Shown piece by piece: positions 1-64,000 of a stretch of 64,000 nt of DNA. A program made the translations under genes and the position numbers. Under the pieces are notes generated by a model that saw only the letters and a program-made list of their open reading frames with translations, had not been told where the DNA came from and searched no databases. Origin of the DNA: Planctomycetes bacterium GWF2_41_51 (GTDB lineage Bacteria > Planctomycetota > Phycisphaerae > Sedimentisphaerales > UBA12454); the NCBI GenBank assembly GCA_001825665.1, contig MHXZ01000090.1:1-64000 (forward strand). The letters are read 5' to 3'. Numbering within the stretch: the first letter of the stretch is position 1; the number at the start of each line of letters is the position of its first letter.

Positions 1-535
1 TATATGTATCGGCATACAACGGGGTACTTAGATATGAAACATCTGTCCCATCTGCTTTCGCTAATTTGCTCTTTATATATATTTTAGAATCATTATATGA
101 ACCGCCTTCCGTTGCGCGCATAATAGCAATATAGTTATTGCTTGAATCCGTAGGCACATCGTTGTTAACGCCATCAGAATTGAATAATCCGAGTCTGCCC
201 ATTATCACACCTGATGAGGTGTGAGTAAAATCAAATTGCATCCAGCATTCCGGTATTTGCCCGCCGTGAGTGCCAGAGGATATACTATCATCACCAAGAA
301 GTTTATAATAGGCGGTTTTGCCGGCATAAGGATTAGCGCTCATATGCGCAGTAACCCAGGCAGCTTCATTCGGTCTGACCTCTATGTAAGAATTCGACAA
401 TTGTTCTTCTTTTACCCAGCCAGAGGTCTCATTCCATGGTTGAAAAATTGTTAATGCCTGCACTTGTACCACAAAAAGAAACATTAATGTTAATAATGAA
501 TAATTAACACTTTTTAAAAGTTTTTTTATTTTCAT
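1..535 (-). CDS. Secreted beta-rich protein, N-terminal part only
   Basis: The gene runs off the left edge, so only about 178 N-terminal residues are visible. They open with a Sec signal peptide: basic MKIKKLLK, a hydrophobic core, and a likely cut after VQA near residue 27. A stretch rich in aromatic and polar residues follows (FQPWNETSGW, YIEVRP, CWMQFDF), as in secreted jelly-roll proteins. I do not recognise the family. The ATG at 535 has GAAAGGA about 7 nt upstream. The gene follows the terminator of the next minus-strand gene, and its leader closely resembles the leader of that gene, so it probably belongs to the same set of exported carbohydrate-active proteins. Confidence 0.7.
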   Translation of the reverse strand, partial: MKIKKLLKSVNYSLLTLMFLFVVQVQALTIFQPWNETSGWVKEEQLSNSYIEVRPNEAAWVTAHMSANPYAGKTAYYKLLGDDSISSGTHGGQIPECWMQFDFTHTSSGVIMGRLGLFNSDGVNNDVPTDSSNNYIAIMRATEGGSYNDSKIYIKSKLAKADGTDVSYLSTPLYADTY

Positions 536-544
536 ACAAATATC

Positions 545-593
545 CTTTCAGAAAAACAAAAAAGGCGAGCTATTTTTTAAACTCGCCTTTTTT
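545..593 (-). terminator. Rho-independent terminator
   Basis: A GGCGAG (564-569) / CTCGCC (582-587) stem is extended by flanking A/T runs to about 12 bp, and on the minus strand a T-rich tract follows it. It lies just past the stop at 603 and could work in both directions. The same element recurs at 2920-2957. Confidence 0.8.
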
Positions 594-602
594 ATTTACA
601 GT

Positions 603-2903
603 TTAGTATGAGTTATACAGGTCCTCGACCTCGTCTGCTGTCAATGCCCAGTTATACAGCAGCACTTCATCAAGAGAGCCATAGAACCAATCAGTGCTAC
701 CGATTTTTCCTATATTGAGATAATCAGTACCGCGTAATATTGGGTAATTGTAGCCGGCAGCAGAGGCGGAAAGCTCGCCGTCAATATACAATTTTATCCT
801 ATTACCATCCGAAGAAAAGCGATTATACGTTCCTACCATATGATGCCATTGACCGTCGAATAACGAACTGCTTAATGTAGCCTGGGCATACGGAGTTGTA
901 CCATCCGAATGCTTTACTCTGAAGGTGGCTGCTCCGGAACTTACAGTTAAACGATATTTATAATCGTTAGGACTGTTATCCTGACTGATTAAATATACCG
1001 ACCGATCAGCAGTGGTCTTCATCCAGCAGGAAACTGTCATATAATTGCCGAAATCAAAATCCACCGCATTTAAAGGTACACGAACATAATCGTTGTCACC
1101 GTGAAACCAAAAGCATCTCCCCGATATACCGTCCGATGGATGAGTAATTCCGCCTATAAGTTGTCCATCATTATCGTAGTTTGTTGCATCATTGGCAGTA
1201 GTTCCCGAAGCCTCATCAAACGGCAAATCCATTACGCACTTGCGAGAACTGGTAGAACTTTCGTAAACGGCTAATTTGGTGAAATCAATCTGCATATCGC
1301 CTTGATATGTCGTTACGCAGGGACTTATCTTAATATTATCTGACATTGATGTATTTGTTGTGGGAATTGTAATATTGTCAGCTATCTTACTGTTATTCAG
1401 CCACACCGTGTATTTATCCGAAGAAAAATTAAACTCCATCTCAAGGAGATACCATGTTCCGGTTGTCCATGTGGTAGAACTGGGAAAAGCACCATCATTG
1501 TTACCCCATTTGTAGTCGGATTTATTGGCTCTAATCCAATAAAGCCAGTCAGACGAATTAGTATATACTGGCTCAGCATAACCGGCACTGAGCGAATTTA
1601 TTCTTACATACATTCGATAATAACCGCGAGTAATATTTGCACCAATACTGCGTACAAGATCAGGACGATAGCTTGCCGATGTGTCTGTAAGGCGGGCTGA
1701 ATATGTACCATGTGCGGGATTAGAAGAAGTTACTGAAACATCTGTGTATGGATTATTTTCCACAACACTCCAACTAACCAGCTCATCATTACTGCCCTCC
1801 CAGTCGCAAGCCCACCGTGTCTGATAAAAAGCATTGGAAACATTTCGATAGCTCCAATACCCTCCCGATGGACACCATCCATATCCCACTCTGACGTCCA
1901 CGCCGATGTAGGTATTTCCATATATCTGCGAATCTATATCGACTCCGGCACCATAGAGAAATCCCCGTTTAATCTCGGGGCCGCCATTTTCGAGATAATC
2001 CGCTTCTGTTGCATTAGGTATCTGATAGAATCCGCCGCTTCCCTCATAACCTTTGTGAGTCCATCGTATCGCGCTATAACGCGGCCTGTCAGCAAAATCA
2101 AACGTATTGTCATGAAAAGAGTAATCTCTACCGAAATATTCATCATCACCACCGTGAACCGTTATCGCTGGTTGCAAATCTTCGTTTGCATAAGTGCCTG
2201 TACTTCTGAATGTATTGTCAAAAACATTAACATCACTTACATTGTCGCGTAAATTCACATGGGAACCGGCAACATCCTCAAAAGTATTGTCATGAATTTT
2301 AATTTTATAGCAATTATGTGCAGCGTACACCCCATGAGTTATATGGCCGACAACTCCAATTGTGTCAAATAAGCACTCTCTGACTATAATATCATGAGCT
2401 CCGGTTATGATGTCCACCGCAGCATACATGAGGTTAGTTAAATTAGTAAACTGGCAACTAACTATATCGATATTGCGGCAAGCAGAATACCTGCATAAAA
2501 TTGCATGGTCTGTACAGCCGGTACCGCTGAAATTCAAATCGCGGATTTCGATATTTTGGCTGTTATCAATTATCAGAAGTTGAGTTCCGCTGGAAGTGAA
2601 CTGCACGTTGCTGCCGGCGACCCCTTTTAAATAAAGCTTGTTGGTAGCATTGCCTTTATTTAAAAGAGTCAAACACCCTCGATTGTAAGTACCGTCAACA
2701 AACCATACGGTAGCGATTGCTGTTGAAAGGCCGGTTTGAACAGTGGTCCAGAAGGCTGAATCGAGATAATCTTTTGCATTAGCAGCACTCAATCCATCAT
2801 GGGTGCCCCGTCCCCCCTGCTCTGGGGCTACATAATATGTCGCTGCCTGCGCAACTGCACCCAACAAAACAATCAACATCAAAATTTTCACTAAACATTT
2901 CAT
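603..2903 (-). CDS. Secreted right-handed beta-helix protein with C-terminal LamG domain
   Basis: This 766-residue protein begins with a signal peptide ending near AQAA (residue 21). Residues about 25-350 show parallel beta-helix repeats (for example IEIRDLNF, IDIVSCQF, IKIHDNTF, VNVFDNTF), the fold of many polysaccharide lyases and some glycosidases. Residues about 370-550 form a second beta-sandwich region (SARLTD, GTWYLLEMEF). Residues 555-766 are a LamG/concanavalin-like domain with the typical WHHMVGTYN and IKLYIDGE motifs. I infer an exported polysaccharide-degrading or polysaccharide-binding protein; the catalytic class is not identifiable. Its LamG domain is about 83% identical, counted by eye, to that of the neighbour at 2973-4493. 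The leader holds GAAAGG ahead of the ATG. Confidence 0.75.
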   Translation of the reverse strand: MKCLVKILMLIVLLGAVAQAATYYVAPEQGGRGTHDGLSAANAKDYLDSAFWTTVQTGLSTAIATVWFVDGTYNRGCLTLLNKGNATNKLYLKGVAGSNVQFTSSGTQLLIIDNSQNIEIRDLNFSGTGCTDHAILCRYSACRNIDIVSCQFTNLTNLMYAAVDIITGAHDIIVRECLFDTIGVVGHITHGVYAAHNCYKIKIHDNTFEDVAGSHVNLRDNVSDVNVFDNTFRSTGTYANEDLQPAITVHGGDDEYFGRDYSFHDNTFDFADRPRYSAIRWTHKGYEGSGGFYQIPNATEADYLENGGPEIKRGFLYGAGVDIDSQIYGNTYIGVDVRVGYGWCPSGGYWSYRNVSNAFYQTRWACDWEGSNDELVSWSVVENNPYTDVSVTSSNPAHGTYSARLTDTSASYRPDLVRSIGANITRGYYRMYVRINSLSAGYAEPVYTNSSDWLYWIRANKSDYKWGNNDGAFPSSTTWTTGTWYLLEMEFNFSSDKYTVWLNNSKIADNITIPTTNTSMSDNIKISPCVTTYQGDMQIDFTKLAVYESSTSSRKCVMDLPFDEASGTTANDATNYDNDGQLIGGITHPSDGISGRCFWFHGDNDYVRVPLNAVDFDFGNYMTVSCWMKTTADRSVYLISQDNSPNDYKYRLTVSSGAATFRVKHSDGTTPYAQATLSSSLFDGQWHHMVGTYNRFSSDGNRIKLYIDGELSASAAGYNYPILRGTDYLNIGKIGSTDWFYGSLDEVLLYNWALTADEVEDLYNSY

Positions 2904-2919
2904 AATTTCACCCTTTCAG

Positions 2920-2957
2920 AAAAAACAAAAAAGGCGAGTTATTTTTCAAACTCGCCC
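2920..2957 (-). terminator. Rho-independent terminator (second copy)
   Basis: GGCGAGTT (2933-2940) pairs with AACTCGCC (2949-2956) around an 8-nt loop. On the minus strand a T6-G-T6 tract follows. It ends the gene at 2973-4493 and is nearly the same as the terminator at 545-593. Confidence 0.8.
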
Positions 2958-2972
2958 TTTATTTATTATAGA

Positions 2973-4493
2973 TTAGTATGAGCTATATAAATCTTCGACT
3001 TCGTCTGCTGTCAATGCCCAGTTATACAGTAGCACTTCATCAAGAGCGCCATAGTACCAATCAGTGCTGCCGATTTTTCCTATATTAAGATAATCAGCAC
3101 CCCGCAATAACGGCTTATCGCTGCCAGCGGCAGAAGCCGCCAGTTCACCATCAATGTACAATTTTATCCTATTGCCATCCGGAGAAAAGCGATTATACGT
3201 TCCTACCATGTGATGCCATTCGCCATCGAATAGCGAACTGCCTAACGTAGCCTGGGCATACGGAGTCGTACCGTCCGGATGCTTTACTCTGAATGCAGAT
3301 GCTCCGGAGCTTACAGTCAAACGATATTTATAACTATTAGGACTTTCATCCTGACTGACAAGATATACATTCCGATTAGCGGTGGTCTTCATCCAGCAGG
3401 AAACTGTCATATAATTGCCAAAGTCAAAATCCACCGTATCCAACGGTATACGAACATAATCGTTGACACCATCGAACCAATAGCATCTGCCGGATATACC
3501 GTTTGATGGGTGAGTGATTCCACCCATAGCCTGTCCATCATTATTGTAAGCGGATGCATCGTTAGCTACAGTGCCAGAACTTTCATCAAATGGCAAATCC
3601 ATCACGCATTGATGCGAACCCGTCAAATGGCCTTTATTTATACCTGCCCATGTTTTACCATAGCGAATATTGTCGAAATAAATCTTGGTTACTACCTGTT
3701 GAGTGCCTCTGTATGTACCAAGCTTAAACTGATAATTTTGAGGAGCCGGAGTGTTCCCATCGGGTAAATATTGAAAACCTATAGTAATTGCATCATTGAG
3801 GTATTCTTGTTCCCACAATCCTGTTGCAGAATTCATCATACGAAAATCAACGAGACCGGTATTATTCAATCCCGGTTTTACAGTAAATTGAAAATAGTAC
3901 CATTTTCCTTTTTGAACTGTGAAATCGCTTTCCCATAATCCTCCCCATATTACAGGGTCATACTCGCCATTTACAACACCATCGTAATATCGTGCCAACC
4001 TAAATTTATTCGTATCACCTTGCCAGCTAAAATAAAGCGGCGGTGAATGGTCTCCATCCTGATGCCATTGCGACAACATTAACCAGTTAGCTGGGGTGCT
4101 GCATGTGGTAGGGATATAGACTGCAAATGAAAAATATCTGTAGCCGTCAGCGGGATACCAACCAGTAATCAACATCTGTTCAGAACGATCATTATCAACA
4201 GGGTGCGGTGACAGATTACATTGAACCTTATACATTTGAGACCCCATATAGGGATACCCGCCATCATAAGTTACGTGGGTCCAATTTAATCCTGAATTCA
4301 TCCAACTTCCGTATGTAGAATATCCTGCGTCTGTAACCTCATAAAAGCCATCTCCGGTCATATCAGACAGTGTTGAATCATAATCTCCATCGAACTCTAA
4401 AAAAACCACATCGGGACCCTCTAATGCCATTACCAATGCTGTTGGCATCAATAAAAAAAACAATAACACAATTAACCATTCTTTCTTTTTCAT
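2973..4493 (-). CDS. Secreted heparin-lyase-I-like jelly-roll protein with C-terminal LamG domain
   Basis: This is a 506-residue protein with a signal peptide (cut near ALEG, about residue 25). Residues about 60-285 resemble the Polysacc_lyase (heparin lyase I / PL20-type) beta-jelly roll: RSEQMLITGW with an Arg-Ser-Glu near the start, LMLSQWHQDGD, GKWYYFQFTVK, and a closing KIYFDNIRYG. Residues 295-506 are a LamG domain (WHHMVGTYN). The predicted role is extracellular cleavage of an acidic polysaccharide; a binding role is also possible because I cannot align the active site. It is first in a minus-strand run with the gene at 603-2903, and its ATG follows GAAAGGA. The 30-bp tandem element at 4695-4724 lies about 200 bp upstream. 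Confidence 0.72.
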   Translation of the reverse strand: MKKKEWLIVLLFFLLMPTALVMALEGPDVVFLEFDGDYDSTLSDMTGDGFYEVTDAGYSTYGSWMNSGLNWTHVTYDGGYPYMGSQMYKVQCNLSPHPVDNDRSEQMLITGWYPADGYRYFSFAVYIPTTCSTPANWLMLSQWHQDGDHSPPLYFSWQGDTNKFRLARYYDGVVNGEYDPVIWGGLWESDFTVQKGKWYYFQFTVKPGLNNTGLVDFRMMNSATGLWEQEYLNDAITIGFQYLPDGNTPAPQNYQFKLGTYRGTQQVVTKIYFDNIRYGKTWAGINKGHLTGSHQCVMDLPFDESSGTVANDASAYNNDGQAMGGITHPSNGISGRCYWFDGVNDYVRIPLDTVDFDFGNYMTVSCWMKTTANRNVYLVSQDESPNSYKYRLTVSSGASAFRVKHPDGTTPYAQATLGSSLFDGEWHHMVGTYNRFSPDGNRIKLYIDGELAASAAGSDKPLLRGADYLNIGKIGSTDWYYGALDEVLLYNWALTADEVEDLYSSY

Positions 4494-4694
4494 AACGACT
4501 TCCTTTCATTCAGAAAAAAATTGCGGTATTCAATCTGCACAGCGCAAATCGACTCCGAAAAATGACTAATTATCTCGATACACATTTTTTCCATTAGCCA
4601 CATAACTGAGGCTTCCAAGAAATGTCGTCCCTGTTGCAAGAATGGTTATTTACCTTTATACCAACAGAGAAGATTGCAATGCAATTACTAACAC

Positions 4695-4724
4695 CTGTAA
4701 TATTTTGGCAAAATGATGGAATAT
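4695..4724 (-). promoter_or_regulatory. Candidate regulator site: 9-bp direct repeat with 21-bp period
   Basis: CTGTAATAT (4695-4703) and ATGGAATAT (4716-4724) are separated by 12 bp containing GGCAAAATG. The element at 7067-7096 matches it at 26 of 30 positions, including an identical 18-mer. Both lie in minus-strand upstream regions of exported-protein genes (starts at 4493 and 6978). Tandem half-sites 21 bp apart are typical of AraC-type operators; that reading is inference. The rest of the 4494-4794 gap is AT-rich with no other recognisable element. Confidence 0.45.
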
Positions 4725-4794
4725 ATGAGCATTGCTGTTTTTGAACTGAGAAATTAATTTCATTCAGCTAACAAAATTTCATATTCAGCATTTT

Positions 4795-6042
4795 TTAGGA
4801 ATTGAATTGCCAAACTGCTTCAAACATAGCAATAACATTTGCTGTGGGCGTTTTGGCTTGTACATTATGAATAGAATTAAATACGAATCCACCATCTTTT
4901 GAAAAAATCTCGCATTTTCTCAGCACTTCATCTTTAACTTGCTGCGGCGTGCCAAAAGGAAGAATCTGTTGAGTATCTATTCCCCCGCCCCAGAATACTA
5001 TGCGATTGCCGTAGGTTTTTTTCAGTTCAACTGCGTCCATTCCTTTTGCTGATGTTTGAACAGGATTCAAAATATCAAAACCGCAATCGACAAATTCCTC
5101 TACAAAATCAAAAACCGCTCCGCATGAATGTTTAAAAGTTTTCCATTTTGTATTTTCGTGAATCCAGCCGTTTAGCTTGCTATAATATGGTTTCCACAGT
5201 TTTTGAAAAGTATCAATTGAACAGAATGTACCACATTGCGTTCCAAAATCTGTGCCGCACAAAAATACAACATCTATATCATTGCCGATTGTTTTATATA
5301 TTCTTTTAAGATTTTCAATTGCGAATTCAAGCTGTTTGCTGAAAACTGAATGAATATAATCCTGCCTTATCGCAGTTGATATATACCATTCCGTTATATC
5401 TCGTATTCCTTTAGGATTTTTCAAAAATGGAGCCGTCACAAGAGCAATATCGCCAAAAGCTGTTCCACTAAAAGCCGCAACAATACCCCATCCAGATTTA
5501 GAAACTTCATCAATTTGCTTTTTATAATATGCAATATCATTTTGAGAAATTAATCCGAATTCTTCAAGATTGTCTGCCGCATTAAGTTTATCTTCCTGTA
5601 TTTGAGGTTGACGAATAATTGTATCAAAGAAAAATCCCGTCTTTGGCATATGCCCACTCGGTTTTGCTGTTCTATCGCCCTGCGGATAAATGAACACACC
5701 ATTTTCATTCTCATCGACTTCAAATTTTCCCGGCACCAAAATTTCCTGCCCCCATGGTGTTTTCCATTGTTTCCAGTCATCTAAAGGAAAACCAAACATT
5801 GTATTTGGCGTTGAAATACCTGCTGTGTCTATTTTTAATATTTTTTTGAGGTCCTCGTCGATAAATCCGAGCATTTGATAGGGTTCTACCACTTGGACAG
5901 GACTTTTTACAAGACCAAAATACTTTCTAAGCTCTTGCACTACTGAAATATGAATACCGGTAACTGCTGTGCAGCCAAAATCAATTGGTATCGGTCCGGA
6001 TTGATGATTTAATGCGTTTTGTAGTTTCTCTCTGTTGTTCAT
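4795..6042 (-). CDS. Uroporphyrinogen decarboxylase (UROD)-fold protein, methyltransferase-like
   Basis: The 415-residue protein has UROD/MtaA-family features: an N-terminal REKLQNALNH, an HSCGAVFDFVEEFVDCG segment, DILNPVQTSAKGMD, and the late GGGIDTQQILPFG motif. True HemE proteins are shorter and differ, so this is more likely one of the corrinoid-dependent methyltransferase relatives or an uncharacterised sugar-locus member. HSCG could supply zinc ligands as in MtaA/MtbA (inference). I chose the ATG at 6042 because the 18 residues upstream read as a hydrophobic extension unlike the family start; no strong Shine-Dalgarno is seen. It is cytoplasmic. A paralogue lies at 28832-29908. Confidence 0.7.
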   Translation of the reverse strand: MNNREKLQNALNHQSGPIPIDFGCTAVTGIHISVVQELRKYFGLVKSPVQVVEPYQMLGFIDEDLKKILKIDTAGISTPNTMFGFPLDDWKQWKTPWGQEILVPGKFEVDENENGVFIYPQGDRTAKPSGHMPKTGFFFDTIIRQPQIQEDKLNAADNLEEFGLISQNDIAYYKKQIDEVSKSGWGIVAAFSGTAFGDIALVTAPFLKNPKGIRDITEWYISTAIRQDYIHSVFSKQLEFAIENLKRIYKTIGNDIDVVFLCGTDFGTQCGTFCSIDTFQKLWKPYYSKLNGWIHENTKWKTFKHSCGAVFDFVEEFVDCGFDILNPVQTSAKGMDAVELKKTYGNRIVFWGGGIDTQQILPFGTPQQVKDEVLRKCEIFSKDGGFVFNSIHNVQAKTPTANVIAMFEAVWQFNS

Positions 6043-6177
6043 TATGAAAAATCGTTTCAAAATGATTATAATTGAAAAAAAGAGCCTATGCAACAAGCAT
6101 AAGCTCTATATTGCCAATCTCTATATCGGCTCAATTGATCCCACTATCTTTTCAACATCACAGAATCGATAGATAGA

Positions 6178-6978
6178 TTATTTTTTCCTTAGCAATGCCA
6201 ATCCCATTCCGAGTAACACTATTGTTGCAGGTTCTGGAACAACCTCATAGACCAAACGGTCAATGGTTAAGAGGCCATTGCCGACACTGTCCATATCAGT
6301 GAAACGAATGTGCGGTACAATCGCGGTGGTAGGCAAATAGGTCGCCCACTCTGCTGCCGATACTCCATTAAAACCGTCTAACGTATTCCAGTCGAGGTCT
6401 TTATCCTCGCATTGGACACGAAACGACATAGTACCGTCTAATGCCTTGCTAAGTGTAATAATCCAGTCGTGAGGCAGACCATCTGCAAAAGATGAGCGAC
6501 TGAAGCCCGTATTAGGACCTTTGATGCCAGCAGGTCCCCTTGTGTACATTCTCATATAAGTTCCAGTTGCCGAACTGGGACCTCCCAAGGACGCAAAGCC
6601 TGTATTGCCGGTGTTGAGCGTATCTTTAACATCAGTGAACCCTATCATTGTGTACCCAGGTCTCGGAGTGTCATCGGTTACCGTCATACCATAAAGTGTC
6701 AGTACCGCAGATTGACCCGAAGCAAGAGACACGAACGGCAAAGCTTCAGTTCCAAAGATTGTAGAAGTAGGATGCATCATAGCTAATCCGCCGCTTACTT
6801 CAACTGAACCATCTGTATCAGCGGATTGACTCGTTGAATTGCTATTCGCTCCCTGCAAATAGCTTCCAAGGCCGCTACTGAAATCCTCATCAATATACAC
6901 GCCAACCATCGCTGAATTGACGATTGTGCTTGTTAATGCAAGTACACAGAACAAAAAAGTAAAACTTAATTTCTTCAT
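6178..6978 (-). CDS. PEP-CTERM sorting-domain protein
   Basis: A 266-residue exported protein. It has a signal peptide (MKKLSFTFLFCVLALT, cut near VNSA), a beta-rich middle of unknown family, and a C-terminal VPEPATIVLLGMGLALLRKK tail: the PEP motif, a membrane span and basic end recognised by exosortase. It would be processed at the envelope and held there or secreted. No exosortase gene lies in this window. The middle is low in cysteine and rich in Gly, Ser and Thr, consistent with a surface or matrix protein. A strong ribosome binding site (GGAGG) precedes the ATG, and the 30-bp tandem element at 7067-7096 is about 90 bp upstream. Confidence 0.85.
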   Translation of the reverse strand: MKKLSFTFLFCVLALTSTIVNSAMVGVYIDEDFSSGLGSYLQGANSNSTSQSADTDGSVEVSGGLAMMHPTSTIFGTEALPFVSLASGQSAVLTLYGMTVTDDTPRPGYTMIGFTDVKDTLNTGNTGFASLGGPSSATGTYMRMYTRGPAGIKGPNTGFSRSSFADGLPHDWIITLSKALDGTMSFRVQCEDKDLDWNTLDGFNGVSAAEWATYLPTTAIVPHIRFTDMDSVGNGLLTIDRLVYEVVPEPATIVLLGMGLALLRKK

Positions 6979-7066
6979 TTTCCTGCCTCCAAATAAAAAT
7001 TAATACTATAAAATTTAGTTTCTCACATTCCTATTAAAACTATACTACTAAATAAATCTAAATAAA

Positions 7067-7096
7067 ATGGAATATGTAGGCAAAATGATGGAATAT
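7067..7096 (-). promoter_or_regulatory. Candidate regulator site, second copy of the 30-bp tandem element
   Basis: ATGGAATAT occurs at 7067-7075 and again at 7088-7096, exactly 21 bp apart, with GGCAAAATG between them. It shares an 18-bp identical core with 4707-4724. It lies upstream of the PEP-CTERM gene starting at 6978. Confidence 0.5.
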
Positions 7097-7098
7097 TT

Positions 7099-8454
7099 TT
7101 ACATTGACCTTTTTTTTAAGGGTTTAATCAACGTTTTTTCCCACCCAAGGTAAGAATTATACATTTTATCCAGCACTGCAGGATGCTCATTTGCAAGGTC
7201 ATGCTGTTCCCTAAAGTCATTTTCAAGGTCAAATAAAAATCTTTGGTCTTTATCTTTCATCATTTTCCATTTTCCATCTATAACGGCACCTTGGCTTGCG
7301 AATCTCAGATATATATTTCTTCGCGCCAGCACATTATCAGATTTGAAAATGCCTGATATATCAACTCCATCAAGATTTTTAATATCATATTTAAGGCCAA
7401 GTTTTTTTACAAACGTTGGAAATAAATCATAAATCCCGATTGGACAATTTATCTTAGTGCCATTTGTTGACAATCCAGGCCATTTAATTATAAGCGGTGT
7501 ACGAATACCGCCTTCCCAGCAAGTGCCTTTTTTCTCTCTCAGCAAGCCATTCGAGCCGCCATGCACGGGGTCTGCTCCATTGTCGCTTATGAAACAAATT
7601 ATCGTATCATCAGCTAATCCCGCTGATTCGAGCATTTTAATTATCTGTCCGATCCCCTCGTCCATACATTCCACCATAGCCGCATATACCTCTCTGGTGG
7701 AAGACTGGCCGACCTGATGGTGCGATATGCCCGGTGCCTGTAATTCCTTGTGTCGAGAGTAGTGCGGGGCATTATAAGCAAGATACATAAAGAACGGTTT
7801 CGATGAATTTTCCTTAATAAAATTTAATGCGCTGTTCGTAAAAAGATTTGTCGAATATTTATTTTCTTCAAATATTTCAGTCTGATTTTTATAAAGATCA
7901 TGTTTTCCATTTGGATCATTTTTTAATTTTTGAGCAGTATCGGTATGTTTGAAATAATCAATCTTACCTCCTCGATGCCCATAAAAGAAATCGAAACCCT
8001 GTGAGTTCGGCAATGTATCCCCGGCATATCCGAGATGCCACTTGCCAATGCATGCGGTGGTATAGCCAGATTTTTTGAAAACTTCCGCAATCGTTGTGGC
8101 CGAGCTATCCATTCCGCCTTTGCCCATCAAAACACCCGTAATACCAGCTTTTTCAGGATATCGGCCAGTCAAAAGGGCTGCTCTCGTAGGTGTACATGCA
8201 GGATATGCATAAGACCTTGTAAACATAGCTCCATCTTGCGCTAAGCGGTCGATATTAGGGGTACTTATGTCCCTGCATCCATAAGAGCCAACATCACCAT
8301 AGCCGAGATCATCTGCTAGTATCCATATTACATTCTTCTTTTTACCACCATTATTGGCAAATATTGCAGGCTTTCCATAAGCTGTAAGCATCGATGCTCC
8401 TGCTCCTAAAAAAACCACCCCCGCCTTTTCCAAAAATTTCCGTCTTGTCAACAT
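7099..8454 (-). CDS. Sulfatase (type I, formylglycine-dependent), Tat-exported
   Basis: A 451-residue arylsulfatase-family enzyme that hydrolyses sulfate esters, probably from a polysaccharide. The N-terminus MLTRRKFLEKAG carries a twin-arginine signal. The calcium-binding WILADDLGYGD stretch is followed by the CTPTR signature at about residue 87 (Cys becomes formylglycine), then GKWHLGY and FISDNGAD, all standard family motifs. I start it at 8454 because this ATG follows GCGGGA and begins the Tat motif; an upstream ATG at 8472 adds six residues. It stands alone, separated from the large cluster by the scar region at 8.7-10 kb. The substrate is unknown. Confidence 0.9.
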   Translation of the reverse strand: MLTRRKFLEKAGVVFLGAGASMLTAYGKPAIFANNGGKKKNVIWILADDLGYGDVGSYGCRDISTPNIDRLAQDGAMFTRSYAYPACTPTRAALLTGRYPEKAGITGVLMGKGGMDSSATTIAEVFKKSGYTTACIGKWHLGYAGDTLPNSQGFDFFYGHRGGKIDYFKHTDTAQKLKNDPNGKHDLYKNQTEIFEENKYSTNLFTNSALNFIKENSSKPFFMYLAYNAPHYSRHKELQAPGISHHQVGQSSTREVYAAMVECMDEGIGQIIKMLESAGLADDTIICFISDNGADPVHGGSNGLLREKKGTCWEGGIRTPLIIKWPGLSTNGTKINCPIGIYDLFPTFVKKLGLKYDIKNLDGVDISGIFKSDNVLARRNIYLRFASQGAVIDGKWKMMKDKDQRFLFDLENDFREQHDLANEHPAVLDKMYNSYLGWEKTLIKPLKKRSM

Positions 8455-8668
8455 AATATATTCCCGCAACATCTAAACTGAAAAATTTATAATTTAAATT
8501 CAATCGAAAGTACATAACAAGTAATTCTATATCCATTTTACAACTGCTTGGTATTTGGTTTTTTATTATAATTTATTTTTCTCTCTAAATTTAAATTTTT
8601 TAATGTTATATTATATACTTATGATGTAATTTATTAGCTTTCTCATTATGTTAAAAATAATCTACTTT

Positions 8669-8767
8669 TTATGGAAGCACTCCCATTGCATTAGTTGCTT
8701 CGATAACTTTACTTACGGCCATATTCATTGCCGCCTGTCGCATTGTTAATCCTTTCTGGCTGAATAA
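8669..8767 (-). pseudogene. C-terminal remnant of a Glu/Leu-type dehydrogenase (tentative)
   Basis: On the minus strand, about 31 codons ending in TAA at 8669 read KGLTMRQAAMNMAVSKVIEA and then TNAMGVLP. This resembles the last helix of glutamate/leucine dehydrogenases. An in-frame stop interrupts the frame at 8768-8770, exactly where the plus-strand FG-GAP remnant begins. I read it as a broken gene end left at a recombination junction. The similarity call is from memory and the piece is short. Confidence 0.35.
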
Positions 8768-9346
8768 TCATATCCATATACTGACTACAGGAGCGTATGG
8801 GTAGGTGATTTGAGAAATGATGGAACAAATCTTATCCTTACTGGAACTTCTTTTTGGAGTAATGCCCCTGTGATAGTTTGTGAATATAATAATGGAGTAT
8901 ATTCTTCACTTTGGAGTATGAGTGACAGTCAACAAAACTTTCAGGGAGCAAAAGGAGGCGATGTTGATGGAGATGGCGATAATGAAATAGTTGTTGCTAC
9001 TCATAAAGGTTGGGGTGAATTGATGGCGGTTAGAGTATATGAATATGCAGGAAGTAATAATTGGACAGAATCCTGGTTGTTCCAAGACACGTCTTGGAGA
9101 TTTTTACGGAGCACCTGAAATAGGAAATATTATTACCGGTGATGGAGCGAATGAATTTATAGCAGTTGGTATTGATGGTGTTAATTATAGAATTTATATG
9201 TTTGAAAAATATTTTGATAATTACCGAGCAGCATGGTGGAAAGATTTAGATGAACCAGTCATAGATACTTGTGCAGGAGACGCTAACAATGATGGTCAAC
9301 AAGAATAGTTGTTCTTGCAAGCAATAAAATTACGTTCTTCCAATAT
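8768..9346 (+). pseudogene. FG-GAP/VCBS-repeat protein remnant with two frameshifts
   Basis: Three consecutive reading frames give pieces of one beta-propeller protein: VGDLRNDGTN, then GGDVDGDGDNEIVVATHKG up to about 9100; GDFYGAPEIGNIITGDGANE from about 9100 to GDANNDGQQE; and IVVLASNKITFFQY to a stop at about 9346. The DxDGDGxxE calcium loops are the FG-GAP signature. Frame changes near 9100 and 9305 and the missing N-terminus make it a pseudogene. It probably once encoded a secreted or surface propeller protein. Its left end abuts the dehydrogenase remnant on the opposite strand. Confidence 0.7.
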
Positions 9347-9603
9347 TAGCTTGCTCCAAAATAGACGAAGTGCACCAAAATGTACACCAGAGAATGTACT
9401 TTTAGTCTATATTTAGTCTTTACTTGAACTACTATTAGAATCATAAGTCCTATTTTTACGTAAAAAAACGCATCGTAATACGCTGTAAATACTAATCTTA
9501 TGGAGCGAGTCACGGACTTAGATCCGATGCTCAAAGGAAACTTTACATGCCTCGAATTTTCTGTTAAAATCCTATCTGTCATTGTTAGAGCACTATTTTT
9601 TCC

Positions 9604-9664
9604 ACTGTCCTCAAACTGTCCTTAAAACGCAGTTCAAGATAGTAAAAAATCGTGCGAGGACAGT
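9604..9664. repeat. ACTGTCC repeats, two direct and one inverted
   Basis: ACTGTCC occurs at 9604-9610 and 9615-9621, 11 bp apart, and its inverse AGGACAGT at 9657-9664. The spacing is one helical turn. It lies in a 780-bp gene-free stretch (9347-10126) that otherwise holds only the tRNA fragments and repeats listed here. Confidence 0.4.
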
Positions 9665-9751
9665 AAAGAAACAAGAACGTCTAAATCTTTGTTTTGGTTT
9701 GAGTTAAACTAAATACAGCTTTTTAATAATGTTACAAAAAGCGGGCAGATT

Positions 9752-9771
9752 GAATCCCACCCTCTCCGCCA
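9752..9771 (+). other. 3' end of a tRNA-Ser gene (attachment-site-like fragment)
   Basis: GAATCCCACCCTCTCCGCCA matches the T-loop to acceptor end, with CCA, expected of a bacterial tRNA-Ser. No tRNA body precedes it, so it is not a working gene. Such 20-nt tRNA 3' ends without a body are usually displaced att copies left by tyrosine-recombinase islands. Confidence 0.6.
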
Positions 9772-9838
9772 TTTTTCATTGAAAATGGAGCTACTTGAAT
9801 CCCATTCCATTGTTGAAATTTGTGGCAATTTTGTGGCA

Positions 9839-9906
9839 AAACCAGTTAAGAAACAGTTCTGAAACCAGTTTCAACTCAGTTCTAAACCAGTTCATAAGTG
9901 CTTATG
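9839..9906. repeat. Five phased AAACCAGTT-type repeats plus a palindrome
   Basis: AAACCAGTT or a close variant starts at 9839, 9851, 9862, 9873 and 9884: spacings 12, 11, 11 and 11 bp. The array is followed at once by CATAAG-TG-CTTATG (9893-9906). The 11-bp period is not a multiple of three, so this is not a coding repeat; protein-binding sites on one face of the helix are a better explanation. Confidence 0.55.
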
Positions 9907-9959
9907 CTACAAGGACTAAGTTGTTATTTGACAAGTACTTAAAAATGACAATATTAGGT

Positions 9960-9996
9960 TTGGGAAGCTGACATTCTACCGCTGAATTACGCCCGC
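9960..9996 (-). other. 5' half of a tRNA-Gly gene, cut in the anticodon loop
   Basis: Reading down from 9996, GCGGGCGTAATTCAGCGGTA and then GAATGTCAGCTTCCCAA match tRNA-Gly positions 1 to about 37: acceptor strand, D-arm and anticodon stem, with CCC in the loop. The sequence then diverges. No 3' half follows, so the gene is truncated. Confidence 0.65.
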
Positions 9997-10126
9997 AAGT
10001 TATAATAAAATACCAAATTAAATGCATTTAGGCCAGAAATTTCCTGTAAGTAAAAAAGATGCGAAAAACATAATTCTGCGCAGCGTTTCCGGCACCGCAA
10101 TTGAACCAATTATCCGATACGAATAT

Positions 10127-12607
10127 CTAAATTTTATCCTCTATAAGGCTAACTTCAAAAATATTTCCCTTACTATTTACTCTGAGCGTTTTAATTTCAA
10201 ATGGACCGAAATTAAAAGCCTTTTTAATTTTCAAAACAGGCAAATGCAGCGATGCTAACTGCTTTCTATCATTGGAGTTGTAAAGTCTTATTATCCAATC
10301 ATTGCTGCTTTCTGCTTTTTTGATTGCGGAGATTTCTATTATTTTATTATCTAAAAGTGCAAAAGGTTTTGGTTTTGTCCCAAAACCACTTGGAAAAAAC
10401 GACAGCGAAAAAGGTTTTTCATTCTTATAAAGAGCCTCATTTTGAATATTATTAAATCGTTCATTAATGGTTCCGCCATTTATCCATAATCTAAAAACTC
10501 TTTCCCCCTGATCGATGCGATTGGTAAAACGATCGGTCATAAGTATTTCTTTTTTATCGACAGGATGCCCGCTATATGCAGGTGAACGCAGAAGTGTAAG
10601 ACGTAAATTCCCGCCGGTAAAATCGGAACTATAAATTCCATCATTTATACAAGTTAAACATTTATTCTTTTTTGAATTTATAACAGTAACCCATTTTTGC
10701 GATACCGCTTCGTTTCCATTTGAAGGCATTTCCTGGATACCAAAAGCTGTCTGACCAAAATAGCTGCAGCCATCATCTGTCATTGGAATCTGCAATTTAA
10801 GAAGTGTATTTTTCTGATTCCAGAAACCCCTTGTTTCCACTTCAATTTCAGTACCAGCTTTAGGAAGTTTATATCTTTGACAAATAAACGATTCCTCAAA
10901 ACCAAAAACAGCCTCTATAACCGTTCTTACATTACCGTCTTCGATTATACGAACGGAATTAAGCTTTAAATCATGAAGTCCGCTGAATTTTGTGCCTTTA
11001 GTTTTGTCAAGAAGTTTGAATTTCCCAATTACTTTTCCGAAAGCAACTTTTTGCATTTCCCATGGGTCTTCGTTATCTTCAAGAACAATTGGGCAGAAAG
11101 CATTTTTAGAAATTAAATCTACGCCGTTTACTTTATATTGATCCAAAAGCCCCGTTCGTGTATTTATAACAACTTGCAATTGCGGGTTTTTAAATAAAAT
11201 TTTGTCGTTCTTTGCAATAGATTTGATTGCAGGTTTTTTATCTATTCGTTCTAATGTGCAATCAAATCTATTAATCTGTGAGGGCAGCAACTCAGCATGA
11301 AAAACAATTCGCTTGCGCCAGTCTATGGGAAGATTGCTTAACTCTCTTTCAACCTGAGCTGGAATAATTTTACCATTCTGGAAAACTTTAACATCGGTAA
11401 AAGTTCCAGTATTATTGAAATCAGGAAGGTTGAATTCACATTCAAAAGTACCTTTTATTTTCATCGGATGAGGATTATAAACGAAAACCGGAATTTGCCC
11501 TTCCTGTGCTTTTTTCTGTCCAGAGGCAAAGGCAAAGAAACAACGAGTTTTGATTTTTGAAAGAATCTCCAAACCATGATCCATCATACGCAGTGCCGCT
11601 TCTTCAACAGGCTGAATTGATGAACCCGGCAAAATGTCGTGAAACTGCGCAAACATCAAATCTTTCGATGCAGATGCAAAATCTTCCTGCGGATATTTTA
11701 AAAGTTTATTAGCTGCGGCAGAAGAAGCCATTTTTTCTACCATATAGAGTTCGTTTTCAAGCTGACGGTGCTTTTGCTTGACACGAATCATGGAAGAATA
11801 ACAACCAATTGCCCACGGATTTAAATCGTTCTGACATTTTTTTAAAGAGGAAATGTCCTTACGAGCTTGCTTAAAATAATCTTCGGGAGTTGAATGTGAT
11901 ATATTAATATCTTTACGTTGTTTTATTAGTTCATTAACATCTGCCAAATCTTTTCTGCTTGGCCCCCCACCATGATTGCCTACACCCCATAGAATTTCAA
12001 TAATGTCATCTTTAGACTGTTCCATTCTTTCGAGGATCTGTTTTTTTGCAGTGCCAAGACTGGCCTGATACCATCCTCTGAATCTCTTTGCCAGAATTTC
12101 GGAGCCATCAAAGCCGACCCATGTGAAAAGGTCATTTTCCAATGGCAGCCAGTGCTGCTGCGGTCTGCCGAATATATATGAATCATAGCCGGATTTTGCA
12201 AGTATCTGAACGAGTCCCCTGCTATGACCGAAAGAATCAAAATTTATAGCCGTTGCAGGCTTTACACCAAAATTCTTTTTAAAATATTGACGACCGGCAA
12301 GAATCTGTCTTACAAAAGACTCGCCACTTGGCATATTGCAGTCGGGCTGAAGATACCAACCACCCATAATGTGCCACTTGCCGGTTTTGACGAGTTTTTT
12401 TATACGTTCAAATAGCTGGGGCTCATATTCCCTCACCCATTCGTATAGAATTACTTCATTATGATTGAAGATAAATGTATCATTTTGTTCACATAAATCA
12501 GCGGCAGTACGAAAAGTTGAAAGTACCTCTGCAGCTCCCTCCTGCCATTCCCAAAGCCAACATGGATCAAGATGCGCGTTACATATTAGATGAATGCTTT
12601 TTTTCAT
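10127..12607 (-). CDS. GH38-family alpha-mannosidase
   Basis: This 826-residue protein has no signal peptide, so it is cytoplasmic and probably acts on imported oligosaccharides. The GH38 metal site starts with NAHLDPCW (His12, Asp14). INFDSFGHS supplies the expected nucleophile Asp124, as in DPFGH of known enzymes. QFHDILPGS at about residue 325 carries another family His/Asp pair. Length and the C-terminal beta domains fit the family. It cleaves alpha-mannosides with retention of configuration. It is transcribed away from the gene at 12733, with about 125 bp between the two starts. Unlike the GH38 homologue at 41869, its active-site motifs are intact. Confidence 0.85.
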   Translation of the reverse strand: MKKSIHLICNAHLDPCWLWEWQEGAAEVLSTFRTAADLCEQNDTFIFNHNEVILYEWVREYEPQLFERIKKLVKTGKWHIMGGWYLQPDCNMPSGESFVRQILAGRQYFKKNFGVKPATAINFDSFGHSRGLVQILAKSGYDSYIFGRPQQHWLPLENDLFTWVGFDGSEILAKRFRGWYQASLGTAKKQILERMEQSKDDIIEILWGVGNHGGGPSRKDLADVNELIKQRKDINISHSTPEDYFKQARKDISSLKKCQNDLNPWAIGCYSSMIRVKQKHRQLENELYMVEKMASSAAANKLLKYPQEDFASASKDLMFAQFHDILPGSSIQPVEEAALRMMDHGLEILSKIKTRCFFAFASGQKKAQEGQIPVFVYNPHPMKIKGTFECEFNLPDFNNTGTFTDVKVFQNGKIIPAQVERELSNLPIDWRKRIVFHAELLPSQINRFDCTLERIDKKPAIKSIAKNDKILFKNPQLQVVINTRTGLLDQYKVNGVDLISKNAFCPIVLEDNEDPWEMQKVAFGKVIGKFKLLDKTKGTKFSGLHDLKLNSVRIIEDGNVRTVIEAVFGFEESFICQRYKLPKAGTEIEVETRGFWNQKNTLLKLQIPMTDDGCSYFGQTAFGIQEMPSNGNEAVSQKWVTVINSKKNKCLTCINDGIYSSDFTGGNLRLTLLRSPAYSGHPVDKKEILMTDRFTNRIDQGERVFRLWINGGTINERFNNIQNEALYKNEKPFSLSFFPSGFGTKPKPFALLDNKIIEISAIKKAESSNDWIIRLYNSNDRKQLASLHLPVLKIKKAFNFGPFEIKTLRVNSKGNIFEVSLIEDKI

Positions 12608-12705
12608 AGATATCCTGTAAAGTTAATAAATTTCAAAGAATCATATCAAAACCAAGTCGAATCGCAACTAATTTGCATAGGAATATCTCTTGATTTTTTA
12701 GGCAT

Positions 12706-12731
12706 AATTGTTACATTTTCAGGTAACAATT
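12706..12731 (+). promoter_or_regulatory. Inverted repeat next to the start codon, candidate operator
   Basis: AATTGTTAC (12706-12714) and GTAACAATT (12723-12731) form a perfect 9-bp inverted repeat with an 8-bp spacer, ending 1 nt before the ATG at 12733. The half-site ATTGTTA/TAACAAT is the same as in the repeat over the regulator promoter at 54789-54813. A CATAAT at 12703-12708 could be a -10 box. As RNA it would form a hairpin in place of a Shine-Dalgarno. Confidence 0.5.
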
Positions 12732-12732
12732 T

Positions 12733-14243
12733 ATGCATGCAAAAACGCTTAATTTTGTTATGATTCTTTTTTTATTCACCACATTTTCATTTGGTGAAAA
12801 CACTTCGTATTTTAAATTAAAAGTCGTCGATGAACAAACCGGCAGAGGTGTGCCATTAGTCGAGTTGAGCACCGTAAATGACATTGTTTACTATACTGAC
12901 AGTCAGGGTGTAGTTGCTTTTTATGAACCCGGCTTAATGAATAAAAACGTCTGGTTCTTCGTAAAAAGTCACGGATATGATTCATACAAAGACACATTCG
13001 GCTACTCCGGTGGTTCATTTTTTACTAAACCTGGAGGATATGGTGAAATTAAAATTAAACGTATTAACAGAGCGGAACGATTATATAGAATTACCGGGCA
13101 GGGAATTTATAGTGACAGCGTAAAATTAGATTTGCCAGTACCAATTAGTGAACCTGTATTTAATAGTGCCGTTTTGGGACAGGACTCGACACGACATTGA
13201 TTTATAAAGGTAAAATATACTGGTTTTGGGGTGATACTCGCAAGCCAGGACATAGGCTCGGGCTGTTTAAGGTTGCAGGTGCGGTCTCAGAGTTAGAAGC
13301 AAATGGCGGTCTGGATCCTAATATTGGAATTAACCTTAAATACTTTACTGATGACAATAATGAAGTTAAAGCTATGTTTCCTTTTGAGGGACATGAAGCT
13401 ATATGGATTGGAGCTCCGATACTCGTAAAAGATAGCGACGAAGAAAAAATGATAGTACATTATTCGAGAATGAAAAGCCTTGGGGAACGTGTTGAGCATG
13501 GGTTGGGAATTTATAATAATGAGAAAAATATATTTGAAAAGCTAAAGAAACTCGATCCAAACAGACCATGGGATTGTCCGAGAGGTCATGCAATAAAACA
13601 TGCCGAAAGAGGGATAGATTATTTCTGGTTTACCGATCCATTTGTGAACATCAGGGTCAAAGCTGATTTTAATAGCGTTATAGAACCTAATGCATACGAC
13701 ACATTTACGTGTTTACAGCCGGGCAGCAAATACCTGAAAGAAAAATCAAAGCTCAATCGTGATGAAAACGGCAAATTAACTTATCAATGGGTAAGAAGAA
13801 CAGATCCTATCGGAGCCAAGGAAGAACGTGAGTTAAAGAAAGCGGGATTGATTTCGGCCAATGAATTGCGATACCAGCCATTGTCCGCTGATACTAATGA
13901 AATACCTCTTCTTGCAAGTGGTTCGATGGCATGGAATGATTATAAAAAGAAATGGATTATAGTTGCGGGAGAAGCATTTGGAAAAACTTCAGCATTCGGA
14001 GAAATATGGTACGCCGAAGCAAATGATATAAGCGGGCCGTGGAATAGATGCTGGAAAATAGTTACACATGATAACTATACTTTTTATAATCCAGTGCATC
14101 ATACTTTTTTTGATCAGAAAAACGGACGAATAATTTATTTCGAGGGAACATACTGCTCAATGTTTTCAGGTACTAAGCAGCCAACTCCCCGATATGAATA
14201 TAATCAAATAATGTATAAGCTTGATTTGGCGAATATCAAATAA
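12733..14243 (+). pseudogene. Secreted sugar-locus protein of unknown function, split by a frameshift
   Basis: Residues 1-155 (12733-13200) begin with a signal peptide (MHAKTLNFVMILFLFTTFSF) and a carboxypeptidase-regulatory-like beta sandwich (TGRGVPLVELSTVNDIVYYT). The frame ends at GQDSTRH. In the +1 frame a 348-residue continuation (13197-14243) starts with IYKGKIYWFWGDTRKPGH. In homologues I recall from Planctomycetes, GQDS and YKGKxYWFWGDT are contiguous, so this is one gene of about 500 codons broken near 13190. A TTG at 13197 overlapping the TGA could restart translation, so some product may be made. The second part looks like a beta-propeller (DUF4185-like, tentative). Its stop abuts the stop of the convergent GH29 gene with no gap. 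Confidence 0.65.
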
Positions 14244-15476
14244 TCAGGATACTTGTGCAACACGTACAACAAGATTTGTTCCATAAGGATAACCGGCAGC
14301 ATTGAAAGTTAAAGAGCCATTTTTATCTTGAACAAAATCAAGCTCTTGACTGTTATCAAGCCAAGATACTTTATTGACCTTTCTGTTAATTCTTTCAAAA
14401 GTTTTGGGGTAGGTCTTTTGAATTACAGTAGTAACATTGATGTGTCCGCCAACGCCTAAATTATGTATAAACAAATAAATTTTGCCATTTGCTTCTATCG
14501 CGAAATCAATGCCATTTTCTGCTATCATATATGGTTTACCATTATAAATCACATCGGCATACATTTGTACCCATTGCCCTACGCGACAAAGCACAGAAGC
14601 TTCATAATCTGGAATTTTGCCGCTTGCTGTCGGCCCGATGTTTAAAAGATAATTGGCTCCAACTTTTCGGCAGGCACACAAGTTTTCAATAATTTCCTTC
14701 GGAGAAAGATAATTGAAATCATTTTTACTTATTCCCCAATGAGAATTTATTGATTGACACATCTCAACTGCAAGATATTTTTTCATTCCATTGCGATTCA
14801 TTGGTTCGGGACGGCCCTGTTCGAACGTTATACAATCAATCTCATCGTGTCCAACTGCGCCCCTTGCGTGCAGACCGGTGTTATTGATTATAATCGCACC
14901 AGGCTGATATTTCCTGATAATGCCATAGAGTCTGCTCTCCTGCCAATTGTTTTGCGGCTTGCTCCAGTTGCCATCGAACCAGAAGCCTCCGACTTTGCCG
15001 TAATATTTACATAAAATTTCAATTGAATTGCAGAGATAATCTATATAAGCAGGGAAATCAGTTTCAAATTTTTCCTGATGCCAATCATAAGTTGCATGAT
15101 AAAAAAAAGGTACAATGCCTTCATTACGGCAGGCATTGGCAAACTCTGCCGCAATATCGCGAGCTGCCGGGCTATGGACTGCATCAAAGTCATTGAGGCC
15201 TCTTGTATCGTACAAAGAAAAACCATCGTGATGACGAACGGTAAGACAAGCATATTTCATTCCTGCTTTTTTTGCCAACTTAGCTATTGCATTTGCATCA
15301 AATTCATCGGCAGTAAAAGAATCTTTGAGTTTAATGTATTCTGCAGCGGGAATTTTTTCAATAAACCTGACCCATTCACCTCGGCCAAGCTGAGAATAAA
15401 GGCTCCAATGAATGAACATTCCATATCCAAGCTTTTCGAATGCTGCGGTTCTTACAGAAGGTAAAGGAATTGCCAT
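14244..15476 (-). CDS. GH29-family alpha-L-fucosidase
   Basis: A 410-residue enzyme with GH29 landmarks: GMFIHWSLYS (His23), LTVRHHDGFSLY (His82-His83-Asp84), FFYHATYDWH, and GGFWFDGNW with Asp168 at the nucleophile position. No signal peptide is present, so it should act in the cytoplasm on imported oligosaccharides, releasing L-fucose or a related 6-deoxyhexose. It is the last gene of the long minus-strand cluster, 18 bp after the mutarotase gene, which suits a pathway in which the freed sugar is then epimerised. The acid/base residue of GH29 varies and I do not assign it. Confidence 0.88.
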   Translation of the reverse strand: MAIPLPSVRTAAFEKLGYGMFIHWSLYSQLGRGEWVRFIEKIPAAEYIKLKDSFTADEFDANAIAKLAKKAGMKYACLTVRHHDGFSLYDTRGLNDFDAVHSPAARDIAAEFANACRNEGIVPFFYHATYDWHQEKFETDFPAYIDYLCNSIEILCKYYGKVGGFWFDGNWSKPQNNWQESRLYGIIRKYQPGAIIINNTGLHARGAVGHDEIDCITFEQGRPEPMNRNGMKKYLAVEMCQSINSHWGISKNDFNYLSPKEIIENLCACRKVGANYLLNIGPTASGKIPDYEASVLCRVGQWVQMYADVIYNGKPYMIAENGIDFAIEANGKIYLFIHNLGVGGHINVTTVIQKTYPKTFERINRKVNKVSWLDNSQELDFVQDKNGSLTFNAAGYPYGTNLVVRVAQVS

Positions 15477-15494
15477 TTATAATCTTCTCTTTTC

Positions 15495-15815
15495 TTAATC
15501 CATGCGAAAAACTTGTTTGAGAGTTTTACAAACCGGAGAGTTGTCAGGGTTTGTTTCCATTATATCTGCCATGTATTTCCACCATTTTTTTAATATCTCC
15601 GTCTGGGGCAATCTATCTGCCGTATTATTTTCTGTCAATTTCTGCACAGCAAAAAGGGTCAATGTCTCTTCATCGAGAAAAATAGAATAATCTGAAACAC
15701 CGGCGTCACTTATTTCCTTTTTCAATTCAGGCCATATCTCATCATGGCGTTTCTTGTATTCCTTTTCAAAACCTTTTTTTAATTGCATCTTCAAAGCATT
15801 AATTAACATTGCCAT
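15495..15815 (-). CDS. rhaM: L-rhamnose mutarotase family protein
   Basis: The 106-residue protein matches the RhaM/DUF718 family over its whole length: an N-terminal MQLKKGFEKEYKKRHDEIWPEL with the conserved His, a central DYSIFLDEETLTLFAV, and the C-terminal KKWWKYMADIM then NPDNSPV signature. RhaM interconverts alpha and beta anomers of L-rhamnose; family members also occur in L-fucose pathways, so the neighbour GH29 makes either sugar possible. It is cytoplasmic. Two in-frame ATGs (15815, 15809) are possible. The Shine-Dalgarno AAAGG lies in the 3' arm of a 15-bp inverted repeat (15820-15884), which suggests translational control. Confidence 0.9.
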   Translation of the reverse strand: MAMLINALKMQLKKGFEKEYKKRHDEIWPELKKEISDAGVSDYSIFLDEETLTLFAVQKLTENNTADRLPQTEILKKWWKYMADIMETNPDNSPVCKTLKQVFRMD

Positions 15816-15819
15816 TTTT

Positions 15820-15884
15820 CCTTTAATTATTATATTTCAAGCTGTTTTTCTGTATTTTCCAGGAAGTATTATAATAATTAAAGG
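15820..15884 (-). promoter_or_regulatory. Long hairpin covering the rhaM ribosome binding site
   Basis: CCTTTAATTATTATA (15820-15834) and TATAATAATTAAAGG (15870-15884) are perfect inverted repeats of 15 bp around a 35-nt loop. On the minus-strand RNA the second-transcribed arm contains the AAAGG that precedes the rhaM ATG at 15815. The arms are AU-rich, so stability is moderate. Confidence 0.5.
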
Positions 15885-15892
15885 TAAATTGG

Positions 15893-17725
15893 TCAAAATA
15901 CTTCTATGGCTGCTTTTTGCTGTTGAACGGCCCAAATTTTTGCCATATCAAATTTCAGGCTGCGATCAAAATTGTAAATGCCGTTTTGTTCCTGAAACAC
16001 ATCTGTAAGCTGCGTATAACAGTATCCAAACATATCAGGATTCTTTAATAATACACTACATAAGCCTTCAAACCGTTTGTAGAATTCATCTATGGTTTTT
16101 GATCTATCGCCATAACCCCACGATTCATTCCTGTTGCCGGTATCATTTTGAGCTTTCAATGCAGCTTCCTGGTTCCACCAAATTCCGCCAAATTCACTAA
16201 CAAAATATGGCTGACCTCTGTAAGGGAGTGAAACGGTTCTTCCGGTCATTTGCGAATTGATATTACAGCCGCATTCGTCATTAATAAACGGCTTGCTGTT
16301 TTTAAGTCCACCCATCATTTTGGAAAACAGTTCGGGATCCTGAACGTAAAGATGACTGTCGTAAATATCCGTTTCAAATACTCTGTGCGAAAAACCTGAA
16401 ACATCAATCACCGGCCTGGTTTTGTCGTATCCCTTTGTAATCCAGAATAATGCCTTCATAACGTCATTGAGAAAAGTGTATCTATCCTCGATGACTTGAA
16501 GAAGTTCATTAAGCGGACACCATCCAATAATAGCCGGATGCGAATAATCTCGCTCCAAGACTTCCATCCATTGCGCAACAATAGCCGCTCCGGGCTGATT
16601 ATAACCTTCGTCGATGAGACCATTGGTAAGCCCCCAATCACCGAATTCGCCCCATACGAGATAACCCAATCTATCGCAGTGATAAAGGAATCTTTCTTCA
16701 AATACTTTTTGATGGAGTCTTGTGCCGTTGAAACCTGCCTCAAGAGAAATTTGAATATCGCGAATCAAAGCTTCTTCATTTGGAGCAGTCATAATTCCAT
16801 CAGGATAATAGCCCTGGTCCAGCACTAATCTCTGGAATATTGATTTGCCATTAATTTTAACTTTTTTGCCTTCGATTTTTATTTCCCGTAAACCTGCATA
16901 ACTTTTGGCAGAATCTATTACTTTGCTTTGCTGATTAATTAACTCAAATTCCAAATCGTAAAGGAAAGGATCTTGCGACGACCAAAGCCGAATCTTGTTT
17001 TCGGGAACAGCAATCGAAAAAACTGCTGTTTTAAAGCAATTAAATTCGCTTATCTTTTCCGCAATTTTGCCATTTGTATCTTTGAGGGTAACTTTGACTC
17101 TTAAGCCTTCGGGGTCACCATCGCTAGCTTGTTCAATTAAAAAGGATTTATTTTCAAAGGGGGTTATTTTAGGCCGTCTGAGATAAATCTCTGAAACTGC
17201 TTCCAACCACACTGTTTGCCAGATACCTGTCGTTCTCGTATATACGCAATCATGGTTTTGCAGTTCCATTGACTGTTTGCCTCTTGGCATCGCATTTTTC
17301 ATATCATCCCTGGCACGAACAGTTATTACAATTTTTTGGTCCGCAGAAGCAAAATTGCGTAGATCAATAGTAAAGCCCGTCCAACCGCCTCGATGAGAAC
17401 CTGCGTTGATTCCGTTAATCCATACTGTTGCATCATAATCAACGGCCTGAAAATGCAGCAATATTTTTTTGTCTACCCATTTGGGTGGTATCTCGATTTC
17501 TTTACGATACCAAACCGCTTTCATAAATCCTGTGAAGCCAATGCCTGAAAGTTCAGATTCGGGGCAGAATGGTACAATAATGCTTTTATCAAGATGACGG
17601 TTGACAAGCCCTCTTTCCAAACCATTATTATCATTATCAATTTCAAATTCCCATGTGCCATTTAAACAAAGCCACTGATCACGCACCCATTGAGGTCGAG
17701 GATATTCACTTCGAGGAAGACTCAT
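15893..17725 (-). CDS. GH2-family glycoside hydrolase
   Basis: The 610-residue protein has a GH2 layout: a sugar-binding beta sandwich (residues about 15-180, with WYRKEIEIP and YDATVWINGINAGSHRGG), an immunoglobulin-like domain to about 280, then a TIM barrel. GWCPLNEL gives Glu407 as acid/base and YFVSEFGG gives Glu511 as nucleophile. No signal peptide, so it is cytoplasmic. Beta-galactosidase, beta-glucuronidase and beta-mannosidase are all GH2; the sequence does not let me choose. It lies 77 bp before rhaM and 40 bp after the phosphodiester glycosidase gene in the same direction. Confidence 0.88.
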   Translation of the reverse strand: MSLPRSEYPRPQWVRDQWLCLNGTWEFEIDNDNNGLERGLVNRHLDKSIIVPFCPESELSGIGFTGFMKAVWYRKEIEIPPKWVDKKILLHFQAVDYDATVWINGINAGSHRGGWTGFTIDLRNFASADQKIVITVRARDDMKNAMPRGKQSMELQNHDCVYTRTTGIWQTVWLEAVSEIYLRRPKITPFENKSFLIEQASDGDPEGLRVKVTLKDTNGKIAEKISEFNCFKTAVFSIAVPENKIRLWSSQDPFLYDLEFELINQQSKVIDSAKSYAGLREIKIEGKKVKINGKSIFQRLVLDQGYYPDGIMTAPNEEALIRDIQISLEAGFNGTRLHQKVFEERFLYHCDRLGYLVWGEFGDWGLTNGLIDEGYNQPGAAIVAQWMEVLERDYSHPAIIGWCPLNELLQVIEDRYTFLNDVMKALFWITKGYDKTRPVIDVSGFSHRVFETDIYDSHLYVQDPELFSKMMGGLKNSKPFINDECGCNINSQMTGRTVSLPYRGQPYFVSEFGGIWWNQEAALKAQNDTGNRNESWGYGDRSKTIDEFYKRFEGLCSVLLKNPDMFGYCYTQLTDVFQEQNGIYNFDRSLKFDMAKIWAVQQQKAAIEVF

Positions 17726-17765
17726 TCAAACTCCATTTAAAAATATTTTTAAAATATGTGATAAC

Positions 17766-19376
17766 CTACTCGGTACCATTAAGCCAGTTTTCAGAAAAAA
17801 TTAAAATATCATGCATATCAATTTCATTGTCGTCAGGCTCCGAAATATCATATTTTTTTTCAAAATCCATATCTTCTGATGTTGACAACCAACGCTGAGC
17901 TAAAAGCGCAAAGTCAGAAAAATCAACATCCCCATCCGGCTCAAAATCGCCTTTGGCGGCAAAGAGATATGCAAGACTTACCCGACCGGAATGCGAAACT
18001 TCATCAATATATATAACAGCGTTTGTGTCTGTGTTGTTACGTACTTGTATAGAATCGATTGTGAAATCACGCGAATTTATGATGCCATCGCCGCTTGCCC
18101 AAGTCTGCCAATCAGCAACGTTTTCAATATTCCATTCATATAAATGCCAATTGCCATCGGAGATCACAGTTTTGAATATACCTCGGTCGGCAGTAATATT
18201 ATAGGTATCATCAAGAGCAATTGATATTTCACAACCTGCTGAGGTAGTCTTAGCCCAGAAACCGATAAAGCCTTTAGTCGGACGGACGATGTTATTTGAA
18301 CGTTCACCTCCACCGGACAAATGTCTGACGAACCAGCCACCTGATTGCGATGAGCTGTCAATAATTAAAAGCTGCTGCGACCATGATCCTTGAAAACTTT
18401 GTGCGCTTACCGGCGATGCTGATGATGACGAATCGATGCCCGTAGTTGTTCCAGAAAGAGTTAGGCTTTGATTGAAAGTCGATTCGTTGTTGTCCTCGAA
18501 TGAAGCATATACATGAGAATCACTGTAAACAATTTGATTCAATGGTGCGGCATAAACGCCAAGGTGATTTCCGACAGCCCTGTTTGATGAAGGACGATTT
18601 AGAGCGTAAGTATTTCCACCATATTCAGATATCCATAAATGCGTCGAACCGCCACCATCGAGATTTAAGCCATACCAGGCACCAAAACGCTTTAGCCATT
18701 GGGCCGCTTCCCAGGGATTGCATCCTTCACTATATCCGACATTTACAGCATCGCCGTCAATTGTTATTATTATCATGTGTCTCTTATTCGATGTCAGGCC
18801 AACGGCTGTTCGCGGTCGAAGGAAAGTTGATGGCGGATCTGTTCGATTATCGCCGGTATTACTACCGTTGTGTAGGAAATATGGCCATGATTCCACGGCT
18901 GTCCAATATGGTGTCAAATTCGTAGAAGTCGAAGTGATGAGAAAATCCGCTGTATTGTTTGCAGTAATCAGCAGGGTTCGACCTCCATAAGATAAAGTTT
19001 CTGCAGGGGAAACGATTTGCCCTTCATTCATAGCCAAACCTGTAATATCCGAAGTTGCTTCGCCAACAGGAGTAAAGAAACTAGAATTGACTCCTATCTG
19101 TGCTCCCGAAGAAATCATAAACTGCAAACCTGTTTGAGTATTAGTATCTCTTGAAGCTGCACCGTTTGGGGGAGTTGATATAAATCTTATATTCGGATCA
19201 TACAGGTCAATACGAATAGCCTGTACTATTTCAGGTCTTGGAACGCCATCAGAGTTACCCACTGCATGCTCAACACCTTTAAAAATTGGAACCCATGGGC
19301 TCATTGTTAAACAATGTCCTGATGTAGTTAAGATACATATATAGAACAGAATTATTTTATTTGTTCTGCTTAACAT
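17766..19376 (-). CDS. Secreted phosphodiester glycosidase (NAGPA domain) with dockerin-like C-terminus
   Basis: This 536-residue exported protein has a signal peptide, then residues about 45-275 with the NAGPA (PF09992) pattern: AIRIDLYDP, GVNSSFF, and the hallmark LNLDGGGST at 237-245. In animals the family removes GlcNAc from GlcNAc-1-phospho-mannose; bacterial members are predicted to split sugar-phosphodiester bonds. Residues about 290-460 form a beta sandwich (GFIGFWAKTTSAGCEISIALDD) that may bind carbohydrate. The end (about 475-536) holds two dockerin-like loops (DFEPDGDVDFSDFALLAQRW, DISEPDDNEIDMHDILIF). Its start overlaps the end of the PHP gene by 20 bp, implying coupled translation. 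Related domains occur in the three genes at 55-60 kb. Confidence 0.82.
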   Translation of the reverse strand: MLSRTNKIILFYICILTTSGHCLTMSPWVPIFKGVEHAVGNSDGVPRPEIVQAIRIDLYDPNIRFISTPPNGAASRDTNTQTGLQFMISSGAQIGVNSSFFTPVGEATSDITGLAMNEGQIVSPAETLSYGGRTLLITANNTADFLITSTSTNLTPYWTAVESWPYFLHNGSNTGDNRTDPPSTFLRPRTAVGLTSNKRHMIIITIDGDAVNVGYSEGCNPWEAAQWLKRFGAWYGLNLDGGGSTHLWISEYGGNTYALNRPSSNRAVGNHLGVYAAPLNQIVYSDSHVYASFEDNNESTFNQSLTLSGTTTGIDSSSSASPVSAQSFQGSWSQQLLIIDSSSQSGGWFVRHLSGGGERSNNIVRPTKGFIGFWAKTTSAGCEISIALDDTYNITADRGIFKTVISDGNWHLYEWNIENVADWQTWASGDGIINSRDFTIDSIQVRNNTDTNAVIYIDEVSHSGRVSLAYLFAAKGDFEPDGDVDFSDFALLAQRWLSTSEDMDFEKKYDISEPDDNEIDMHDILIFSENWLNGTE

Positions 19377-20364
19377 TGTTACCTCGATTCCGTTTTTTTA
19401 GCTTATCTGATTGAATATCCGTACTTTTTATTAAAACAGGGTTTGACCATGCATGACGGCCCTGGGCATCAATCACCTCTGCCCTGACGAAACGGCAGTT
19501 TGAACTTAACTTCCATTGGGCTTGTGTAAGTGAATTGCTATCTTTCGGGCGGAAAACGCGACCAAGATGGGCAGCGGCAAAAAAATTAATTTGCACAGCA
19601 GACGAACATTTAATATTTACAAAACCGTTTTCAATTTTGAGATTTTCAATGATTGGGCCGCTGGATGCATAATAAGAACCGCTGCGCAGTGAATTCATGA
19701 CGGCTTCTACTGTCAATTCTTTGGTTTTAATCAGAATCCAACCGAGTGCGACGATTCTTCCGTCCTTGTGTGTGTCATCTACAGCGATTGCCGGCAAATA
19801 GCGGCCCTTGTTAAGAAGCTGGTCCCAATGGACATCGCTATAGCCACGTGCCGTACCATTGTCACAAACCGCATTGTAAACCTCAATACCAATATAATCC
19901 TGTAGTTCAAGAAGATTTTGCAGCGTAATGTTGTTCCAATAAGGATGGGCGATAATTACTTCACCGCCTGAACGTTTGACTTCGTTGATAAGCTGTTGCG
20001 CAGGAATATCATTTACAAATTTCAAATCGCGTGGGGTATTCAGGCACAAAAAATGACAAGGTGATGTGGTAGTGCTAAGCTCCAAGCCGTTAATGGCGAG
20101 AAATTTTTCATTTGAAAATCCGCTTAAGTCGTTTGTTTTGGTTTTGTCTGTAACAAAAACAACCTCAAAACCTTTTGACTTGTACCGTGCAATGCTTTCT
20201 GCAACATTTACATCTCCGACACTTGTAGTTGTATGGACGTGGAGAGCGGCTTTATGCCAGGAACCAGCTTGTTCAAACGGATTAAAGAGACCCTGAGCGT
20301 GAGCATAGATAGATAATGAGGCTAAACAAAGAAAGCTTATACAGAAACGTATTAGATAGTTCAT
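19357..20364 (-). CDS. Exported PHP-domain phosphoesterase-like protein
   Basis: A 335-residue protein with a signal peptide (cut near AHAQ, about residue 23). The PHP metal-binding motifs are visible: ALHVHTTTSVG (His42, His44), VVFVTDKTK, VIIAHPYW and AIAVDDTHKDG. PHP proteins are metal-dependent phosphoesterases, so an exported one in this cluster may remove phosphate from glycan fragments produced by the phosphodiester glycosidase it overlaps (inference). The C-terminal AQGRHAWSNPVLI resembles the C-terminal end of the DUF3604 protein at 33821-35734. It follows the sulfatase at 20376 by 11 bp. Confidence 0.8.
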   Translation of the reverse strand: MNYLIRFCISFLCLASLSIYAHAQGLFNPFEQAGSWHKAALHVHTTTSVGDVNVAESIARYKSKGFEVVFVTDKTKTNDLSGFSNEKFLAINGLELSTTTSPCHFLCLNTPRDLKFVNDIPAQQLINEVKRSGGEVIIAHPYWNNITLQNLLELQDYIGIEVYNAVCDNGTARGYSDVHWDQLLNKGRYLPAIAVDDTHKDGRIVALGWILIKTKELTVEAVMNSLRSGSYYASSGPIIENLKIENGFVNIKCSSAVQINFFAAAHLGRVFRPKDSNSLTQAQWKLSSNCRFVRAEVIDAQGRHAWSNPVLIKSTDIQSDKLKKRNRGNNVKQNK

Positions 20365-20375
20365 ACTTTGTCCTT

Positions 20376-21986
20376 TTAATTATGTTTTTTGGATAAAAAT
20401 TTCTGATTTAATTCATCACTGTCGCCATATTGTTTTCGCAATAGTTCCAATTCTTTTTTGAGCTTTTTGACAATAACAAAATACTTTGGATCGTCATAGA
20501 GATTTTTGAGTTCTTCAGGGTCTGTGTTTAAATCATAAAGTTCCCATGCATCTATATCATAGTAAAAATGAATCAGTTTATAGCGATCGGTGCGTATTCC
20601 GTAATGACGTTTGACCTGATGGATGGCTGGAAATTCATAAAAATGATAATACATAGCATTACGCCAGTCTGATGGATGATGTCCCTGAAGAATTGGCATT
20701 ATGCTTTCGCCTTGAATATCATTGGGTATCGCGGTATTTGCCGCATTAAGAAAAGTAGATGCAAAATCTAAATTTAAAACAATATCTTGCGAGACAGTCC
20801 TGGCTTTGATTTTTTTTGGCCAGCGTACCAACAGCGGCATTCGCAGTGACTCTTCATACATAAAACGTTTATCGTACCAGCCGTGGTCGCCAAGATAAAA
20901 TCCCTGGTCGGAGGTATAAACAACTATAGTATTCTCCGACAACCCTTTTTCGTCAAGGTAATTCAACATTCGACCGATGTTTTCATCCAACGCAGCAATG
21001 CTGCCGAGATAATCGTGCATATATCGCTGATATTTCCAGCGAACAATATCTACTTCGCTGAGTTTGCCGGCCTTCATCTGCGCAATAAATTCCTGATTTC
21101 TGGGTTCATACCAATCGTCCCATTGTTTTTTCTCCTTGGGTGTCATCCGGTCGTATTCAGTATGCTGCAAATCATCTGTAAAATGTTCCGGGAACAGATT
21201 CTCACCTTTGAATTTCATATCGTGCGACCAACTGAAATGTTTTTTTATAGACATTTCACTTTGCGATGATGCTTCTGAACGGCTTGAATGGTCTGCAAAC
21301 AAAGTAGCCGGTTCAGGAATCGTTCCTTCTTTGTATTTGCCGAAATAACGTGGAGGCGGCGACCAGCAGCGATGCGGGGCTTTATGCTGGCTAATCAGCA
21401 AAAATGGTTTGGTTTTGTCGCTGCGATGTTCGAGCCAATCTATTGAAAAATCTGCTATAAGATCGGTGCTATAGCCTTTATAGCTTTTGCGTGAGCCATC
21501 CATTTGAAAAAAGACAGGGTTATAATACGATCCCTGCCCGGGAAGAATTTCCCAATGATCGAAACCGGTTGGTTTACTGCCCAAATGCCACTTACCAATC
21601 ATTGCCGTTTCATATCCAGCCTTTTGGAGCAGTTTGGGGTAAGTCTGCTGACCACCGTCAAAGGTACTAATATTATCAATCTTACCGTTGATGTGGCTGT
21701 ATTTTCCGGTCAGAATAACTGCCCGGCTCGGAGCACATATCGAATTTGTACAGAAACAGTTTTGAAATTTCATTCCTTCATTTGCGATACGATCGATATT
21801 TGGAGTCGTGTTGATTCGGCTGCCATAGCAACTCATAGCCTGGGCAGCATGGTCATCGGCCATTATGAAAATAATATTGGGCGGATTTTTGCCTGAAAAA
21901 CTTCTAAACTGCGGCTGCCGGCAACCCATGACAAAAGATGCCGCACAAAGTGAGCCTGCATGTAAAAAATCACGTCTATTCAACAT
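20376..21986 (-). CDS. Sulfatase, Tat-exported, probable lipoprotein
   Basis: The 536-residue sulfatase starts MLNRRDFLHAGSLCAASFVM then GC: a twin-arginine signal combined with a lipobox-like VMGC, suggesting attachment to a membrane. IIFIMADDHAAQA supplies calcium ligands, CAPSR at 84-88 is the formylglycine signature, and GKWHLG and VYTSDQGFYLGDHGW follow. The DQGFYLGDHGW form and the YDKRFMYEESLRMPLLVRWP segment are shared with the sulfatase at 39764, so the two may be of one subfamily. The predicted role is desulfation of an oligosaccharide in the envelope. It lies 13 bp after the heparinase-family gene. Confidence 0.9.
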   Translation of the reverse strand: MLNRRDFLHAGSLCAASFVMGCRQPQFRSFSGKNPPNIIFIMADDHAAQAMSCYGSRINTTPNIDRIANEGMKFQNCFCTNSICAPSRAVILTGKYSHINGKIDNISTFDGGQQTYPKLLQKAGYETAMIGKWHLGSKPTGFDHWEILPGQGSYYNPVFFQMDGSRKSYKGYSTDLIADFSIDWLEHRSDKTKPFLLISQHKAPHRCWSPPPRYFGKYKEGTIPEPATLFADHSSRSEASSQSEMSIKKHFSWSHDMKFKGENLFPEHFTDDLQHTEYDRMTPKEKKQWDDWYEPRNQEFIAQMKAGKLSEVDIVRWKYQRYMHDYLGSIAALDENIGRMLNYLDEKGLSENTIVVYTSDQGFYLGDHGWYDKRFMYEESLRMPLLVRWPKKIKARTVSQDIVLNLDFASTFLNAANTAIPNDIQGESIMPILQGHHPSDWRNAMYYHFYEFPAIHQVKRHYGIRTDRYKLIHFYYDIDAWELYDLNTDPEELKNLYDDPKYFVIVKKLKKELELLRKQYGDSDELNQKFLSKKHN

Positions 21987-21999
21987 ATTTATTTTCCTA

Positions 22000-24027
22000 T
22001 CATTTTATTTCTACTGTAGAATGATTATCCAAAGGTATTTTTATTATTATTCTTTTTTTTCCATCAGGCATAATTTCCAATTCTACTTCATTATTTTCAA
22101 CAGAAATAATTTTCCCTTTTGCAAATGGGACTTTTCCTTTTGCAGGAATAAGCAGCCAGGCAAATGTCGAAGTTTTCTCAATTTTTGCTGAATAAACCGA
22201 TGCAGTCGAAGGAACAAACTGATTATATTCTTTGCTGTACCAGCCTTGCATAGGTTGTTTGCGGCCTTTGATTAGTTCAAGTTTCCAATTCATATCACTA
22301 ATCGGAACGATGCGAAGATTGCCTTTACCTGAATCTGTGGATAGCGAAGTATTGTAATCGCTTATAACTGCGCAATCAGGATTCCAATGCCACAGCGTTT
22401 GAATATTTCGGAGCCGGTCCGTATCAATTTTATCCACAACAATCCAGCAATTGTTTCTTAAATATACTACTGCACGAGTATGTGTGACCTGACCTTCAAT
22501 ATCGATGTAGCCGTTGTCAAAAATACCTCGTGCATAATCATATTTTTTGCTGATTATGCCTTGGTCTTTCATTGAAGTCTTAGTTTCACGCTCACAATGT
22601 TTTTGACCTTGCCCATCAATGAGGATTGTATTGTGAGCTGCGGTACTGACAACATAACTGCGCTCCGGACTTAGCCGATAAGCGTACCTGCCGCTATCGA
22701 CAAGAATATCTCTGCCAAAAGCAGCGACAGAGATGTGGAGTTTATCATGATGAAAGTGACCGCCTATTCCTAAAGGTCCGAAATCGAAAAATGCCCATTG
22801 AGCATCAGCGGCATAGCTGTTACGCATAATAAGCTGCCCTGCCCAAGGAAAAAAAATTGAAGGCTCTGCCTTTGGTGCTTTGCCGGATTTACCGTTCGAG
22901 GCAATCCATTGCCAATCAGAATATTCTAACTTTTCAGCAAATTGTAGAATTATATCTTTGTTGAAGTCTCTGTCAGAATCGTTATTGAGCAGACCATGAC
23001 CATCCGGTCGTATCGTATAAGCTAAATAGTTCCACATCTTTTCAAGATGCTGATTATATTCAGCGGGTACTTTTTTTTGCGAATGGCCTAAATAGTCAGC
23101 AAAAAGCTGGAAACCATCTCTTAACGAAGCTAAATGGTAATGACTGGTCAGTTCTTTTTGTGCTCCATCAGGATAGACCTGTTTGGAAATCTGTACAGCC
23201 ATTTTGTCTATTCCATAATCCAGCCACTCTGAGGAGCTTTTAAACTCGGGCCAACTTATAGCTGCAATACCCAAGCCGCACATTTCCATCGTAATCCAAT
23301 TACCTCCAACTGCGTGAAAATTCCGTAAATAGTGAGCGTGTTCAGGAATACTGGAGAGCATTAAAATGCGAGCTGCCAGAGTGAATTCATTAGAATCCTG
23401 CAGAGCATAAAAGATTAAACTCCAATGACGGATTCGCCAATATGCCTCCAAACCTCGCCATTGAGGCGTTTTGCTTTTTATGCCCGGATATGGACTTGCT
23501 GTAACCCAGTCACGAATATGTTCATCAATACGGCGAGCGTAAACTGCATTGCCGGTTTGAAGATATACCTCTAATAAAGTTTTAAGATGATAATGGCGAT
23601 TTAAAAACCAGGCCCATTCTTTGTCATCATTAGGACCTTTAAATTTCCAATCGAAACCGCCGCTGATCAATCGCGGAACTTTCGCACTAACTGTCTGAGA
23701 AGTGATTATATCATTTATAATTTTCTGTGCCTGCGGGATAGCGGTGCTGTTTTTTTGGGGCAATTTTTTTCTAAGCCAACTGCCTGAATCACATTTTTTG
23801 TAATACTCAATCAAAGCATTGCAGGCAGCAGGCATATCATTTTTATCAACAGCGGCTGAAACTTTTTCTAATCCATTTTTTGTTATATCGAGGTTCTGGA
23901 ATAGTTTGGTAATGCGGTCAGGATATCTACTGCATACCCATTCTACGCTCGTTTCGGATTGCCGGGCAAAAAGCAAATGAGATAAGCATAATAGAAAACT
24001 GAATGTAACAAAAAACCTTTTACTCAT
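22000..24027 (-). CDS. Heparinase II/III family polysaccharide lyase
   Basis: This 675-residue protein has a signal peptide (cut near FARQ). The N-terminal half is an alpha/alpha-toroid typical of the family (RIRHWSLIFYALQ, GGNWITMEMCGLGI, ELTSHYHLAS with a candidate catalytic Tyr297). The C-terminal half is the beta-sheet Hepar_II_III domain: LGIGGHFHHDKLHISV (His424, His426, His427), GRDILVDSGRYAY, and AAHNTILIDG. Family members cleave uronate-containing glycosaminoglycans, alginate-like or other acidic glycans by beta-elimination. Its presence implies a uronic acid in the substrate (inference). Both junctions are tight: 4-bp ATGA overlap with the sulfatase upstream. Confidence 0.88.
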   Translation of the reverse strand: MSKRFFVTFSFLLCLSHLLFARQSETSVEWVCSRYPDRITKLFQNLDITKNGLEKVSAAVDKNDMPAACNALIEYYKKCDSGSWLRKKLPQKNSTAIPQAQKIINDIITSQTVSAKVPRLISGGFDWKFKGPNDDKEWAWFLNRHYHLKTLLEVYLQTGNAVYARRIDEHIRDWVTASPYPGIKSKTPQWRGLEAYWRIRHWSLIFYALQDSNEFTLAARILMLSSIPEHAHYLRNFHAVGGNWITMEMCGLGIAAISWPEFKSSSEWLDYGIDKMAVQISKQVYPDGAQKELTSHYHLASLRDGFQLFADYLGHSQKKVPAEYNQHLEKMWNYLAYTIRPDGHGLLNNDSDRDFNKDIILQFAEKLEYSDWQWIASNGKSGKAPKAEPSIFFPWAGQLIMRNSYAADAQWAFFDFGPLGIGGHFHHDKLHISVAAFGRDILVDSGRYAYRLSPERSYVVSTAAHNTILIDGQGQKHCERETKTSMKDQGIISKKYDYARGIFDNGYIDIEGQVTHTRAVVYLRNNCWIVVDKIDTDRLRNIQTLWHWNPDCAVISDYNTSLSTDSGKGNLRIVPISDMNWKLELIKGRKQPMQGWYSKEYNQFVPSTASVYSAKIEKTSTFAWLLIPAKGKVPFAKGKIISVENNEVELEIMPDGKKRIIIKIPLDNHSTVEIK

Positions 24028-25496
24028 TTTTCATCCTTAAAATTATCCCATGGACTTTTGCCTTGGGCACGCGGATCGCTGGTTTTTTGCTGGTATTGAA
24101 AGAGTTTTTGTTGAAGCATTTTTTTTGTTTCAGCAAAAGCCGGTTCATCTGCAAGATTATTAATCTGGCCGGGGTCATTCTTTACATCATATAATTCTTC
24201 AGTAGAACGTTTGCCAAATGCTTTTTCAAATAACGGCATTACTTTAGGATCATTTTGATGCTCAATGATATATGCTTTAGTCGGACCATCATCACAATCA
24301 CCGAATTTCCCGGGATCTCCGGCAGGCCATCGATCATGTTCGTAATTACGAATATAAAGCCAGCGACGGTCTCTTATCGCCCGCATAGGATAACCCATTC
24401 CATCAGGTCTGCATATACTGTGGCGTTCAATTGCGGAACATGCAAAATCACGTTGTGAATCAACTCGGCCTTGCTTTTTTGATAATAAAATATCCAGGAA
24501 ACTGCGTCCTGTCATTTCGGCAGGAACTTCCAACCCGGCAGCAGCCAGAAATGTAGGTGCAAAATCTGTATGGCTTATAAAATCATCCACTACCCTGCCG
24601 CCTTTGACAGACTTGCCCCAGCAGACAGCGAGCGGCATATGAACACCCATATCATAAAGATTTGCCTTTGCTCGAGGAAAAGGCATTCCATTGTCAGACG
24701 TAACCACAATCAGCGTATTATCAAGTTCGTCTTTATCTTCCAACAGCTTAAGCATTCGTCCAAGATGCTTATCGTACCATTCAATCTCCATGTAATAGTC
24801 AAGAATGTCGCTGCGTGTTTCAGTTGCATCAGGTAAAGATTCGGGAACACGAACATCAGCTAATTTTTTTCCGGATTTTAAACCAGAGCCTATGTCATAA
24901 TCGCGATGAGGCTCTTTAGGCCCAAACCAGAAACAGAAAGGCTGTTCTTCCTTGCGGGTGTTAAGAAATTCTTTAAAATTTTCTGCGTAGTCGGTTGCAG
25001 CTATCCCTTTTAAAGATGAAGGCGCTGCTTTACTATTAAATTGTTTGCCAACCGGATTTTGATTTCCCCATCCGCCAGCCTTTGTATTGCCCGGGGCCCA
25101 ACCTTTACCCGTAAAGCCCACAAGGTAACCGGCTTCCTCTAAAAGCGACGTATAAACTTTATATTGGTTCTTAAACAATGTACCTCTTAACGTAGAGCCT
25201 TGTCCTAATCTCCAAATTTCCTGGCCGGTAAGGACAGCTGCTCGCGATGGTGTGCATGAAGGAGAAGAACAAAATGAATGCGTAAACAATACTCCTTCTT
25301 TTGCAATTCTGTCGAAGTTAGGTGTTTTTACAACTTTATCGCCATAAGCTCCTGCATGAAGCCATGATTGATCATCTGATATACAGAAAAATATATTCGG
25401 CCTTTTTTTGGTTTTGTTTAAGGCACCAAGAGATTGTGAAGCAGCCAGTAAAGCAGTTCCGATACTCACATTTTTTAAAAAATCTCTTCGGTTCAT
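24024..25496 (-). CDS. Sulfatase, Tat-exported
   Basis: A 490-residue sulfatase with the Tat motif MNRRDFLKNVSIG, the metal-binding CISDDQSWLHAGAYG, and CTPSR at 81-85 (Cys to formylglycine). VVTSDNGMPFPRAKANLYDM and KEPHRDYDIG resemble sulfatases often called heparan N-sulfatase-like; that sub-assignment is tentative. It overlaps both neighbours by 4 bp (heparinase family downstream, another sulfatase upstream), a strong sign of one polycistronic unit in which desulfation and lyase action are matched. Confidence 0.9.
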   Translation of the reverse strand: MNRRDFLKNVSIGTALLAASQSLGALNKTKKRPNIFFCISDDQSWLHAGAYGDKVVKTPNFDRIAKEGVLFTHSFCSSPSCTPSRAAVLTGQEIWRLGQGSTLRGTLFKNQYKVYTSLLEEAGYLVGFTGKGWAPGNTKAGGWGNQNPVGKQFNSKAAPSSLKGIAATDYAENFKEFLNTRKEEQPFCFWFGPKEPHRDYDIGSGLKSGKKLADVRVPESLPDATETRSDILDYYMEIEWYDKHLGRMLKLLEDKDELDNTLIVVTSDNGMPFPRAKANLYDMGVHMPLAVCWGKSVKGGRVVDDFISHTDFAPTFLAAAGLEVPAEMTGRSFLDILLSKKQGRVDSQRDFACSAIERHSICRPDGMGYPMRAIRDRRWLYIRNYEHDRWPAGDPGKFGDCDDGPTKAYIIEHQNDPKVMPLFEKAFGKRSTEELYDVKNDPGQINNLADEPAFAETKKMLQQKLFQYQQKTSDPRAQGKSPWDNFKDEK

Positions 25497-26944
25497 TGTT
25501 TTTCCAGCTTTATGCTTTTGTAATCTTCGCCATTAAGGCTTCGCACAACAGATTTCATCCAGTGCTCGAGTTCTGATCTCATTTTTTTTGTGATGTCAGG
25601 CTTCGCTGATAAATTATTACTTTCCATCGAATCTTTTGCAAGATCATATAATTCCATTTTAATACCCTGCTGGTTCTCAATTCGGTGAAGTTTATAAGGC
25701 CAATTAAGCCATGCGGCGTGACCGAGGAAAGAATTGTAAGAATATTTTTGAGAAATAGTACCGACATTTGACATTGAAGGTAAATCGTTAACTTCTTTTC
25801 TGGTTTTTTGAGATTCGAAAAGACCGGTCATTTCGTCTTTGCTCGACATTACCACGCCTTGCGATGGATAACTCCAAAAACCTATTGGTTTTGAGCGTGC
25901 TTTTGTTTTATTAGCAATCAACGGAACAAGACTGATACCATCGAGCGGTAATTCTTTATTTACCTTTATTTCTGCAAATTCCATAATTGTTGGATAAATA
26001 TCACTTGTAGTACAGGGTGCATTGGTAATTCGAGGCGCAGTTATAAATTCAGGCCATTCGAGTAATGCAGGAACGCGAAGCCCGCCTTCGTAAATTTCAG
26101 ATTTATGGCCTCTTCCGCCTGTTCTGCTTACTTTTAGGCCCCCGTTATCGCTGCAATACCAGAGCATCGTATTTTGATGAATATCAAGTACTCGCAGTTC
26201 GTTGCGGAGTTTACCTATTGCATTATCAATTCCTGTGATTTCACCATAAAAATTCTGCAATTTTTCATTTTTATTTTTATACAAAACTTTATTTTCCTGA
26301 GCCGCATCATGAGGATTATGAGGAGAACCGAACCAAATAACCGCAAGGAAAGGTTGAGATGATTTAGTATTCTTACGAATAAATTCAAGAGCAACTTCTA
26401 CAGTTACTATTGAGCTTTCGCCTTTATATTGAACAGCGGTTCCCATTTTGCTGAGAATAGGGTCATTGTCGAAATAGTTCGGCGAAGATACCCATTCATC
26501 GAAACCACTGCTGCCAGGATTTAATGGAGAATTTTTCAAAACCGAACCGAGATGCCATTTTCCAAAATGCCCCGTAACATAACCTGCTTTCTTAAGCGAT
26601 TCAGCAATTGTAATTTCCTGCGGACGAAGTGTACAACCCCATGTAAAACAGCCGAATCTGTTGGGATGGCGTCCTGTCAATACGCTTGCGCGTGTAGGTG
26701 AACAAACAGGAGCGGCGGCATAAAATCTGTCAAATCGTAAAGCATTGGCAGCCATTTCATCAATGTTGGGCGTTTTGAGAACAGGATGACCACTATAACC
26801 TACATCGCCCCAGCCCTGATCATCAGCTATGCATAGAATGATATTGGGCTTTTTTATCTTTGATTTTCCAAAGACTGGCAAGTCTTTTATTGTTAATATC
26901 AATGCTCCCGCACCGGCAGCTTTTAAAAATTCTCGTCGCTTCAT
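25493..26944 (-). CDS. Sulfatase, Tat-exported
   Basis: The 483-residue enzyme begins MKRREFLKAAGAGA, a Tat signal. Motifs: CIADDQGWGDVGYSG, CSPTR at 81-85, GKWHLGSV, and the late WYCSDNGGLKVSRTGGRGHK. It is predicted to remove sulfate esters from glycan fragments outside the cytoplasm. It overlaps the downstream sulfatase by 4 bp and starts 5 bp after the GH43 gene. The substrate position it attacks cannot be told from sequence by eye. Confidence 0.9.
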   Translation of the reverse strand: MKRREFLKAAGAGALILTIKDLPVFGKSKIKKPNIILCIADDQGWGDVGYSGHPVLKTPNIDEMAANALRFDRFYAAAPVCSPTRASVLTGRHPNRFGCFTWGCTLRPQEITIAESLKKAGYVTGHFGKWHLGSVLKNSPLNPGSSGFDEWVSSPNYFDNDPILSKMGTAVQYKGESSIVTVEVALEFIRKNTKSSQPFLAVIWFGSPHNPHDAAQENKVLYKNKNEKLQNFYGEITGIDNAIGKLRNELRVLDIHQNTMLWYCSDNGGLKVSRTGGRGHKSEIYEGGLRVPALLEWPEFITAPRITNAPCTTSDIYPTIMEFAEIKVNKELPLDGISLVPLIANKTKARSKPIGFWSYPSQGVVMSSKDEMTGLFESQKTRKEVNDLPSMSNVGTISQKYSYNSFLGHAAWLNWPYKLHRIENQQGIKMELYDLAKDSMESNNLSAKPDITKKMRSELEHWMKSVVRSLNGEDYKSIKLEKQ

Positions 26945-26949
26945 TGTAA

Positions 26950-28827
26950 TTAGGGATTAACCGTCAGCCATTTTAATGTCAGTTCAACTAAGTCATACAT
27001 ATCAACCATACAATTATTATCTATGTCCCCCAAGGGTTTCGGAAAACAATTATTATCAAACCATTCAAAAGCAATTGTTTGAAAATCTTTAAAATTTACC
27101 ATTCCATCTTTATTCAAATCTGAAGATCTCTGAATTTCGAAATAATCGAACTTCGCCTGGTAAGAAGATGAAATAACACCGTTTTTATTAGCTCCCATAC
27201 CAACATTAATATCGGTCAGCTCTGCATAATAACTGGGGCCATAAGGATCCCATGTTTGACCGTCCGTGCTTAAATAACATTGATAATAATTTCCAGAGTT
27301 TTTTTTAATTCGCAAATAGAAAATATCAGGCAGCAATGGAATATTCGGCCTTGCGTAAGTAAGAACAGTCTTTATTTCACGAATATGATCCACATACGAC
27401 ATATTAGTAGGCCAGAACCCACCCTGTGTGCATTTCCACACTCGTACCATTATATAATTGTTCGTATCCTGAAAAACAACAATATAAGCCTGTTCGACTT
27501 CACCCGCATTGGGCGACAACGGCAAATTAATTTTTGCGGTAATCTGCCAATCTCCCTCCGGCGCTTTCTGCAGGAATATGTTCTGCGCGTTAGTTGATTC
27601 ACCTGCTATATCGCCTGCGGCCATTGTAATGTTGAGGCTGCCATTATCAACAGACCAATAGCTGTCATTTTCTGCCCAGATATTAGACCATAAAGAGCGG
27701 TTAAGTGAAGTGCCTTCAAACTCATCGGTTTGGGCACTATGAGGATAAACTGAACCCGAAGGATAAGCTCTTGGCTCGCGAGTTGGTGCAATGTTGCCAG
27801 ACTGGTCAATATGCATTCGGTTATCCGGCGTAAATATGACGCGGTCGATATTCATCTGACGCTGACCTTCGAATTGCGTCCCCATTTTCGTGTGATAACA
27901 AATGAAAAGTTCAGTGCCGTCGGGCGACATCGCAAAACCATTGTGCCCCGGGCTTGAATACCCGATGTTGTTGGGGTCGATTTGACTCGGGTCAGGAGAA
28001 TCAGAATTTGGATTGGTATATTGCGGATAAGTAAGCCATTGCTTCATTAATGGATTATTTGGAGATTTTGTATAAGGTCCCATAGGGCTATAAGCAGTTG
28101 CATAGCCGATAGCATACTTGTGGCCTCCCCAGTATTGAGATGACCACGTTAAATAATAAATACTATTGTGCTTAACTACCGATACACCTTCCTGCCATGA
28201 TTTTTCCCATGATTGCGAAGGCTGCATAAGAAAAGTTGTCGCGCTGTCTGCTTCATACATATTCTGTTTGAGCCTGACAACATCAATTTTACAATTTGTT
28301 CCCGTTCTTATCAGGTCACGGGTATAGAACATGTAAGGAGTTCCATCATCATCTATAAACACATGTGGATCGATTATGCTCACGTTATTGGGAAGTTCGA
28401 GGACAGGCTGCCATGAAGCACCGCCGCTGGGGAAAGGCAGCGGAGTAAAGGTACCATCGGGTGAATCCGATTCTGCGACAAAAATAGCACGCTTGCCAAG
28501 AGAATCCACAGGTACACAAAAGTAGTAATAATAGTGCCCGTCTTTTTCAACCACTTCAGAAGCCCATAAACTGATGTAAGTTAAATATGGCGACAAATCG
28601 ATATACCGTCCCGCCTGTCTCCAATTTACCATATCATCAGAGACGTATCGCTGTGTTCCGGTTCCCGCCAAATAATAAGTGTAATCGCCGTTTGATGCCC
28701 TCAAAATTGCGGGATCGGCAATTTTTACCGCCAATGGATTTGTATATTCCGGGATAGCGGCCTGCACATTTGTAAAGGCCAAAATAACACTCGCAAAAAA
28801 TAAACATTTCAAAATCATTTTATTCAT
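26950..28827 (-). CDS. Secreted GH43-family glycosidase with dockerin-like C-terminus
   Basis: From the ATG at 28827 (AAAGG about 9 nt upstream) the product has 625 residues with a signal peptide ending at VQAA. A five-blade GH43 propeller follows. The expected triad is visible: Asp38 in IADPAI (base), Asp153 in IIDPHVF (pKa modulator), Glu213 in WQEGVSV (acid). Residues about 375-560 are a concanavalin-like beta sandwich common in GH43 xylosidases and arabinofuranosidases (FLQKAPEGDWQITAKI). Residues about 567-625 hold two dockerin-like loops (DLNKDGMVNFKDF, DIDNNCMVDMYDL). It cleaves pentosides or galactosides outside the cell. A longer start at 28854 would overlap the UROD-fold gene. Confidence 0.85.
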   Translation of the reverse strand: MNKMILKCLFFASVILAFTNVQAAIPEYTNPLAVKIADPAILRASNGDYTYYLAGTGTQRYVSDDMVNWRQAGRYIDLSPYLTYISLWASEVVEKDGHYYYYFCVPVDSLGKRAIFVAESDSPDGTFTPLPFPSGGASWQPVLELPNNVSIIDPHVFIDDDGTPYMFYTRDLIRTGTNCKIDVVRLKQNMYEADSATTFLMQPSQSWEKSWQEGVSVVKHNSIYYLTWSSQYWGGHKYAIGYATAYSPMGPYTKSPNNPLMKQWLTYPQYTNPNSDSPDPSQIDPNNIGYSSPGHNGFAMSPDGTELFICYHTKMGTQFEGQRQMNIDRVIFTPDNRMHIDQSGNIAPTREPRAYPSGSVYPHSAQTDEFEGTSLNRSLWSNIWAENDSYWSVDNGSLNITMAAGDIAGESTNAQNIFLQKAPEGDWQITAKINLPLSPNAGEVEQAYIVVFQDTNNYIMVRVWKCTQGGFWPTNMSYVDHIREIKTVLTYARPNIPLLPDIFYLRIKKNSGNYYQCYLSTDGQTWDPYGPSYYAELTDINVGMGANKNGVISSSYQAKFDYFEIQRSSDLNKDGMVNFKDFQTIAFEWFDNNCFPKPLGDIDNNCMVDMYDLVELTLKWLTVNP

Positions 28828-28831
28828 ATCA

Positions 28832-29908
28832 TTAACCTTTCGTAACAGTTTCAACCATCGCGATAATATTTTCTACCGGTGTTCCTGCCTGCACATTGTG
28901 GCAACTGCAAACAATATATCCCTTGCCGCTAGAGCCAAGCGTATTAAGGCAATTTTTCGTCTCAACGCGAACATCTTCCGGTTTTCCAAAAGGCAAAACA
29001 GATTGATTATCAATGCCGCCGTGGAACATAACACGGCTTCCATATTTCTTCTTTAATTCAGCTGTGTCCATTCCCGGGCATGCGTGCTGTATAGGATTAA
29101 GTATATCAATGCCGCACTCAATTAAATAAGGAATTAACGGCTCTACCGCGCCATCTGAGTGGTAAAATACTTTTTTGTTATATGAATGAATTAAATCGCA
29201 CCATCGTTTCATTCGTGCCTCAAAAAATGTTTTCCAGATCGAAGGGGATATGAGGAGACTTTGTTGCATACCCATATCATCGCTGATAAAGACTAAATCC
29301 AGATTATCTTCGAGAACCTGAAGAAATTTTTTCAGCATTTTTGTCTGGCAATCTTCAATACGATCAAGGATTTCTGATGCAAAAGATTCATCCGTCAAAA
29401 GATCCATAAGTGACTGTTCCAGTCCTCGCATCTGACAATAAACTTCAAAGAAGGATATCCATGGGCCTATCGTTGCGTAAGTAGGTGAGACTTTTTTTGC
29501 CAGTTCAAGAGACCCCTGGTAATCAAAATAATCCGCTTTAGGCCAGAATTCATATTTATCCAGCATCGCCGCTGAATTATATTCCTTCAATGGAGGTGTT
29601 CCGAATTCATGATAAACCGCATCGCTGGATTGAATTGGTTTAAGCGGTACACCCCAGGCAGTACGTTCACCAACAGCTTGAGCTCCAACTTGAGAACCTG
29701 TAAATTTATCAGCGGCAGGATTTTTATAGCCCGGAAACAGCCACACAATTTTATCAAGGTTCATTGCCTGATATAATTCAAAATCATTTTTAACTTTGAA
29801 ATGTTGTTTCAGTGAAGCACCTACTTCACCTGTGTACCATAAATCTACTGGTATCCGGTCAACCGGCTGATTATTAAGAACTGCCAGTACTCTTTTTCTG
29901 GGCGTCAT
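28832..29908 (-). CDS. UROD-fold protein, methyltransferase-like
   Basis: This 358-residue cytoplasmic protein starts MTPRKRVLAVLNNQPVDRIP, the usual opening of the UROD/MtaA superfamily. Later motifs are FISDDMG, YHSDGAVEPLIPYLIECG, DILNPIQHACPGMD, FHGGIDNQSVLPFG and CSCHNVQAGTP. Compared with the paralogue at 4795 it has HSDG rather than HSCG but a CSCHN near the end, so the metal ligands may differ. The role is unknown: family members decarboxylate uroporphyrinogen or move methyl groups to and from corrinoids. It overlaps the transporter gene by 4 bp, tying it to sugar use. Confidence 0.75.
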   Translation of the reverse strand: MTPRKRVLAVLNNQPVDRIPVDLWYTGEVGASLKQHFKVKNDFELYQAMNLDKIVWLFPGYKNPAADKFTGSQVGAQAVGERTAWGVPLKPIQSSDAVYHEFGTPPLKEYNSAAMLDKYEFWPKADYFDYQGSLELAKKVSPTYATIGPWISFFEVYCQMRGLEQSLMDLLTDESFASEILDRIEDCQTKMLKKFLQVLEDNLDLVFISDDMGMQQSLLISPSIWKTFFEARMKRWCDLIHSYNKKVFYHSDGAVEPLIPYLIECGIDILNPIQHACPGMDTAELKKKYGSRVMFHGGIDNQSVLPFGKPEDVRVETKNCLNTLGSSGKGYIVCSCHNVQAGTPVENIIAMVETVTKG

Positions 29909-31302
29909 AACATCTCCGCATCAATTGCATTACTTTTTTGATTATTTAATTGCTGATGGATAAATTCCATTTTCGCTTTCGAGAGAGGATACAAGAAAGT
30001 TAAAATCATCGCGATTACCATAAACACGATTGGTAAAAATACAAAGAAGAGACGCAGGTTGAACACTGATTCCGGAGTTTGTATAGTTGCCTTTTGGTCA
30101 TACCCTGCTATTATAAGTACATAACCGCTAACTAACATAACCACCGATACTCCAATTTTGACTAATAGCGTAAAGATTGAACCGTATGCACCTTCTCTGC
30201 GCAATCCTGTCTTTAATTCATCAAGGTCGCATACATCTGCCATCATTGATGAAGTCAATACCCATACAAAAGAAAGTCCGGGTGAGACAAGTGCGGCAAA
30301 AACAAGCTGCAGCCAGGGATAATTAGGATTAAACAAAAACCAGCTTGCAGGAAACATTAATGATATAAGGGTTAAGCCAACTAAAAGAATTGGTTTTTTC
30401 CCAAAACGCTGTCCAAGATAATTAATGACAGGTACACCCAATATTCCCATTACTCCATAAGTTGTTTGATACCAAAACCATGCAGTGGCGGTACGACTTT
30501 GATCATTTGGAAAGATGTAAGAAAGGTTGAGAAAATATACCAGCGGAAACACTGCCAATATCCCTATCAACACACAGACTACAATCATCGACAAAAGCAG
30601 AAAGATTTTATTAGAGAACGTATATTTCAATGCAGAAGAAATATTAATCTTATTTTGTTTGTGCAGTTTTTCGCGTGAAAATATAGCAGCAAGGATCCCA
30701 AAAACGGCGACTAAACCTCCAAATAAAACGCCGACAACGCGAGCTCCTTCAACAAGGTTGTTTCCGAACTGCGGCCGCATACAGAGCCACAAAATGCTCG
30801 GCAGGATAAAAGCAGCACCGGCATTCATAAAAAATGTTTTATAAGACATAACACTCGTTCGCTCGTTATAATCATTTGAAAGTTCATATCCAAGCGCATT
30901 GAACGGAACTGAATAAATAGTATATGCTGTAAAAAATAATATTGATGTGATAAGAAAATATATGAATATACCTTGTTCGCTAAGAGATGTTGGCGGCATC
31001 CAGAGCAAGGCACACAAAAGCCCTCCCAATATTGCGCCAATGAACATATAAGGCCTTCTCCGACCCCATCGAAGTCGCGAATTATCTGAGATATTGCCCA
31101 TCAATGGATCAGTTACCGCATCCCATAGCCTCGGTATTGAAAGAGCATAACCAATCAATATCGGGCTGATCCCCAGTCCCGTTACATAAAGCGGGAATGC
31201 CAAAACTCCGATAATATTAGCCATGATAACATCAGATATCGCACCAGTAGCATAAAACGATTTAATACTAAAGGATAATTTATTATCAGATAATTTGTTC
31301 AT
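29905..31302 (-). CDS. GPH-family (MelB-like) sugar:cation symporter
   Basis: The 465-residue membrane protein has about 12 hydrophobic spans. The loop after the second span reads RLWDAVTDPLMGNISDNSR followed by WGRRRPYMF, the signature of the glycoside-pentoside-hexuronide symporters of the major facilitator superfamily. It probably imports mono- or oligosaccharides released by the exported enzymes, driven by H+ or Na+. It overlaps the next gene in each direction by 4 bp (UROD-fold at its end, the first WNWWDP paralogue at its start), so its expression is locked to the degradation genes. Confidence 0.88.
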   Translation of the reverse strand: MNKLSDNKLSFSIKSFYATGAISDVIMANIIGVLAFPLYVTGLGISPILIGYALSIPRLWDAVTDPLMGNISDNSRLRWGRRRPYMFIGAILGGLLCALLWMPPTSLSEQGIFIYFLITSILFFTAYTIYSVPFNALGYELSNDYNERTSVMSYKTFFMNAGAAFILPSILWLCMRPQFGNNLVEGARVVGVLFGGLVAVFGILAAIFSREKLHKQNKINISSALKYTFSNKIFLLLSMIVVCVLIGILAVFPLVYFLNLSYIFPNDQSRTATAWFWYQTTYGVMGILGVPVINYLGQRFGKKPILLVGLTLISLMFPASWFLFNPNYPWLQLVFAALVSPGLSFVWVLTSSMMADVCDLDELKTGLRREGAYGSIFTLLVKIGVSVVMLVSGYVLIIAGYDQKATIQTPESVFNLRLFFVFLPIVFMVIAMILTFLYPLSKAKMEFIHQQLNNQKSNAIDAEML

Positions 31303-32552
31303 TCTAAAACTTTCGACTTATTATTAATTTCTTCTTTAAAAGGAGTTGCGCTTTCAACAACCAATTCATGTATCGCTTCAATAACCTGTTTTTTATCAGC
31401 TTTTCCTTTCCAACCGTAAACACACATTACTTTGCAGCCCGGAAGATTAAGTATCGTGCTGATTGCGTCTTTCCATATCTTTTTTTCATGAGGAAGCAGA
31501 TTCCATTCGGCCATAGCCCAATATGGAGCGTCACTTTTTTCGACATTACGCATTATACCTGCATTTTCTGCAGGATTTTTTGAATACCAATAATCACTCC
31601 ATCCCGGACATGAATATTTATTAACCGCCGCATCATACATTAACTCGGCATTTTGATTTCCCCAGCCGTGAGTAAAAATTTTTTCTCTTGGAAATCCAAA
31701 ATCATAGGCGTATTTGGATAGATCATCGAGATGAATTTTAACAACTTTGTAGAGGTCTTCTTCAGTAATATCTCCCGAGTCGCGAATCCCTGCCGTCTTG
31801 ACAGCAGCAAAACCCTGCTGCACAACTCCGCGGCTTAATACATCTTCTTTGATTGCTCCTGACTGAGGATCTTCGGATTTTGGCTTATCCATAAACTGGT
31901 CGCCATTTGGATAATAAAAAGAATTGATTCCGATTGCACTTTCCCAACCCAGATTCAAACCCGCAAAGAGATATTTTTTATCTTCCGGCAATGTTTTATA
32001 CCAATTTAAAATAATCGGCATCAAAACGTCCATTGACTGATGGCATGCTTTTCTATATTTCGGGCTCATCAAATTCGTAGGCGGCAGTACTCGTAACTGT
32101 TTTCCCCAATTCCGCCAGCAAATCTTTAATGCATATTCAGGCCCCCACCATCGCCATTCAACATTGGTGCGATTATTCGGGTCATATCCAGGCTTATTGG
32201 GATCCCACCAATTCCATAAATCAGGCCGATTTTGCCACCATTGTTCGCCATCAAATTTGATCCAGACAGGAGTGTTTGTCTTTTCAGAATTAAGCAAAAT
32301 ACTTTTCAACGAATCACTAAGTTCATTAACATCATTTCTCAAATAAGAAAAAATAAAAGCAAGGCCAACCTTGACTCGAGCTTGCGGTGGACCCTGAAAA
32401 TTATTCATTACTTGCATAAAATTTGCTTCATTGATGTTTTTAGACCTTGGCATCATTAGAATAATATATTGCTCCTCGGTTTTTGTATCTGCCATTGCCC
32501 AAAGCATTTGAGGTATAAACAATGATGAGATTAAAATTAAGTAATATTTCAT
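31299..32552 (-). CDS. Putative secreted glycosidase, WNWWDP family, copy A
   Basis: I do not recognise this 417-residue family, which has four similar copies between 31.3 and 38.2 kb and a fifth domain at 46.4-49.2 kb. A signal peptide (cut near LWAMA) precedes a compact domain with invariant blocks: KFDGEQWW (Asp101, Glu103), DLWNWWDPNKPGYDPNN, VEWRWWGPEYALKICWRNWG, LRVLPPTNLMSP, GLNLGWESAIG (Glu204) and APYWAMAEW (Glu349). Aromatic-rich clefts and two invariant Glu about 145 residues apart fit a retaining TIM-barrel glycosidase (inference). This copy has PPTN and WESA where the other three short copies have PPPN and WESS. It lies between copy B and the transporter. Confidence 0.8.
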   Translation of the reverse strand: MKYYLILISSLFIPQMLWAMADTKTEEQYIILMMPRSKNINEANFMQVMNNFQGPPQARVKVGLAFIFSYLRNDVNELSDSLKSILLNSEKTNTPVWIKFDGEQWWQNRPDLWNWWDPNKPGYDPNNRTNVEWRWWGPEYALKICWRNWGKQLRVLPPTNLMSPKYRKACHQSMDVLMPIILNWYKTLPEDKKYLFAGLNLGWESAIGINSFYYPNGDQFMDKPKSEDPQSGAIKEDVLSRGVVQQGFAAVKTAGIRDSGDITEEDLYKVVKIHLDDLSKYAYDFGFPREKIFTHGWGNQNAELMYDAAVNKYSCPGWSDYWYSKNPAENAGIMRNVEKSDAPYWAMAEWNLLPHEKKIWKDAISTILNLPGCKVMCVYGWKGKADKKQVIEAIHELVVESATPFKEEINNKSKVLE

Positions 32553-32563
32553 GAATTCTCCAG

Positions 32564-33817
32564 TTAATTTTCTTTCACAGACAATTTGCTTTCAAGAATG
32601 ACCTGCCGAATTGCTTCCTTGATAGACTCGTTTGTTGAAATTCCCTTCCAGCCATAAATGCAAAGCAGTTTGCAGCCGGGGTAATTGAGCGTTTTAGCAA
32701 TAGCTTCTTTCCATATATTCGTCTCATGCGGTCTTGGCAGCCACCATTCCACAGCGGCCCAATATGGCGCATCGCTTTTTTTAATATTTCTTGTTACACC
32801 TTTGTCTTCATTAGGATCATGGGCATACCAGTAAATACTCCATCCCGGACAACTGTATGAATTTACCGCAGCGTCATAAAGCAGCTCACCGCTTTCATTT
32901 CCCCAGCCATGAGTAATAATTTTATCCCGGCTAAAACCAAAATTGTAGGCATGCTTGCAGATATCCTCAAGATACATATTGACAACCTTGCACAAATCTT
33001 CTTCAGTAATATCTCCTGACTGGCGAATACCCGCTGTCTTAACAGCCGCATAACCCTGCTGTACAACACCTCTACTCAAAACATCCGCACGTACAAATCC
33101 CATTGGATCATCCGTTTGGGGCTTATCCATTAATTCTTCGCCATTTGGATAATAATAAGCATTAACGCCAATTGAGCTTTCCCATCCCAGGTTTAAACCT
33201 GCAAAAAGAAATTTTTTATCTTCGGGCAAAGATTTATACCAGTTAAGAAGTACCGGCATTAAAACATCCATTGACTCATGACATGCTTTTCGATACGCAG
33301 GACTCATCAGATTCGGAGGTGGCAAAACGCGAAGTTGTTTGCCCCAGTTACGCCAGCAAATTTTTAATGCATACTCAGGCCCCCACCATCGCCACTCGAC
33401 ATTGTTGCGATTATTTGGATCGTAGCCCGGCTTATTAGGATCCCACCAGTTCCATAAATCGCTGCGTTTATTCCACCACTGCTCACCATCAAATTTAATC
33501 ATTATTGATGTATTTGTTTTTTCTGCATAAAATAAAATACGTTCCAATGATTTAGCAATAGTTTTAGGTTCAGTTTTGAGATACGAAAGAATAACAGCAG
33601 CGCCTATTTTGATTTGAGATTGCGAAGAATCTGGGAAATGACTCATCATATCATTGAAATCTGCTTCATCAATATTCGCAGGCCTTGAAACATCAAATTC
33701 CTTCATAATCAACAAATACTTCTCATTTATTTGAGAATCAGACAATGCAAACAACGTACACGACATTGATAAAACTAAACTTATTGTTACGAATATTTTC
33801 ATATTAACTCTTGCCAT
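32564..33817 (-). CDS. Putative secreted glycosidase, WNWWDP family, copy B
   Basis: A 417-residue paralogue of copy A with all invariant blocks: KFDGEQWW (Asp110, Glu112), DLWNWWDPNKPGYDPNN, GLNLGWESSIG (Glu213), THGWGNESGE (His303) and YWAAVEWWL (Glu357). A signal peptide is present. The ATG at 33802 (residue 6) follows AAGAG and gives a cleaner signal peptide than the ATG at 33817, so the start is uncertain by five residues. It begins 4 bp after the DUF3604 gene and ends 11 bp before copy A. N-terminal 100 residues vary most among copies; the core is strongly conserved, implying purifying selection rather than decay. Confidence 0.8.
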   Translation of the reverse strand: MARVNMKIFVTISLVLSMSCTLFALSDSQINEKYLLIMKEFDVSRPANIDEADFNDMMSHFPDSSQSQIKIGAAVILSYLKTEPKTIAKSLERILFYAEKTNTSIMIKFDGEQWWNKRSDLWNWWDPNKPGYDPNNRNNVEWRWWGPEYALKICWRNWGKQLRVLPPPNLMSPAYRKACHESMDVLMPVLLNWYKSLPEDKKFLFAGLNLGWESSIGVNAYYYPNGEELMDKPQTDDPMGFVRADVLSRGVVQQGYAAVKTAGIRQSGDITEEDLCKVVNMYLEDICKHAYNFGFSRDKIITHGWGNESGELLYDAAVNSYSCPGWSIYWYAHDPNEDKGVTRNIKKSDAPYWAAVEWWLPRPHETNIWKEAIAKTLNYPGCKLLCIYGWKGISTNESIKEAIRQVILESKLSVKEN

Positions 33818-33820
33818 AAT

Positions 33821-35734
33821 TTAAATTACGTGATTACGTGAAACCCAGATTGGTGTTGACCAGGCTTTATGACCATTTTTCTGAACAACCCTTAAATAAT
33901 AGAAATGATCTTTATCGAGAGCTTTATCTTCAAATGAAACTTTAATAATTCCATTTGCGGATTTATCTGTCCTGCACGCAAGATTGTCTTTCAACAGGAT
34001 CACTTCAATATCTTCATCGGCGCCAACTACTTCATATTCAATAAGACATGAATCGGCAGCATTTACCTGCGTACCCATTATTTGGCCGTTGATTTTGAAA
34101 TCGACATATATCCTGTCGAAACTTGCAGCATAAACACGATAATTCCACCATGCATCCCATATGCTTTCACGAGTCAAGTCTTTGGCCATAAAAGCACCTA
34201 ATGAACCAGCATACATAAGGTAGTTCGATCTGCCCGGCCGGGAAACATGCGTATCAGACGAACCAAACACTCCAAAACGCTTGCCCAAAGCCAGTCCAGC
34301 CTGCATAGTTTTATTAGTGTTGGTTGTATGTAAAGGCTTGTCGTTTCCGGCATATTCACCTGTTCCATGATTTGAAAAGATTTCTGCAAATCGCATAAAC
34401 CGATCATCCCAGGACTGCCATGGGTAAATATCTTGCCCGCGATCAAACGCAAAATGATGAGGCCCGCCAATCACATCTATACCCTTGCTTAAATAATCAC
34501 TCTCGACAATTTTGTAAAACTGTTCAATTTTTTTAGGACATTTGCTAATCGGAGGAACATCACAAGTCTTGTAATATAAATTTATATGATCCTGATTTGT
34601 GCCTGACTCTTCAGCAAGGAAAGTAACGAAACGGCCTGGTGCATAATATTTTATTGCCATGCGCTTCATCAATTCCCAATCGTTATGCCAATGGTCAGTT
34701 AACGCGCAAACATCGAGATTTGCCTCATCCCTGCCAAATGAATAATATTCATCCGGAGTGCCGCAGCCATCAGAAACGCGGGTATGACCATGCAGGTCAC
34801 CGAAGTAAATGCGAAATTCCGGTGCCTTATCAAAAATACGAATCGGTTCGCTTCGACCGTTTAGTTGTTTCGATATAAATCGCAAGCGATGTGCACCCGG
34901 TTTATCAATTCGTATTTTGAGCCGAGCCATTCCTTTAACTAATTTGACGTTTGAAGCTAATAGATTATTATCTTCATCCCTGATTTCGACTTTTCCATTA
35001 TAATCTTTAGCTGTATTAAAGTATTTGTCTTCAGCTTTCACAAAAAGCTCAAATTCTTTACCGGCCTCTTGCACCATTTGAGCTGAACCAGTGATATGGT
35101 GAGCTTCTTGTGCTATCAAATCAAGTTTAGGATAATCACCGATACCTTTATATATTCCGCTCGCATCGGAATCTACCGCTACAAAAAATTCATGATCTTT
35201 ATCCGTACAAATCGGCGGAATTGCGCCGAATTCTTCATTACCAATAGTTACAAGAATCTTTGTACCAGCCTTTAAAGGAACATTTGTTACTTTAGACTTC
35301 AGGCATTGATGGAAAATAAGCGGTGTCGAGCCGGACCAATCAGGTGCAGGCGGACCGCCTTTTTTTCTATGGAATGGCGGCGGCGCCCAACTGTACCATT
35401 TGCTTTCAAAATTTTCAGAGTGCTTGCCAATTACACCCATATATTTTTTACCTTTTGGATCATCTGACTGGAAATCTGACCAGAAGCCATAATCCGTATT
35501 CCATATCGCAGCATGATGTACTCCAATCCATATTCCGCCTCCGACTGGGATGCCATTCTTTCCAACAGTAATCTCAAGGAGCACCCTTGTTTTTTCCCCG
35601 ATAATTAATTTACCAGGTTTGAGAATGCGGGCATATCCTTCGCCGCTTCCATCAAATGCATCCGCAATTATGGGCATAAATGCAGCGGCAGTTACACCTT
35701 GTGTCATACGTACTAAAAATGTGCGTCTATCCAT
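33821..35734 (-). CDS. DUF3604 (PHP-like) protein, Tat-exported
   Basis: This 637-residue protein begins with a Tat signal (MDRRTFLVRMTQGVTAAAFM). After two beta-rich domains (about 30-300), a PHP-like metal-binding domain starts with YFGDLHGHTRVSDG (residues 311-324; His315, His317), then CALTDHW, GGPHHFAF, EIFSNHG and FGSSDTHVSRPG. These are DUF3604 hallmarks; the fold predicts a metal-dependent hydrolase or phosphoesterase, but no activity is established that I can name. The C-terminal NGHKAWSTPIWV resembles the end of the PHP protein at 19357. It is inserted in the middle of the WNWWDP array, directly abutting copy C (no gap) and 3 bp from copy B. Confidence 0.82.
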   Translation of the reverse strand: MDRRTFLVRMTQGVTAAAFMPIIADAFDGSGEGYARILKPGKLIIGEKTRVLLEITVGKNGIPVGGGIWIGVHHAAIWNTDYGFWSDFQSDDPKGKKYMGVIGKHSENFESKWYSWAPPPFHRKKGGPPAPDWSGSTPLIFHQCLKSKVTNVPLKAGTKILVTIGNEEFGAIPPICTDKDHEFFVAVDSDASGIYKGIGDYPKLDLIAQEAHHITGSAQMVQEAGKEFELFVKAEDKYFNTAKDYNGKVEIRDEDNNLLASNVKLVKGMARLKIRIDKPGAHRLRFISKQLNGRSEPIRIFDKAPEFRIYFGDLHGHTRVSDGCGTPDEYYSFGRDEANLDVCALTDHWHNDWELMKRMAIKYYAPGRFVTFLAEESGTNQDHINLYYKTCDVPPISKCPKKIEQFYKIVESDYLSKGIDVIGGPHHFAFDRGQDIYPWQSWDDRFMRFAEIFSNHGTGEYAGNDKPLHTTNTNKTMQAGLALGKRFGVFGSSDTHVSRPGRSNYLMYAGSLGAFMAKDLTRESIWDAWWNYRVYAASFDRIYVDFKINGQIMGTQVNAADSCLIEYEVVGADEDIEVILLKDNLACRTDKSANGIIKVSFEDKALDKDHFYYLRVVQKNGHKAWSTPIWVSRNHVI

Positions 35735-36988
35735 TCACATTCCTTTACTTTCAAGACAGACTTCTCGAATTGCATCGTGAATTTCTTCGTTTTTATCAAA
35801 GAACCACCACCAATAAATGCCTATCATTTTGCAGCCTGGAAGGCTTAAAGTTTTGCTTAATGCTTTTTTCCATCTCTCTTTTTCGTATGGTGGCGGAAGG
35901 ACCCATTCCACAACTCCCCAATAAGGTGCATCACTCATTTTTATATTTCGCATTATGCCTTGATCTTGACCCGGGTCATCAACGAACCAGTATTCACTCC
36001 ATGCCGGGCAGCTATATTGATTTACAGCCGCATCATACATCAATTCGCCGCTTTCATTTCCCCATCCATGAGAAATAATTTTATCCCGGCTGAACCCAAA
36101 ATCATGAGCATACTTACATAAATCGTCGAGATGAATTTTAACCACCTTATACAAATCTTCTTCAGTGACATCTCCTGATTTACGTATACCGGCAGTTGTC
36201 AACGCTGCATAGCCCTGCTGCACAACACCCCTACTTAATATATCTGCTCTGACTGCACCTGATTGAGGGTCATTCGCTTCAGGCTGATCATATAACTGAT
36301 CTCCATTCGGATAATAAAATGAATTTATTCCAATCGAGCTTTCCCAACCAAGATTCAAACCTGCAAAAAGAAATTTTTTATCTTCGGGCAAAGTTTTATA
36401 CCAATTTAGAATAATCGGCATCAAAACATCCATTGCGTCATGACAAGCTTTACGATATTTCGGGCTCATCAGATTCGGCGGCGGCAACACACGAAGTTGT
36501 CTGCCCCAATTTCGCCAGCAGATTTTTAACGCATACTCCGGCCCCCACCAGCGCCATTCGACATTATTTCGATTGTTCGGGTCGTAGCCAGGCTTATTAG
36601 GATCCCACCAGTTCCATAAATCAGGACGTTTTTTCCACCACTGCTCTCCGTCAAGCTTAATCAGAATCGGAGTATTGGTTTTCTCTGCATAGAATAAAAT
36701 GCGTTCGAGAGATTTTGCGATTGTATTTACATCAGCATTGAAATAAGAAATTATAAATTTAATTCCTATTTTTGTTTCTGTATCGGACAAATCTTTAAAA
36801 TGATCCATCAATTCATTGAACTTAGTTTCATTAATTATCTCAGGTCTGGAGAGATTGAAATCTTTCCTGATCATTATGTATTTGATGTCGGGATTGTCTT
36901 GCGATATTGCATGCAACGTACAAGGCATCAAGCCTATATTAAGCAAAAATAAACAATAGATATCAATGTTAAAACGATGCTGAATCAT
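35735..36988 (-). CDS. Putative secreted glycosidase, WNWWDP family, copy C
   Basis: A 417-residue paralogue with a signal peptide (cut near LHAIS). The core blocks are KLDGEQWW, DLWNWWDPNKPGYDPNN, NVEWRWWGPEYALKICWRNWG, LNLGWESSIG (Glu216), SHGWGNESGE and YWGVVEWVL (Glu361). The following VLPPPYEK differs from the PHE of the other short copies. It is closest by eye to copy B in the LERILFYAEKTNT stretch, suggesting a recent B/C duplication. It overlaps copy D by 4 bp and abuts the DUF3604 gene. Function as in copy A: probable polysaccharide hydrolase, substrate unknown. Confidence 0.8.
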   Translation of the reverse strand: MIQHRFNIDIYCLFLLNIGLMPCTLHAISQDNPDIKYIMIRKDFNLSRPEIINETKFNELMDHFKDLSDTETKIGIKFIISYFNADVNTIAKSLERILFYAEKTNTPILIKLDGEQWWKKRPDLWNWWDPNKPGYDPNNRNNVEWRWWGPEYALKICWRNWGRQLRVLPPPNLMSPKYRKACHDAMDVLMPIILNWYKTLPEDKKFLFAGLNLGWESSIGINSFYYPNGDQLYDQPEANDPQSGAVRADILSRGVVQQGYAALTTAGIRKSGDVTEEDLYKVVKIHLDDLCKYAHDFGFSRDKIISHGWGNESGELMYDAAVNQYSCPAWSEYWFVDDPGQDQGIMRNIKMSDAPYWGVVEWVLPPPYEKERWKKALSKTLSLPGCKMIGIYWWWFFDKNEEIHDAIREVCLESKGM

Positions 36989-38232
36989 TTGATTGCATTC
37001 TCCTTTATGACTTCGCGAGCCGCTTCGATTACTTCAGGGCTTTTTCTTATTAGTTCCCAATTAAATACGCAAAGATATTTGCAATTACGATAACTAAGTG
37101 TTTTCTCAAATGCAGTTTTCCAAAGTGCCTTTTCGTGTGGGGCAAGAAGCAGCCACTCGGTAGCAGCCCACTGATTAGCATCACTTATATCCAAGCACCT
37201 GTTTATGCCGATATTTGATTCCGGCATATCAGGTCGATCATAGGTGCTCCAGCCAGGACAGGAATATTTATTAAGTGCGACATCGTAAAGTTTTTCACCT
37301 TTAGGATTTCCGACTCCGTGTGAAAATATCTTTTCACGAGGGAATCCGAAATCATAAGCACGTTTACATAAATCTTCGACATGCATTTGTGAAACCTTTA
37401 CAATATCTGATTCATTTATATCTCCGCTTGTCCTGATTCCGGCAGTTTTCACCGAAGCATAACCTATTTGCACATAACCGCGGCTTAAGACATCATCATG
37501 TATGTACGGCTTATGAACGTCATCTATTTCAGGCACATCGATCAAATCGTTACCATTAGGATAATAATATGCGTTCATTCCTATCGAACTTTCCCATCCG
37601 AGATTAAGACCAATGAACAAATATTTTTTATCGTCAGGCAACGCTTTATACCAATCTAAAACAATTGGCATCAATTGATCCATCGCTTCATGACAGGCAT
37701 TTCGGTATGCAGGACTCATCAAATTAGGCGGGGGCAAAACTCTCAACTGTCTGCCCCAATTTCGCCAGGCAATCTTTATTGCATATTCCGGTTCCCACCA
37801 GCGCCATTCGACATTGTTTCGGTTATTCGGGTCGTAGCCGGGCAATTCGGGATCCCACCAGTTCCATAAGTCCGGACGATTCTGCCACCATTGCTCACCA
37901 TCTAATTTTACAAGGACAGGTGTATTTGTTTTTAGTGACAACGACAAAAATCTTTTAAGGTCAACCTGAACAGTATCTATATCTGTTTTCAAATAAGAAA
38001 AAATAAAACCAATGCCCGGCTTTACTTTCGAGTTGGGTAAATCCGCAAAATGCCTTGTAATCTCATTAAAACCTGCCACATTAATTGTTTCAGGATGGTG
38101 CTGATTAAACACATCTTCAGGCGTTCTCATAAAAGCCAAATATTTAATATCATCTTGAGAATTAGAATCCTGTGCGCACAAAACTGAACATAACGCTCCA
38201 AAGATGGCGAATGAGAACATGATTTTTTTCAT
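36985..38232 (-). CDS. Putative secreted glycosidase, WNWWDP family, copy D
   Basis: The 415-residue paralogue has a signal peptide ending near LCAQD and the blocks KLDGEQWW, DLWNWWDPELPGYDPNN, NVEWRWWEPEYAIKIAWRNWG, LNLGWESSIG (Glu214) and QWAATEWLL (Glu359). It is the most divergent of the four short copies: HGVGNPKGE replaces HGWGNESGE, and the SCPGWSTYDRPDMP loop is shorter, so it may have different substrate contacts. It is first of the four in transcription order, 40 bp after a sulfatase gene, with a conventional ATG. Confidence 0.8.
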   Translation of the reverse strand: MKKIMFSFAIFGALCSVLCAQDSNSQDDIKYLAFMRTPEDVFNQHHPETINVAGFNEITRHFADLPNSKVKPGIGFIFSYLKTDIDTVQVDLKRFLSLSLKTNTPVLVKLDGEQWWQNRPDLWNWWDPELPGYDPNNRNNVEWRWWEPEYAIKIAWRNWGRQLRVLPPPNLMSPAYRNACHEAMDQLMPIVLDWYKALPDDKKYLFIGLNLGWESSIGMNAYYYPNGNDLIDVPEIDDVHKPYIHDDVLSRGYVQIGYASVKTAGIRTSGDINESDIVKVSQMHVEDLCKRAYDFGFPREKIFSHGVGNPKGEKLYDVALNKYSCPGWSTYDRPDMPESNIGINRCLDISDANQWAATEWLLLAPHEKALWKTAFEKTLSYRNCKYLCVFNWELIRKSPEVIEAAREVIKENAIK

Positions 38233-38272
38233 TATAACCCTTCCATTAATGAAATTTACATTGTAGCAAATC

Positions 38273-39751
38273 TTACCGTGATTTGCCTTTTACATAATAA
38301 TCTTTTAAAAGATCTTGCATCTTATTTACAATTTCAGGATGTTGAGAGCACAGGTCCTTTGATTCGTATGGATCATTTTCAAGATCGAACAATTGTCCGA
38401 TGGTTGGTTGTTCGGGTGTTAGATAGCCTTCTTTGACACGTTCCCCTTTACCTTGGCCGTGGATATATTTCCATTTTCCTTTGATGATTGCATAAAGTCC
38501 GCCTCGACTGTTCAAGACAAGCCCTCTTTCAGAATGAATATTTTGTGTGCCTCTGAAAGCATCATAAACATTATAGCTATCAGGCGCTGCGCCATCAGGA
38601 ATTTCTTTGCCGAGCATCGCGGCAAAAGTCGCAAGCATATCATTGAATCCAAAAAGCTGTTGATTTGTTTGTCCGGATTTTATAACTCCCGGCCAGCGAG
38701 CAATAAATGGAATGCGCAGTCCGCCCTCGTAAATATCACCTTTGTCACCGCGCCATTTCCCATTTGGATTATAATTATAATTTTTGAAAGCATCACGGGC
38801 CGCATTTTCGCCGCCATTGTCACTTGTAAAGATTATCAAAGTTTCATTGTCGATTTTATTTTTCTCAAGAGATTTTATAATTTCTCCAACAGCCCAGTCA
38901 GTCTCCATAACAAAATCACCATAATCGCCAACTTTGCTTTTGCCTTTGAACTTTTTTGAAGGTGCATACGGGTCATGCGGAGCGCTTGGTGCAAAATAAA
39001 GAAAGAATCTTTCATCTTTATTTTTATTAATATACTCAACTGCTTTCTTTGTTAAATCTCCAAGCATTTCTTCCTTTTCATATCTTGCCGCTTTGGCACC
39101 GGTCTCTATACCATGCTTTGATTTGGCCAATACAAGGGGATCTTTAGGATCATATTTATAAATACTTTTATTTTCCATATACACGCTGGGCGGATAAAAA
39201 TGTCCTACAGGAAGGCCGAAGAAATAATCAAATCCAATATCGTTTGGCCCAGGCTCTATAGGCGGAACATAATGCGTCTGCGGATCAAATTTCCCGGAAG
39301 ATCTCGAGCGTAAGCCAAGATGCCATTTTCCTATACACGCTGTTTTATAACCTCCCTGCTTGAAAACCAAAGGCAAAGTAAAACTTCCAGGTTCGATGAG
39401 CAGCGGTTTATGGGCGACCACACCGGTTTTAAGCGGTGTTCGCCAACAGTATTTACCTGTGAGCAAAGCAAAACGAGCAGGAGTGCAAATTGATGTCGGG
39501 GTATGAGCGTTTGTGAAACGCATTCCCTGTCGTGCAAGTTTATCGATATTTGGCGTTTTGATTCTGTTCTCACCGTAGCATCCCACATCATTCCATCCAA
39601 GGTCGTCAGTAAATATCAATATTACATTCGGGTTTTTATTTCCACCTGAAATTTTCATTTTTGCGTTCGCTAAATGACCAAAAATACTTAGCGACGAAAG
39701 GCCAATAATTGAACTTTTGATAAAATCTCGCCTGTTCTGCAAATTTTTCAT
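38273..39751 (-). CDS. Sulfatase, Tat-exported
   Basis: A 492-residue sulfatase of the N-acetylgalactosamine-6-sulfatase-like type. NRRDFIKSSIIGLSS is the Tat motif, VILIFTDDLGWNDVGCYG the metal site, and CTPAR at 89-93 the formylglycine signature. GLRSRSSGKFDPQTHYVPPI with GFDYFFGLP is typical of that subgroup (tentative). The end is intact (DLLKDYYVKGKSR). It lies 12 bp after the LamG-sulfatase gene and 40 bp before copy D of the WNWWDP family, implying that desulfation by this enzyme and glycan cleavage by the array are co-expressed. Confidence 0.9.
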   Translation of the reverse strand: MKNLQNRRDFIKSSIIGLSSLSIFGHLANAKMKISGGNKNPNVILIFTDDLGWNDVGCYGENRIKTPNIDKLARQGMRFTNAHTPTSICTPARFALLTGKYCWRTPLKTGVVAHKPLLIEPGSFTLPLVFKQGGYKTACIGKWHLGLRSRSSGKFDPQTHYVPPIEPGPNDIGFDYFFGLPVGHFYPPSVYMENKSIYKYDPKDPLVLAKSKHGIETGAKAARYEKEEMLGDLTKKAVEYINKNKDERFFLYFAPSAPHDPYAPSKKFKGKSKVGDYGDFVMETDWAVGEIIKSLEKNKIDNETLIIFTSDNGGENAARDAFKNYNYNPNGKWRGDKGDIYEGGLRIPFIARWPGVIKSGQTNQQLFGFNDMLATFAAMLGKEIPDGAAPDSYNVYDAFRGTQNIHSERGLVLNSRGGLYAIIKGKWKYIHGQGKGERVKEGYLTPEQPTIGQLFDLENDPYESKDLCSQHPEIVNKMQDLLKDYYVKGKSR

Positions 39752-39763
39752 TTTTAAATCCTT

Positions 39764-41854
39764 TTATAATTTCAAAACTTGTTCAGACGTCAACATATTA
39801 TCATATATTCGCACATTCGATATATTGCCCGTAAATCCATTTAATTTCATTTCGGTAAGTACTTTGCTTTCTCCTGCGCCGCCGATATACATCTTTCCTG
39901 TCGGCTCCACCATCCAATATAAAGGTCCGACTGTGAGTTCTGAAATTTTATTACCATCTATAAATAAATGAGCCTTTCCATTGCAAACCGTTCCAGTAAC
40001 CCTGACCCACTTGCCGGTATATTGTTTGTCGGCATCGCAAATAAACAATGATTGGTTTGCTCTGAATGCAAATGCAGGCATACCGTTCTCTACAAAAACC
40101 GCAAAACCGCTTTTGGAGTCGCCCCATGACGCTACTACTCCATCCCCCTCAGCTTTGAAAGTAACGTCAAAAGCAAATGGCCCGGTTTCAAATTTAGTAT
40201 CTTTAAACTCCGTCGAAGCGGTATATTTACCACGGCAATGAAGAACTTTACCTTTCTCAGAATCAGTAATGACAGCCTCGTCAGAAAATAGTGATGCATG
40301 ATTATTATGACCCGAAGAATCCTCGATAACACTATTTTTGATTGTTTCAAAATTATACTGTGCTACCAGACCTGTACCTGCCCGCTTTGGCATACGAATT
40401 ACAGGCGCCGGCTTCCACTGTGATTTGTTGTAGCCTGTTTCATCCTTAAGTTTTTCAATCAAAGCCATTAATTCTTTTTTCTTGTTTTCAAATGCAGGTT
40501 CAAGAATAAGATTCTTTTTTTCAAATGGATCATTTACCAAATCATACAATTCATCAATATCATTGATGTCCGGGTAATGAATAAGTTTCCATTCTTTCGT
40601 CCGCACGCCAACCATAGTTGGAATCACGGGAGTCAAATCTACAAAGTATTCATATAGAAATGCTTTTCGCCAATTCTGAGTTCTGCCTTTAAATAGCGGC
40701 GTCCACGAACTTCCTTGCATATACGATGGCGATTTAATGCCCGCAAGATCAAGCAGTGTTGGAGCCAAATCTATGTTCAAAACCATTTCATCGGTGGAAG
40801 AACCTTTTTTTATCATCGCCGGATAACTCATTACGATTGGAATACGTAACGATTCTTCATACATAAGTCGCTTATCGAGACGACCGCTGTGCTCACCAAG
40901 AAAATATCCGTTATCCCCTGCAAAAATGATAACGGTGTTTTCCAAAAGCCCTTTACTTTCAAGAGCATCGTAGATTTTTCCTATACCTTCATCTACCGCG
41001 CTAATGCCTCGATAGTAATCTAAATAAGTCTTTTTTTGACCATCGAAAAGTTTGGATGCATTTTCACTTTCTTCGAGCTTAATATATTTACCCGGCGTCT
41101 TAGTCCTGAATATACCTTTCATACCACTATGCGCTATCCATTGCGGTTTAGTTTCCGTCTCTTCACGAAAGTTATCAGGCTCAGGAAGTTTCACATCTGA
41201 GTATAAATCAGCATGCCTCGATGCAGGTGTAAATGGCTGATGCACAGCCTTATGCGATAAGTACATTAAAAATGGCTTGTCAGAATCCTGCTCCTTAATA
41301 TAATCAACAGCCTTTTCACTTAGAATGTCAGTGATATAACCCTTGCTGGTGAACTCTCGTCCATTTTCGTTCAGCACGCAATCTTCGTATATTCCTTGCG
41401 CATCAAAACCGAGCCAATATTTAAAGCCGGGCCGAGGCTCATTGCCATAGGCAAGGTGCCATTTACCAAGAAATGCTGTATTGTAGCCGTGCTGTGCGAG
41501 TATTTGTGCAAAAGAGGGAGTTTTATTGAAATCGAAATCTCTGCTCTCATTCTGAATTACGCCATGAACGTGAGAGTATGCTCCGGTAAGAAAACACGCT
41601 CTGCTTGGCGAACAGATAGAATGAGTTACAAAGGCATTTTTAAAATGTACGCCTTCTTTTCGAATACGATCGATGTTAGGCGTTTTGAGCCATGGATACT
41701 TGCCCATAAACCCCATTGCATCCCAACGTTGATCATCGGTAAGAATAAATACAAAATTAGGTTTTTTATTTTTGCCAATGCCATTAGTAATTGATGCTGT
41801 ACTCAGAGCTACTGCACCAACTACACACTGCTTTAAAAAAGTCCTTCTTTCCAT
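39764..41854 (-). CDS. Sulfatase fused to a C-terminal LamG-like domain, Tat-exported
   Basis: At 696 residues this is longer than a usual sulfatase. Residues 1-475 form the enzyme: Tat signal MERRTFLKQCVVG, VFILTDDQRWDAMG, CSPSR at 81-85, GKWHLAYG and FAGDNGYFLGEHSGR. Residues about 490-696 form a LamG/concanavalin-like domain (GLVAQYNFE, DSSGHNNHASLF, GKWVRVTGTV, HLFIDGNKI, VRIYDNMLTSEQVL), probably a carbohydrate-binding module that holds the enzyme on the polymer. Fusion to a binding module suggests it acts early, on the intact polysaccharide, rather than on released oligosaccharides (inference). Confidence 0.9.
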   Translation of the reverse strand: MERRTFLKQCVVGAVALSTASITNGIGKNKKPNFVFILTDDQRWDAMGFMGKYPWLKTPNIDRIRKEGVHFKNAFVTHSICSPSRACFLTGAYSHVHGVIQNESRDFDFNKTPSFAQILAQHGYNTAFLGKWHLAYGNEPRPGFKYWLGFDAQGIYEDCVLNENGREFTSKGYITDILSEKAVDYIKEQDSDKPFLMYLSHKAVHQPFTPASRHADLYSDVKLPEPDNFREETETKPQWIAHSGMKGIFRTKTPGKYIKLEESENASKLFDGQKKTYLDYYRGISAVDEGIGKIYDALESKGLLENTVIIFAGDNGYFLGEHSGRLDKRLMYEESLRIPIVMSYPAMIKKGSSTDEMVLNIDLAPTLLDLAGIKSPSYMQGSSWTPLFKGRTQNWRKAFLYEYFVDLTPVIPTMVGVRTKEWKLIHYPDINDIDELYDLVNDPFEKKNLILEPAFENKKKELMALIEKLKDETGYNKSQWKPAPVIRMPKRAGTGLVAQYNFETIKNSVIEDSSGHNNHASLFSDEAVITDSEKGKVLHCRGKYTASTEFKDTKFETGPFAFDVTFKAEGDGVVASWGDSKSGFAVFVENGMPAFAFRANQSLFICDADKQYTGKWVRVTGTVCNGKAHLFIDGNKISELTVGPLYWMVEPTGKMYIGGAGESKVLTEMKLNGFTGNISNVRIYDNMLTSEQVLKL

Positions 41855-41868
41855 ACTCTTTCATTCCC

Positions 41869-44769
41869 TTATCGACTTAATAATATAGAATATATTTCAC
41901 CAGCTTTAACATTGATGTTAATGGTGCTGTCAGGATTGATTATGAAAGACTCCATAACATTTTCCTCAAGTCCGACTTTGCATGCATCACGAATAATTTT
42001 AGGAATTTTTACAGTTACAGCAATATCCTTGCCTGATGGGTTAAAACCTCTAAGAATATAACCGCTGCCATACTCTGCTTTCTTTAAAGCTGTAATGACA
42101 AAGTCAGGATTGTCAATTGCAAAAAACGAGTGTTTCTGCGGCAATACACCTTGATGTTTTGTACATTGAACAACTCTCATTGGAGCATTAAACGTTTCGG
42201 CAATACTCATTATTCCGCCTTCCTGCCAACTGCCGTTATGAGGAACTATCGCATATCTGAATACCTGCGTTCCCTGGCATTGAGCAAGCGGCTGAGGAAC
42301 ATAGGTTTCAGAATTATTTCCTGCTGTTCCAAAGCATCGAAGTAAAGTAAGTGCAATGGTACGTTTTTTATTATCGACAACTTCGTATTCCGGCAACCCC
42401 GTTTGCAGCAAAGCCATACCGTTAGTTCCATCATTTACATCGACAAATGAATGCGCTGGAAGAGTTCTTGCCGCTGACTCATACCATCCGCTTGAATCGG
42501 GTATCGCGATTTCCCTTTTGACAACATCAAAAGGAGAATCAGCATAGCAATATCGAGCCTTTGATAAATTCGTATCAAAACAAACTCTCAAACGGTGATC
42601 TTTTATATTGTTTTGAATTGTCGTTTCGAATTCGAGAACTTTGCTGTGCTTCCGTAAAGTTACATCCGTAGTAATACGAAGTATTTCTTTTCTTTCCGAC
42701 CGCTTTACAGGTTCCTGGCCAATCCACTCATTTCCATGAGGTACATAAACCTTCACTCCTGCATCAATGCCTTGGGGCAATTCCCAACTTCTTTCGATTC
42801 TGTAAGTCGCATAAAGTTTTCCAGAAAAGAGAAGAGCACATTGTGCGTTCTGCTCCAGCGTTGTGTACGTATTGTTAATATAAGGCTGTTGGTAAATAAG
42901 AGGTCCGCCCATTTCTCCTGAATCTTCAAAGTAATGCAGCTTATCGTATTTACTGCCCGTATGTTTATCAAGCAGTTCCAGCGTACCATCCCCGCGAATC
43001 TCCGCACGTATAAAATCATTTTCCAGAACGTTCGTTTCGGGGCAAAGTGTATTGACGGGACGATCTACGGTTTGCTTTGGAACAACTTTAAAGCAGGCAT
43101 ATCCCATTGAAGGTATATTTATTGCACTAAACGCTATTTTGACTCGAGCAACATCAAAACTGATATGTGAACCATATTTGAGATATGCAAACCTGGTATC
43201 GTCTTCTAATGTAAGCAATTGTGATTCCACCCGATTTCCCGCAGAGTCATACACCCATACAGTCAAGGGCCTTTTATATTTGCTTCTAGGAACAAATCTT
43301 TGTCCCCATTCATGAGGAATATCCACTTCGGCAACGATTTCTTCGGTCCTCGAAACAGCCGATGAATTAAATATGGTTACTCCAATTTCTTGTTCGCCCA
43401 GATGTGAATAATCAATTTCTGTTACGACTTTAACAAGAGAATCTCTGGTGATAACTTCTGCAAGGTCTTTAACATTTCGGTATCTTTCTTCCATAGTTGT
43501 GGTAACTCTGTCCACGTGACAGCCGCCGATACCGTCATGCTGCTGATTTTGCAAAAGTTCACGCCATGCCAATTCAAATACTTTACAAGGATATTCTTTG
43601 CCAAGCAGATTCGCCCACACTGCCGCAGGTTCCGCCCAGTTTTCAAGCCTATTTTCGCAATCGGTATTCTGCTGCTTCAGCGGCATCCTCGCTGAAAATA
43701 CTCCGATATAAAGTGGAGCGAATGGATCGCTGCTTCGTTCGACATTGAGCATTTCGCCTTGAAACACATCGAGTTTGTTATATAGACCTTTATCATTTAG
43801 CCCGCGTTTAACTTCTTTTATATATGTGCCAAGATCGCTTATTTCAATTTTTCCAAAATCAATATCACGATTAAGTTTTTCGACAAGGTCAGGAACAGCC
43901 GGGTCAGGGTTCTCCTGATCGAACCCCTGCAGGAATAACAGATTTTCGGTGGACGACTTATCTTTTACAGTATCAAGAAGTATGTCAAGCCCTGCTTTTG
44001 CATCTTCCAGACTTTTAAATTGCGGTTGATTTATAACCCAATGGTTAAAATCGCTGCTGTACGAATCGCAAAGATTAAAAAGAAAACCATTATTATTTAC
44101 TATTTTTTCCCTGTTGAGTCCGCCCTGATCATTATAAGGCCGATATACGTAAACCCAGAAATTCAGCCTGTGATATGAGCCGAATGTAATACCAAGAGCC
44201 TCGCTACCATCGGGAGCTTTCCACTTGAATTCCAGTTTATCTATATTTGACTGATCAATCCCGCGATAAAACATTATTGTATCCATACCGAACTGACGGT
44301 ATATCTGCGGAAGCTGCGAAACCTGTCCCCATGAAAATATGTTGTAACCGGTTTTCATCACCTTGCCAAGGTTACCTGCTATCTTATGCCCCAAAAGCAG
44401 ATTGCGAACCAATGCCTCGCCGCTGACCAAAAACTCTGCCGGCAATGTATACCACGGTCCTGTCAATAGTCTGCCTTCTTTTACAAGCTTTTTCACTCGT
44501 TCCGTATTCTCGGGACGAACAACAAGATAATCATCCAGAAACGATGCTTGCGAATCGGTATGGAAGTATGCGAAACGCGGATCACTTTCCATTGTATTGA
44601 TAAGGATATCGACCGCTTCAACCAATCTCGTGCGCGTCTCAACAAAAGACCAGCGATACTCTCGATCCCAATGTGTATTTATAGCCAAATACATTTTATA
44701 CTGCTTTGCGGTCGATTTCTTCTCATCAACGTCTTTGATAACTTGTTTTTGCAAATCTTTATTGTTCAT
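41869..44769 (-). CDS. GH38-like protein lacking the canonical nucleophile
   Basis: This 966-residue protein has GH38 architecture: N-terminal INTHWDREYRWSF (His33, Asp35 as metal ligands), a helical bundle and C-terminal beta sandwiches (ENDFIRAEIRGDGTLELLDK). But where GH38 enzymes have D-x-F-G-H, it reads NIFSWGQVSQLPQI: Phe145 replaces the nucleophile Asp and Gln149 replaces His. The underlying codons (TTT, CAG) are unambiguous. QQHDGIGGCHVDRV supplies the second metal His/Asp pair. No signal peptide, so it is cytoplasmic. It may use another residue, act on an unusual mannoside or be non-hydrolytic. It is 14 bp before the LamG-sulfatase and much longer than the GH38 at 10127. Confidence 0.75.
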   Translation of the reverse strand: MNNKDLQKQVIKDVDEKKSTAKQYKMYLAINTHWDREYRWSFVETRTRLVEAVDILINTMESDPRFAYFHTDSQASFLDDYLVVRPENTERVKKLVKEGRLLTGPWYTLPAEFLVSGEALVRNLLLGHKIAGNLGKVMKTGYNIFSWGQVSQLPQIYRQFGMDTIMFYRGIDQSNIDKLEFKWKAPDGSEALGITFGSYHRLNFWVYVYRPYNDQGGLNREKIVNNNGFLFNLCDSYSSDFNHWVINQPQFKSLEDAKAGLDILLDTVKDKSSTENLLFLQGFDQENPDPAVPDLVEKLNRDIDFGKIEISDLGTYIKEVKRGLNDKGLYNKLDVFQGEMLNVERSSDPFAPLYIGVFSARMPLKQQNTDCENRLENWAEPAAVWANLLGKEYPCKVFELAWRELLQNQQHDGIGGCHVDRVTTTMEERYRNVKDLAEVITRDSLVKVVTEIDYSHLGEQEIGVTIFNSSAVSRTEEIVAEVDIPHEWGQRFVPRSKYKRPLTVWVYDSAGNRVESQLLTLEDDTRFAYLKYGSHISFDVARVKIAFSAINIPSMGYACFKVVPKQTVDRPVNTLCPETNVLENDFIRAEIRGDGTLELLDKHTGSKYDKLHYFEDSGEMGGPLIYQQPYINNTYTTLEQNAQCALLFSGKLYATYRIERSWELPQGIDAGVKVYVPHGNEWIGQEPVKRSERKEILRITTDVTLRKHSKVLEFETTIQNNIKDHRLRVCFDTNLSKARYCYADSPFDVVKREIAIPDSSGWYESAARTLPAHSFVDVNDGTNGMALLQTGLPEYEVVDNKKRTIALTLLRCFGTAGNNSETYVPQPLAQCQGTQVFRYAIVPHNGSWQEGGIMSIAETFNAPMRVVQCTKHQGVLPQKHSFFAIDNPDFVITALKKAEYGSGYILRGFNPSGKDIAVTVKIPKIIRDACKVGLEENVMESFIINPDSTININVKAGEIYSILLSR

Positions 44770-44856
44770 TTTTATCAGCCATTCATATCTTAAAAAACTA
44801 ATTATAACTTTGTCTAAAATAACTATTTAAGTATTCTACGTTTTCATCTGAATTCT

Positions 44857-46347
44857 CTATAAGTTCTTATTTTTTTTGATTTTGCCGGACTTTGGCCACG
44901 GATACGCATTCTTACCTGCGCGTGGTGGTATTTTATCTTTACTCGGAAGTGATTTGTGCCATGTTAATAAAGAAAGCGACATCTCCGCAACCACCTTTTT
45001 GTTGGCTTCGGCGACATTGTCCACCTCGCTGACATCTTTTATAATATCGTATAACTCAACCCTGCTTCGATCAGGATTCATTAAAAGTTTCCACTTGCCC
45101 TCTCTCATCGCCAACATCGGGCTGCAGTCAAGAATGCCTGCTCCAGTGGGATTATACCGAAATTCCCACATCAAAGGCCTTGTTCGTTTTTTAGGTTTTC
45201 CCAATAATGCCGAAGACATGTCTTCGCCGTCCAATTTGGTCTTCTTGGGTATGCCGATCTCCGCAATACTACAAACGCTTGGAAGGAAATCAACGCTGCT
45301 GATGATGGTGGTATCATCCACTATACCAGCGGGAATTTTTTCAGGCCACCTGATGATAAACGGGACACGCGTCCCCCCTTCATACAAAGACCCTTTACAG
45401 CCCCGGAATGGACCGGCACTTCCGGCAGCGCTATGCGCACATGTTGGCGACATTTTGCACTGGCCATTATCGCTGGAGAAAACGATAATGGTGTTTTCGG
45501 ATAGCCCCAAATGATTTAATTTATCAATGAGTCTGCCAACCTGTGTATCGACGTTGGTCACAGCGGCGGAGTATATCTGTATTGCCCCTTTATGGTCCCG
45601 GTGCATCGGCACTCGATTTTTATCGGCATGACTCGGAAGAGGTTTCCAGCGGTCTTTATACGGTTCCATCTGCTCATCCGACGGGTCTAAGGTGCAATGC
45701 ACATCGTACAACCAGACATTTAAATAAAAGGGCTCCTTCGGATGTTTTTCGATAAACGTGATGGCCGCATCAATATTGTTTTGGGCCCATTCGGAACGGT
45801 ACGCGCCCGGTCTTCTATAATCCGGCCAGGGGTCTGTCGCCAATGTGGCGTATTCATCGATCCCGTATTCTTTGGGCGTAGGCGTCCCCGGGTTATAGGG
45901 AACCCCCAGATGCCATTTACCAAAATGTCCCACGCTATACCCATCGCTCTGAAGTAATTTCAGCAATGATAACTGCGGATCAAGGTAGTCGGGCATACCG
46001 TATTGAGCGTTCCACTTCTGATGGTCCATAGCACAATGAATGCCAAGAGTCGATGGAAACCGCCCCGTTATTAACGACGCTCGCGTGGGTGAACAGACCG
46101 GAGAGCTGGTATAGTAATGGGTAAAAAGAAGTCCCTGCTTTGCCAAGCGGTCTATATTGGGAGTTTTGATATTTCTATTGCCATAGCAGCCTAAATCGCC
46201 CCAGCCTAAATCATCCACCAGGATGAATACAACATTGGGGGGCTGTTTGGCCCGATTTTTAGCTAACGCGGAAGCAACCGCACCCATGCAGAGCTGCGCA
46301 CCAAGTGTATATGTGCCTATCTGTTTTAGAAAATGGCGTCTGTCCAT
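44857..46347 (-). CDS. Sulfatase, Tat-exported
   Basis: From the ATG at 46347 (AAGGA about 9 nt upstream) the product is 496 residues; an in-frame upstream start would add a non-conserved 25. MDRRHFLKQIG is a Tat motif, VFILVDDLGWGDLGCYG the metal site, CSPTR at 85-89 the formylglycine signature; GKWHLGVPYNPG and VFSSDNGQCKMSP follow. It is related to arylsulfatase A / GalNAc-6-sulfatase types. The basic C-terminus (KSGKIKKNKNL) is unusual. It follows the large WNWWDP fusion gene by 47 bp and precedes the GH38-like gene by 87 bp. More GC-rich patches in this gene (45.2-45.9 kb) than in its neighbours hint at separate acquisition. Confidence 0.9.
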   Translation of the reverse strand: MDRRHFLKQIGTYTLGAQLCMGAVASALAKNRAKQPPNVVFILVDDLGWGDLGCYGNRNIKTPNIDRLAKQGLLFTHYYTSSPVCSPTRASLITGRFPSTLGIHCAMDHQKWNAQYGMPDYLDPQLSLLKLLQSDGYSVGHFGKWHLGVPYNPGTPTPKEYGIDEYATLATDPWPDYRRPGAYRSEWAQNNIDAAITFIEKHPKEPFYLNVWLYDVHCTLDPSDEQMEPYKDRWKPLPSHADKNRVPMHRDHKGAIQIYSAAVTNVDTQVGRLIDKLNHLGLSENTIIVFSSDNGQCKMSPTCAHSAAGSAGPFRGCKGSLYEGGTRVPFIIRWPEKIPAGIVDDTTIISSVDFLPSVCSIAEIGIPKKTKLDGEDMSSALLGKPKKRTRPLMWEFRYNPTGAGILDCSPMLAMREGKWKLLMNPDRSRVELYDIIKDVSEVDNVAEANKKVVAEMSLSLLTWHKSLPSKDKIPPRAGKNAYPWPKSGKIKKNKNL

Positions 46348-46394
46348 GATTAATTTTTCCTTTTCAACGAAAAAACTAACTAAAAAACTATATA

Positions 46395-49187
46395 TTAATC
46401 CGACACACTTGTGGACAGCCATTCTTGCGCCGTCTCACAAATATCTTCAATATCTATCTGTCCGTCCCTGGTTAAGTCAACATAAATACTTTCTGCATCA
46501 GAAGTGAGCCAAAACTGAGCCAATAATGAATAATCGGAAAAATTAACCGTTCCGTCATTATTAATATCAGGCAGCAAACCAAAACCCTCAGGAGTAACAG
46601 ATGAAGCATTTGTTCCTCCGTATACTCCCATATCGATCCGTTTGTTGTCAACAAAAATTAACTCATCAGCAAGACCATCGCTCGGACATCCCGCATCTAT
46701 CATCTGGCTTGCAAAATCATCCATCAGCAAACCTGTGCCGAATGTAACGCTGCGGCCGGCACTTGAACATAAATGATAATCGTCCTGCTCGCTGTCCACA
46801 AAACCTGCATCTTTATCCACATTACCAAGACCCCACGTCAGATTGCTGACTCCTTCAAGCAAAACACTGGACTGGCTGTTTTGAATATTGCAATAATTGA
46901 TAACAGCATCAGAATCTCTAAGTCCTACTTGGTATAAAGCCGCAGGCTGATTATTAATTAGAATTGAATTATGCAATTTAATATTTGTTCCGCTGTTCGT
47001 ACGGATTGCAGTGCCTTTATTCGAAGCATAATTTTCTGTAAATGTAGAATTCACTATATTAACGTCGCTGTTATTGGCATAAATCGCACCGCCATATATT
47101 GAAACATTGTTGAACAACAGACAATGTTTGATATTTACCGTAGCGTCCTGAATGAATAATCCGCCGCCGAAATCTCTGCTCGTACAACCAAATATTTGGC
47201 AATTTTCTACATTAAGATTGCCCCCTATACAATTTATAGCTCCACCATTTATTGCATAGCCGTTCTTTATAGTAATTCCTTTTATATTCACAAATTTTCC
47301 TGCATTTTGAATTTCAAAAACGCTGCTTGCACCGCCGGCATCAATGACAGTATCTGCCACAACATCCCAATCGTTTTGGTTCTCTGAGATTATGGTTAGC
47401 GATTTACCCTGCCAATTTATATTTTCAAAATAATAACCTCTTGGAATAACGATAGTCCCGCCTTCTGTTGCCGCATTTACTGCGTCCTGCAATGAAAAAG
47501 AAATCGTGTATTCGTTCTGCAAATTCCTGATCGCATTTAACCTTACCAGGCTGTTTGTTACATTATCCCAATTGAAAATATTTATAAATTTGCATCTTGC
47601 ATCCAGGTTGTTTTCAAAAAAAGTCTGCCATGCTGAAGTTGTATCGGAACCTTGAAAAAGAGTTTCGGCAAAAGCCCAATAAGATGCATTGGAATCATTT
47701 ATTGCGTTATCTATATCTGCGCTTATATTTCTTATGCCGCTATTATTGTTTGTATAATACGACCATCCCGGATTGGAATAATTATTAACCGCAGCCAGTT
47801 TATTCGTGCCGCTGTTTTTGAAATGCCAGCTATGAGTAAATATTTTATCTCTCGGAAGCCCCAATTCATTGGCTTTCATCGCAAGGTCTGTCAAATGCAT
47901 TCCTGTTACGCGTGCAATATCTGATTCGGTTATCGTTCCCGAAGTCTTAAGCCCGGAAGTAGTCATCGCCGCGTACCCTGTCTGCTGTACTCCGTAAGCC
48001 GGCGGCAATGTACCATTAACACTGTAAGTGGGGTCATGAGATGAATCTGTGGGCCAGGTTTCATAATAATAATTGCCATTTGGATAATAGAAGCTGTTTA
48101 AACCTATCGAACTTTCCCAGCCGACTTTAAGCCCTACGAACAGGTCTTTTTTTCCGGGGGGCAGATTATTCCACCATTGCACGATAATCGGTATTGCCAA
48201 TTCGTATAACCTATGCACCTCTGTGCGATATTGCGGACTCATAAGATTCGGCGCTGGTTTTACCCTGTGCAGACTCCCCCAATTGCGCCACGATATCTTG
48301 ATAGCGTTTTGCGAACCCCAATTATACCATTCGACATTATTGCGATTATTAGGATTATAGCCGGACATTGACGGATCCCACCAGTTCCACAGATCCTGTC
48401 TGTTTGTCCAATAATTTTCGATATCTATTTGTACGACTATCGGCACGTTATTCTGTTCTGCTAATTGTAAGAATGTTTGAAGTCCGTTCAAAGCACCCGC
48501 AGGGTCAGGATTTTCCATCAGTCTAATCATTCGGCTCGCACCGGCTTTAACCTTCGCCTGTGAATGGTTCGGCAGTTTGCTTTTCAAATCATTGAAAAGG
48601 GCCTGACTTAAAGGTGGACCGGTTGTTGAGAAATTAACTACTATAAATTGCCCATTTTCATTCGCAGCGACAAACTTTTTGTTGTTTGTAACTGTGATCC
48701 AGTCAATGCGAATCTCTGCGTCGCTAAGGTCGGAATAGCTCAATATAGGTGCTTGCGGCATATCAAATCTGATTTTGTTAATTGTTCCTTCATAATGCTC
48801 ACCACTGTGGTAAATCTCTGATGCATTAAAACGAACTATGCTTTGTCCCGGATAAATGTTAAAAAATCCAACGCCATAACCATTTGAATTCCAATAAAGA
48901 AATCGGCACACCATTCCTTCGGCGGGAATTTTATATGCCATAACTTTCAACGATATCTCTTCGTGTCCTGTCGCGTCATAACTTAATGAAGACCTCTGCA
49001 AAACAGGAGTCCAATCACTGCTTGGCTGCTGGTATCTTACAACAAGGCTTTTGTCTTCATGAGAAAGAATTATTGAATCGTTATGGCGAAACCACCCCTG
49101 AAGATCATCTTTGAAATCAAAAATAATGTGAGCATTCACGCAATTAGCCAACAGAATTGCGATTCCTATGATGTAGCTTTTCAACAT
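46395..49187 (-). CDS. Modular secreted protein: WNWWDP domain, beta-helix, dockerin-like tail
   Basis: The ATG at 49187 begins a signal peptide (MLKSYIIGIAILLANCVNA); an upstream TTG at 49202 is less likely. From that ATG the product is 930 residues. Residues about 20-150 form a beta-sandwich carbohydrate-binding-like domain. Residues about 155-555 are the fifth member of the WNWWDP family (QIDIENYW, DLWNWWDPSMSGYNPNN, GWESSIGLNSFYYPNG, SYWAFAETLF), keeping both invariant Glu. Residues about 565-855 are a right-handed beta-helix with Asn-rich turns (VENCQIFGC, IKHCLLFNN, IVNSTFTEN). The tail holds two dockerin-like loops (DINNDGTVNFSDY, DLTRDGQIDIEDI). A strong terminator lies 14 bp upstream of the start codon. 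It heads the long cluster and probably attacks the intact polymer. Confidence 0.82.
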   Translation of the reverse strand: MLKSYIIGIAILLANCVNAHIIFDFKDDLQGWFRHNDSIILSHEDKSLVVRYQQPSSDWTPVLQRSSLSYDATGHEEISLKVMAYKIPAEGMVCRFLYWNSNGYGVGFFNIYPGQSIVRFNASEIYHSGEHYEGTINKIRFDMPQAPILSYSDLSDAEIRIDWITVTNNKKFVAANENGQFIVVNFSTTGPPLSQALFNDLKSKLPNHSQAKVKAGASRMIRLMENPDPAGALNGLQTFLQLAEQNNVPIVVQIDIENYWTNRQDLWNWWDPSMSGYNPNNRNNVEWYNWGSQNAIKISWRNWGSLHRVKPAPNLMSPQYRTEVHRLYELAIPIIVQWWNNLPPGKKDLFVGLKVGWESSIGLNSFYYPNGNYYYETWPTDSSHDPTYSVNGTLPPAYGVQQTGYAAMTTSGLKTSGTITESDIARVTGMHLTDLAMKANELGLPRDKIFTHSWHFKNSGTNKLAAVNNYSNPGWSYYTNNNSGIRNISADIDNAINDSNASYWAFAETLFQGSDTTSAWQTFFENNLDARCKFINIFNWDNVTNSLVRLNAIRNLQNEYTISFSLQDAVNAATEGGTIVIPRGYYFENINWQGKSLTIISENQNDWDVVADTVIDAGGASSVFEIQNAGKFVNIKGITIKNGYAINGGAINCIGGNLNVENCQIFGCTSRDFGGGLFIQDATVNIKHCLLFNNVSIYGGAIYANNSDVNIVNSTFTENYASNKGTAIRTNSGTNIKLHNSILINNQPAALYQVGLRDSDAVINYCNIQNSQSSVLLEGVSNLTWGLGNVDKDAGFVDSEQDDYHLCSSAGRSVTFGTGLLMDDFASQMIDAGCPSDGLADELIFVDNKRIDMGVYGGTNASSVTPEGFGLLPDINNDGTVNFSDYSLLAQFWLTSDAESIYVDLTRDGQIDIEDICETAQEWLSTSVSD

Positions 49188-49200
49188 TAAATTCGTTCTC

Positions 49201-49236
49201 AAAGAAAACCGGGAGAATCCTATTACATTCTCCCGG
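49201..49236 (-). terminator. Rho-independent terminator just upstream of the large cluster
   Basis: CCGGGAGAAT (49209-49218) and ATTCTCCCGG (49227-49236) form a perfect 10-bp stem with an 8-nt loop. On the minus strand it is followed by TTTTCTTT. It ends the gene at 49264-51516, yet its T-tract ends only 13 nt before the ATG at 49187, so it could also act as an attenuator for read-through into the cluster. Confidence 0.85.
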
Positions 49237-49263
49237 CCCCATTTTCATCAAAACTATGCTCAA

Positions 49264-51516
49264 TTACCATCCATCAGATGACAACGAAGCTTTTTCTAAC
49301 CAATGTTCCGCAACTTGAGCCAAGTCAATAAAATCAACTTGTTCATCGAAATTAAATTCCCCGGCTGGATAAATCGCGTCCGGGTCGCCCTGAACCACGC
49401 CCGAATCATTAGCAAATACACTGACATCATCAAAAATAATTAAACCCGTATCTGGCAAGTCAGTGCCGTAATAAAACTGTTTGCCAATGTAAAATACTGT
49501 TGCGCCGGCGAATTCCGCAGGTGTAAAATTGCGAATCAGAGTTGAATTAAAATAGACATCAGTTCCGTTTTCTGGATCAAGAACAAACTGGACCTTGTTC
49601 CATCCGGTATTCACAACTGCTGAACTATCAACCCAGTTGCCATATTGGCCTTGCGCCGTTTTAACAACGTTTGTACCCAATCCTGGATTTTCAGGATCAT
49701 ATTGATAACCGGCATAAACACGCAGAAGCGTATCGGCATTATAATTCTCATCCAGCAGATTTATTTCCAGCGGTCCGGTATATGTATTTGCAGGATAATA
49801 CAGCCAAGCAGTTACTGTGCAATTATTATTATTGAATGCCCAGAATTCTCTCCACACGCGGCCGAATCTTCCTTTCGGAATGCTCATAGCCTCACTGCCG
49901 CTGCGATAGAATTTTCGCGTTGTCAAAGCTGCACCGACGCGACCCCAGCCGCCATACATAGAATCTATCATTGTTCTGAAATTGCCATATTCCATATTGA
50001 AAAATATGTCGCCTTCGGAAACTGCTTTAGATGTATTATTTGCCGCAAGCCAGTTTTGACCCATAATGGCTACATCTTTAAAATTGACACTGTAATCTCT
50101 ATTTAGGTCAGTATCTAAAAATAAAATATTATGTAATTTTTGCATATTTGGGTCAGCGAAACTTGGGGCATCCGTTGGAAAACTCTCAAACTCATCCTTT
50201 TCATAGGCTTTGACCTCAAGATCATCAAATATGGTCCTTACATTAGGTCCTTCATAATCTGCACCTTTAAATTGGCCTATGATGATATCCCTAAATCCAG
50301 TCATTAAAGGATTAAACGCAACGGGGATATCGTTCATATACATCGTAACATGCCCCTTGCTGTTAGCAATTATTTTGTATTCATTCCAACCCGGTTCAGG
50401 TTTAACCAGAGCGTATGGTTTTGGAGGACTATGCCATCCTACAGGGCCGGATGGATTGGTGTGAGCTAATTGATGAGTGGTTGCAAGAATCTGCATTGTT
50501 GAATACTCACCGTTAGAGCAAAACACTCGAAGTACGGCACCTTTACTATCAATTTCTGTAAGCCCGGGAGGTATATTACCATTGTACTGCGTTAAGAAAG
50601 TAGGCATATTATAAAAATATACCTTCAACTCAACATTTCGGGCGTCAGACTGGCCGGCAAATGGCATGAGTGTCATACGACGATAATCTGCTCCCATGCC
50701 CCATGGAAATTCAACAGATTTGGTTCCAGTGCGAACAAAATCGGTAGCAATTACGCCTCCGCCGGTAGCTCCTGTCCAGCCGGGTAAAGCCGGATCTTCA
50801 AACGAATCCTGCAAAATATATTCAGGAGCATTAGTTATTACACCGAAGAGGCGAGTTGTTTTCCAAATTGCAGTCGCACCCGCTGACTGCAGGTTCATCT
50901 CGAGAACATCACCGGCTTTAAGTTCGTAACTCGGATGGAAAAAGCTTACTCTCTGAGCAGCAGTTGTCGTACTTTCAATGTTTTCATGACCTTCAAGTGG
51001 CTTGCCATTGATTGAGAAAGTAACCTTTACTACATGACCATTGTTCATCACGCCTAATTGAATATAATACTTACCTGTTGCAGGTGCTGTCCAGCGAAGA
51101 TAGCTGTCGTAACGTTCGGTGGGCGCTACTAACGGGTCAACGGAATCAACATACGATCTTAAAGCCACACAGCCATCCTTATCGTATGCCTGTACTCGCG
51201 TGGGCGCACCAAGCGCCTCAGTGTACCGATTTATGAATGCATGAATATTCGAATCGGCAGCTAAGCTGCTGCTACTGAGTTTGTATATCGGTTTGGTCTC
51301 TTCGACATCAGAATAAGCCTCCGAGAACGTATTGTAGTTGTAGTCTCCTTCAGGATAAAGGGTAGATGTTACTATTCTTGTACCAATGGTCCACCCATTG
51401 TACGGAATTGTAAAATCTGCAGCAGCAGGGAAATCCGCTTTAATGTCCCATGTTTGCCCCACACAATTAAATGCGAAAATACTGCTTAAAAGCATTATCA
51501 AGCACAATTTTTTCAT
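49264..51516 (-). CDS. Large secreted beta-sandwich protein with dockerin-like repeats
   Basis: This 750-residue protein has a signal peptide (cut near CVGQ). Residues about 60-230 look like a sugar-binding PA14/CBM-type domain (GKYYIQLGVMNNGHVVKVTF, ELKAGDVLEMNLQSAGA). Two similar jelly-roll regions follow (about 235-455 and 510-700), each opening with a DSFEDP/FNMEYG strand and closing with FDDLEVKAY or FDDVSVFAN. Each is followed by a dockerin-like loop (DTDLNRDYSVNFKDVAIMGQ; GEFNFDEQVDFIDLAQVAEH), so the protein seems to be an internal duplication. I see no catalytic motif; a carbohydrate-binding or structural role is likely. It is separated from the cluster below by the terminator at 49201-49236. 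Confidence 0.72.
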   Translation of the reverse strand: MKKLCLIMLLSSIFAFNCVGQTWDIKADFPAAADFTIPYNGWTIGTRIVTSTLYPEGDYNYNTFSEAYSDVEETKPIYKLSSSSLAADSNIHAFINRYTEALGAPTRVQAYDKDGCVALRSYVDSVDPLVAPTERYDSYLRWTAPATGKYYIQLGVMNNGHVVKVTFSINGKPLEGHENIESTTTAAQRVSFFHPSYELKAGDVLEMNLQSAGATAIWKTTRLFGVITNAPEYILQDSFEDPALPGWTGATGGGVIATDFVRTGTKSVEFPWGMGADYRRMTLMPFAGQSDARNVELKVYFYNMPTFLTQYNGNIPPGLTEIDSKGAVLRVFCSNGEYSTMQILATTHQLAHTNPSGPVGWHSPPKPYALVKPEPGWNEYKIIANSKGHVTMYMNDIPVAFNPLMTGFRDIIIGQFKGADYEGPNVRTIFDDLEVKAYEKDEFESFPTDAPSFADPNMQKLHNILFLDTDLNRDYSVNFKDVAIMGQNWLAANNTSKAVSEGDIFFNMEYGNFRTMIDSMYGGWGRVGAALTTRKFYRSGSEAMSIPKGRFGRVWREFWAFNNNNCTVTAWLYYPANTYTGPLEINLLDENYNADTLLRVYAGYQYDPENPGLGTNVVKTAQGQYGNWVDSSAVVNTGWNKVQFVLDPENGTDVYFNSTLIRNFTPAEFAGATVFYIGKQFYYGTDLPDTGLIIFDDVSVFANDSGVVQGDPDAIYPAGEFNFDEQVDFIDLAQVAEHWLEKASLSSDGW

Positions 51517-51683
51517 TTTTATGCCTTTCCATTACAAATTACTTCTAAATTTAAAGACGAGTCAGCCACATGGACAACTACATCATCATTATTAATTCCA
51601 GCCATACTCCGTCCCTGTCAGTTACAACAAACTATTATTCAAATGTATTGTCGTATTACTCACAGAAACCTAACGCCAGAAAA

Positions 51684-52577
51684 TTATTTTTTTCTTTTAA
51701 CAAGAATCAGAGAACCCAGACCAAGCAACATCATTGTCGCAGGCTCCGGAATCGCTGTTACTTCCGTCATTACGCCCCAGCTTCCATTAAGAAAATAGCC
51801 TTCAACAAGTCTAATCTGGAGATTGTGGCCGCTGCCGTAACCAGCTTCGCCGTATCCGGTAATTACGCCTGCATTGGCAAAATCCCACATTTGGATGAGG
51901 CGGTCATTTTGGAGAAGCAGCTTGCCGCCGGTAATATCCATCTGGTGACGAGAACGAGCACCTCTGACAACATCGATACCGGCTACTGATGTCGCTTCAA
52001 ACGCTCTCCAGCCATTAGCCTGAAGCGTTCCATCTATGAGATTAATCATCCCATATCCATCTTCTTTTCCTGACGTAACAAGAGAGTTATTAATTTGAAC
52101 CAATCCATCATTTGTAATATTTAATGTACCTAAACCATAACGGCCTACATGCGCGACGCCATCTGTTGCTGCCGAACCGAATCCCAAATTATTTGTTAAA
52201 GTTCCCCCATCGACGTTCATAATAGATACTTGTCCTCCGCCTGTCTGTGAGCCGACCCTCCAGTTCTTGACAACGTTCAAATTTCCAAAGATGTTCAGAG
52301 TGTTAGTTCCGCTGGCTGTGTTCCAGCCGACATCAACCTGCTGCGCACTTGCGGAAGAACCCGAAAAAATATTGACAACTGAACCATTTAAACTGATGTT
52401 CGCACGATCAGTAGTAGTTCCGGGTAATGTTCCAGCCGGTGTAGAGGTTCCATTTCCCCAGTTTCCTGCTGTCATCCAGTCGTTATCTCCTGAAGCGCCA
52501 GTCCAATAATTCTCGGCACCAAAAGCTGCTGACCCCATTAGACAAGCTGTTAAAATAAATACTGTTAACTTCTTCAT
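51684..52577 (-). CDS. PEP-CTERM protein with autotransporter-like repeats
   Basis: The 297-residue protein has a signal peptide (cut near AFGAEN), then ENYWTGASGDNDWMTAGNW, the start of a family of secreted beta-solenoid proteins. Gly/Asn-rich repeats follow (GTLNITNDGLVQINNSLV, GYGMINLIDGTLQANG). The C-terminus is AIPEPATMMLLGLGSLI then LVKRKK: PEP motif, membrane span and basic end for exosortase sorting. It is probably a surface or matrix protein with no enzymatic role visible. It is on the same strand as the regulator, 134 bp downstream of the prepilin-like gene. No clear terminator or operator is seen in the flanking gaps. Confidence 0.85.
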   Translation of the reverse strand: MKKLTVFILTACLMGSAAFGAENYWTGASGDNDWMTAGNWGNGTSTPAGTLPGTTTDRANISLNGSVVNIFSGSSASAQQVDVGWNTASGTNTLNIFGNLNVVKNWRVGSQTGGGQVSIMNVDGGTLTNNLGFGSAATDGVAHVGRYGLGTLNITNDGLVQINNSLVTSGKEDGYGMINLIDGTLQANGWRAFEATSVAGIDVVRGARSRHQMDITGGKLLLQNDRLIQMWDFANAGVITGYGEAGYGSGHNLQIRLVEGYFLNGSWGVMTEVTAIPEPATMMLLGLGSLILVKRKK

Positions 52578-52711
52578 CTCTCAACCTCCAAAAAATATTA
52601 ATAGCTTTGCAGTAATTTCCAAGGCATCGATTGAGCAACACACCTAATCAATACCATTCTCTAACTGCATCCTTCATCCGTTAATTAATTTTTAATTTAA
52701 TAATTAACCTT

Positions 52712-53608
52712 TTACCAACCTACTCGATGACCATTCACCCAGCCTGCGTGAAGATCGCCGAAAAGAATATTTGTTCCACCTTTACCTCCTTTTTTGTGCG
52801 AGCCATAATTATTGATTGAGTTCACTGTTCCAACGCGAGCACAGTGTTGGCCGCGGTCACACATCAGCACCATAACATCTGATTGGCTTGAACCGCCTGC
52901 TTTTTTAATTTGCTCTGAATCCCATTTCGCAGCTCTGATGCTGTTTTCCCAAACCCAAAGTGGCGTATCCTTTGCTTTTATTTTGCCGATATCTAAGGGG
53001 TTAAACCAGTTCAATTCTCCATATTCCGGCGTTCCGAATGGCGAGCCTAATGGATGTTCACCACTCCAACCAACCTGATTTGTTACTGTATCCTTTAGTG
53101 TTATAAATCTCTGAGTTACATAGCTATCGTCGCTGCCTACTCTTTTAAATAGTCCTAGTCTTTGACCATTAAGCTCAATTGAACCGGCAGATTGACGGTC
53201 GATCTTAGGTATGCCGGCAGTAGCAAATGGACAAACAAAATATTTGGGCACGTATTTTTCTGCATATACTTGATATTGCGAAGTCGTCCAGGGAATCGTT
53301 ATGTTAAGTTCGGGCGGCAAATTGCGAAGCTCCGGCACATAGTTCTTAAAGGCTGCTGACAAATAAGCATACTTGGCTAATTCATAGTATTTCTGGGCCA
53401 ATTTGGGGACCTCATTATTATTATCAGCCCGGTACAAAGGAATTAAGTATCCAATCTCTTTGATATTAGCGGCGCACATGATAACCCTTGCCGAATTTCT
53501 TGCTGTGCTTAAGGCTGGCATTAAAACTGCAAGTAGCATCGCAATGATTGAAATCACCACAAGCAGTTCTACTAACGTAAATCCAGATTTTTTCTTCAAT
53601 TTGTGCAT
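52712..53608 (-). CDS. Type IV prepilin-like / DUF1559-type protein
   Basis: This 298-residue protein starts MHKLKKKSGFTLVELLVVIS, the prepilin leader: basic residues, cleavage between Gly and Phe-9/10, Glu+5 and a hydrophobic helix. The rest is a large globular part ending GGTNILFGDLHAGWVNGHRVGW, the terminal motif of the huge planctomycete family of such proteins. They are thought to be exported and assembled by type II/IV-like machinery; the individual roles are unknown. It lies 26 bp after the regulator gene, so the two are likely co-transcribed. That regulator-prepilin pairing is common next to carbohydrate loci in this group, to my knowledge. Confidence 0.85.
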   Translation of the reverse strand: MHKLKKKSGFTLVELLVVISIIAMLLAVLMPALSTARNSARVIMCAANIKEIGYLIPLYRADNNNEVPKLAQKYYELAKYAYLSAAFKNYVPELRNLPPELNITIPWTTSQYQVYAEKYVPKYFVCPFATAGIPKIDRQSAGSIELNGQRLGLFKRVGSDDSYVTQRFITLKDTVTNQVGWSGEHPLGSPFGTPEYGELNWFNPLDIGKIKAKDTPLWVWENSIRAAKWDSEQIKKAGGSSQSDVMVLMCDRGQHCARVGTVNSINNYGSHKKGGKGGTNILFGDLHAGWVNGHRVGW

Positions 53609-53634
53609 GATAAATTCCTATTTCTGAGAGTTCT

Positions 53635-54777
53635 TTATTTATTCGGAGCTGCGGATTCACGTATGACCAGTTGCGGCTCCAACATAATTCTTTGACATCT
53701 GCTTTTATTATTTTTATTACAGCAATCTACTATTATTTCAGTAGCAATCTGTCCCATTTTATAAAAATCTTGATGGATAGTAGTCAACGGAACAGGCATA
53801 TGTGAGCTAATATCGATATCGTCATAACCAACCAGTGAAACATCTTTAGGATATTTGATGCCGATTCCATTTAAATAGGAACATAACTTGATAAGAAATC
53901 TGTCGTGACTTGCAAAAACTGCCGTAGGTCTATGAGTTGCATCGGCGTCAAATAATGAGCGAACTTGCTCATTAAATGACGACTCATTATCTTCGTCAAT
54001 CTTGACCACTGAACGAGGGCCAATCTCAATGTCATGATGAATCAAACCTGATAGAAAACCTGTCAAACGATCTCTTATACTGCCTTTTCTGGCATCTTCT
54101 GTTATATAAGTTATTTTTTTATGACCCAGCGAAACGAGGTAATCGACAGTCTTAGCTGCACCTTTTACATTATCTGTCCCGACAAAATTTACTTCTCTTC
54201 CTTCGGGCATTGAATCTACAAATACATAGGTTATGCCGGAATCATCCAGAGCCTCATATACTTTGTCGCTCAAATCAAAATCATAACCCCATATCACCAG
54301 CCCCATGCAACTGTAGCCCGAAGATTTAACTATCTTATTAATCCAATCAGATTCCTCAGATACAAACTCCAATTGAGTACTCAAACCAAGCTTTGACCCA
54401 ACAGAATACATTCCTTCCATCACACCATGGCTTACTGGAAACTTACCCCAGTTACCTGGCACAACATATTTCAACACTTTGTTGGATATATGACCTGAAG
54501 AAGATTTGTCAGCATCTCTCTGATGAGCAGAACCTTCACCATTGTTTGAAGAAAGAAATGTCCCTTTTTTACCGGATTCTTTATACAAAACCCCTTCTGC
54601 TACCAGACGGGTTAAAGCTTTGCTTACCGTAGGTCTGCTCACACCGAATCGCTCAACAAACTCGCGTTCAGGCGGTATCCTGTCTCCATTACGACAACCT
54701 TCTCTATGAAGCATCCGTACTATTTCGGAGTAAACTTTTTCACACTGGTTTTCAAATGCACTAACTGCCATTTTCAA
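53635..54777 (-). CDS. GntR-type regulator with LacI-type sugar-binding domain (AraR-like)
   Basis: The 380-residue protein combines an N-terminal winged helix (residues about 12-78: VYSEIVRMLHREG, RIPPEREFVERFGVSRPTVS, GTFLSS) with a periplasmic-binding-like effector domain (about 108-370: VIWGYDFDLSDKV, FVGTDNVKGAAKTVDYLVS, VFASHDRFLIK, VSLVGYDDIDISSHMP, TTIHQDFYKMGQIA). This is the AraR layout; such proteins are usually repressors released by a sugar. Starts at 54777 or 54771 are both possible. A promoter and a perfect inverted repeat lie just upstream (54789-54830), so autoregulation is likely. It is divergent from the tandem genes at 55235. The inducing sugar is unknown. Confidence 0.88.
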   Translation of the reverse strand: MKMAVSAFENQCEKVYSEIVRMLHREGCRNGDRIPPEREFVERFGVSRPTVSKALTRLVAEGVLYKESGKKGTFLSSNNGEGSAHQRDADKSSSGHISNKVLKYVVPGNWGKFPVSHGVMEGMYSVGSKLGLSTQLEFVSEESDWINKIVKSSGYSCMGLVIWGYDFDLSDKVYEALDDSGITYVFVDSMPEGREVNFVGTDNVKGAAKTVDYLVSLGHKKITYITEDARKGSIRDRLTGFLSGLIHHDIEIGPRSVVKIDEDNESSFNEQVRSLFDADATHRPTAVFASHDRFLIKLCSYLNGIGIKYPKDVSLVGYDDIDISSHMPVPLTTIHQDFYKMGQIATEIIVDCCNKNNKSRCQRIMLEPQLVIRESAAPNK

Positions 54778-54788
54778 TCCAAATAAAT

Positions 54789-54813
54789 TATTGTTAAATT
54801 CAAAATAACAATA
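54789..54813. promoter_or_regulatory. Candidate operator of the GntR/LacI-type regulator
   Basis: TATTGTTA (54789-54796) and TAACAATA (54806-54813) are perfect 8-bp inverted repeats with a 9-bp spacer. They cover the -10 box and expected start site of the promoter at 54802-54830, the standard place for a repressor. The half-site recurs at 12706-12731. Confidence 0.6.
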
Positions 54814-54830
54814 TCACACATTATTGTCAA
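54802..54830 (-). promoter_or_regulatory. Sigma-70-like promoter of the regulator gene
   Basis: On the minus strand TTGACA (54830-54825) is followed after 17 nt by TATTTT (54807-54802). The -35 is a perfect match; the -10 matches at 4 of 6. Transcription would start about 18 nt before the ATG at 54777. Confidence 0.5.
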
Positions 54831-54933
54831 GCAAAAACAAAGCTATTTGCCGTTTATTTCAAAATTCTGCCTAAGAATGCAAAGAAACAAATCTTACTGC
54901 TGCCACATATAAACATAAGCTCATTAAAAACAA

Positions 54934-54951
54934 TGTGTTATACGCAACACA
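54934..54951. promoter_or_regulatory. Inverted repeat in the divergent intergenic region
   Basis: TGTGTT (54934-54939) and AACACA (54946-54951) flank a 6-bp spacer. It lies about 130 bp upstream of the promoter for 55235 and could be a second binding site. The rest of the 457-bp gap is AT-rich. Confidence 0.3.
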
Positions 54952-55083
54952 AAAAAAACACATTCTGGCCTTTTTATAACTTTTTCATTCATTTTCAAAC
55001 TAAATTTTAAAAAAAAATTCCCTTTTTGTAACAATCAAAAGCATTCATTTGTAAAACAATCTTAAGCATTTTAAATTTTTTGT

Positions 55084-55111
55084 TTGACATAAATTTTTTC
55101 TGCATTACATT
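55084..55111 (+). promoter_or_regulatory. Sigma-70-like promoter for the tandem lectin-glycosidase genes
   Basis: TTGACA (55084-55089), 16 nt, TACATT (55106-55111). The -35 is perfect; the -10 matches at 4 of 6. It predicts a 5' leader of about 115 nt containing the hairpin at 55209-55222. Confidence 0.45.
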
Positions 55112-55208
55112 ACGTTTCATGAATAACCTTTCATTCATCAACCTGCGTAGTTTTGTCCTTAACAAAAGCCGTGAGTCACTGTCTGACTCGAAATAAACAC
55201 TTTTTAAT

Positions 55209-55230
55209 GTGCCGCTTGGCACCAAGGAGG
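55209..55230 (+). promoter_or_regulatory. Leader hairpin abutting a perfect Shine-Dalgarno, copy 1
   Basis: GTGCC-GCTT-GGCAC (55209-55222) forms a 5-bp tetraloop hairpin; one C later comes AAGGAGG (55224-55230) and then ATG at 55235. The same layout precedes 58702 and, in a wobble-paired form, 56966. Confidence 0.6.
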
Positions 55231-55234
55231 AATT

Positions 55235-56899
55235 ATGAAGAAAGTAGTAACATTTCGAATGGCCTTATTTTTCCTATTATTGTTTCTTGTTCTTGTTGGT
55301 ACAACCTACGCAGAAATTACAAAATGGACATACATTTATGATGGTATTTGGTATGCTTCGGGTGTAAAAACATCACCATATACAATGTATGCCAAAGCAA
55401 TTCGAATTGACCTTGCCAATCCGAACGTAAAGATCACAACCACGGGCGGCAATGGAAGCGCTGCTGGGGAAACCACTTTACAAACCCCTGTTCAGTTTTT
55501 AGCCAACAACAGATTAGAGGTGGCAGTTAACGCAAACTTCTTTTCCGGAAATGACGTACAGGGTTTGCTGATACGAAATGGTGTAATTGTTTCCTCACAC
55601 CAAAGCAATTATCCGGTCCAACTGCGAATCACCAGCAATAAAATCGCCAGTATCGTAGAAGCAGTCGGAAATCCATCCGGTATTAGATGGGCTGTTGCAG
55701 GCGACGCTTATCATCTTGTAAACGGCACCCCTCTTGGTGCTCCCGCTCCAAGACGTGCAAGAACTTCTGTTGGACTATCAAAAGATGAACGTTTTCTTAT
55801 TATATGTGTTGTCGATGAAGTATCGAGTGCAGGCGCAGCTATTATTGATATGTCACATTGGATGAAAGATTTCGGAGCACACAATGCTATGAACCTTGAT
55901 GGCGGCGGCTCAACCTGCCTGGTGAGAAGCAACACCGTTAATGGTTCGCCTGTAAAGCTAAATCCCACAAGCGATGCAAGCGGTACGCGCAAAGTTGGAG
56001 CATGCCTGGGTGCCCATTCAGTTGCAAGAACCCTTCGCCATGACATCGTCATAAGAGGTAGCAGCGGCGATATCAAACGAAAACATAGGATAGGGAACAA
56101 TAAGTGGAAGACTTGGCAAAGTCTTGGCCAGCCTGATTGCGGCAGTGCCTCTGATCCAAGCATCGTATCACGAAAACCAGGCTTTATGCAGGTCTTTGTT
56201 TGTGGTAACAATGGTAGGGTTTATACCAAAAAATACAATGGCAGTTGGGATAGTTCATGGACAAATATCGGCGGAGACAACCTCATTGGACTTGACATAT
56301 GTTCGATGAATCACGATCGCATAGATGTCTTTGCGTGGTGTTCCGAAGATAACAGGCTTAAACAGAAAACATGGAAAGAAGATACCGGTTGGGGTGATTG
56401 GATTAATCGAGGCGGCTCGCTCACCTCGAATCCTACGGCCGTTTCATGGGGACCCGATCGTATTGATATCTTTGTCAAAAACAATAACAACAAGTTGGGA
56501 CAACTAACTTATAATGGAAATAATGGTTGGGGTGATTGGTATGAGCATAATAAAACTATGGTTGGCGCACCAGATGCTGCCGCGCCGGAAGCTGGTTTAC
56601 TTTTTGTGTTCTGGAGAGATTCTTCAAACCATCTCAAGAGCATGAGAACTATTGGCTACCTGTGGGGTGGATTAAAAGACCACGGCATAGTCACCGGAGA
56701 CCCGGGGGCAACAAGCCGACATACAAATACTGTAACGGTCTTTGCTCCTCGCGCTGATGGCAACATCTGGAACAAAACATGGACTCCCAAAGGGTGGGGT
56801 AGTAAGTGGGGTAAAGGCCCGGGAGATTCTTGCGGCACTTCAGGCGTTGATGCCTGCTCATGGACAAATGATGCCGGTACTCATCAGGGTCATCATTAA
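55235..56899 (+). CDS. Secreted phosphodiester glycosidase with PLL-like beta-propeller lectin domain, copy 1
   Basis: A 554-residue exported protein (signal peptide cut near TYAE). Residues about 35-265 are a NAGPA-type domain: AIRIDLANPN, VAVNANFF, GLLIRNG, and NLDGGGST at 220-227. Residues about 270-554 hold roughly seven repeats of the form DRIDVFAW...RLKQKTW...WGDWINRGG. These resemble the DUF346/PLL seven-bladed propellers, of which known members bind L-fucose and O-methylated sugars. I infer a protein that binds the glycan through the propeller and cuts a sugar-phosphodiester or related bond. It is first of three tandem paralogues, probably one transcript, with the strongest ribosome binding site. 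Confidence 0.8.
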   Translation: MKKVVTFRMALFFLLLFLVLVGTTYAEITKWTYIYDGIWYASGVKTSPYTMYAKAIRIDLANPNVKITTTGGNGSAAGETTLQTPVQFLANNRLEVAVNANFFSGNDVQGLLIRNGVIVSSHQSNYPVQLRITSNKIASIVEAVGNPSGIRWAVAGDAYHLVNGTPLGAPAPRRARTSVGLSKDERFLIICVVDEVSSAGAAIIDMSHWMKDFGAHNAMNLDGGGSTCLVRSNTVNGSPVKLNPTSDASGTRKVGACLGAHSVARTLRHDIVIRGSSGDIKRKHRIGNNKWKTWQSLGQPDCGSASDPSIVSRKPGFMQVFVCGNNGRVYTKKYNGSWDSSWTNIGGDNLIGLDICSMNHDRIDVFAWCSEDNRLKQKTWKEDTGWGDWINRGGSLTSNPTAVSWGPDRIDIFVKNNNNKLGQLTYNGNNGWGDWYEHNKTMVGAPDAAAPEAGLLFVFWRDSSNHLKSMRTIGYLWGGLKDHGIVTGDPGATSRHTNTVTVFAPRADGNIWNKTWTPKGWGSKWGKGPGDSCGTSGVDACSWTNDAGTHQGHH

Positions 56900-56937
56900 T
56901 GTTAGTGTATCTTTGAAAAAAAATTATCCTTTAATTC

Positions 56938-56958
56938 GTGCCAAAAGGTATGAAAGGA
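56938..56958 (+). promoter_or_regulatory. Leader hairpin before copy 2, wobble-paired
   Basis: GTGCC-AAAA-GGTAT (56938-56951) can still form the 5-bp stem in RNA using two G-U pairs. AAAGGA (56953-56958) serves as Shine-Dalgarno for the ATG at 56966. Confidence 0.5.
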
Positions 56959-56965
56959 ATCAGTT

Positions 56966-58636
56966 ATGAAAACGAATATTATATTTTTAATTATTTCGGC
57001 TTTATTGATGCTGATTGCTCCAGCTTATGCTGAACGCATAATTAACGAATGGTCATATGTCTATGATGGTCTTTGGTATGCAACTGGCTCGGATACCTCA
57101 CCGAGATTAATGAATGCTTATGCACTTCGCATTGACTTAGCAAATCCAAATATTTCACTCAAATCGACTAACACTAATGGAGATTTGCCTCTGGATACAA
57201 CCGTTAGATCAACGCCGACATTCCTTGAAGGACAAAGTCTTGAAGCCGCTATAAATACAAACTTCTTTACGCGAACAGATGGTAATGCTGATGTTCTTGG
57301 TGTACTTAGGAGAAATAATGTATTGGTTTCCGCAGGAGAAGCAACATATCCGATACAATTGAGAATCAATGCTGACAAAATCGCAAGCATTGTTGAAGGA
57401 ACAGGCGATGCAAGCGGTATTCACACTGTTGCTGCTGGTGATGTCTGGAACTTAGTAAACGGAACAGCATCAGGTGACAATAATAATATTGATGCACGAA
57501 CCGGTGCGGGAATCTCGAAGAATGAACGCTTTCTCATTTTACTCGTCGTTGATGGCAATGAAGGTGCGACAATTTTGGATACGGCTAATTGGCTCAAGGA
57601 TTTCGGAGCATGGAATGGACTGAATCTTGCAGGCGGTCAGTCCTCCTGTATGGTACGCAGTGAATTTGTTGACGGTCCCGCTGTTGTGCTCAACAATCCA
57701 TTGGCAGGTTCTCCTAAAAAGGTAGGAGCCAATCTGGGCGTTAACACCATTGAAAGAGTAACACGACAAGACATATTCATCAAAGGTGAAAACGGCAGTA
57801 TAAATCATAAATACTGTGTTGATGGCAATGAATGGACATCTTGGGAAGTTATAGGAGCGCCTTCAGTCGGTCTTGCCTCTACTGCAGGACCTGCCGCGGT
57901 ATCTCGCATGCCCGGAAGGATTGATGTATTTTGTGTTGGTGCAGACAGAAATCTTTACACAAAAAGCTACATCAATGGCATCTGGAGTACTTCGTGGACA
58001 TCGCTTGGCAATGGCGATATAAGCGGCAATCCGGACGTCTGCTCATGGGATAGTAATCGAATCGATGTCTTTTGCCGAAACACAAGCAATCAACTGATGC
58101 AGAAAGCGTGGACAGAGGCCGGTGGCTGGGGCGTTTGGGTAAATCGTGGTGGTACACTTGGTTCAGGCCCTTCGGCCGTATCTCGCGAACCAGGCCATAT
58201 TGATGTATTTGCGGCCAATGCAAACGATCAACTGATGCAGAAAACGTATAGCAATGGCAGTTGGGGAGAATGGGTGAATCATGGAGACCCAATTGTCGGT
58301 GTGCCGGATGCTTGTGCACGTACAAATAAAAAGATGAGCGTTTTCTGGCGGGCAAATAGCACAATTATGCATAAACGATGGCGCGGCCCATTAGCAGGCT
58401 GGGATGCAGCCGAAGATATCGGCGGCAGCGGCTGCGACCATGTTGGTGCAACCAGCCCCGATCCGGATGTCATTACTGTATTTGTTCCTCGCAGCGATGG
58501 CAACATCTGGTCAAGACAATGGAGAAATCGCAGCGGCTGGATGCGTTGGACTTGTGAACCTGGCTATGACAAAGGTACTACTGGCGGCGGTGTTGATGCA
58601 TGTTCATGGACGAACGATGCAGGGACGCATCAATAA
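56966..58636 (+). CDS. Phosphodiester-glycosidase/propeller paralogue with altered active-site signature, copy 2
   Basis: The 556-residue protein has the same layout as copy 1: signal peptide (cut near AYAE), NAGPA-type domain to about 265 (ALRIDLANPN, AAINTNFF), then PLL-like repeats (GRIDVFCVGADRNLYTKSY, NRIDVFCRNTSNQLMQKAW, GHIDVFAANANDQLMQKTY). Its signature reads NLAGGQSS at 220-227 where the other three NAGPA proteins here have NLDGGGST: Asp to Ala, Gly to Gln and Thr to Ser. The reading frame is intact and the propeller well kept, so it may now serve as a pure binding protein (inference). It sits 66 bp after copy 1. Confidence 0.78.
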   Translation: MKTNIIFLIISALLMLIAPAYAERIINEWSYVYDGLWYATGSDTSPRLMNAYALRIDLANPNISLKSTNTNGDLPLDTTVRSTPTFLEGQSLEAAINTNFFTRTDGNADVLGVLRRNNVLVSAGEATYPIQLRINADKIASIVEGTGDASGIHTVAAGDVWNLVNGTASGDNNNIDARTGAGISKNERFLILLVVDGNEGATILDTANWLKDFGAWNGLNLAGGQSSCMVRSEFVDGPAVVLNNPLAGSPKKVGANLGVNTIERVTRQDIFIKGENGSINHKYCVDGNEWTSWEVIGAPSVGLASTAGPAAVSRMPGRIDVFCVGADRNLYTKSYINGIWSTSWTSLGNGDISGNPDVCSWDSNRIDVFCRNTSNQLMQKAWTEAGGWGVWVNRGGTLGSGPSAVSREPGHIDVFAANANDQLMQKTYSNGSWGEWVNHGDPIVGVPDACARTNKKMSVFWRANSTIMHKRWRGPLAGWDAAEDIGGSGCDHVGATSPDPDVITVFVPRSDGNIWSRQWRNRSGWMRWTCEPGYDKGTTGGGVDACSWTNDAGTHQ

Positions 58637-58675
58637 ATGTATGGACGTTAAATGTTCTTTAGTAACTTTAATTTT

Positions 58676-58697
58676 GTGCCGAGAGGCACCAAGGAGG
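58676..58697 (+). promoter_or_regulatory. Leader hairpin abutting a perfect Shine-Dalgarno, copy 3
   Basis: GTGCC-GAGA-GGCAC (58676-58689), a stem closed by a GNRA-type tetraloop, then C and AAGGAGG (58691-58697) before the ATG at 58702. It is identical to copy 1 outside the loop. Confidence 0.6.
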
Positions 58698-58701
58698 TTT
58701 T

Positions 58702-60381
58702 ATGAAAAAAGTTGTGACATTTAAAATCGTTTTGTTTTTCTTATCTATTGCTTTTGTAACAGGTACTGCATCGGCAGCGCGAGTCATCAGTGATTGGAGC
58801 TACATTTATGATGGTATTTGGTATGCAACCGGCTCGGATACCTCACCAAGGTTAATGCGGGCTTACGCTATTCGCGTTGACTTGGCCAACTCGAACATAT
58901 CCTTCAGGGCTACAAATGACAATGGCAGCTCCGCGGGAGAGACAGATTTGAAAACTCCCTCGCAATTTCTAACAGGTCAAAGTCTTGAAGCTGCCATCAA
59001 CGCCAACTTTTTTACATGGGTCGGTGATACTCACGCCAACGTCGAAGGATTGCTGATTAGAGCTGGGGAACTAATTTCTTCCCATAATGCAAGCTATCCG
59101 GTCCAATTAAGAATAACGAGCGACAACGTTGCCACCATAGTTGATGCTTCCGGCAATCCATCTGGAATTCATACCGCCATTGCCGGCAATGCATGGCACT
59201 TAACCAATGGTGGTTGTTATGGAGACAACAGTCCTTCTACTATTGACCCGCATACCAGTGTCGGAATATCAAAAGATGGACGTTTTCTATTTATGTGTGT
59301 TGTTGATGGTCGTCAGCCAGGCTACAGCCAGGGAGCTACAATTCAGGATATGTCTTATTGGATGAAAGATTTCGGAGCACACAACGCTATGAACCTCGAT
59401 GGCGGCGGGTCAACATGTATGGTCCGTAAAAATGGAAGCGGTGCTCAGATACTAAATAACCCGAGCGAAACACGTGCAGTTGGTGCCAATTTCGGCGTAA
59501 ATGCACCAAACAGACAAATTCGCCATGACATTTTTGTACGCGGTGGCGGACAGGGAAATATTAATCGTAAGCACAAAATAGATGCCGAAGATTGGGGTAA
59601 TTGGCAAAGTCTTGGAAGACCTGATGTTGGCACAATATCTGACCCTGCCGCTGTATCAAGAGAGCCGGGAAAAATTAGCCTCTATGTTACAGGAACAGAT
59701 GGCCTGATTTATCGTAAGTTTTACGATGGCACATGGAGTGCCACATGGGTGGTTCTTGACGATGTTGTCGTCCAGGGCGGCCCTAGCGCCTGTTCAATGA
59801 ATCACGACCGAATAGACATCTTTGCAAGAAGCGTAAACAACACTCTGCTTCATAAGAAATGGACAGCCGACGAAGGATGGGGTGATTGGGTCAATCGCGG
59901 CGGCTCCATAGAATCCGATCCTGCTGCTGTATCATGGGGACCTGACCGAATTGATGTTTTTGCGAGAAGCACCTCAGGAACTTTAGTACAGATAGCTTAT
60001 TATGACGCCGGATGGGGTGACTGGTACGACCATGGCCATGCAATGATAGGCTCCCCCGCTGTTTGTGCCAGGGATAAAAATATCCTTGATGTATTCTGGC
60101 GGAAATCTGATGGCGCACTTCAGCATAAAGCATGGTTGGGTCTCGGGTGGACTGATGTAACTGCACTTGGCGGTGCAGGCCTTAATTCCGGAGATCCCGG
60201 TGCTACCAGTCGGGATACAGATGTCGTAACAGTGTTTATCCCGCGTACTGATGGATATATTTGGTCGCGCAATTGGAACAGCAACGGATGGTACGCCTGG
60301 AACAATACTGCTGGTGAGATGACAACACAGCATGGCGTTGAGGCCTGCTCATGGACAAACGATGCAGGTACGCACCAATAA
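58702..60381 (+). CDS. Secreted phosphodiester glycosidase with PLL-like beta-propeller lectin domain, copy 3
   Basis: This 559-residue protein has a signal peptide (cut near ASAAR), a NAGPA-type domain (AIRVDLANSN, AAINANFF, NLDGGGST at 231-238) and six to seven PLL-like repeats (DIFVRGGGQGNI, DRIDIFARSVNNTLLHKKW, DRIDVFARSTSGTLVQIAY, VVTVFIPRTDGYIWSRNW). The ending ACSWTNDAGTHQ is nearly shared by all three copies, which marks them as a recent tandem family. The intact signature suggests it is an active enzyme like copy 1. A strong terminator at 60411 closes the three-gene unit and separates it from the symporter genes. Confidence 0.8.
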   Translation: MKKVVTFKIVLFFLSIAFVTGTASAARVISDWSYIYDGIWYATGSDTSPRLMRAYAIRVDLANSNISFRATNDNGSSAGETDLKTPSQFLTGQSLEAAINANFFTWVGDTHANVEGLLIRAGELISSHNASYPVQLRITSDNVATIVDASGNPSGIHTAIAGNAWHLTNGGCYGDNSPSTIDPHTSVGISKDGRFLFMCVVDGRQPGYSQGATIQDMSYWMKDFGAHNAMNLDGGGSTCMVRKNGSGAQILNNPSETRAVGANFGVNAPNRQIRHDIFVRGGGQGNINRKHKIDAEDWGNWQSLGRPDVGTISDPAAVSREPGKISLYVTGTDGLIYRKFYDGTWSATWVVLDDVVVQGGPSACSMNHDRIDIFARSVNNTLLHKKWTADEGWGDWVNRGGSIESDPAAVSWGPDRIDVFARSTSGTLVQIAYYDAGWGDWYDHGHAMIGSPAVCARDKNILDVFWRKSDGALQHKAWLGLGWTDVTALGGAGLNSGDPGATSRDTDVVTVFIPRTDGYIWSRNWNSNGWYAWNNTAGEMTTQHGVEACSWTNDAGTHQ

Positions 60382-60410
60382 AACTTGGGAATTAAATTGA
60401 GATTTAGTAT

Positions 60411-60458
60411 GCTGCGAGGTAATCAGATATAATCTGGTTTTCCTCGCAGCTATTTTTG
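60411..60458 (+). terminator. Rho-independent terminator after the tandem genes
   Basis: GCTGCGAGG (60411-60419) pairs perfectly with CCTCGCAGC (60442-60450), followed by TATTTTTG. The 22-nt loop contains a second small hairpin (ATCAGAT/ATCTGGT). Confidence 0.8.
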
Positions 60459-60500
60459 TGATTGAGCAAATAGTATATTGAAAAACGTTATGGAGTATGT

Positions 60501-62501
60501 ATGAATTTTTATTTGATTGATTGGATAATCGTTTTTGCCGTGGCGATTTTCTTCATTTACTTAGCTTACGCCACAAAAAAACACACGCAATCAACAGCAG
60601 ATTTTTTGGCAGCAAATCGCTGTGCACGGCGATATATGCTTACAATGGCAGAAGGCATGACCACGCTCGGCACGATAACAATAGTTGCTATGTGGCAGAT
60701 GAACTACAAAATTGGTTTTGCCGCAGGATGGTGGGGTAATCTCGGAATTCCGGTTGGAATGCTTGTAGCGTTTACAGGCTGGGTGATATATCGTTATCGT
60801 GAAACTCGCGTCATGACGATGGCTCAATTTTTTGAAATTCGCTACAGCAGAAATTTTAGAATCTTCTCGGGAATAATCTGCTGGGTATCGGGCATTGTCA
60901 ATTTCGGTATTTTTCCTGCCGTTAGCGCAAACTTCTTTCTCTATTATTGCGGCTTACCCGCAACATATCAACTCGCCGGATTAACATTGCCCACCTACCA
61001 TACGTTAGTAATCATCCTGGTAGGCATCGCTCTTTATTTTACATTCATCGGCGGTCAGATCGCCATATTGATTACAGATTTTTTTCAATCATTCTTCTGC
61101 AATATTGTCCTTGCAGCAATTCTTATCATAATATTGATAAAATTTTCACTCAAAGACGTTTTTGATTCTTTAATGATATCCGAGCAAGGCAAATCTTTAT
61201 TGAACCCCTTTGATGCAGGAAAAACTGATTTTAATCCCTGGTATTTCGTAATAGGTATCGTAGGAGTCATTTTCAATCGTCTCTCCTGGCAGGGTTCGCA
61301 AGGTTATAATTGCTCTGCTAAATCGCCTCACGAGGCAAAAATGGCCGGCGTACTTGGCGGCATTCGCGGCTGGGGTTTTATGTACGCCCTTTTTCTCATC
61401 CCTATCGTTGGCTATATGATAATGCACCATCCGAATTATACAGTCGAGGCTCAGAAAGTTCACCAATTGATTGATCCTATTCAAAATGAGCAAATTCGCG
61501 ACCAGATGCTCGTGCCGATGACAATGACTGTCTATATGCCGATTGGCTTAATGGGGGCTTTTGCCGCTGTAATGTTTGCCGCCACAATAGCTACGTTCGA
61601 TACCTATCTGCATTCATGGGGTTCAATATTCATACAGGATATCATAGTACCTTTGCGAAAAAAATCTTTTACTAACAAGCAACATATCTGGGCTTTGCGG
61701 CTGTCGATTATTTTCGTTGGAATATTTATTTGCCTTTTTAGCAGCTTTTTCCGGCAGACACAGCATATTTATTATTTTTTCGCTCTCACCGGAGCAATCT
61801 GGCTCGGCGGCATTGGTGCAGTTATTATCGGAGGACTTTACACAAAATGGGGTAATACTGCAGGCGCGTACGCTGCCCTTATCAGCGGTTCATTCCTTGC
61901 AACAACTGGCATGATTTGTGATCAGCTTTGGATGAGCTGGTACGGTAAAAATTTCTTTCTCACAGGTCAGGAAGTTTATTTTTACGCTATGCTTGTCGCA
62001 TCGGCTCTTTATTTTGCTTTTTCATTTCTCGGCAAACGAACCAATTTCAATTTGGAAAAAATGCTTCATAGGGGCAAATACAAAATTTCGGCTAAAAATG
62101 AATCAGATAATTTAATGGAAAGCGATAGAAAATTTTCTTTCAAAAAAGCTTTCGGAATCACAGAGGATTTCACAACTGGTGATAAACTTATTTATGGTTT
62201 TTCTATTTTTCATACGTTGCTTTTATTCTCTATTTTCGTCGTGATTACCGCCCTGGCACTTATATTTAAATTTACAGAATTTCAATGGAAAGCCTATCAT
62301 TACTATATGCTCTGGTTCACAATGGGGCTTTCTTTGATTATCGCCTTGTGGCTGGCAATTGGAGGTTTACATAATGCCGTACAGCTTTTCAAAGATTTAC
62401 GCACATCTAAAAAAGATTTTGCAGATGATGGCAAAGTTAATGACCACGATTACGAAAAAGAAACAGAATCAAATAAACTTTGCGAAGTGGAGCCTAAATG
62501 A
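60501..62501 (+). CDS. Sodium:solute symporter (SSS family)
   Basis: A 666-residue membrane protein with about 14 hydrophobic segments. The start (LIDWIIVFAVAIFFIYLAY then ATKKHTQSTADFLAANR) and the EGMTTLGTITIVAMWQMNYK and TMAQFFEIRYSRNFRIFSGI stretches are typical of SSS carriers for sugars and related solutes. The C-terminal 140 residues add a soluble linker and two more spans (FTTGDKLIYGF, MGLSLIIALWLAIGG). It should take up a mono- or disaccharide with Na+. GGAG precedes the ATG by about 7 nt. It overlaps the second symporter gene by 4 bp. Confidence 0.88.
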   Translation: MNFYLIDWIIVFAVAIFFIYLAYATKKHTQSTADFLAANRCARRYMLTMAEGMTTLGTITIVAMWQMNYKIGFAAGWWGNLGIPVGMLVAFTGWVIYRYRETRVMTMAQFFEIRYSRNFRIFSGIICWVSGIVNFGIFPAVSANFFLYYCGLPATYQLAGLTLPTYHTLVIILVGIALYFTFIGGQIAILITDFFQSFFCNIVLAAILIIILIKFSLKDVFDSLMISEQGKSLLNPFDAGKTDFNPWYFVIGIVGVIFNRLSWQGSQGYNCSAKSPHEAKMAGVLGGIRGWGFMYALFLIPIVGYMIMHHPNYTVEAQKVHQLIDPIQNEQIRDQMLVPMTMTVYMPIGLMGAFAAVMFAATIATFDTYLHSWGSIFIQDIIVPLRKKSFTNKQHIWALRLSIIFVGIFICLFSSFFRQTQHIYYFFALTGAIWLGGIGAVIIGGLYTKWGNTAGAYAALISGSFLATTGMICDQLWMSWYGKNFFLTGQEVYFYAMLVASALYFAFSFLGKRTNFNLEKMLHRGKYKISAKNESDNLMESDRKFSFKKAFGITEDFTTGDKLIYGFSIFHTLLLFSIFVVITALALIFKFTEFQWKAYHYYMLWFTMGLSLIIALWLAIGGLHNAVQLFKDLRTSKKDFADDGKVNDHDYEKETESNKLCEVEPK

Positions 62502-64000
62502 AACACTTAAATTTACTCGATTATGCAATTATAGTTTTGTACATGCTCGTACTGGTTGCAATCGGACAAGTTCTGCGAAAACGCGCTTCCGCAAGTATGG
62601 AAGATTATTTTCTCGGCGGAAGAAAAATGCCGTGGTGGGCTTTGGGTATGTCATCGATGGCTGCCTGGATTGATATGACAGGCACAATGGTAATTGTTTC
62701 CTTTTTGTATCTGCTTGGCCCCCGGGCTATGTATATTGAAGGCTTCAGAGGTGGCGGCTGCCTTATCCTAGTTTTCATTCTATTGTTTACTGCAAAATGG
62801 CATAGACGCAGCGGCGTTTTAACTGGTGCTGAATGGATAATCTTCCGTTTTGGCAACGATGGCTGGGCTAAATTTGCTCGCATCTCTTCTGTGCTGGGCA
62901 TGGTTGGTTTGGCTCTCGGCCTGCTTGCTTATTCGTTTAAAGGAGCAGGTTTATTTCTTTCAATGTTCCTTCCGTTTTCGCCAATCACCTGTTCAATAAT
63001 AATGATGATTGTTACAATTCTATATACCATGGAAGCAGGCTTTTATGGTGTAATTGCAACTGATATATTTCAGTCTGTTTGCATTTGGATTGCGGTATTG
63101 TTCATAACTATTCTTGCTGTAGTAAAAACTTCAGGTGTTGATTTAACCGCTTTAAGCACATCTGTTACAGCAAATTCTAATTGGGTCTCAAGTTTTCCTC
63201 ATTGGAAAACTGAAATGCCCGCCGGTTATGAGGCTTACAGCCCGCTTATGCTTGTGGGCGCATATTTTCTTTTCAAGATTATGTTTACTGGACTTGGAGC
63301 CGGCGCGGATCCTAAATCTTTCGGCGCACGTAATGACCGCGAATGTGGGCTTCTCAATTTCACTTGCGGTTGGCTTATGGCTCTTCGCTGGCCTTTAATG
63401 ATGGGCTTCGCAATGCTTGGTCTTCTCCTTGTTAAAGATTTATTTCCCGACCATTCCACATTAACAAACGCTGCGGAACTTATTAAATCGCATGTTGGAA
63501 ACGTTCCCGCTTATAAATGGGAAGAAATTACTGCCAACATCATAAATAACCCCGGCGCTTATTCTCCTGATTTAATTAACGGCCTTAAAAATATCTTCGG
63601 CCAGGATTTTGCAACAAGGCTTATGCTTTTAAATAGCAACGGAACTATAAATCCTGAACGCATTCTGCCTGCTGTACTTCTAAATGACATCCCAATGGGT
63701 TTTAGAGGTTTGATCATTGTCGCTCTTCTGGCAGCAGCAATGTCAACATTCAACGCCATAATCAATATGACCACCGGCTTTCTGACAAAAGATATTTGGC
63801 AGGCTTTTATTCGTCCCAAAGCTTCGAATAAAGAACTTATTTATATAAGTTATGTTTTTGGTCTCGTGTTGGTCCTTATCGGTTTTGCAATGGCCTACAC
63901 AACCAAAAGCATCAATGATATATGGGGCTGGGTAATGGGCGGACTCGCCGCCGGAACCGCTATTCCTTTAGTATTGCGTTTTTACTGGCACAGATTCAAC
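62498..64000 (+). CDS. Second sodium:solute symporter (SSS family), truncated by window end
   Basis: The ATG at 62498 overlaps the previous stop as ATGA. The frame stays open for 501 codons to the window end. It reads as an SSS protein: LDYAIIVLYMLVLVAIGQVL, ASMEDYFLGGRKMPWWALGM then SSMAAWIDMTGTM (the family's GGR and substrate-site region), TIMEAG-type and GLGAGADPKSFGARNDREC segments, and LLAAAMSTFNAIINMTTGF, the conserved Na+ site helix. It is only distantly similar to the first symporter, so the pair may import different solutes or form a complex (inference). The C-terminus lies outside the window. Confidence 0.85.
   Translation, partial: MKHLNLLDYAIIVLYMLVLVAIGQVLRKRASASMEDYFLGGRKMPWWALGMSSMAAWIDMTGTMVIVSFLYLLGPRAMYIEGFRGGGCLILVFILLFTAKWHRRSGVLTGAEWIIFRFGNDGWAKFARISSVLGMVGLALGLLAYSFKGAGLFLSMFLPFSPITCSIIMMIVTILYTMEAGFYGVIATDIFQSVCIWIAVLFITILAVVKTSGVDLTALSTSVTANSNWVSSFPHWKTEMPAGYEAYSPLMLVGAYFLFKIMFTGLGAGADPKSFGARNDRECGLLNFTCGWLMALRWPLMMGFAMLGLLLVKDLFPDHSTLTNAAELIKSHVGNVPAYKWEEITANIINNPGAYSPDLINGLKNIFGQDFATRLMLLNSNGTINPERILPAVLLNDIPMGFRGLIIVALLAAAMSTFNAIINMTTGFLTKDIWQAFIRPKASNKELIYISYVFGLVLVLIGFAMAYTTKSINDIWGWVMGGLAAGTAIPLVLRFYWHRFN

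Follow-up and report, generated by a model that had tools for sequence, protein, structure and literature searches.

A family of putative TIM-barrel glycoside hydrolases associated with alpha-mannosidases and sulfatases in a Planctomycetota genome and in other phyla

Introduction

The alpha-mannan loci of Bacteroidota combine GH76 or GH99 enzymes with GH92, and algal sulfated mannose-containing glycans are an important carbon pool. In the case of diatom sulfated alpha-mannan, mannose is released by a sulfatase-GH195 endo-mannanase, a GH92 enzyme and a second sulfatase, GH195 being an endo-alpha-1,3-mannanase distantly related to GH99 (PMC13063451). This GH195-dependent cascade is, by analogy, the closest worked-out counterpart of the gene cluster described here. 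The cluster is located in a 64,000-nucleotide stretch of the genome of Planctomycetes bacterium GWF2_41_51 (contig MHXZ01000090.1; below, the window) and contains five paralogous genes, denoted A-E (Table 1).

The general kind of these proteins is already known, as the predicted structure is that of a TIM-barrel, glycosidase-like protein. New here is that relatives of A-E adjoin, or are fused with, exo-alpha-mannosidases and sulfatases, and that a core of the cluster is conserved in a second bacterial family. Our preferred reading, held with moderate confidence, is that A-E are secreted glycoside hydrolases of an unnamed family that act on mannose-containing, often sulfated glycans alongside exo-alpha-mannosidases.

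Results and Discussion

Family Members in the Window

Proteins A-D (~417 aa) and one domain of the modular protein E belong to a single family, as proposed in the initial annotation of the window (E-values against B from 1e-89 to 1e-205; identity to B: A 63%, C 68%, D 57%, E domain 41%), and A-E are its only members in the 4.83-Mb assembly. The coordinates assigned to the five genes in that annotation, which was silent on the strand, were correct; the coding strand is the minus strand for all five, and the plus-strand frames across copies A-E are rich in stop codons. Of the sequence blocks described as common to all five copies, DLWNWWDP is indeed exact in each, whereas DGEQWW, PGYDPNN, VEWRWW and LNLGWES occur in exact form in A-D alone, their counterparts in E being DIENYW, SGYNPNN, VEWYNW and LKVGWES. 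The two glutamates singled out as candidate catalytic residues are separated, as reported, by 144-145 residues in the short copies (A 145, B 144, C 145, D 145), the spacing in E being 150 residues. Hydrophobic N-termini, judged by eye, suggest that A-E are secreted.

In protein E, the N-terminal domain had no match in Pfam and may be a beta-sandwich with a carbohydrate-binding role, while the repetitive region resembles a right-handed beta-helix, judging by its sequence. A Pfam Beta_helix match was observed in the fusion protein of locus L029.

Table 1. Family genes, domains, candidate catalytic codons and neighboring genes in the window. G144 is a genome from another family of the host's order; L numbers denote other loci with relatives of the family.
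Feature	Position	Strand	Remarks
UroD-like protein	28832..29908	-	recurrent neighbor: L011, L017, L167
MFS_2 sugar transporter	29905..31302	-	conserved partner; 53% in G144; also L011
Copy A, 417 aa	31299..32552	-	hydrophobic N-terminus; E204/E349
Copy B, 417 aa	32564..33817	-	D110/E141/E213/E357; copy used for the structure model
Codon of Glu357, copy B	32747..32749	-	on beta7; candidate nucleophile or base; position by arithmetic from gene start
Codon of Glu213, copy B	33179..33181	-	just after beta4; candidate acid; position by arithmetic from gene start
DUF3604/PHP-like protein, inside array	33821..35734	-	conserved partner; 58% in G144
Copy C, 417 aa	35735..36988	-	
Copy D, 415 aa	36985..38232	-	
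Sulfatase	38273..39751	-	conserved partner; 58% in G144; related genes near L008, L011
Sulfatase with LamG domain	39764..41854	-	conserved partner; 51% in G144
GH38 alpha-mannosidase	41869..44769	-	conserved partner; 60% in G144; also L011, L017
Copy E, 935-aa modular protein	46395..49202	-	G144 orthologue, 44% over 928 aa
Dockerin type I domain of E	46440..46568	-	residues 879-921; PF00404 E=6e-6
Repetitive region of E	46593..47522	-	residues 561-870; also in G144 orthologue
Family domain of E	47523..48635	-	residues 190-560
N-terminal domain of E	48639..49133	-	residues ~24-188; also in G144 orthologue

Comparison with Known Families

Searches of Pfam, NCBIfam and PDB sequences with the family domain, using both the window copies and an alignment of 49 members, yielded chance-level matches only. 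The family is thus nameless in Pfam, NCBIfam and PDB at the level of sequence comparison, in agreement with the earlier view that it could not be assigned. The profile search of PDB sequences likewise brought up none of the fucanase families GH107, GH168, GH174 and GH187. Profile comparisons with UroD, sulfatase, GH2, GH92 and GH43 were blank, as was that with GH26, whose Pfam model (PF02156) was also unmatched. No description of the family was found in literature searches, and no family members were found on plasmids by tblastn.

Predicted Structure and Conserved Residues

The AlphaFold2 model of copy B, built with 49 aligned members, has a pLDDT of 93.7 and a pTM of 0.89. It contains eight strands alternating with helices, that is, a (beta/alpha)8 barrel, and its structural matches include clan GH-A, so that the TIM barrel suggested in the initial annotation is borne out by the prediction. 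All of the 50 VIA-align matches listed are TIM-barrel carbohydrate enzymes, mostly clan GH-A glycosidases (GH35, GH42, GH164, GH5), plus GH14, with Z-scores of 19.6-22.6 over 269-315 residues at 7-12% identity; these scores are tied across many GH-A families and GH14. None of the 50 matches listed is a GH99 structure, which does not prove a different fold. Foldseek E-values favor Cwp19, GH14, GH5_4, GH164, GH113 and GH26, and other TIM barrels are also included in the Foldseek list.

In the model, E213 lies three residues past beta4 (205-210) and E357 within beta7 (353-358), which places both glutamates at the expected positions of a clan GH-A pair; the barrel topology suggests that they share one cleft. 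Conservation was assessed in 53 sequences, a set that takes in a very distant subfamily in which both glutamates survive. E357, E141, H303, Y329 and W353 do not vary at all, E213 is shared by 52 of the 53 (Lys in L026), and position 110 is occupied by Asp in 51 and by Glu in two, so that the positions of D110 and E141 are conserved as strongly as Glu213. The catalytic face, formed by the C-termini of the strands and the loops following them, holds 28 of the 32 invariant columns (hypergeometric p 6e-6). This conservation and clustering support an enzyme as well as the glutamate pair proposed earlier, other acids being possible. In the modeled (beta/alpha)8 catalytic domain, Glu213 and Glu357 are the most likely catalytic pair, Asp110, Glu141, His303, Tyr329 and Trp353 would line the active site, and the long beta3-alpha3 loop that bears WNWWDP...NVEW probably lines the substrate cleft.

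The structural matches are compatible with two types of mechanism; both are sub-cases of the preferred reading, our confidence in each overlaps with that in the whole, and the model fits both. The first, to which we would give slightly less than an even chance, is a retaining clan GH-A-type enzyme that cleaves a beta-linkage such as the beta-mannosyl bond of N-glycan cores or the beta-glucuronosyl bond of glucuronomannan, with E213 as the acid/base and E357 as the nucleophile, while GH38 or GH92 strip alpha-mannose. Clan GH-A members (GH35, GH42, GH164, GH5_18) share with the family the predicted (beta/alpha)8 fold, at Z 20-22.6, with one Glu after beta4 and another on beta7. The best structural matches fall into this clan and include the beta-mannosidases GH164 and GH5_18 (VIA-align), and GH26 and GH113 beta-mannanases occur among the Foldseek matches. 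A colinear, weak match between the family and the GH42 profile (hhalign probability 8%, E 0.004) places E357 opposite a GH42 Glu; however, it weakens to E=0.05 once the distant subfamily is removed, and none of the 49 members match PF02449 (GH42). Neither do the tied Z-scores single out any one of the GH-A families. An Asn directly ahead of the acid/base Glu is typical, although not universal, in clan GH-A, GH26 having His at this place; in the family, this Asn was found in none of the 49 members, position 212 being Trp in 37, His in 10 and Val in two. The family further differs from the clan in its low identity (7-12%), the lack of a Pfam match and its long beta3 loop, which bears WNWWDP. Moreover, the known clan GH-A enzymes mostly cleave beta-D or alpha-L linkages and not alpha-D-mannosides, which counts against the preferred reading as a whole.

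GH14 beta-amylases are inverting enzymes with acids at beta3, beta4 and beta7, that is, including the strand positions of the two glutamates. As these enzymes are among the top Foldseek matches, the glutamate pair alone does not imply retention. The second type, which we consider rather unlikely, is accordingly an inverting, beta-amylase-like (GH14-type) enzyme that would cleave alpha-linked mannose by means of the acids D110 (at the end of beta3), E213 and E357. GH14 entries take Foldseek ranks 4-8, 10 and 11 by E-value (E to 9e-6) and reach a VIA-align Z of about 20, a value tied with many GH-A entries; the fold and the acids at beta3, beta4 and beta7 are alike, position 110 is acidic in all 53 sequences, and alpha-mannosidases are found as neighbors. 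On the other hand, PF01373 (GH14) was matched neither by the window copies nor by the 49-member set, GH35 ranks above GH14 in VIA-align, and the context is that of mannosidases, not of starch. A search of 392 genomes of the phylum yielded no true GH14 member that could have served for a profile.

Genomic Context and Proposed Function

The G144 cluster contains orthologues of the GH38 gene, E, B (57%), both sulfatases, the DUF3604-like protein and the MFS transporter; it lacks counterparts of the window's fucosidase, heparinase-like, GH2 and GH43 genes. A fucan substrate, considered for the GH29 gene, was set aside, as this gene lies outside the conserved core. Since the fucosidase and the other genes mentioned are missing from the conserved cluster and GH38 or GH92 recur, mannose-containing glycans are favored over fucan.

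GH92 genes are located beside family genes, or at most 6 kb from them, in L036, L048, L058, L062, L063, L065 and L076, and GH92 is fused to the family domain in L066, giving eight GH92 loci altogether. Seven of them belong to Bacteroidota (L048, L058, L062, L063, L065, L066 and L076), compared with 0.42 expected by random placement, an expectation that overstates the association, as CAZymes cluster in PULs. In L036 (Verrucomicrobia), GH92 is followed by a fusion of the family domain with a DUF5722 domain. GH38 was found in four clusters (L011, L017, G144 and the window); the family gene of L011 and L017 comes after a HAD gene and GH38, the gap to GH38 being 8-49 bp. Sulfatases occur near L008, L026, L027, L040, L046 and L052, and a sulfatase is fused with the family domain in L042. 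The fusion partners of the family domain include GH92, GH43-like, GH5-like and sulfatase domains.

Loci such as L058 and L062 resemble the GH76/GH99 and GH92 loci of Bacteroidota in being of SusC/SusD type, with GH92 adjoining a putative second hydrolase, but they carry the unnamed family in the slot where GH76 or GH99 would be expected. The gene order in L062 (P. acetatigenes) is SusD-type, two surface-protein DUF genes, family gene, GH92; hence the family gene is the sole hydrolase candidate besides GH92 among the scanned neighbors. At many loci of Verrucomicrobiota and Planctomycetota no mannosidase was detected within 10 kb, and some other loci adjoin GH2, GH43, GH29 or GH78, so that a single common substrate is not established.

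Under the preferred reading, the family enzyme would hydrolyze a bond in a mannose-containing glycan, probably sulfated in the lineage of the window and in several members of the Planctomycetota, Verrucomicrobiota and Lentisphaerota, and the products would then be processed by exo-alpha-mannosidases (GH38 or GH92) and sulfatases. The putative hydrolase seems more likely to act in endo mode. Tentatively, one may go further and regard the family as new to CAZy, with members that cut within sulfated mannose-containing polysaccharides in several phyla and replace GH76, GH99 or GH195 of the known alpha-mannan loci.

Alternatively, the family might already be a recent CAZy family, e.g., GH195, that is lacking from Pfam and NCBIfam. 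The setting of GH195 (sulfatase fusion, GH92, second sulfatase) and the proposed role are similar, with L042 being a sulfatase fusion. However, GH195 is distantly related to GH99, and the family matched neither PF16317 (GH99) nor, in profile comparison, a set of GH99-like sequences, itself small and weak; judging from the description of GH195, we regard this identity as unlikely. A GH195-type protein was also sought via weak GH99 matches, which led to an unrelated 924-aa protein. It is highly improbable that the family represents a binding protein or a non-hydrolytic TIM barrel retained in glycan clusters: although we infer the hydrolase activity, L026 lacks Glu213 and further TIM barrels appear in the Foldseek list, the invariant acids and aromatic residues gather on the catalytic face, and the domain is fused to GH92, GH43-like, GH5-like and sulfatase domains.

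Distribution and Phylogeny

A scan of GTDB contigs revealed 79 loci with relatives of the family in Planctomycetota, Verrucomicrobiota, Lentisphaerota, Bacteroidota, Armatimonadota, Hydrogenedentota and a few other phyla, the spread being patchy over at least six phyla. In the sample of the host phylum, the family was present in six of 294 genomes, four of which have the distant subfamily only. It was found in 10 of 118 genomes of the host order, in none of the six other genomes sampled from the same genus, and in two of 296 genomes of the Bacteroidota sample, query genome included. If the preferred reading is true, WNWWDP...NVEW serves to recognize a group of secreted carbohydrate enzymes that spans at least six phyla and is tied to the release of mannose and sulfate.

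In the phylogenetic tree, a clade with support 100/99 unites A-D, one of the G144 copies and the copy of L011 (Victivallis); within it, A, B and C represent a more recent local expansion. E forms a pair with the modular protein of G144 (100/100). The initial annotation took the amplification as a sign of the main backbone-cleaving enzyme, a role that A-E may have; as most other loci have a single family gene only, the amplification is local to the host genome and says little about the role. Among the carriers are the cultured Proteiniphilum acetatigenes DSM 18083 and Parapedobacter defluvii, which make the activity directly testable.

Divergent members of the WNWWDP family

In the WNWWDP family of putative secreted glycosidases, the member at L026, whose cluster also contains seven sulfatase-like genes, carries Lys in place of Glu213, one of the two candidate catalytic residues (the other being Glu357), and is possibly inactive. 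A very distant subfamily may act on a different substrate; in its members L087-L090, RPDLWNWW is replaced by RPDLWNY and both Glu positions are retained.

At L036, a WNWWDP-family domain is fused to DUF5722 (PF18989), and a GH92 gene lies 87 bp from the fusion gene; DUF5722 is itself another possible glycan enzyme. At L076 and L077, the family gene is directly preceded by a PhyH-type oxygenase gene and directly followed by GH2.

Associated genes

UroD-like genes, two of which occur in the glycan cluster of the window, were also found near family members at L011, L017, L055, and L073, and adjoining a distant-subfamily member at L167. Speculatively, the UroD-like proteins of the cluster could possibly transfer methyl groups from O-methylated sugars.

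The NAGPA phosphodiester glycosidase domain was identified in both paralogues scanned (at 55235 and 58702) of the three in tandem; the C-terminal region of the latter resembles PLL/PHL propeller lectins of Photorhabdus. A fourth NAGPA protein of the window carries a dockerin. The 348-aa protein, whose gene is faced by a GH29 fucosidase gene, had no match in a Pfam search at 0.001.

Coordinates of the features discussed
Feature	Location	Strand	Length (aa)
UroD-like proteins (two, glycan cluster)	window 4795-6096 and 28832-29908	-	
348-aa protein	window 13197-14243	+	348
Fourth NAGPA protein	window 17766-19376		
Tandem paralogues (three; NAGPA domain in the two scanned)	window 55235-60381	+	554-559
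Lys213 member	L026 9770-11983		
DUF5722 fusion	L036 2508-4946		
Distant subfamily	L087-L090, L165, L167		about 530
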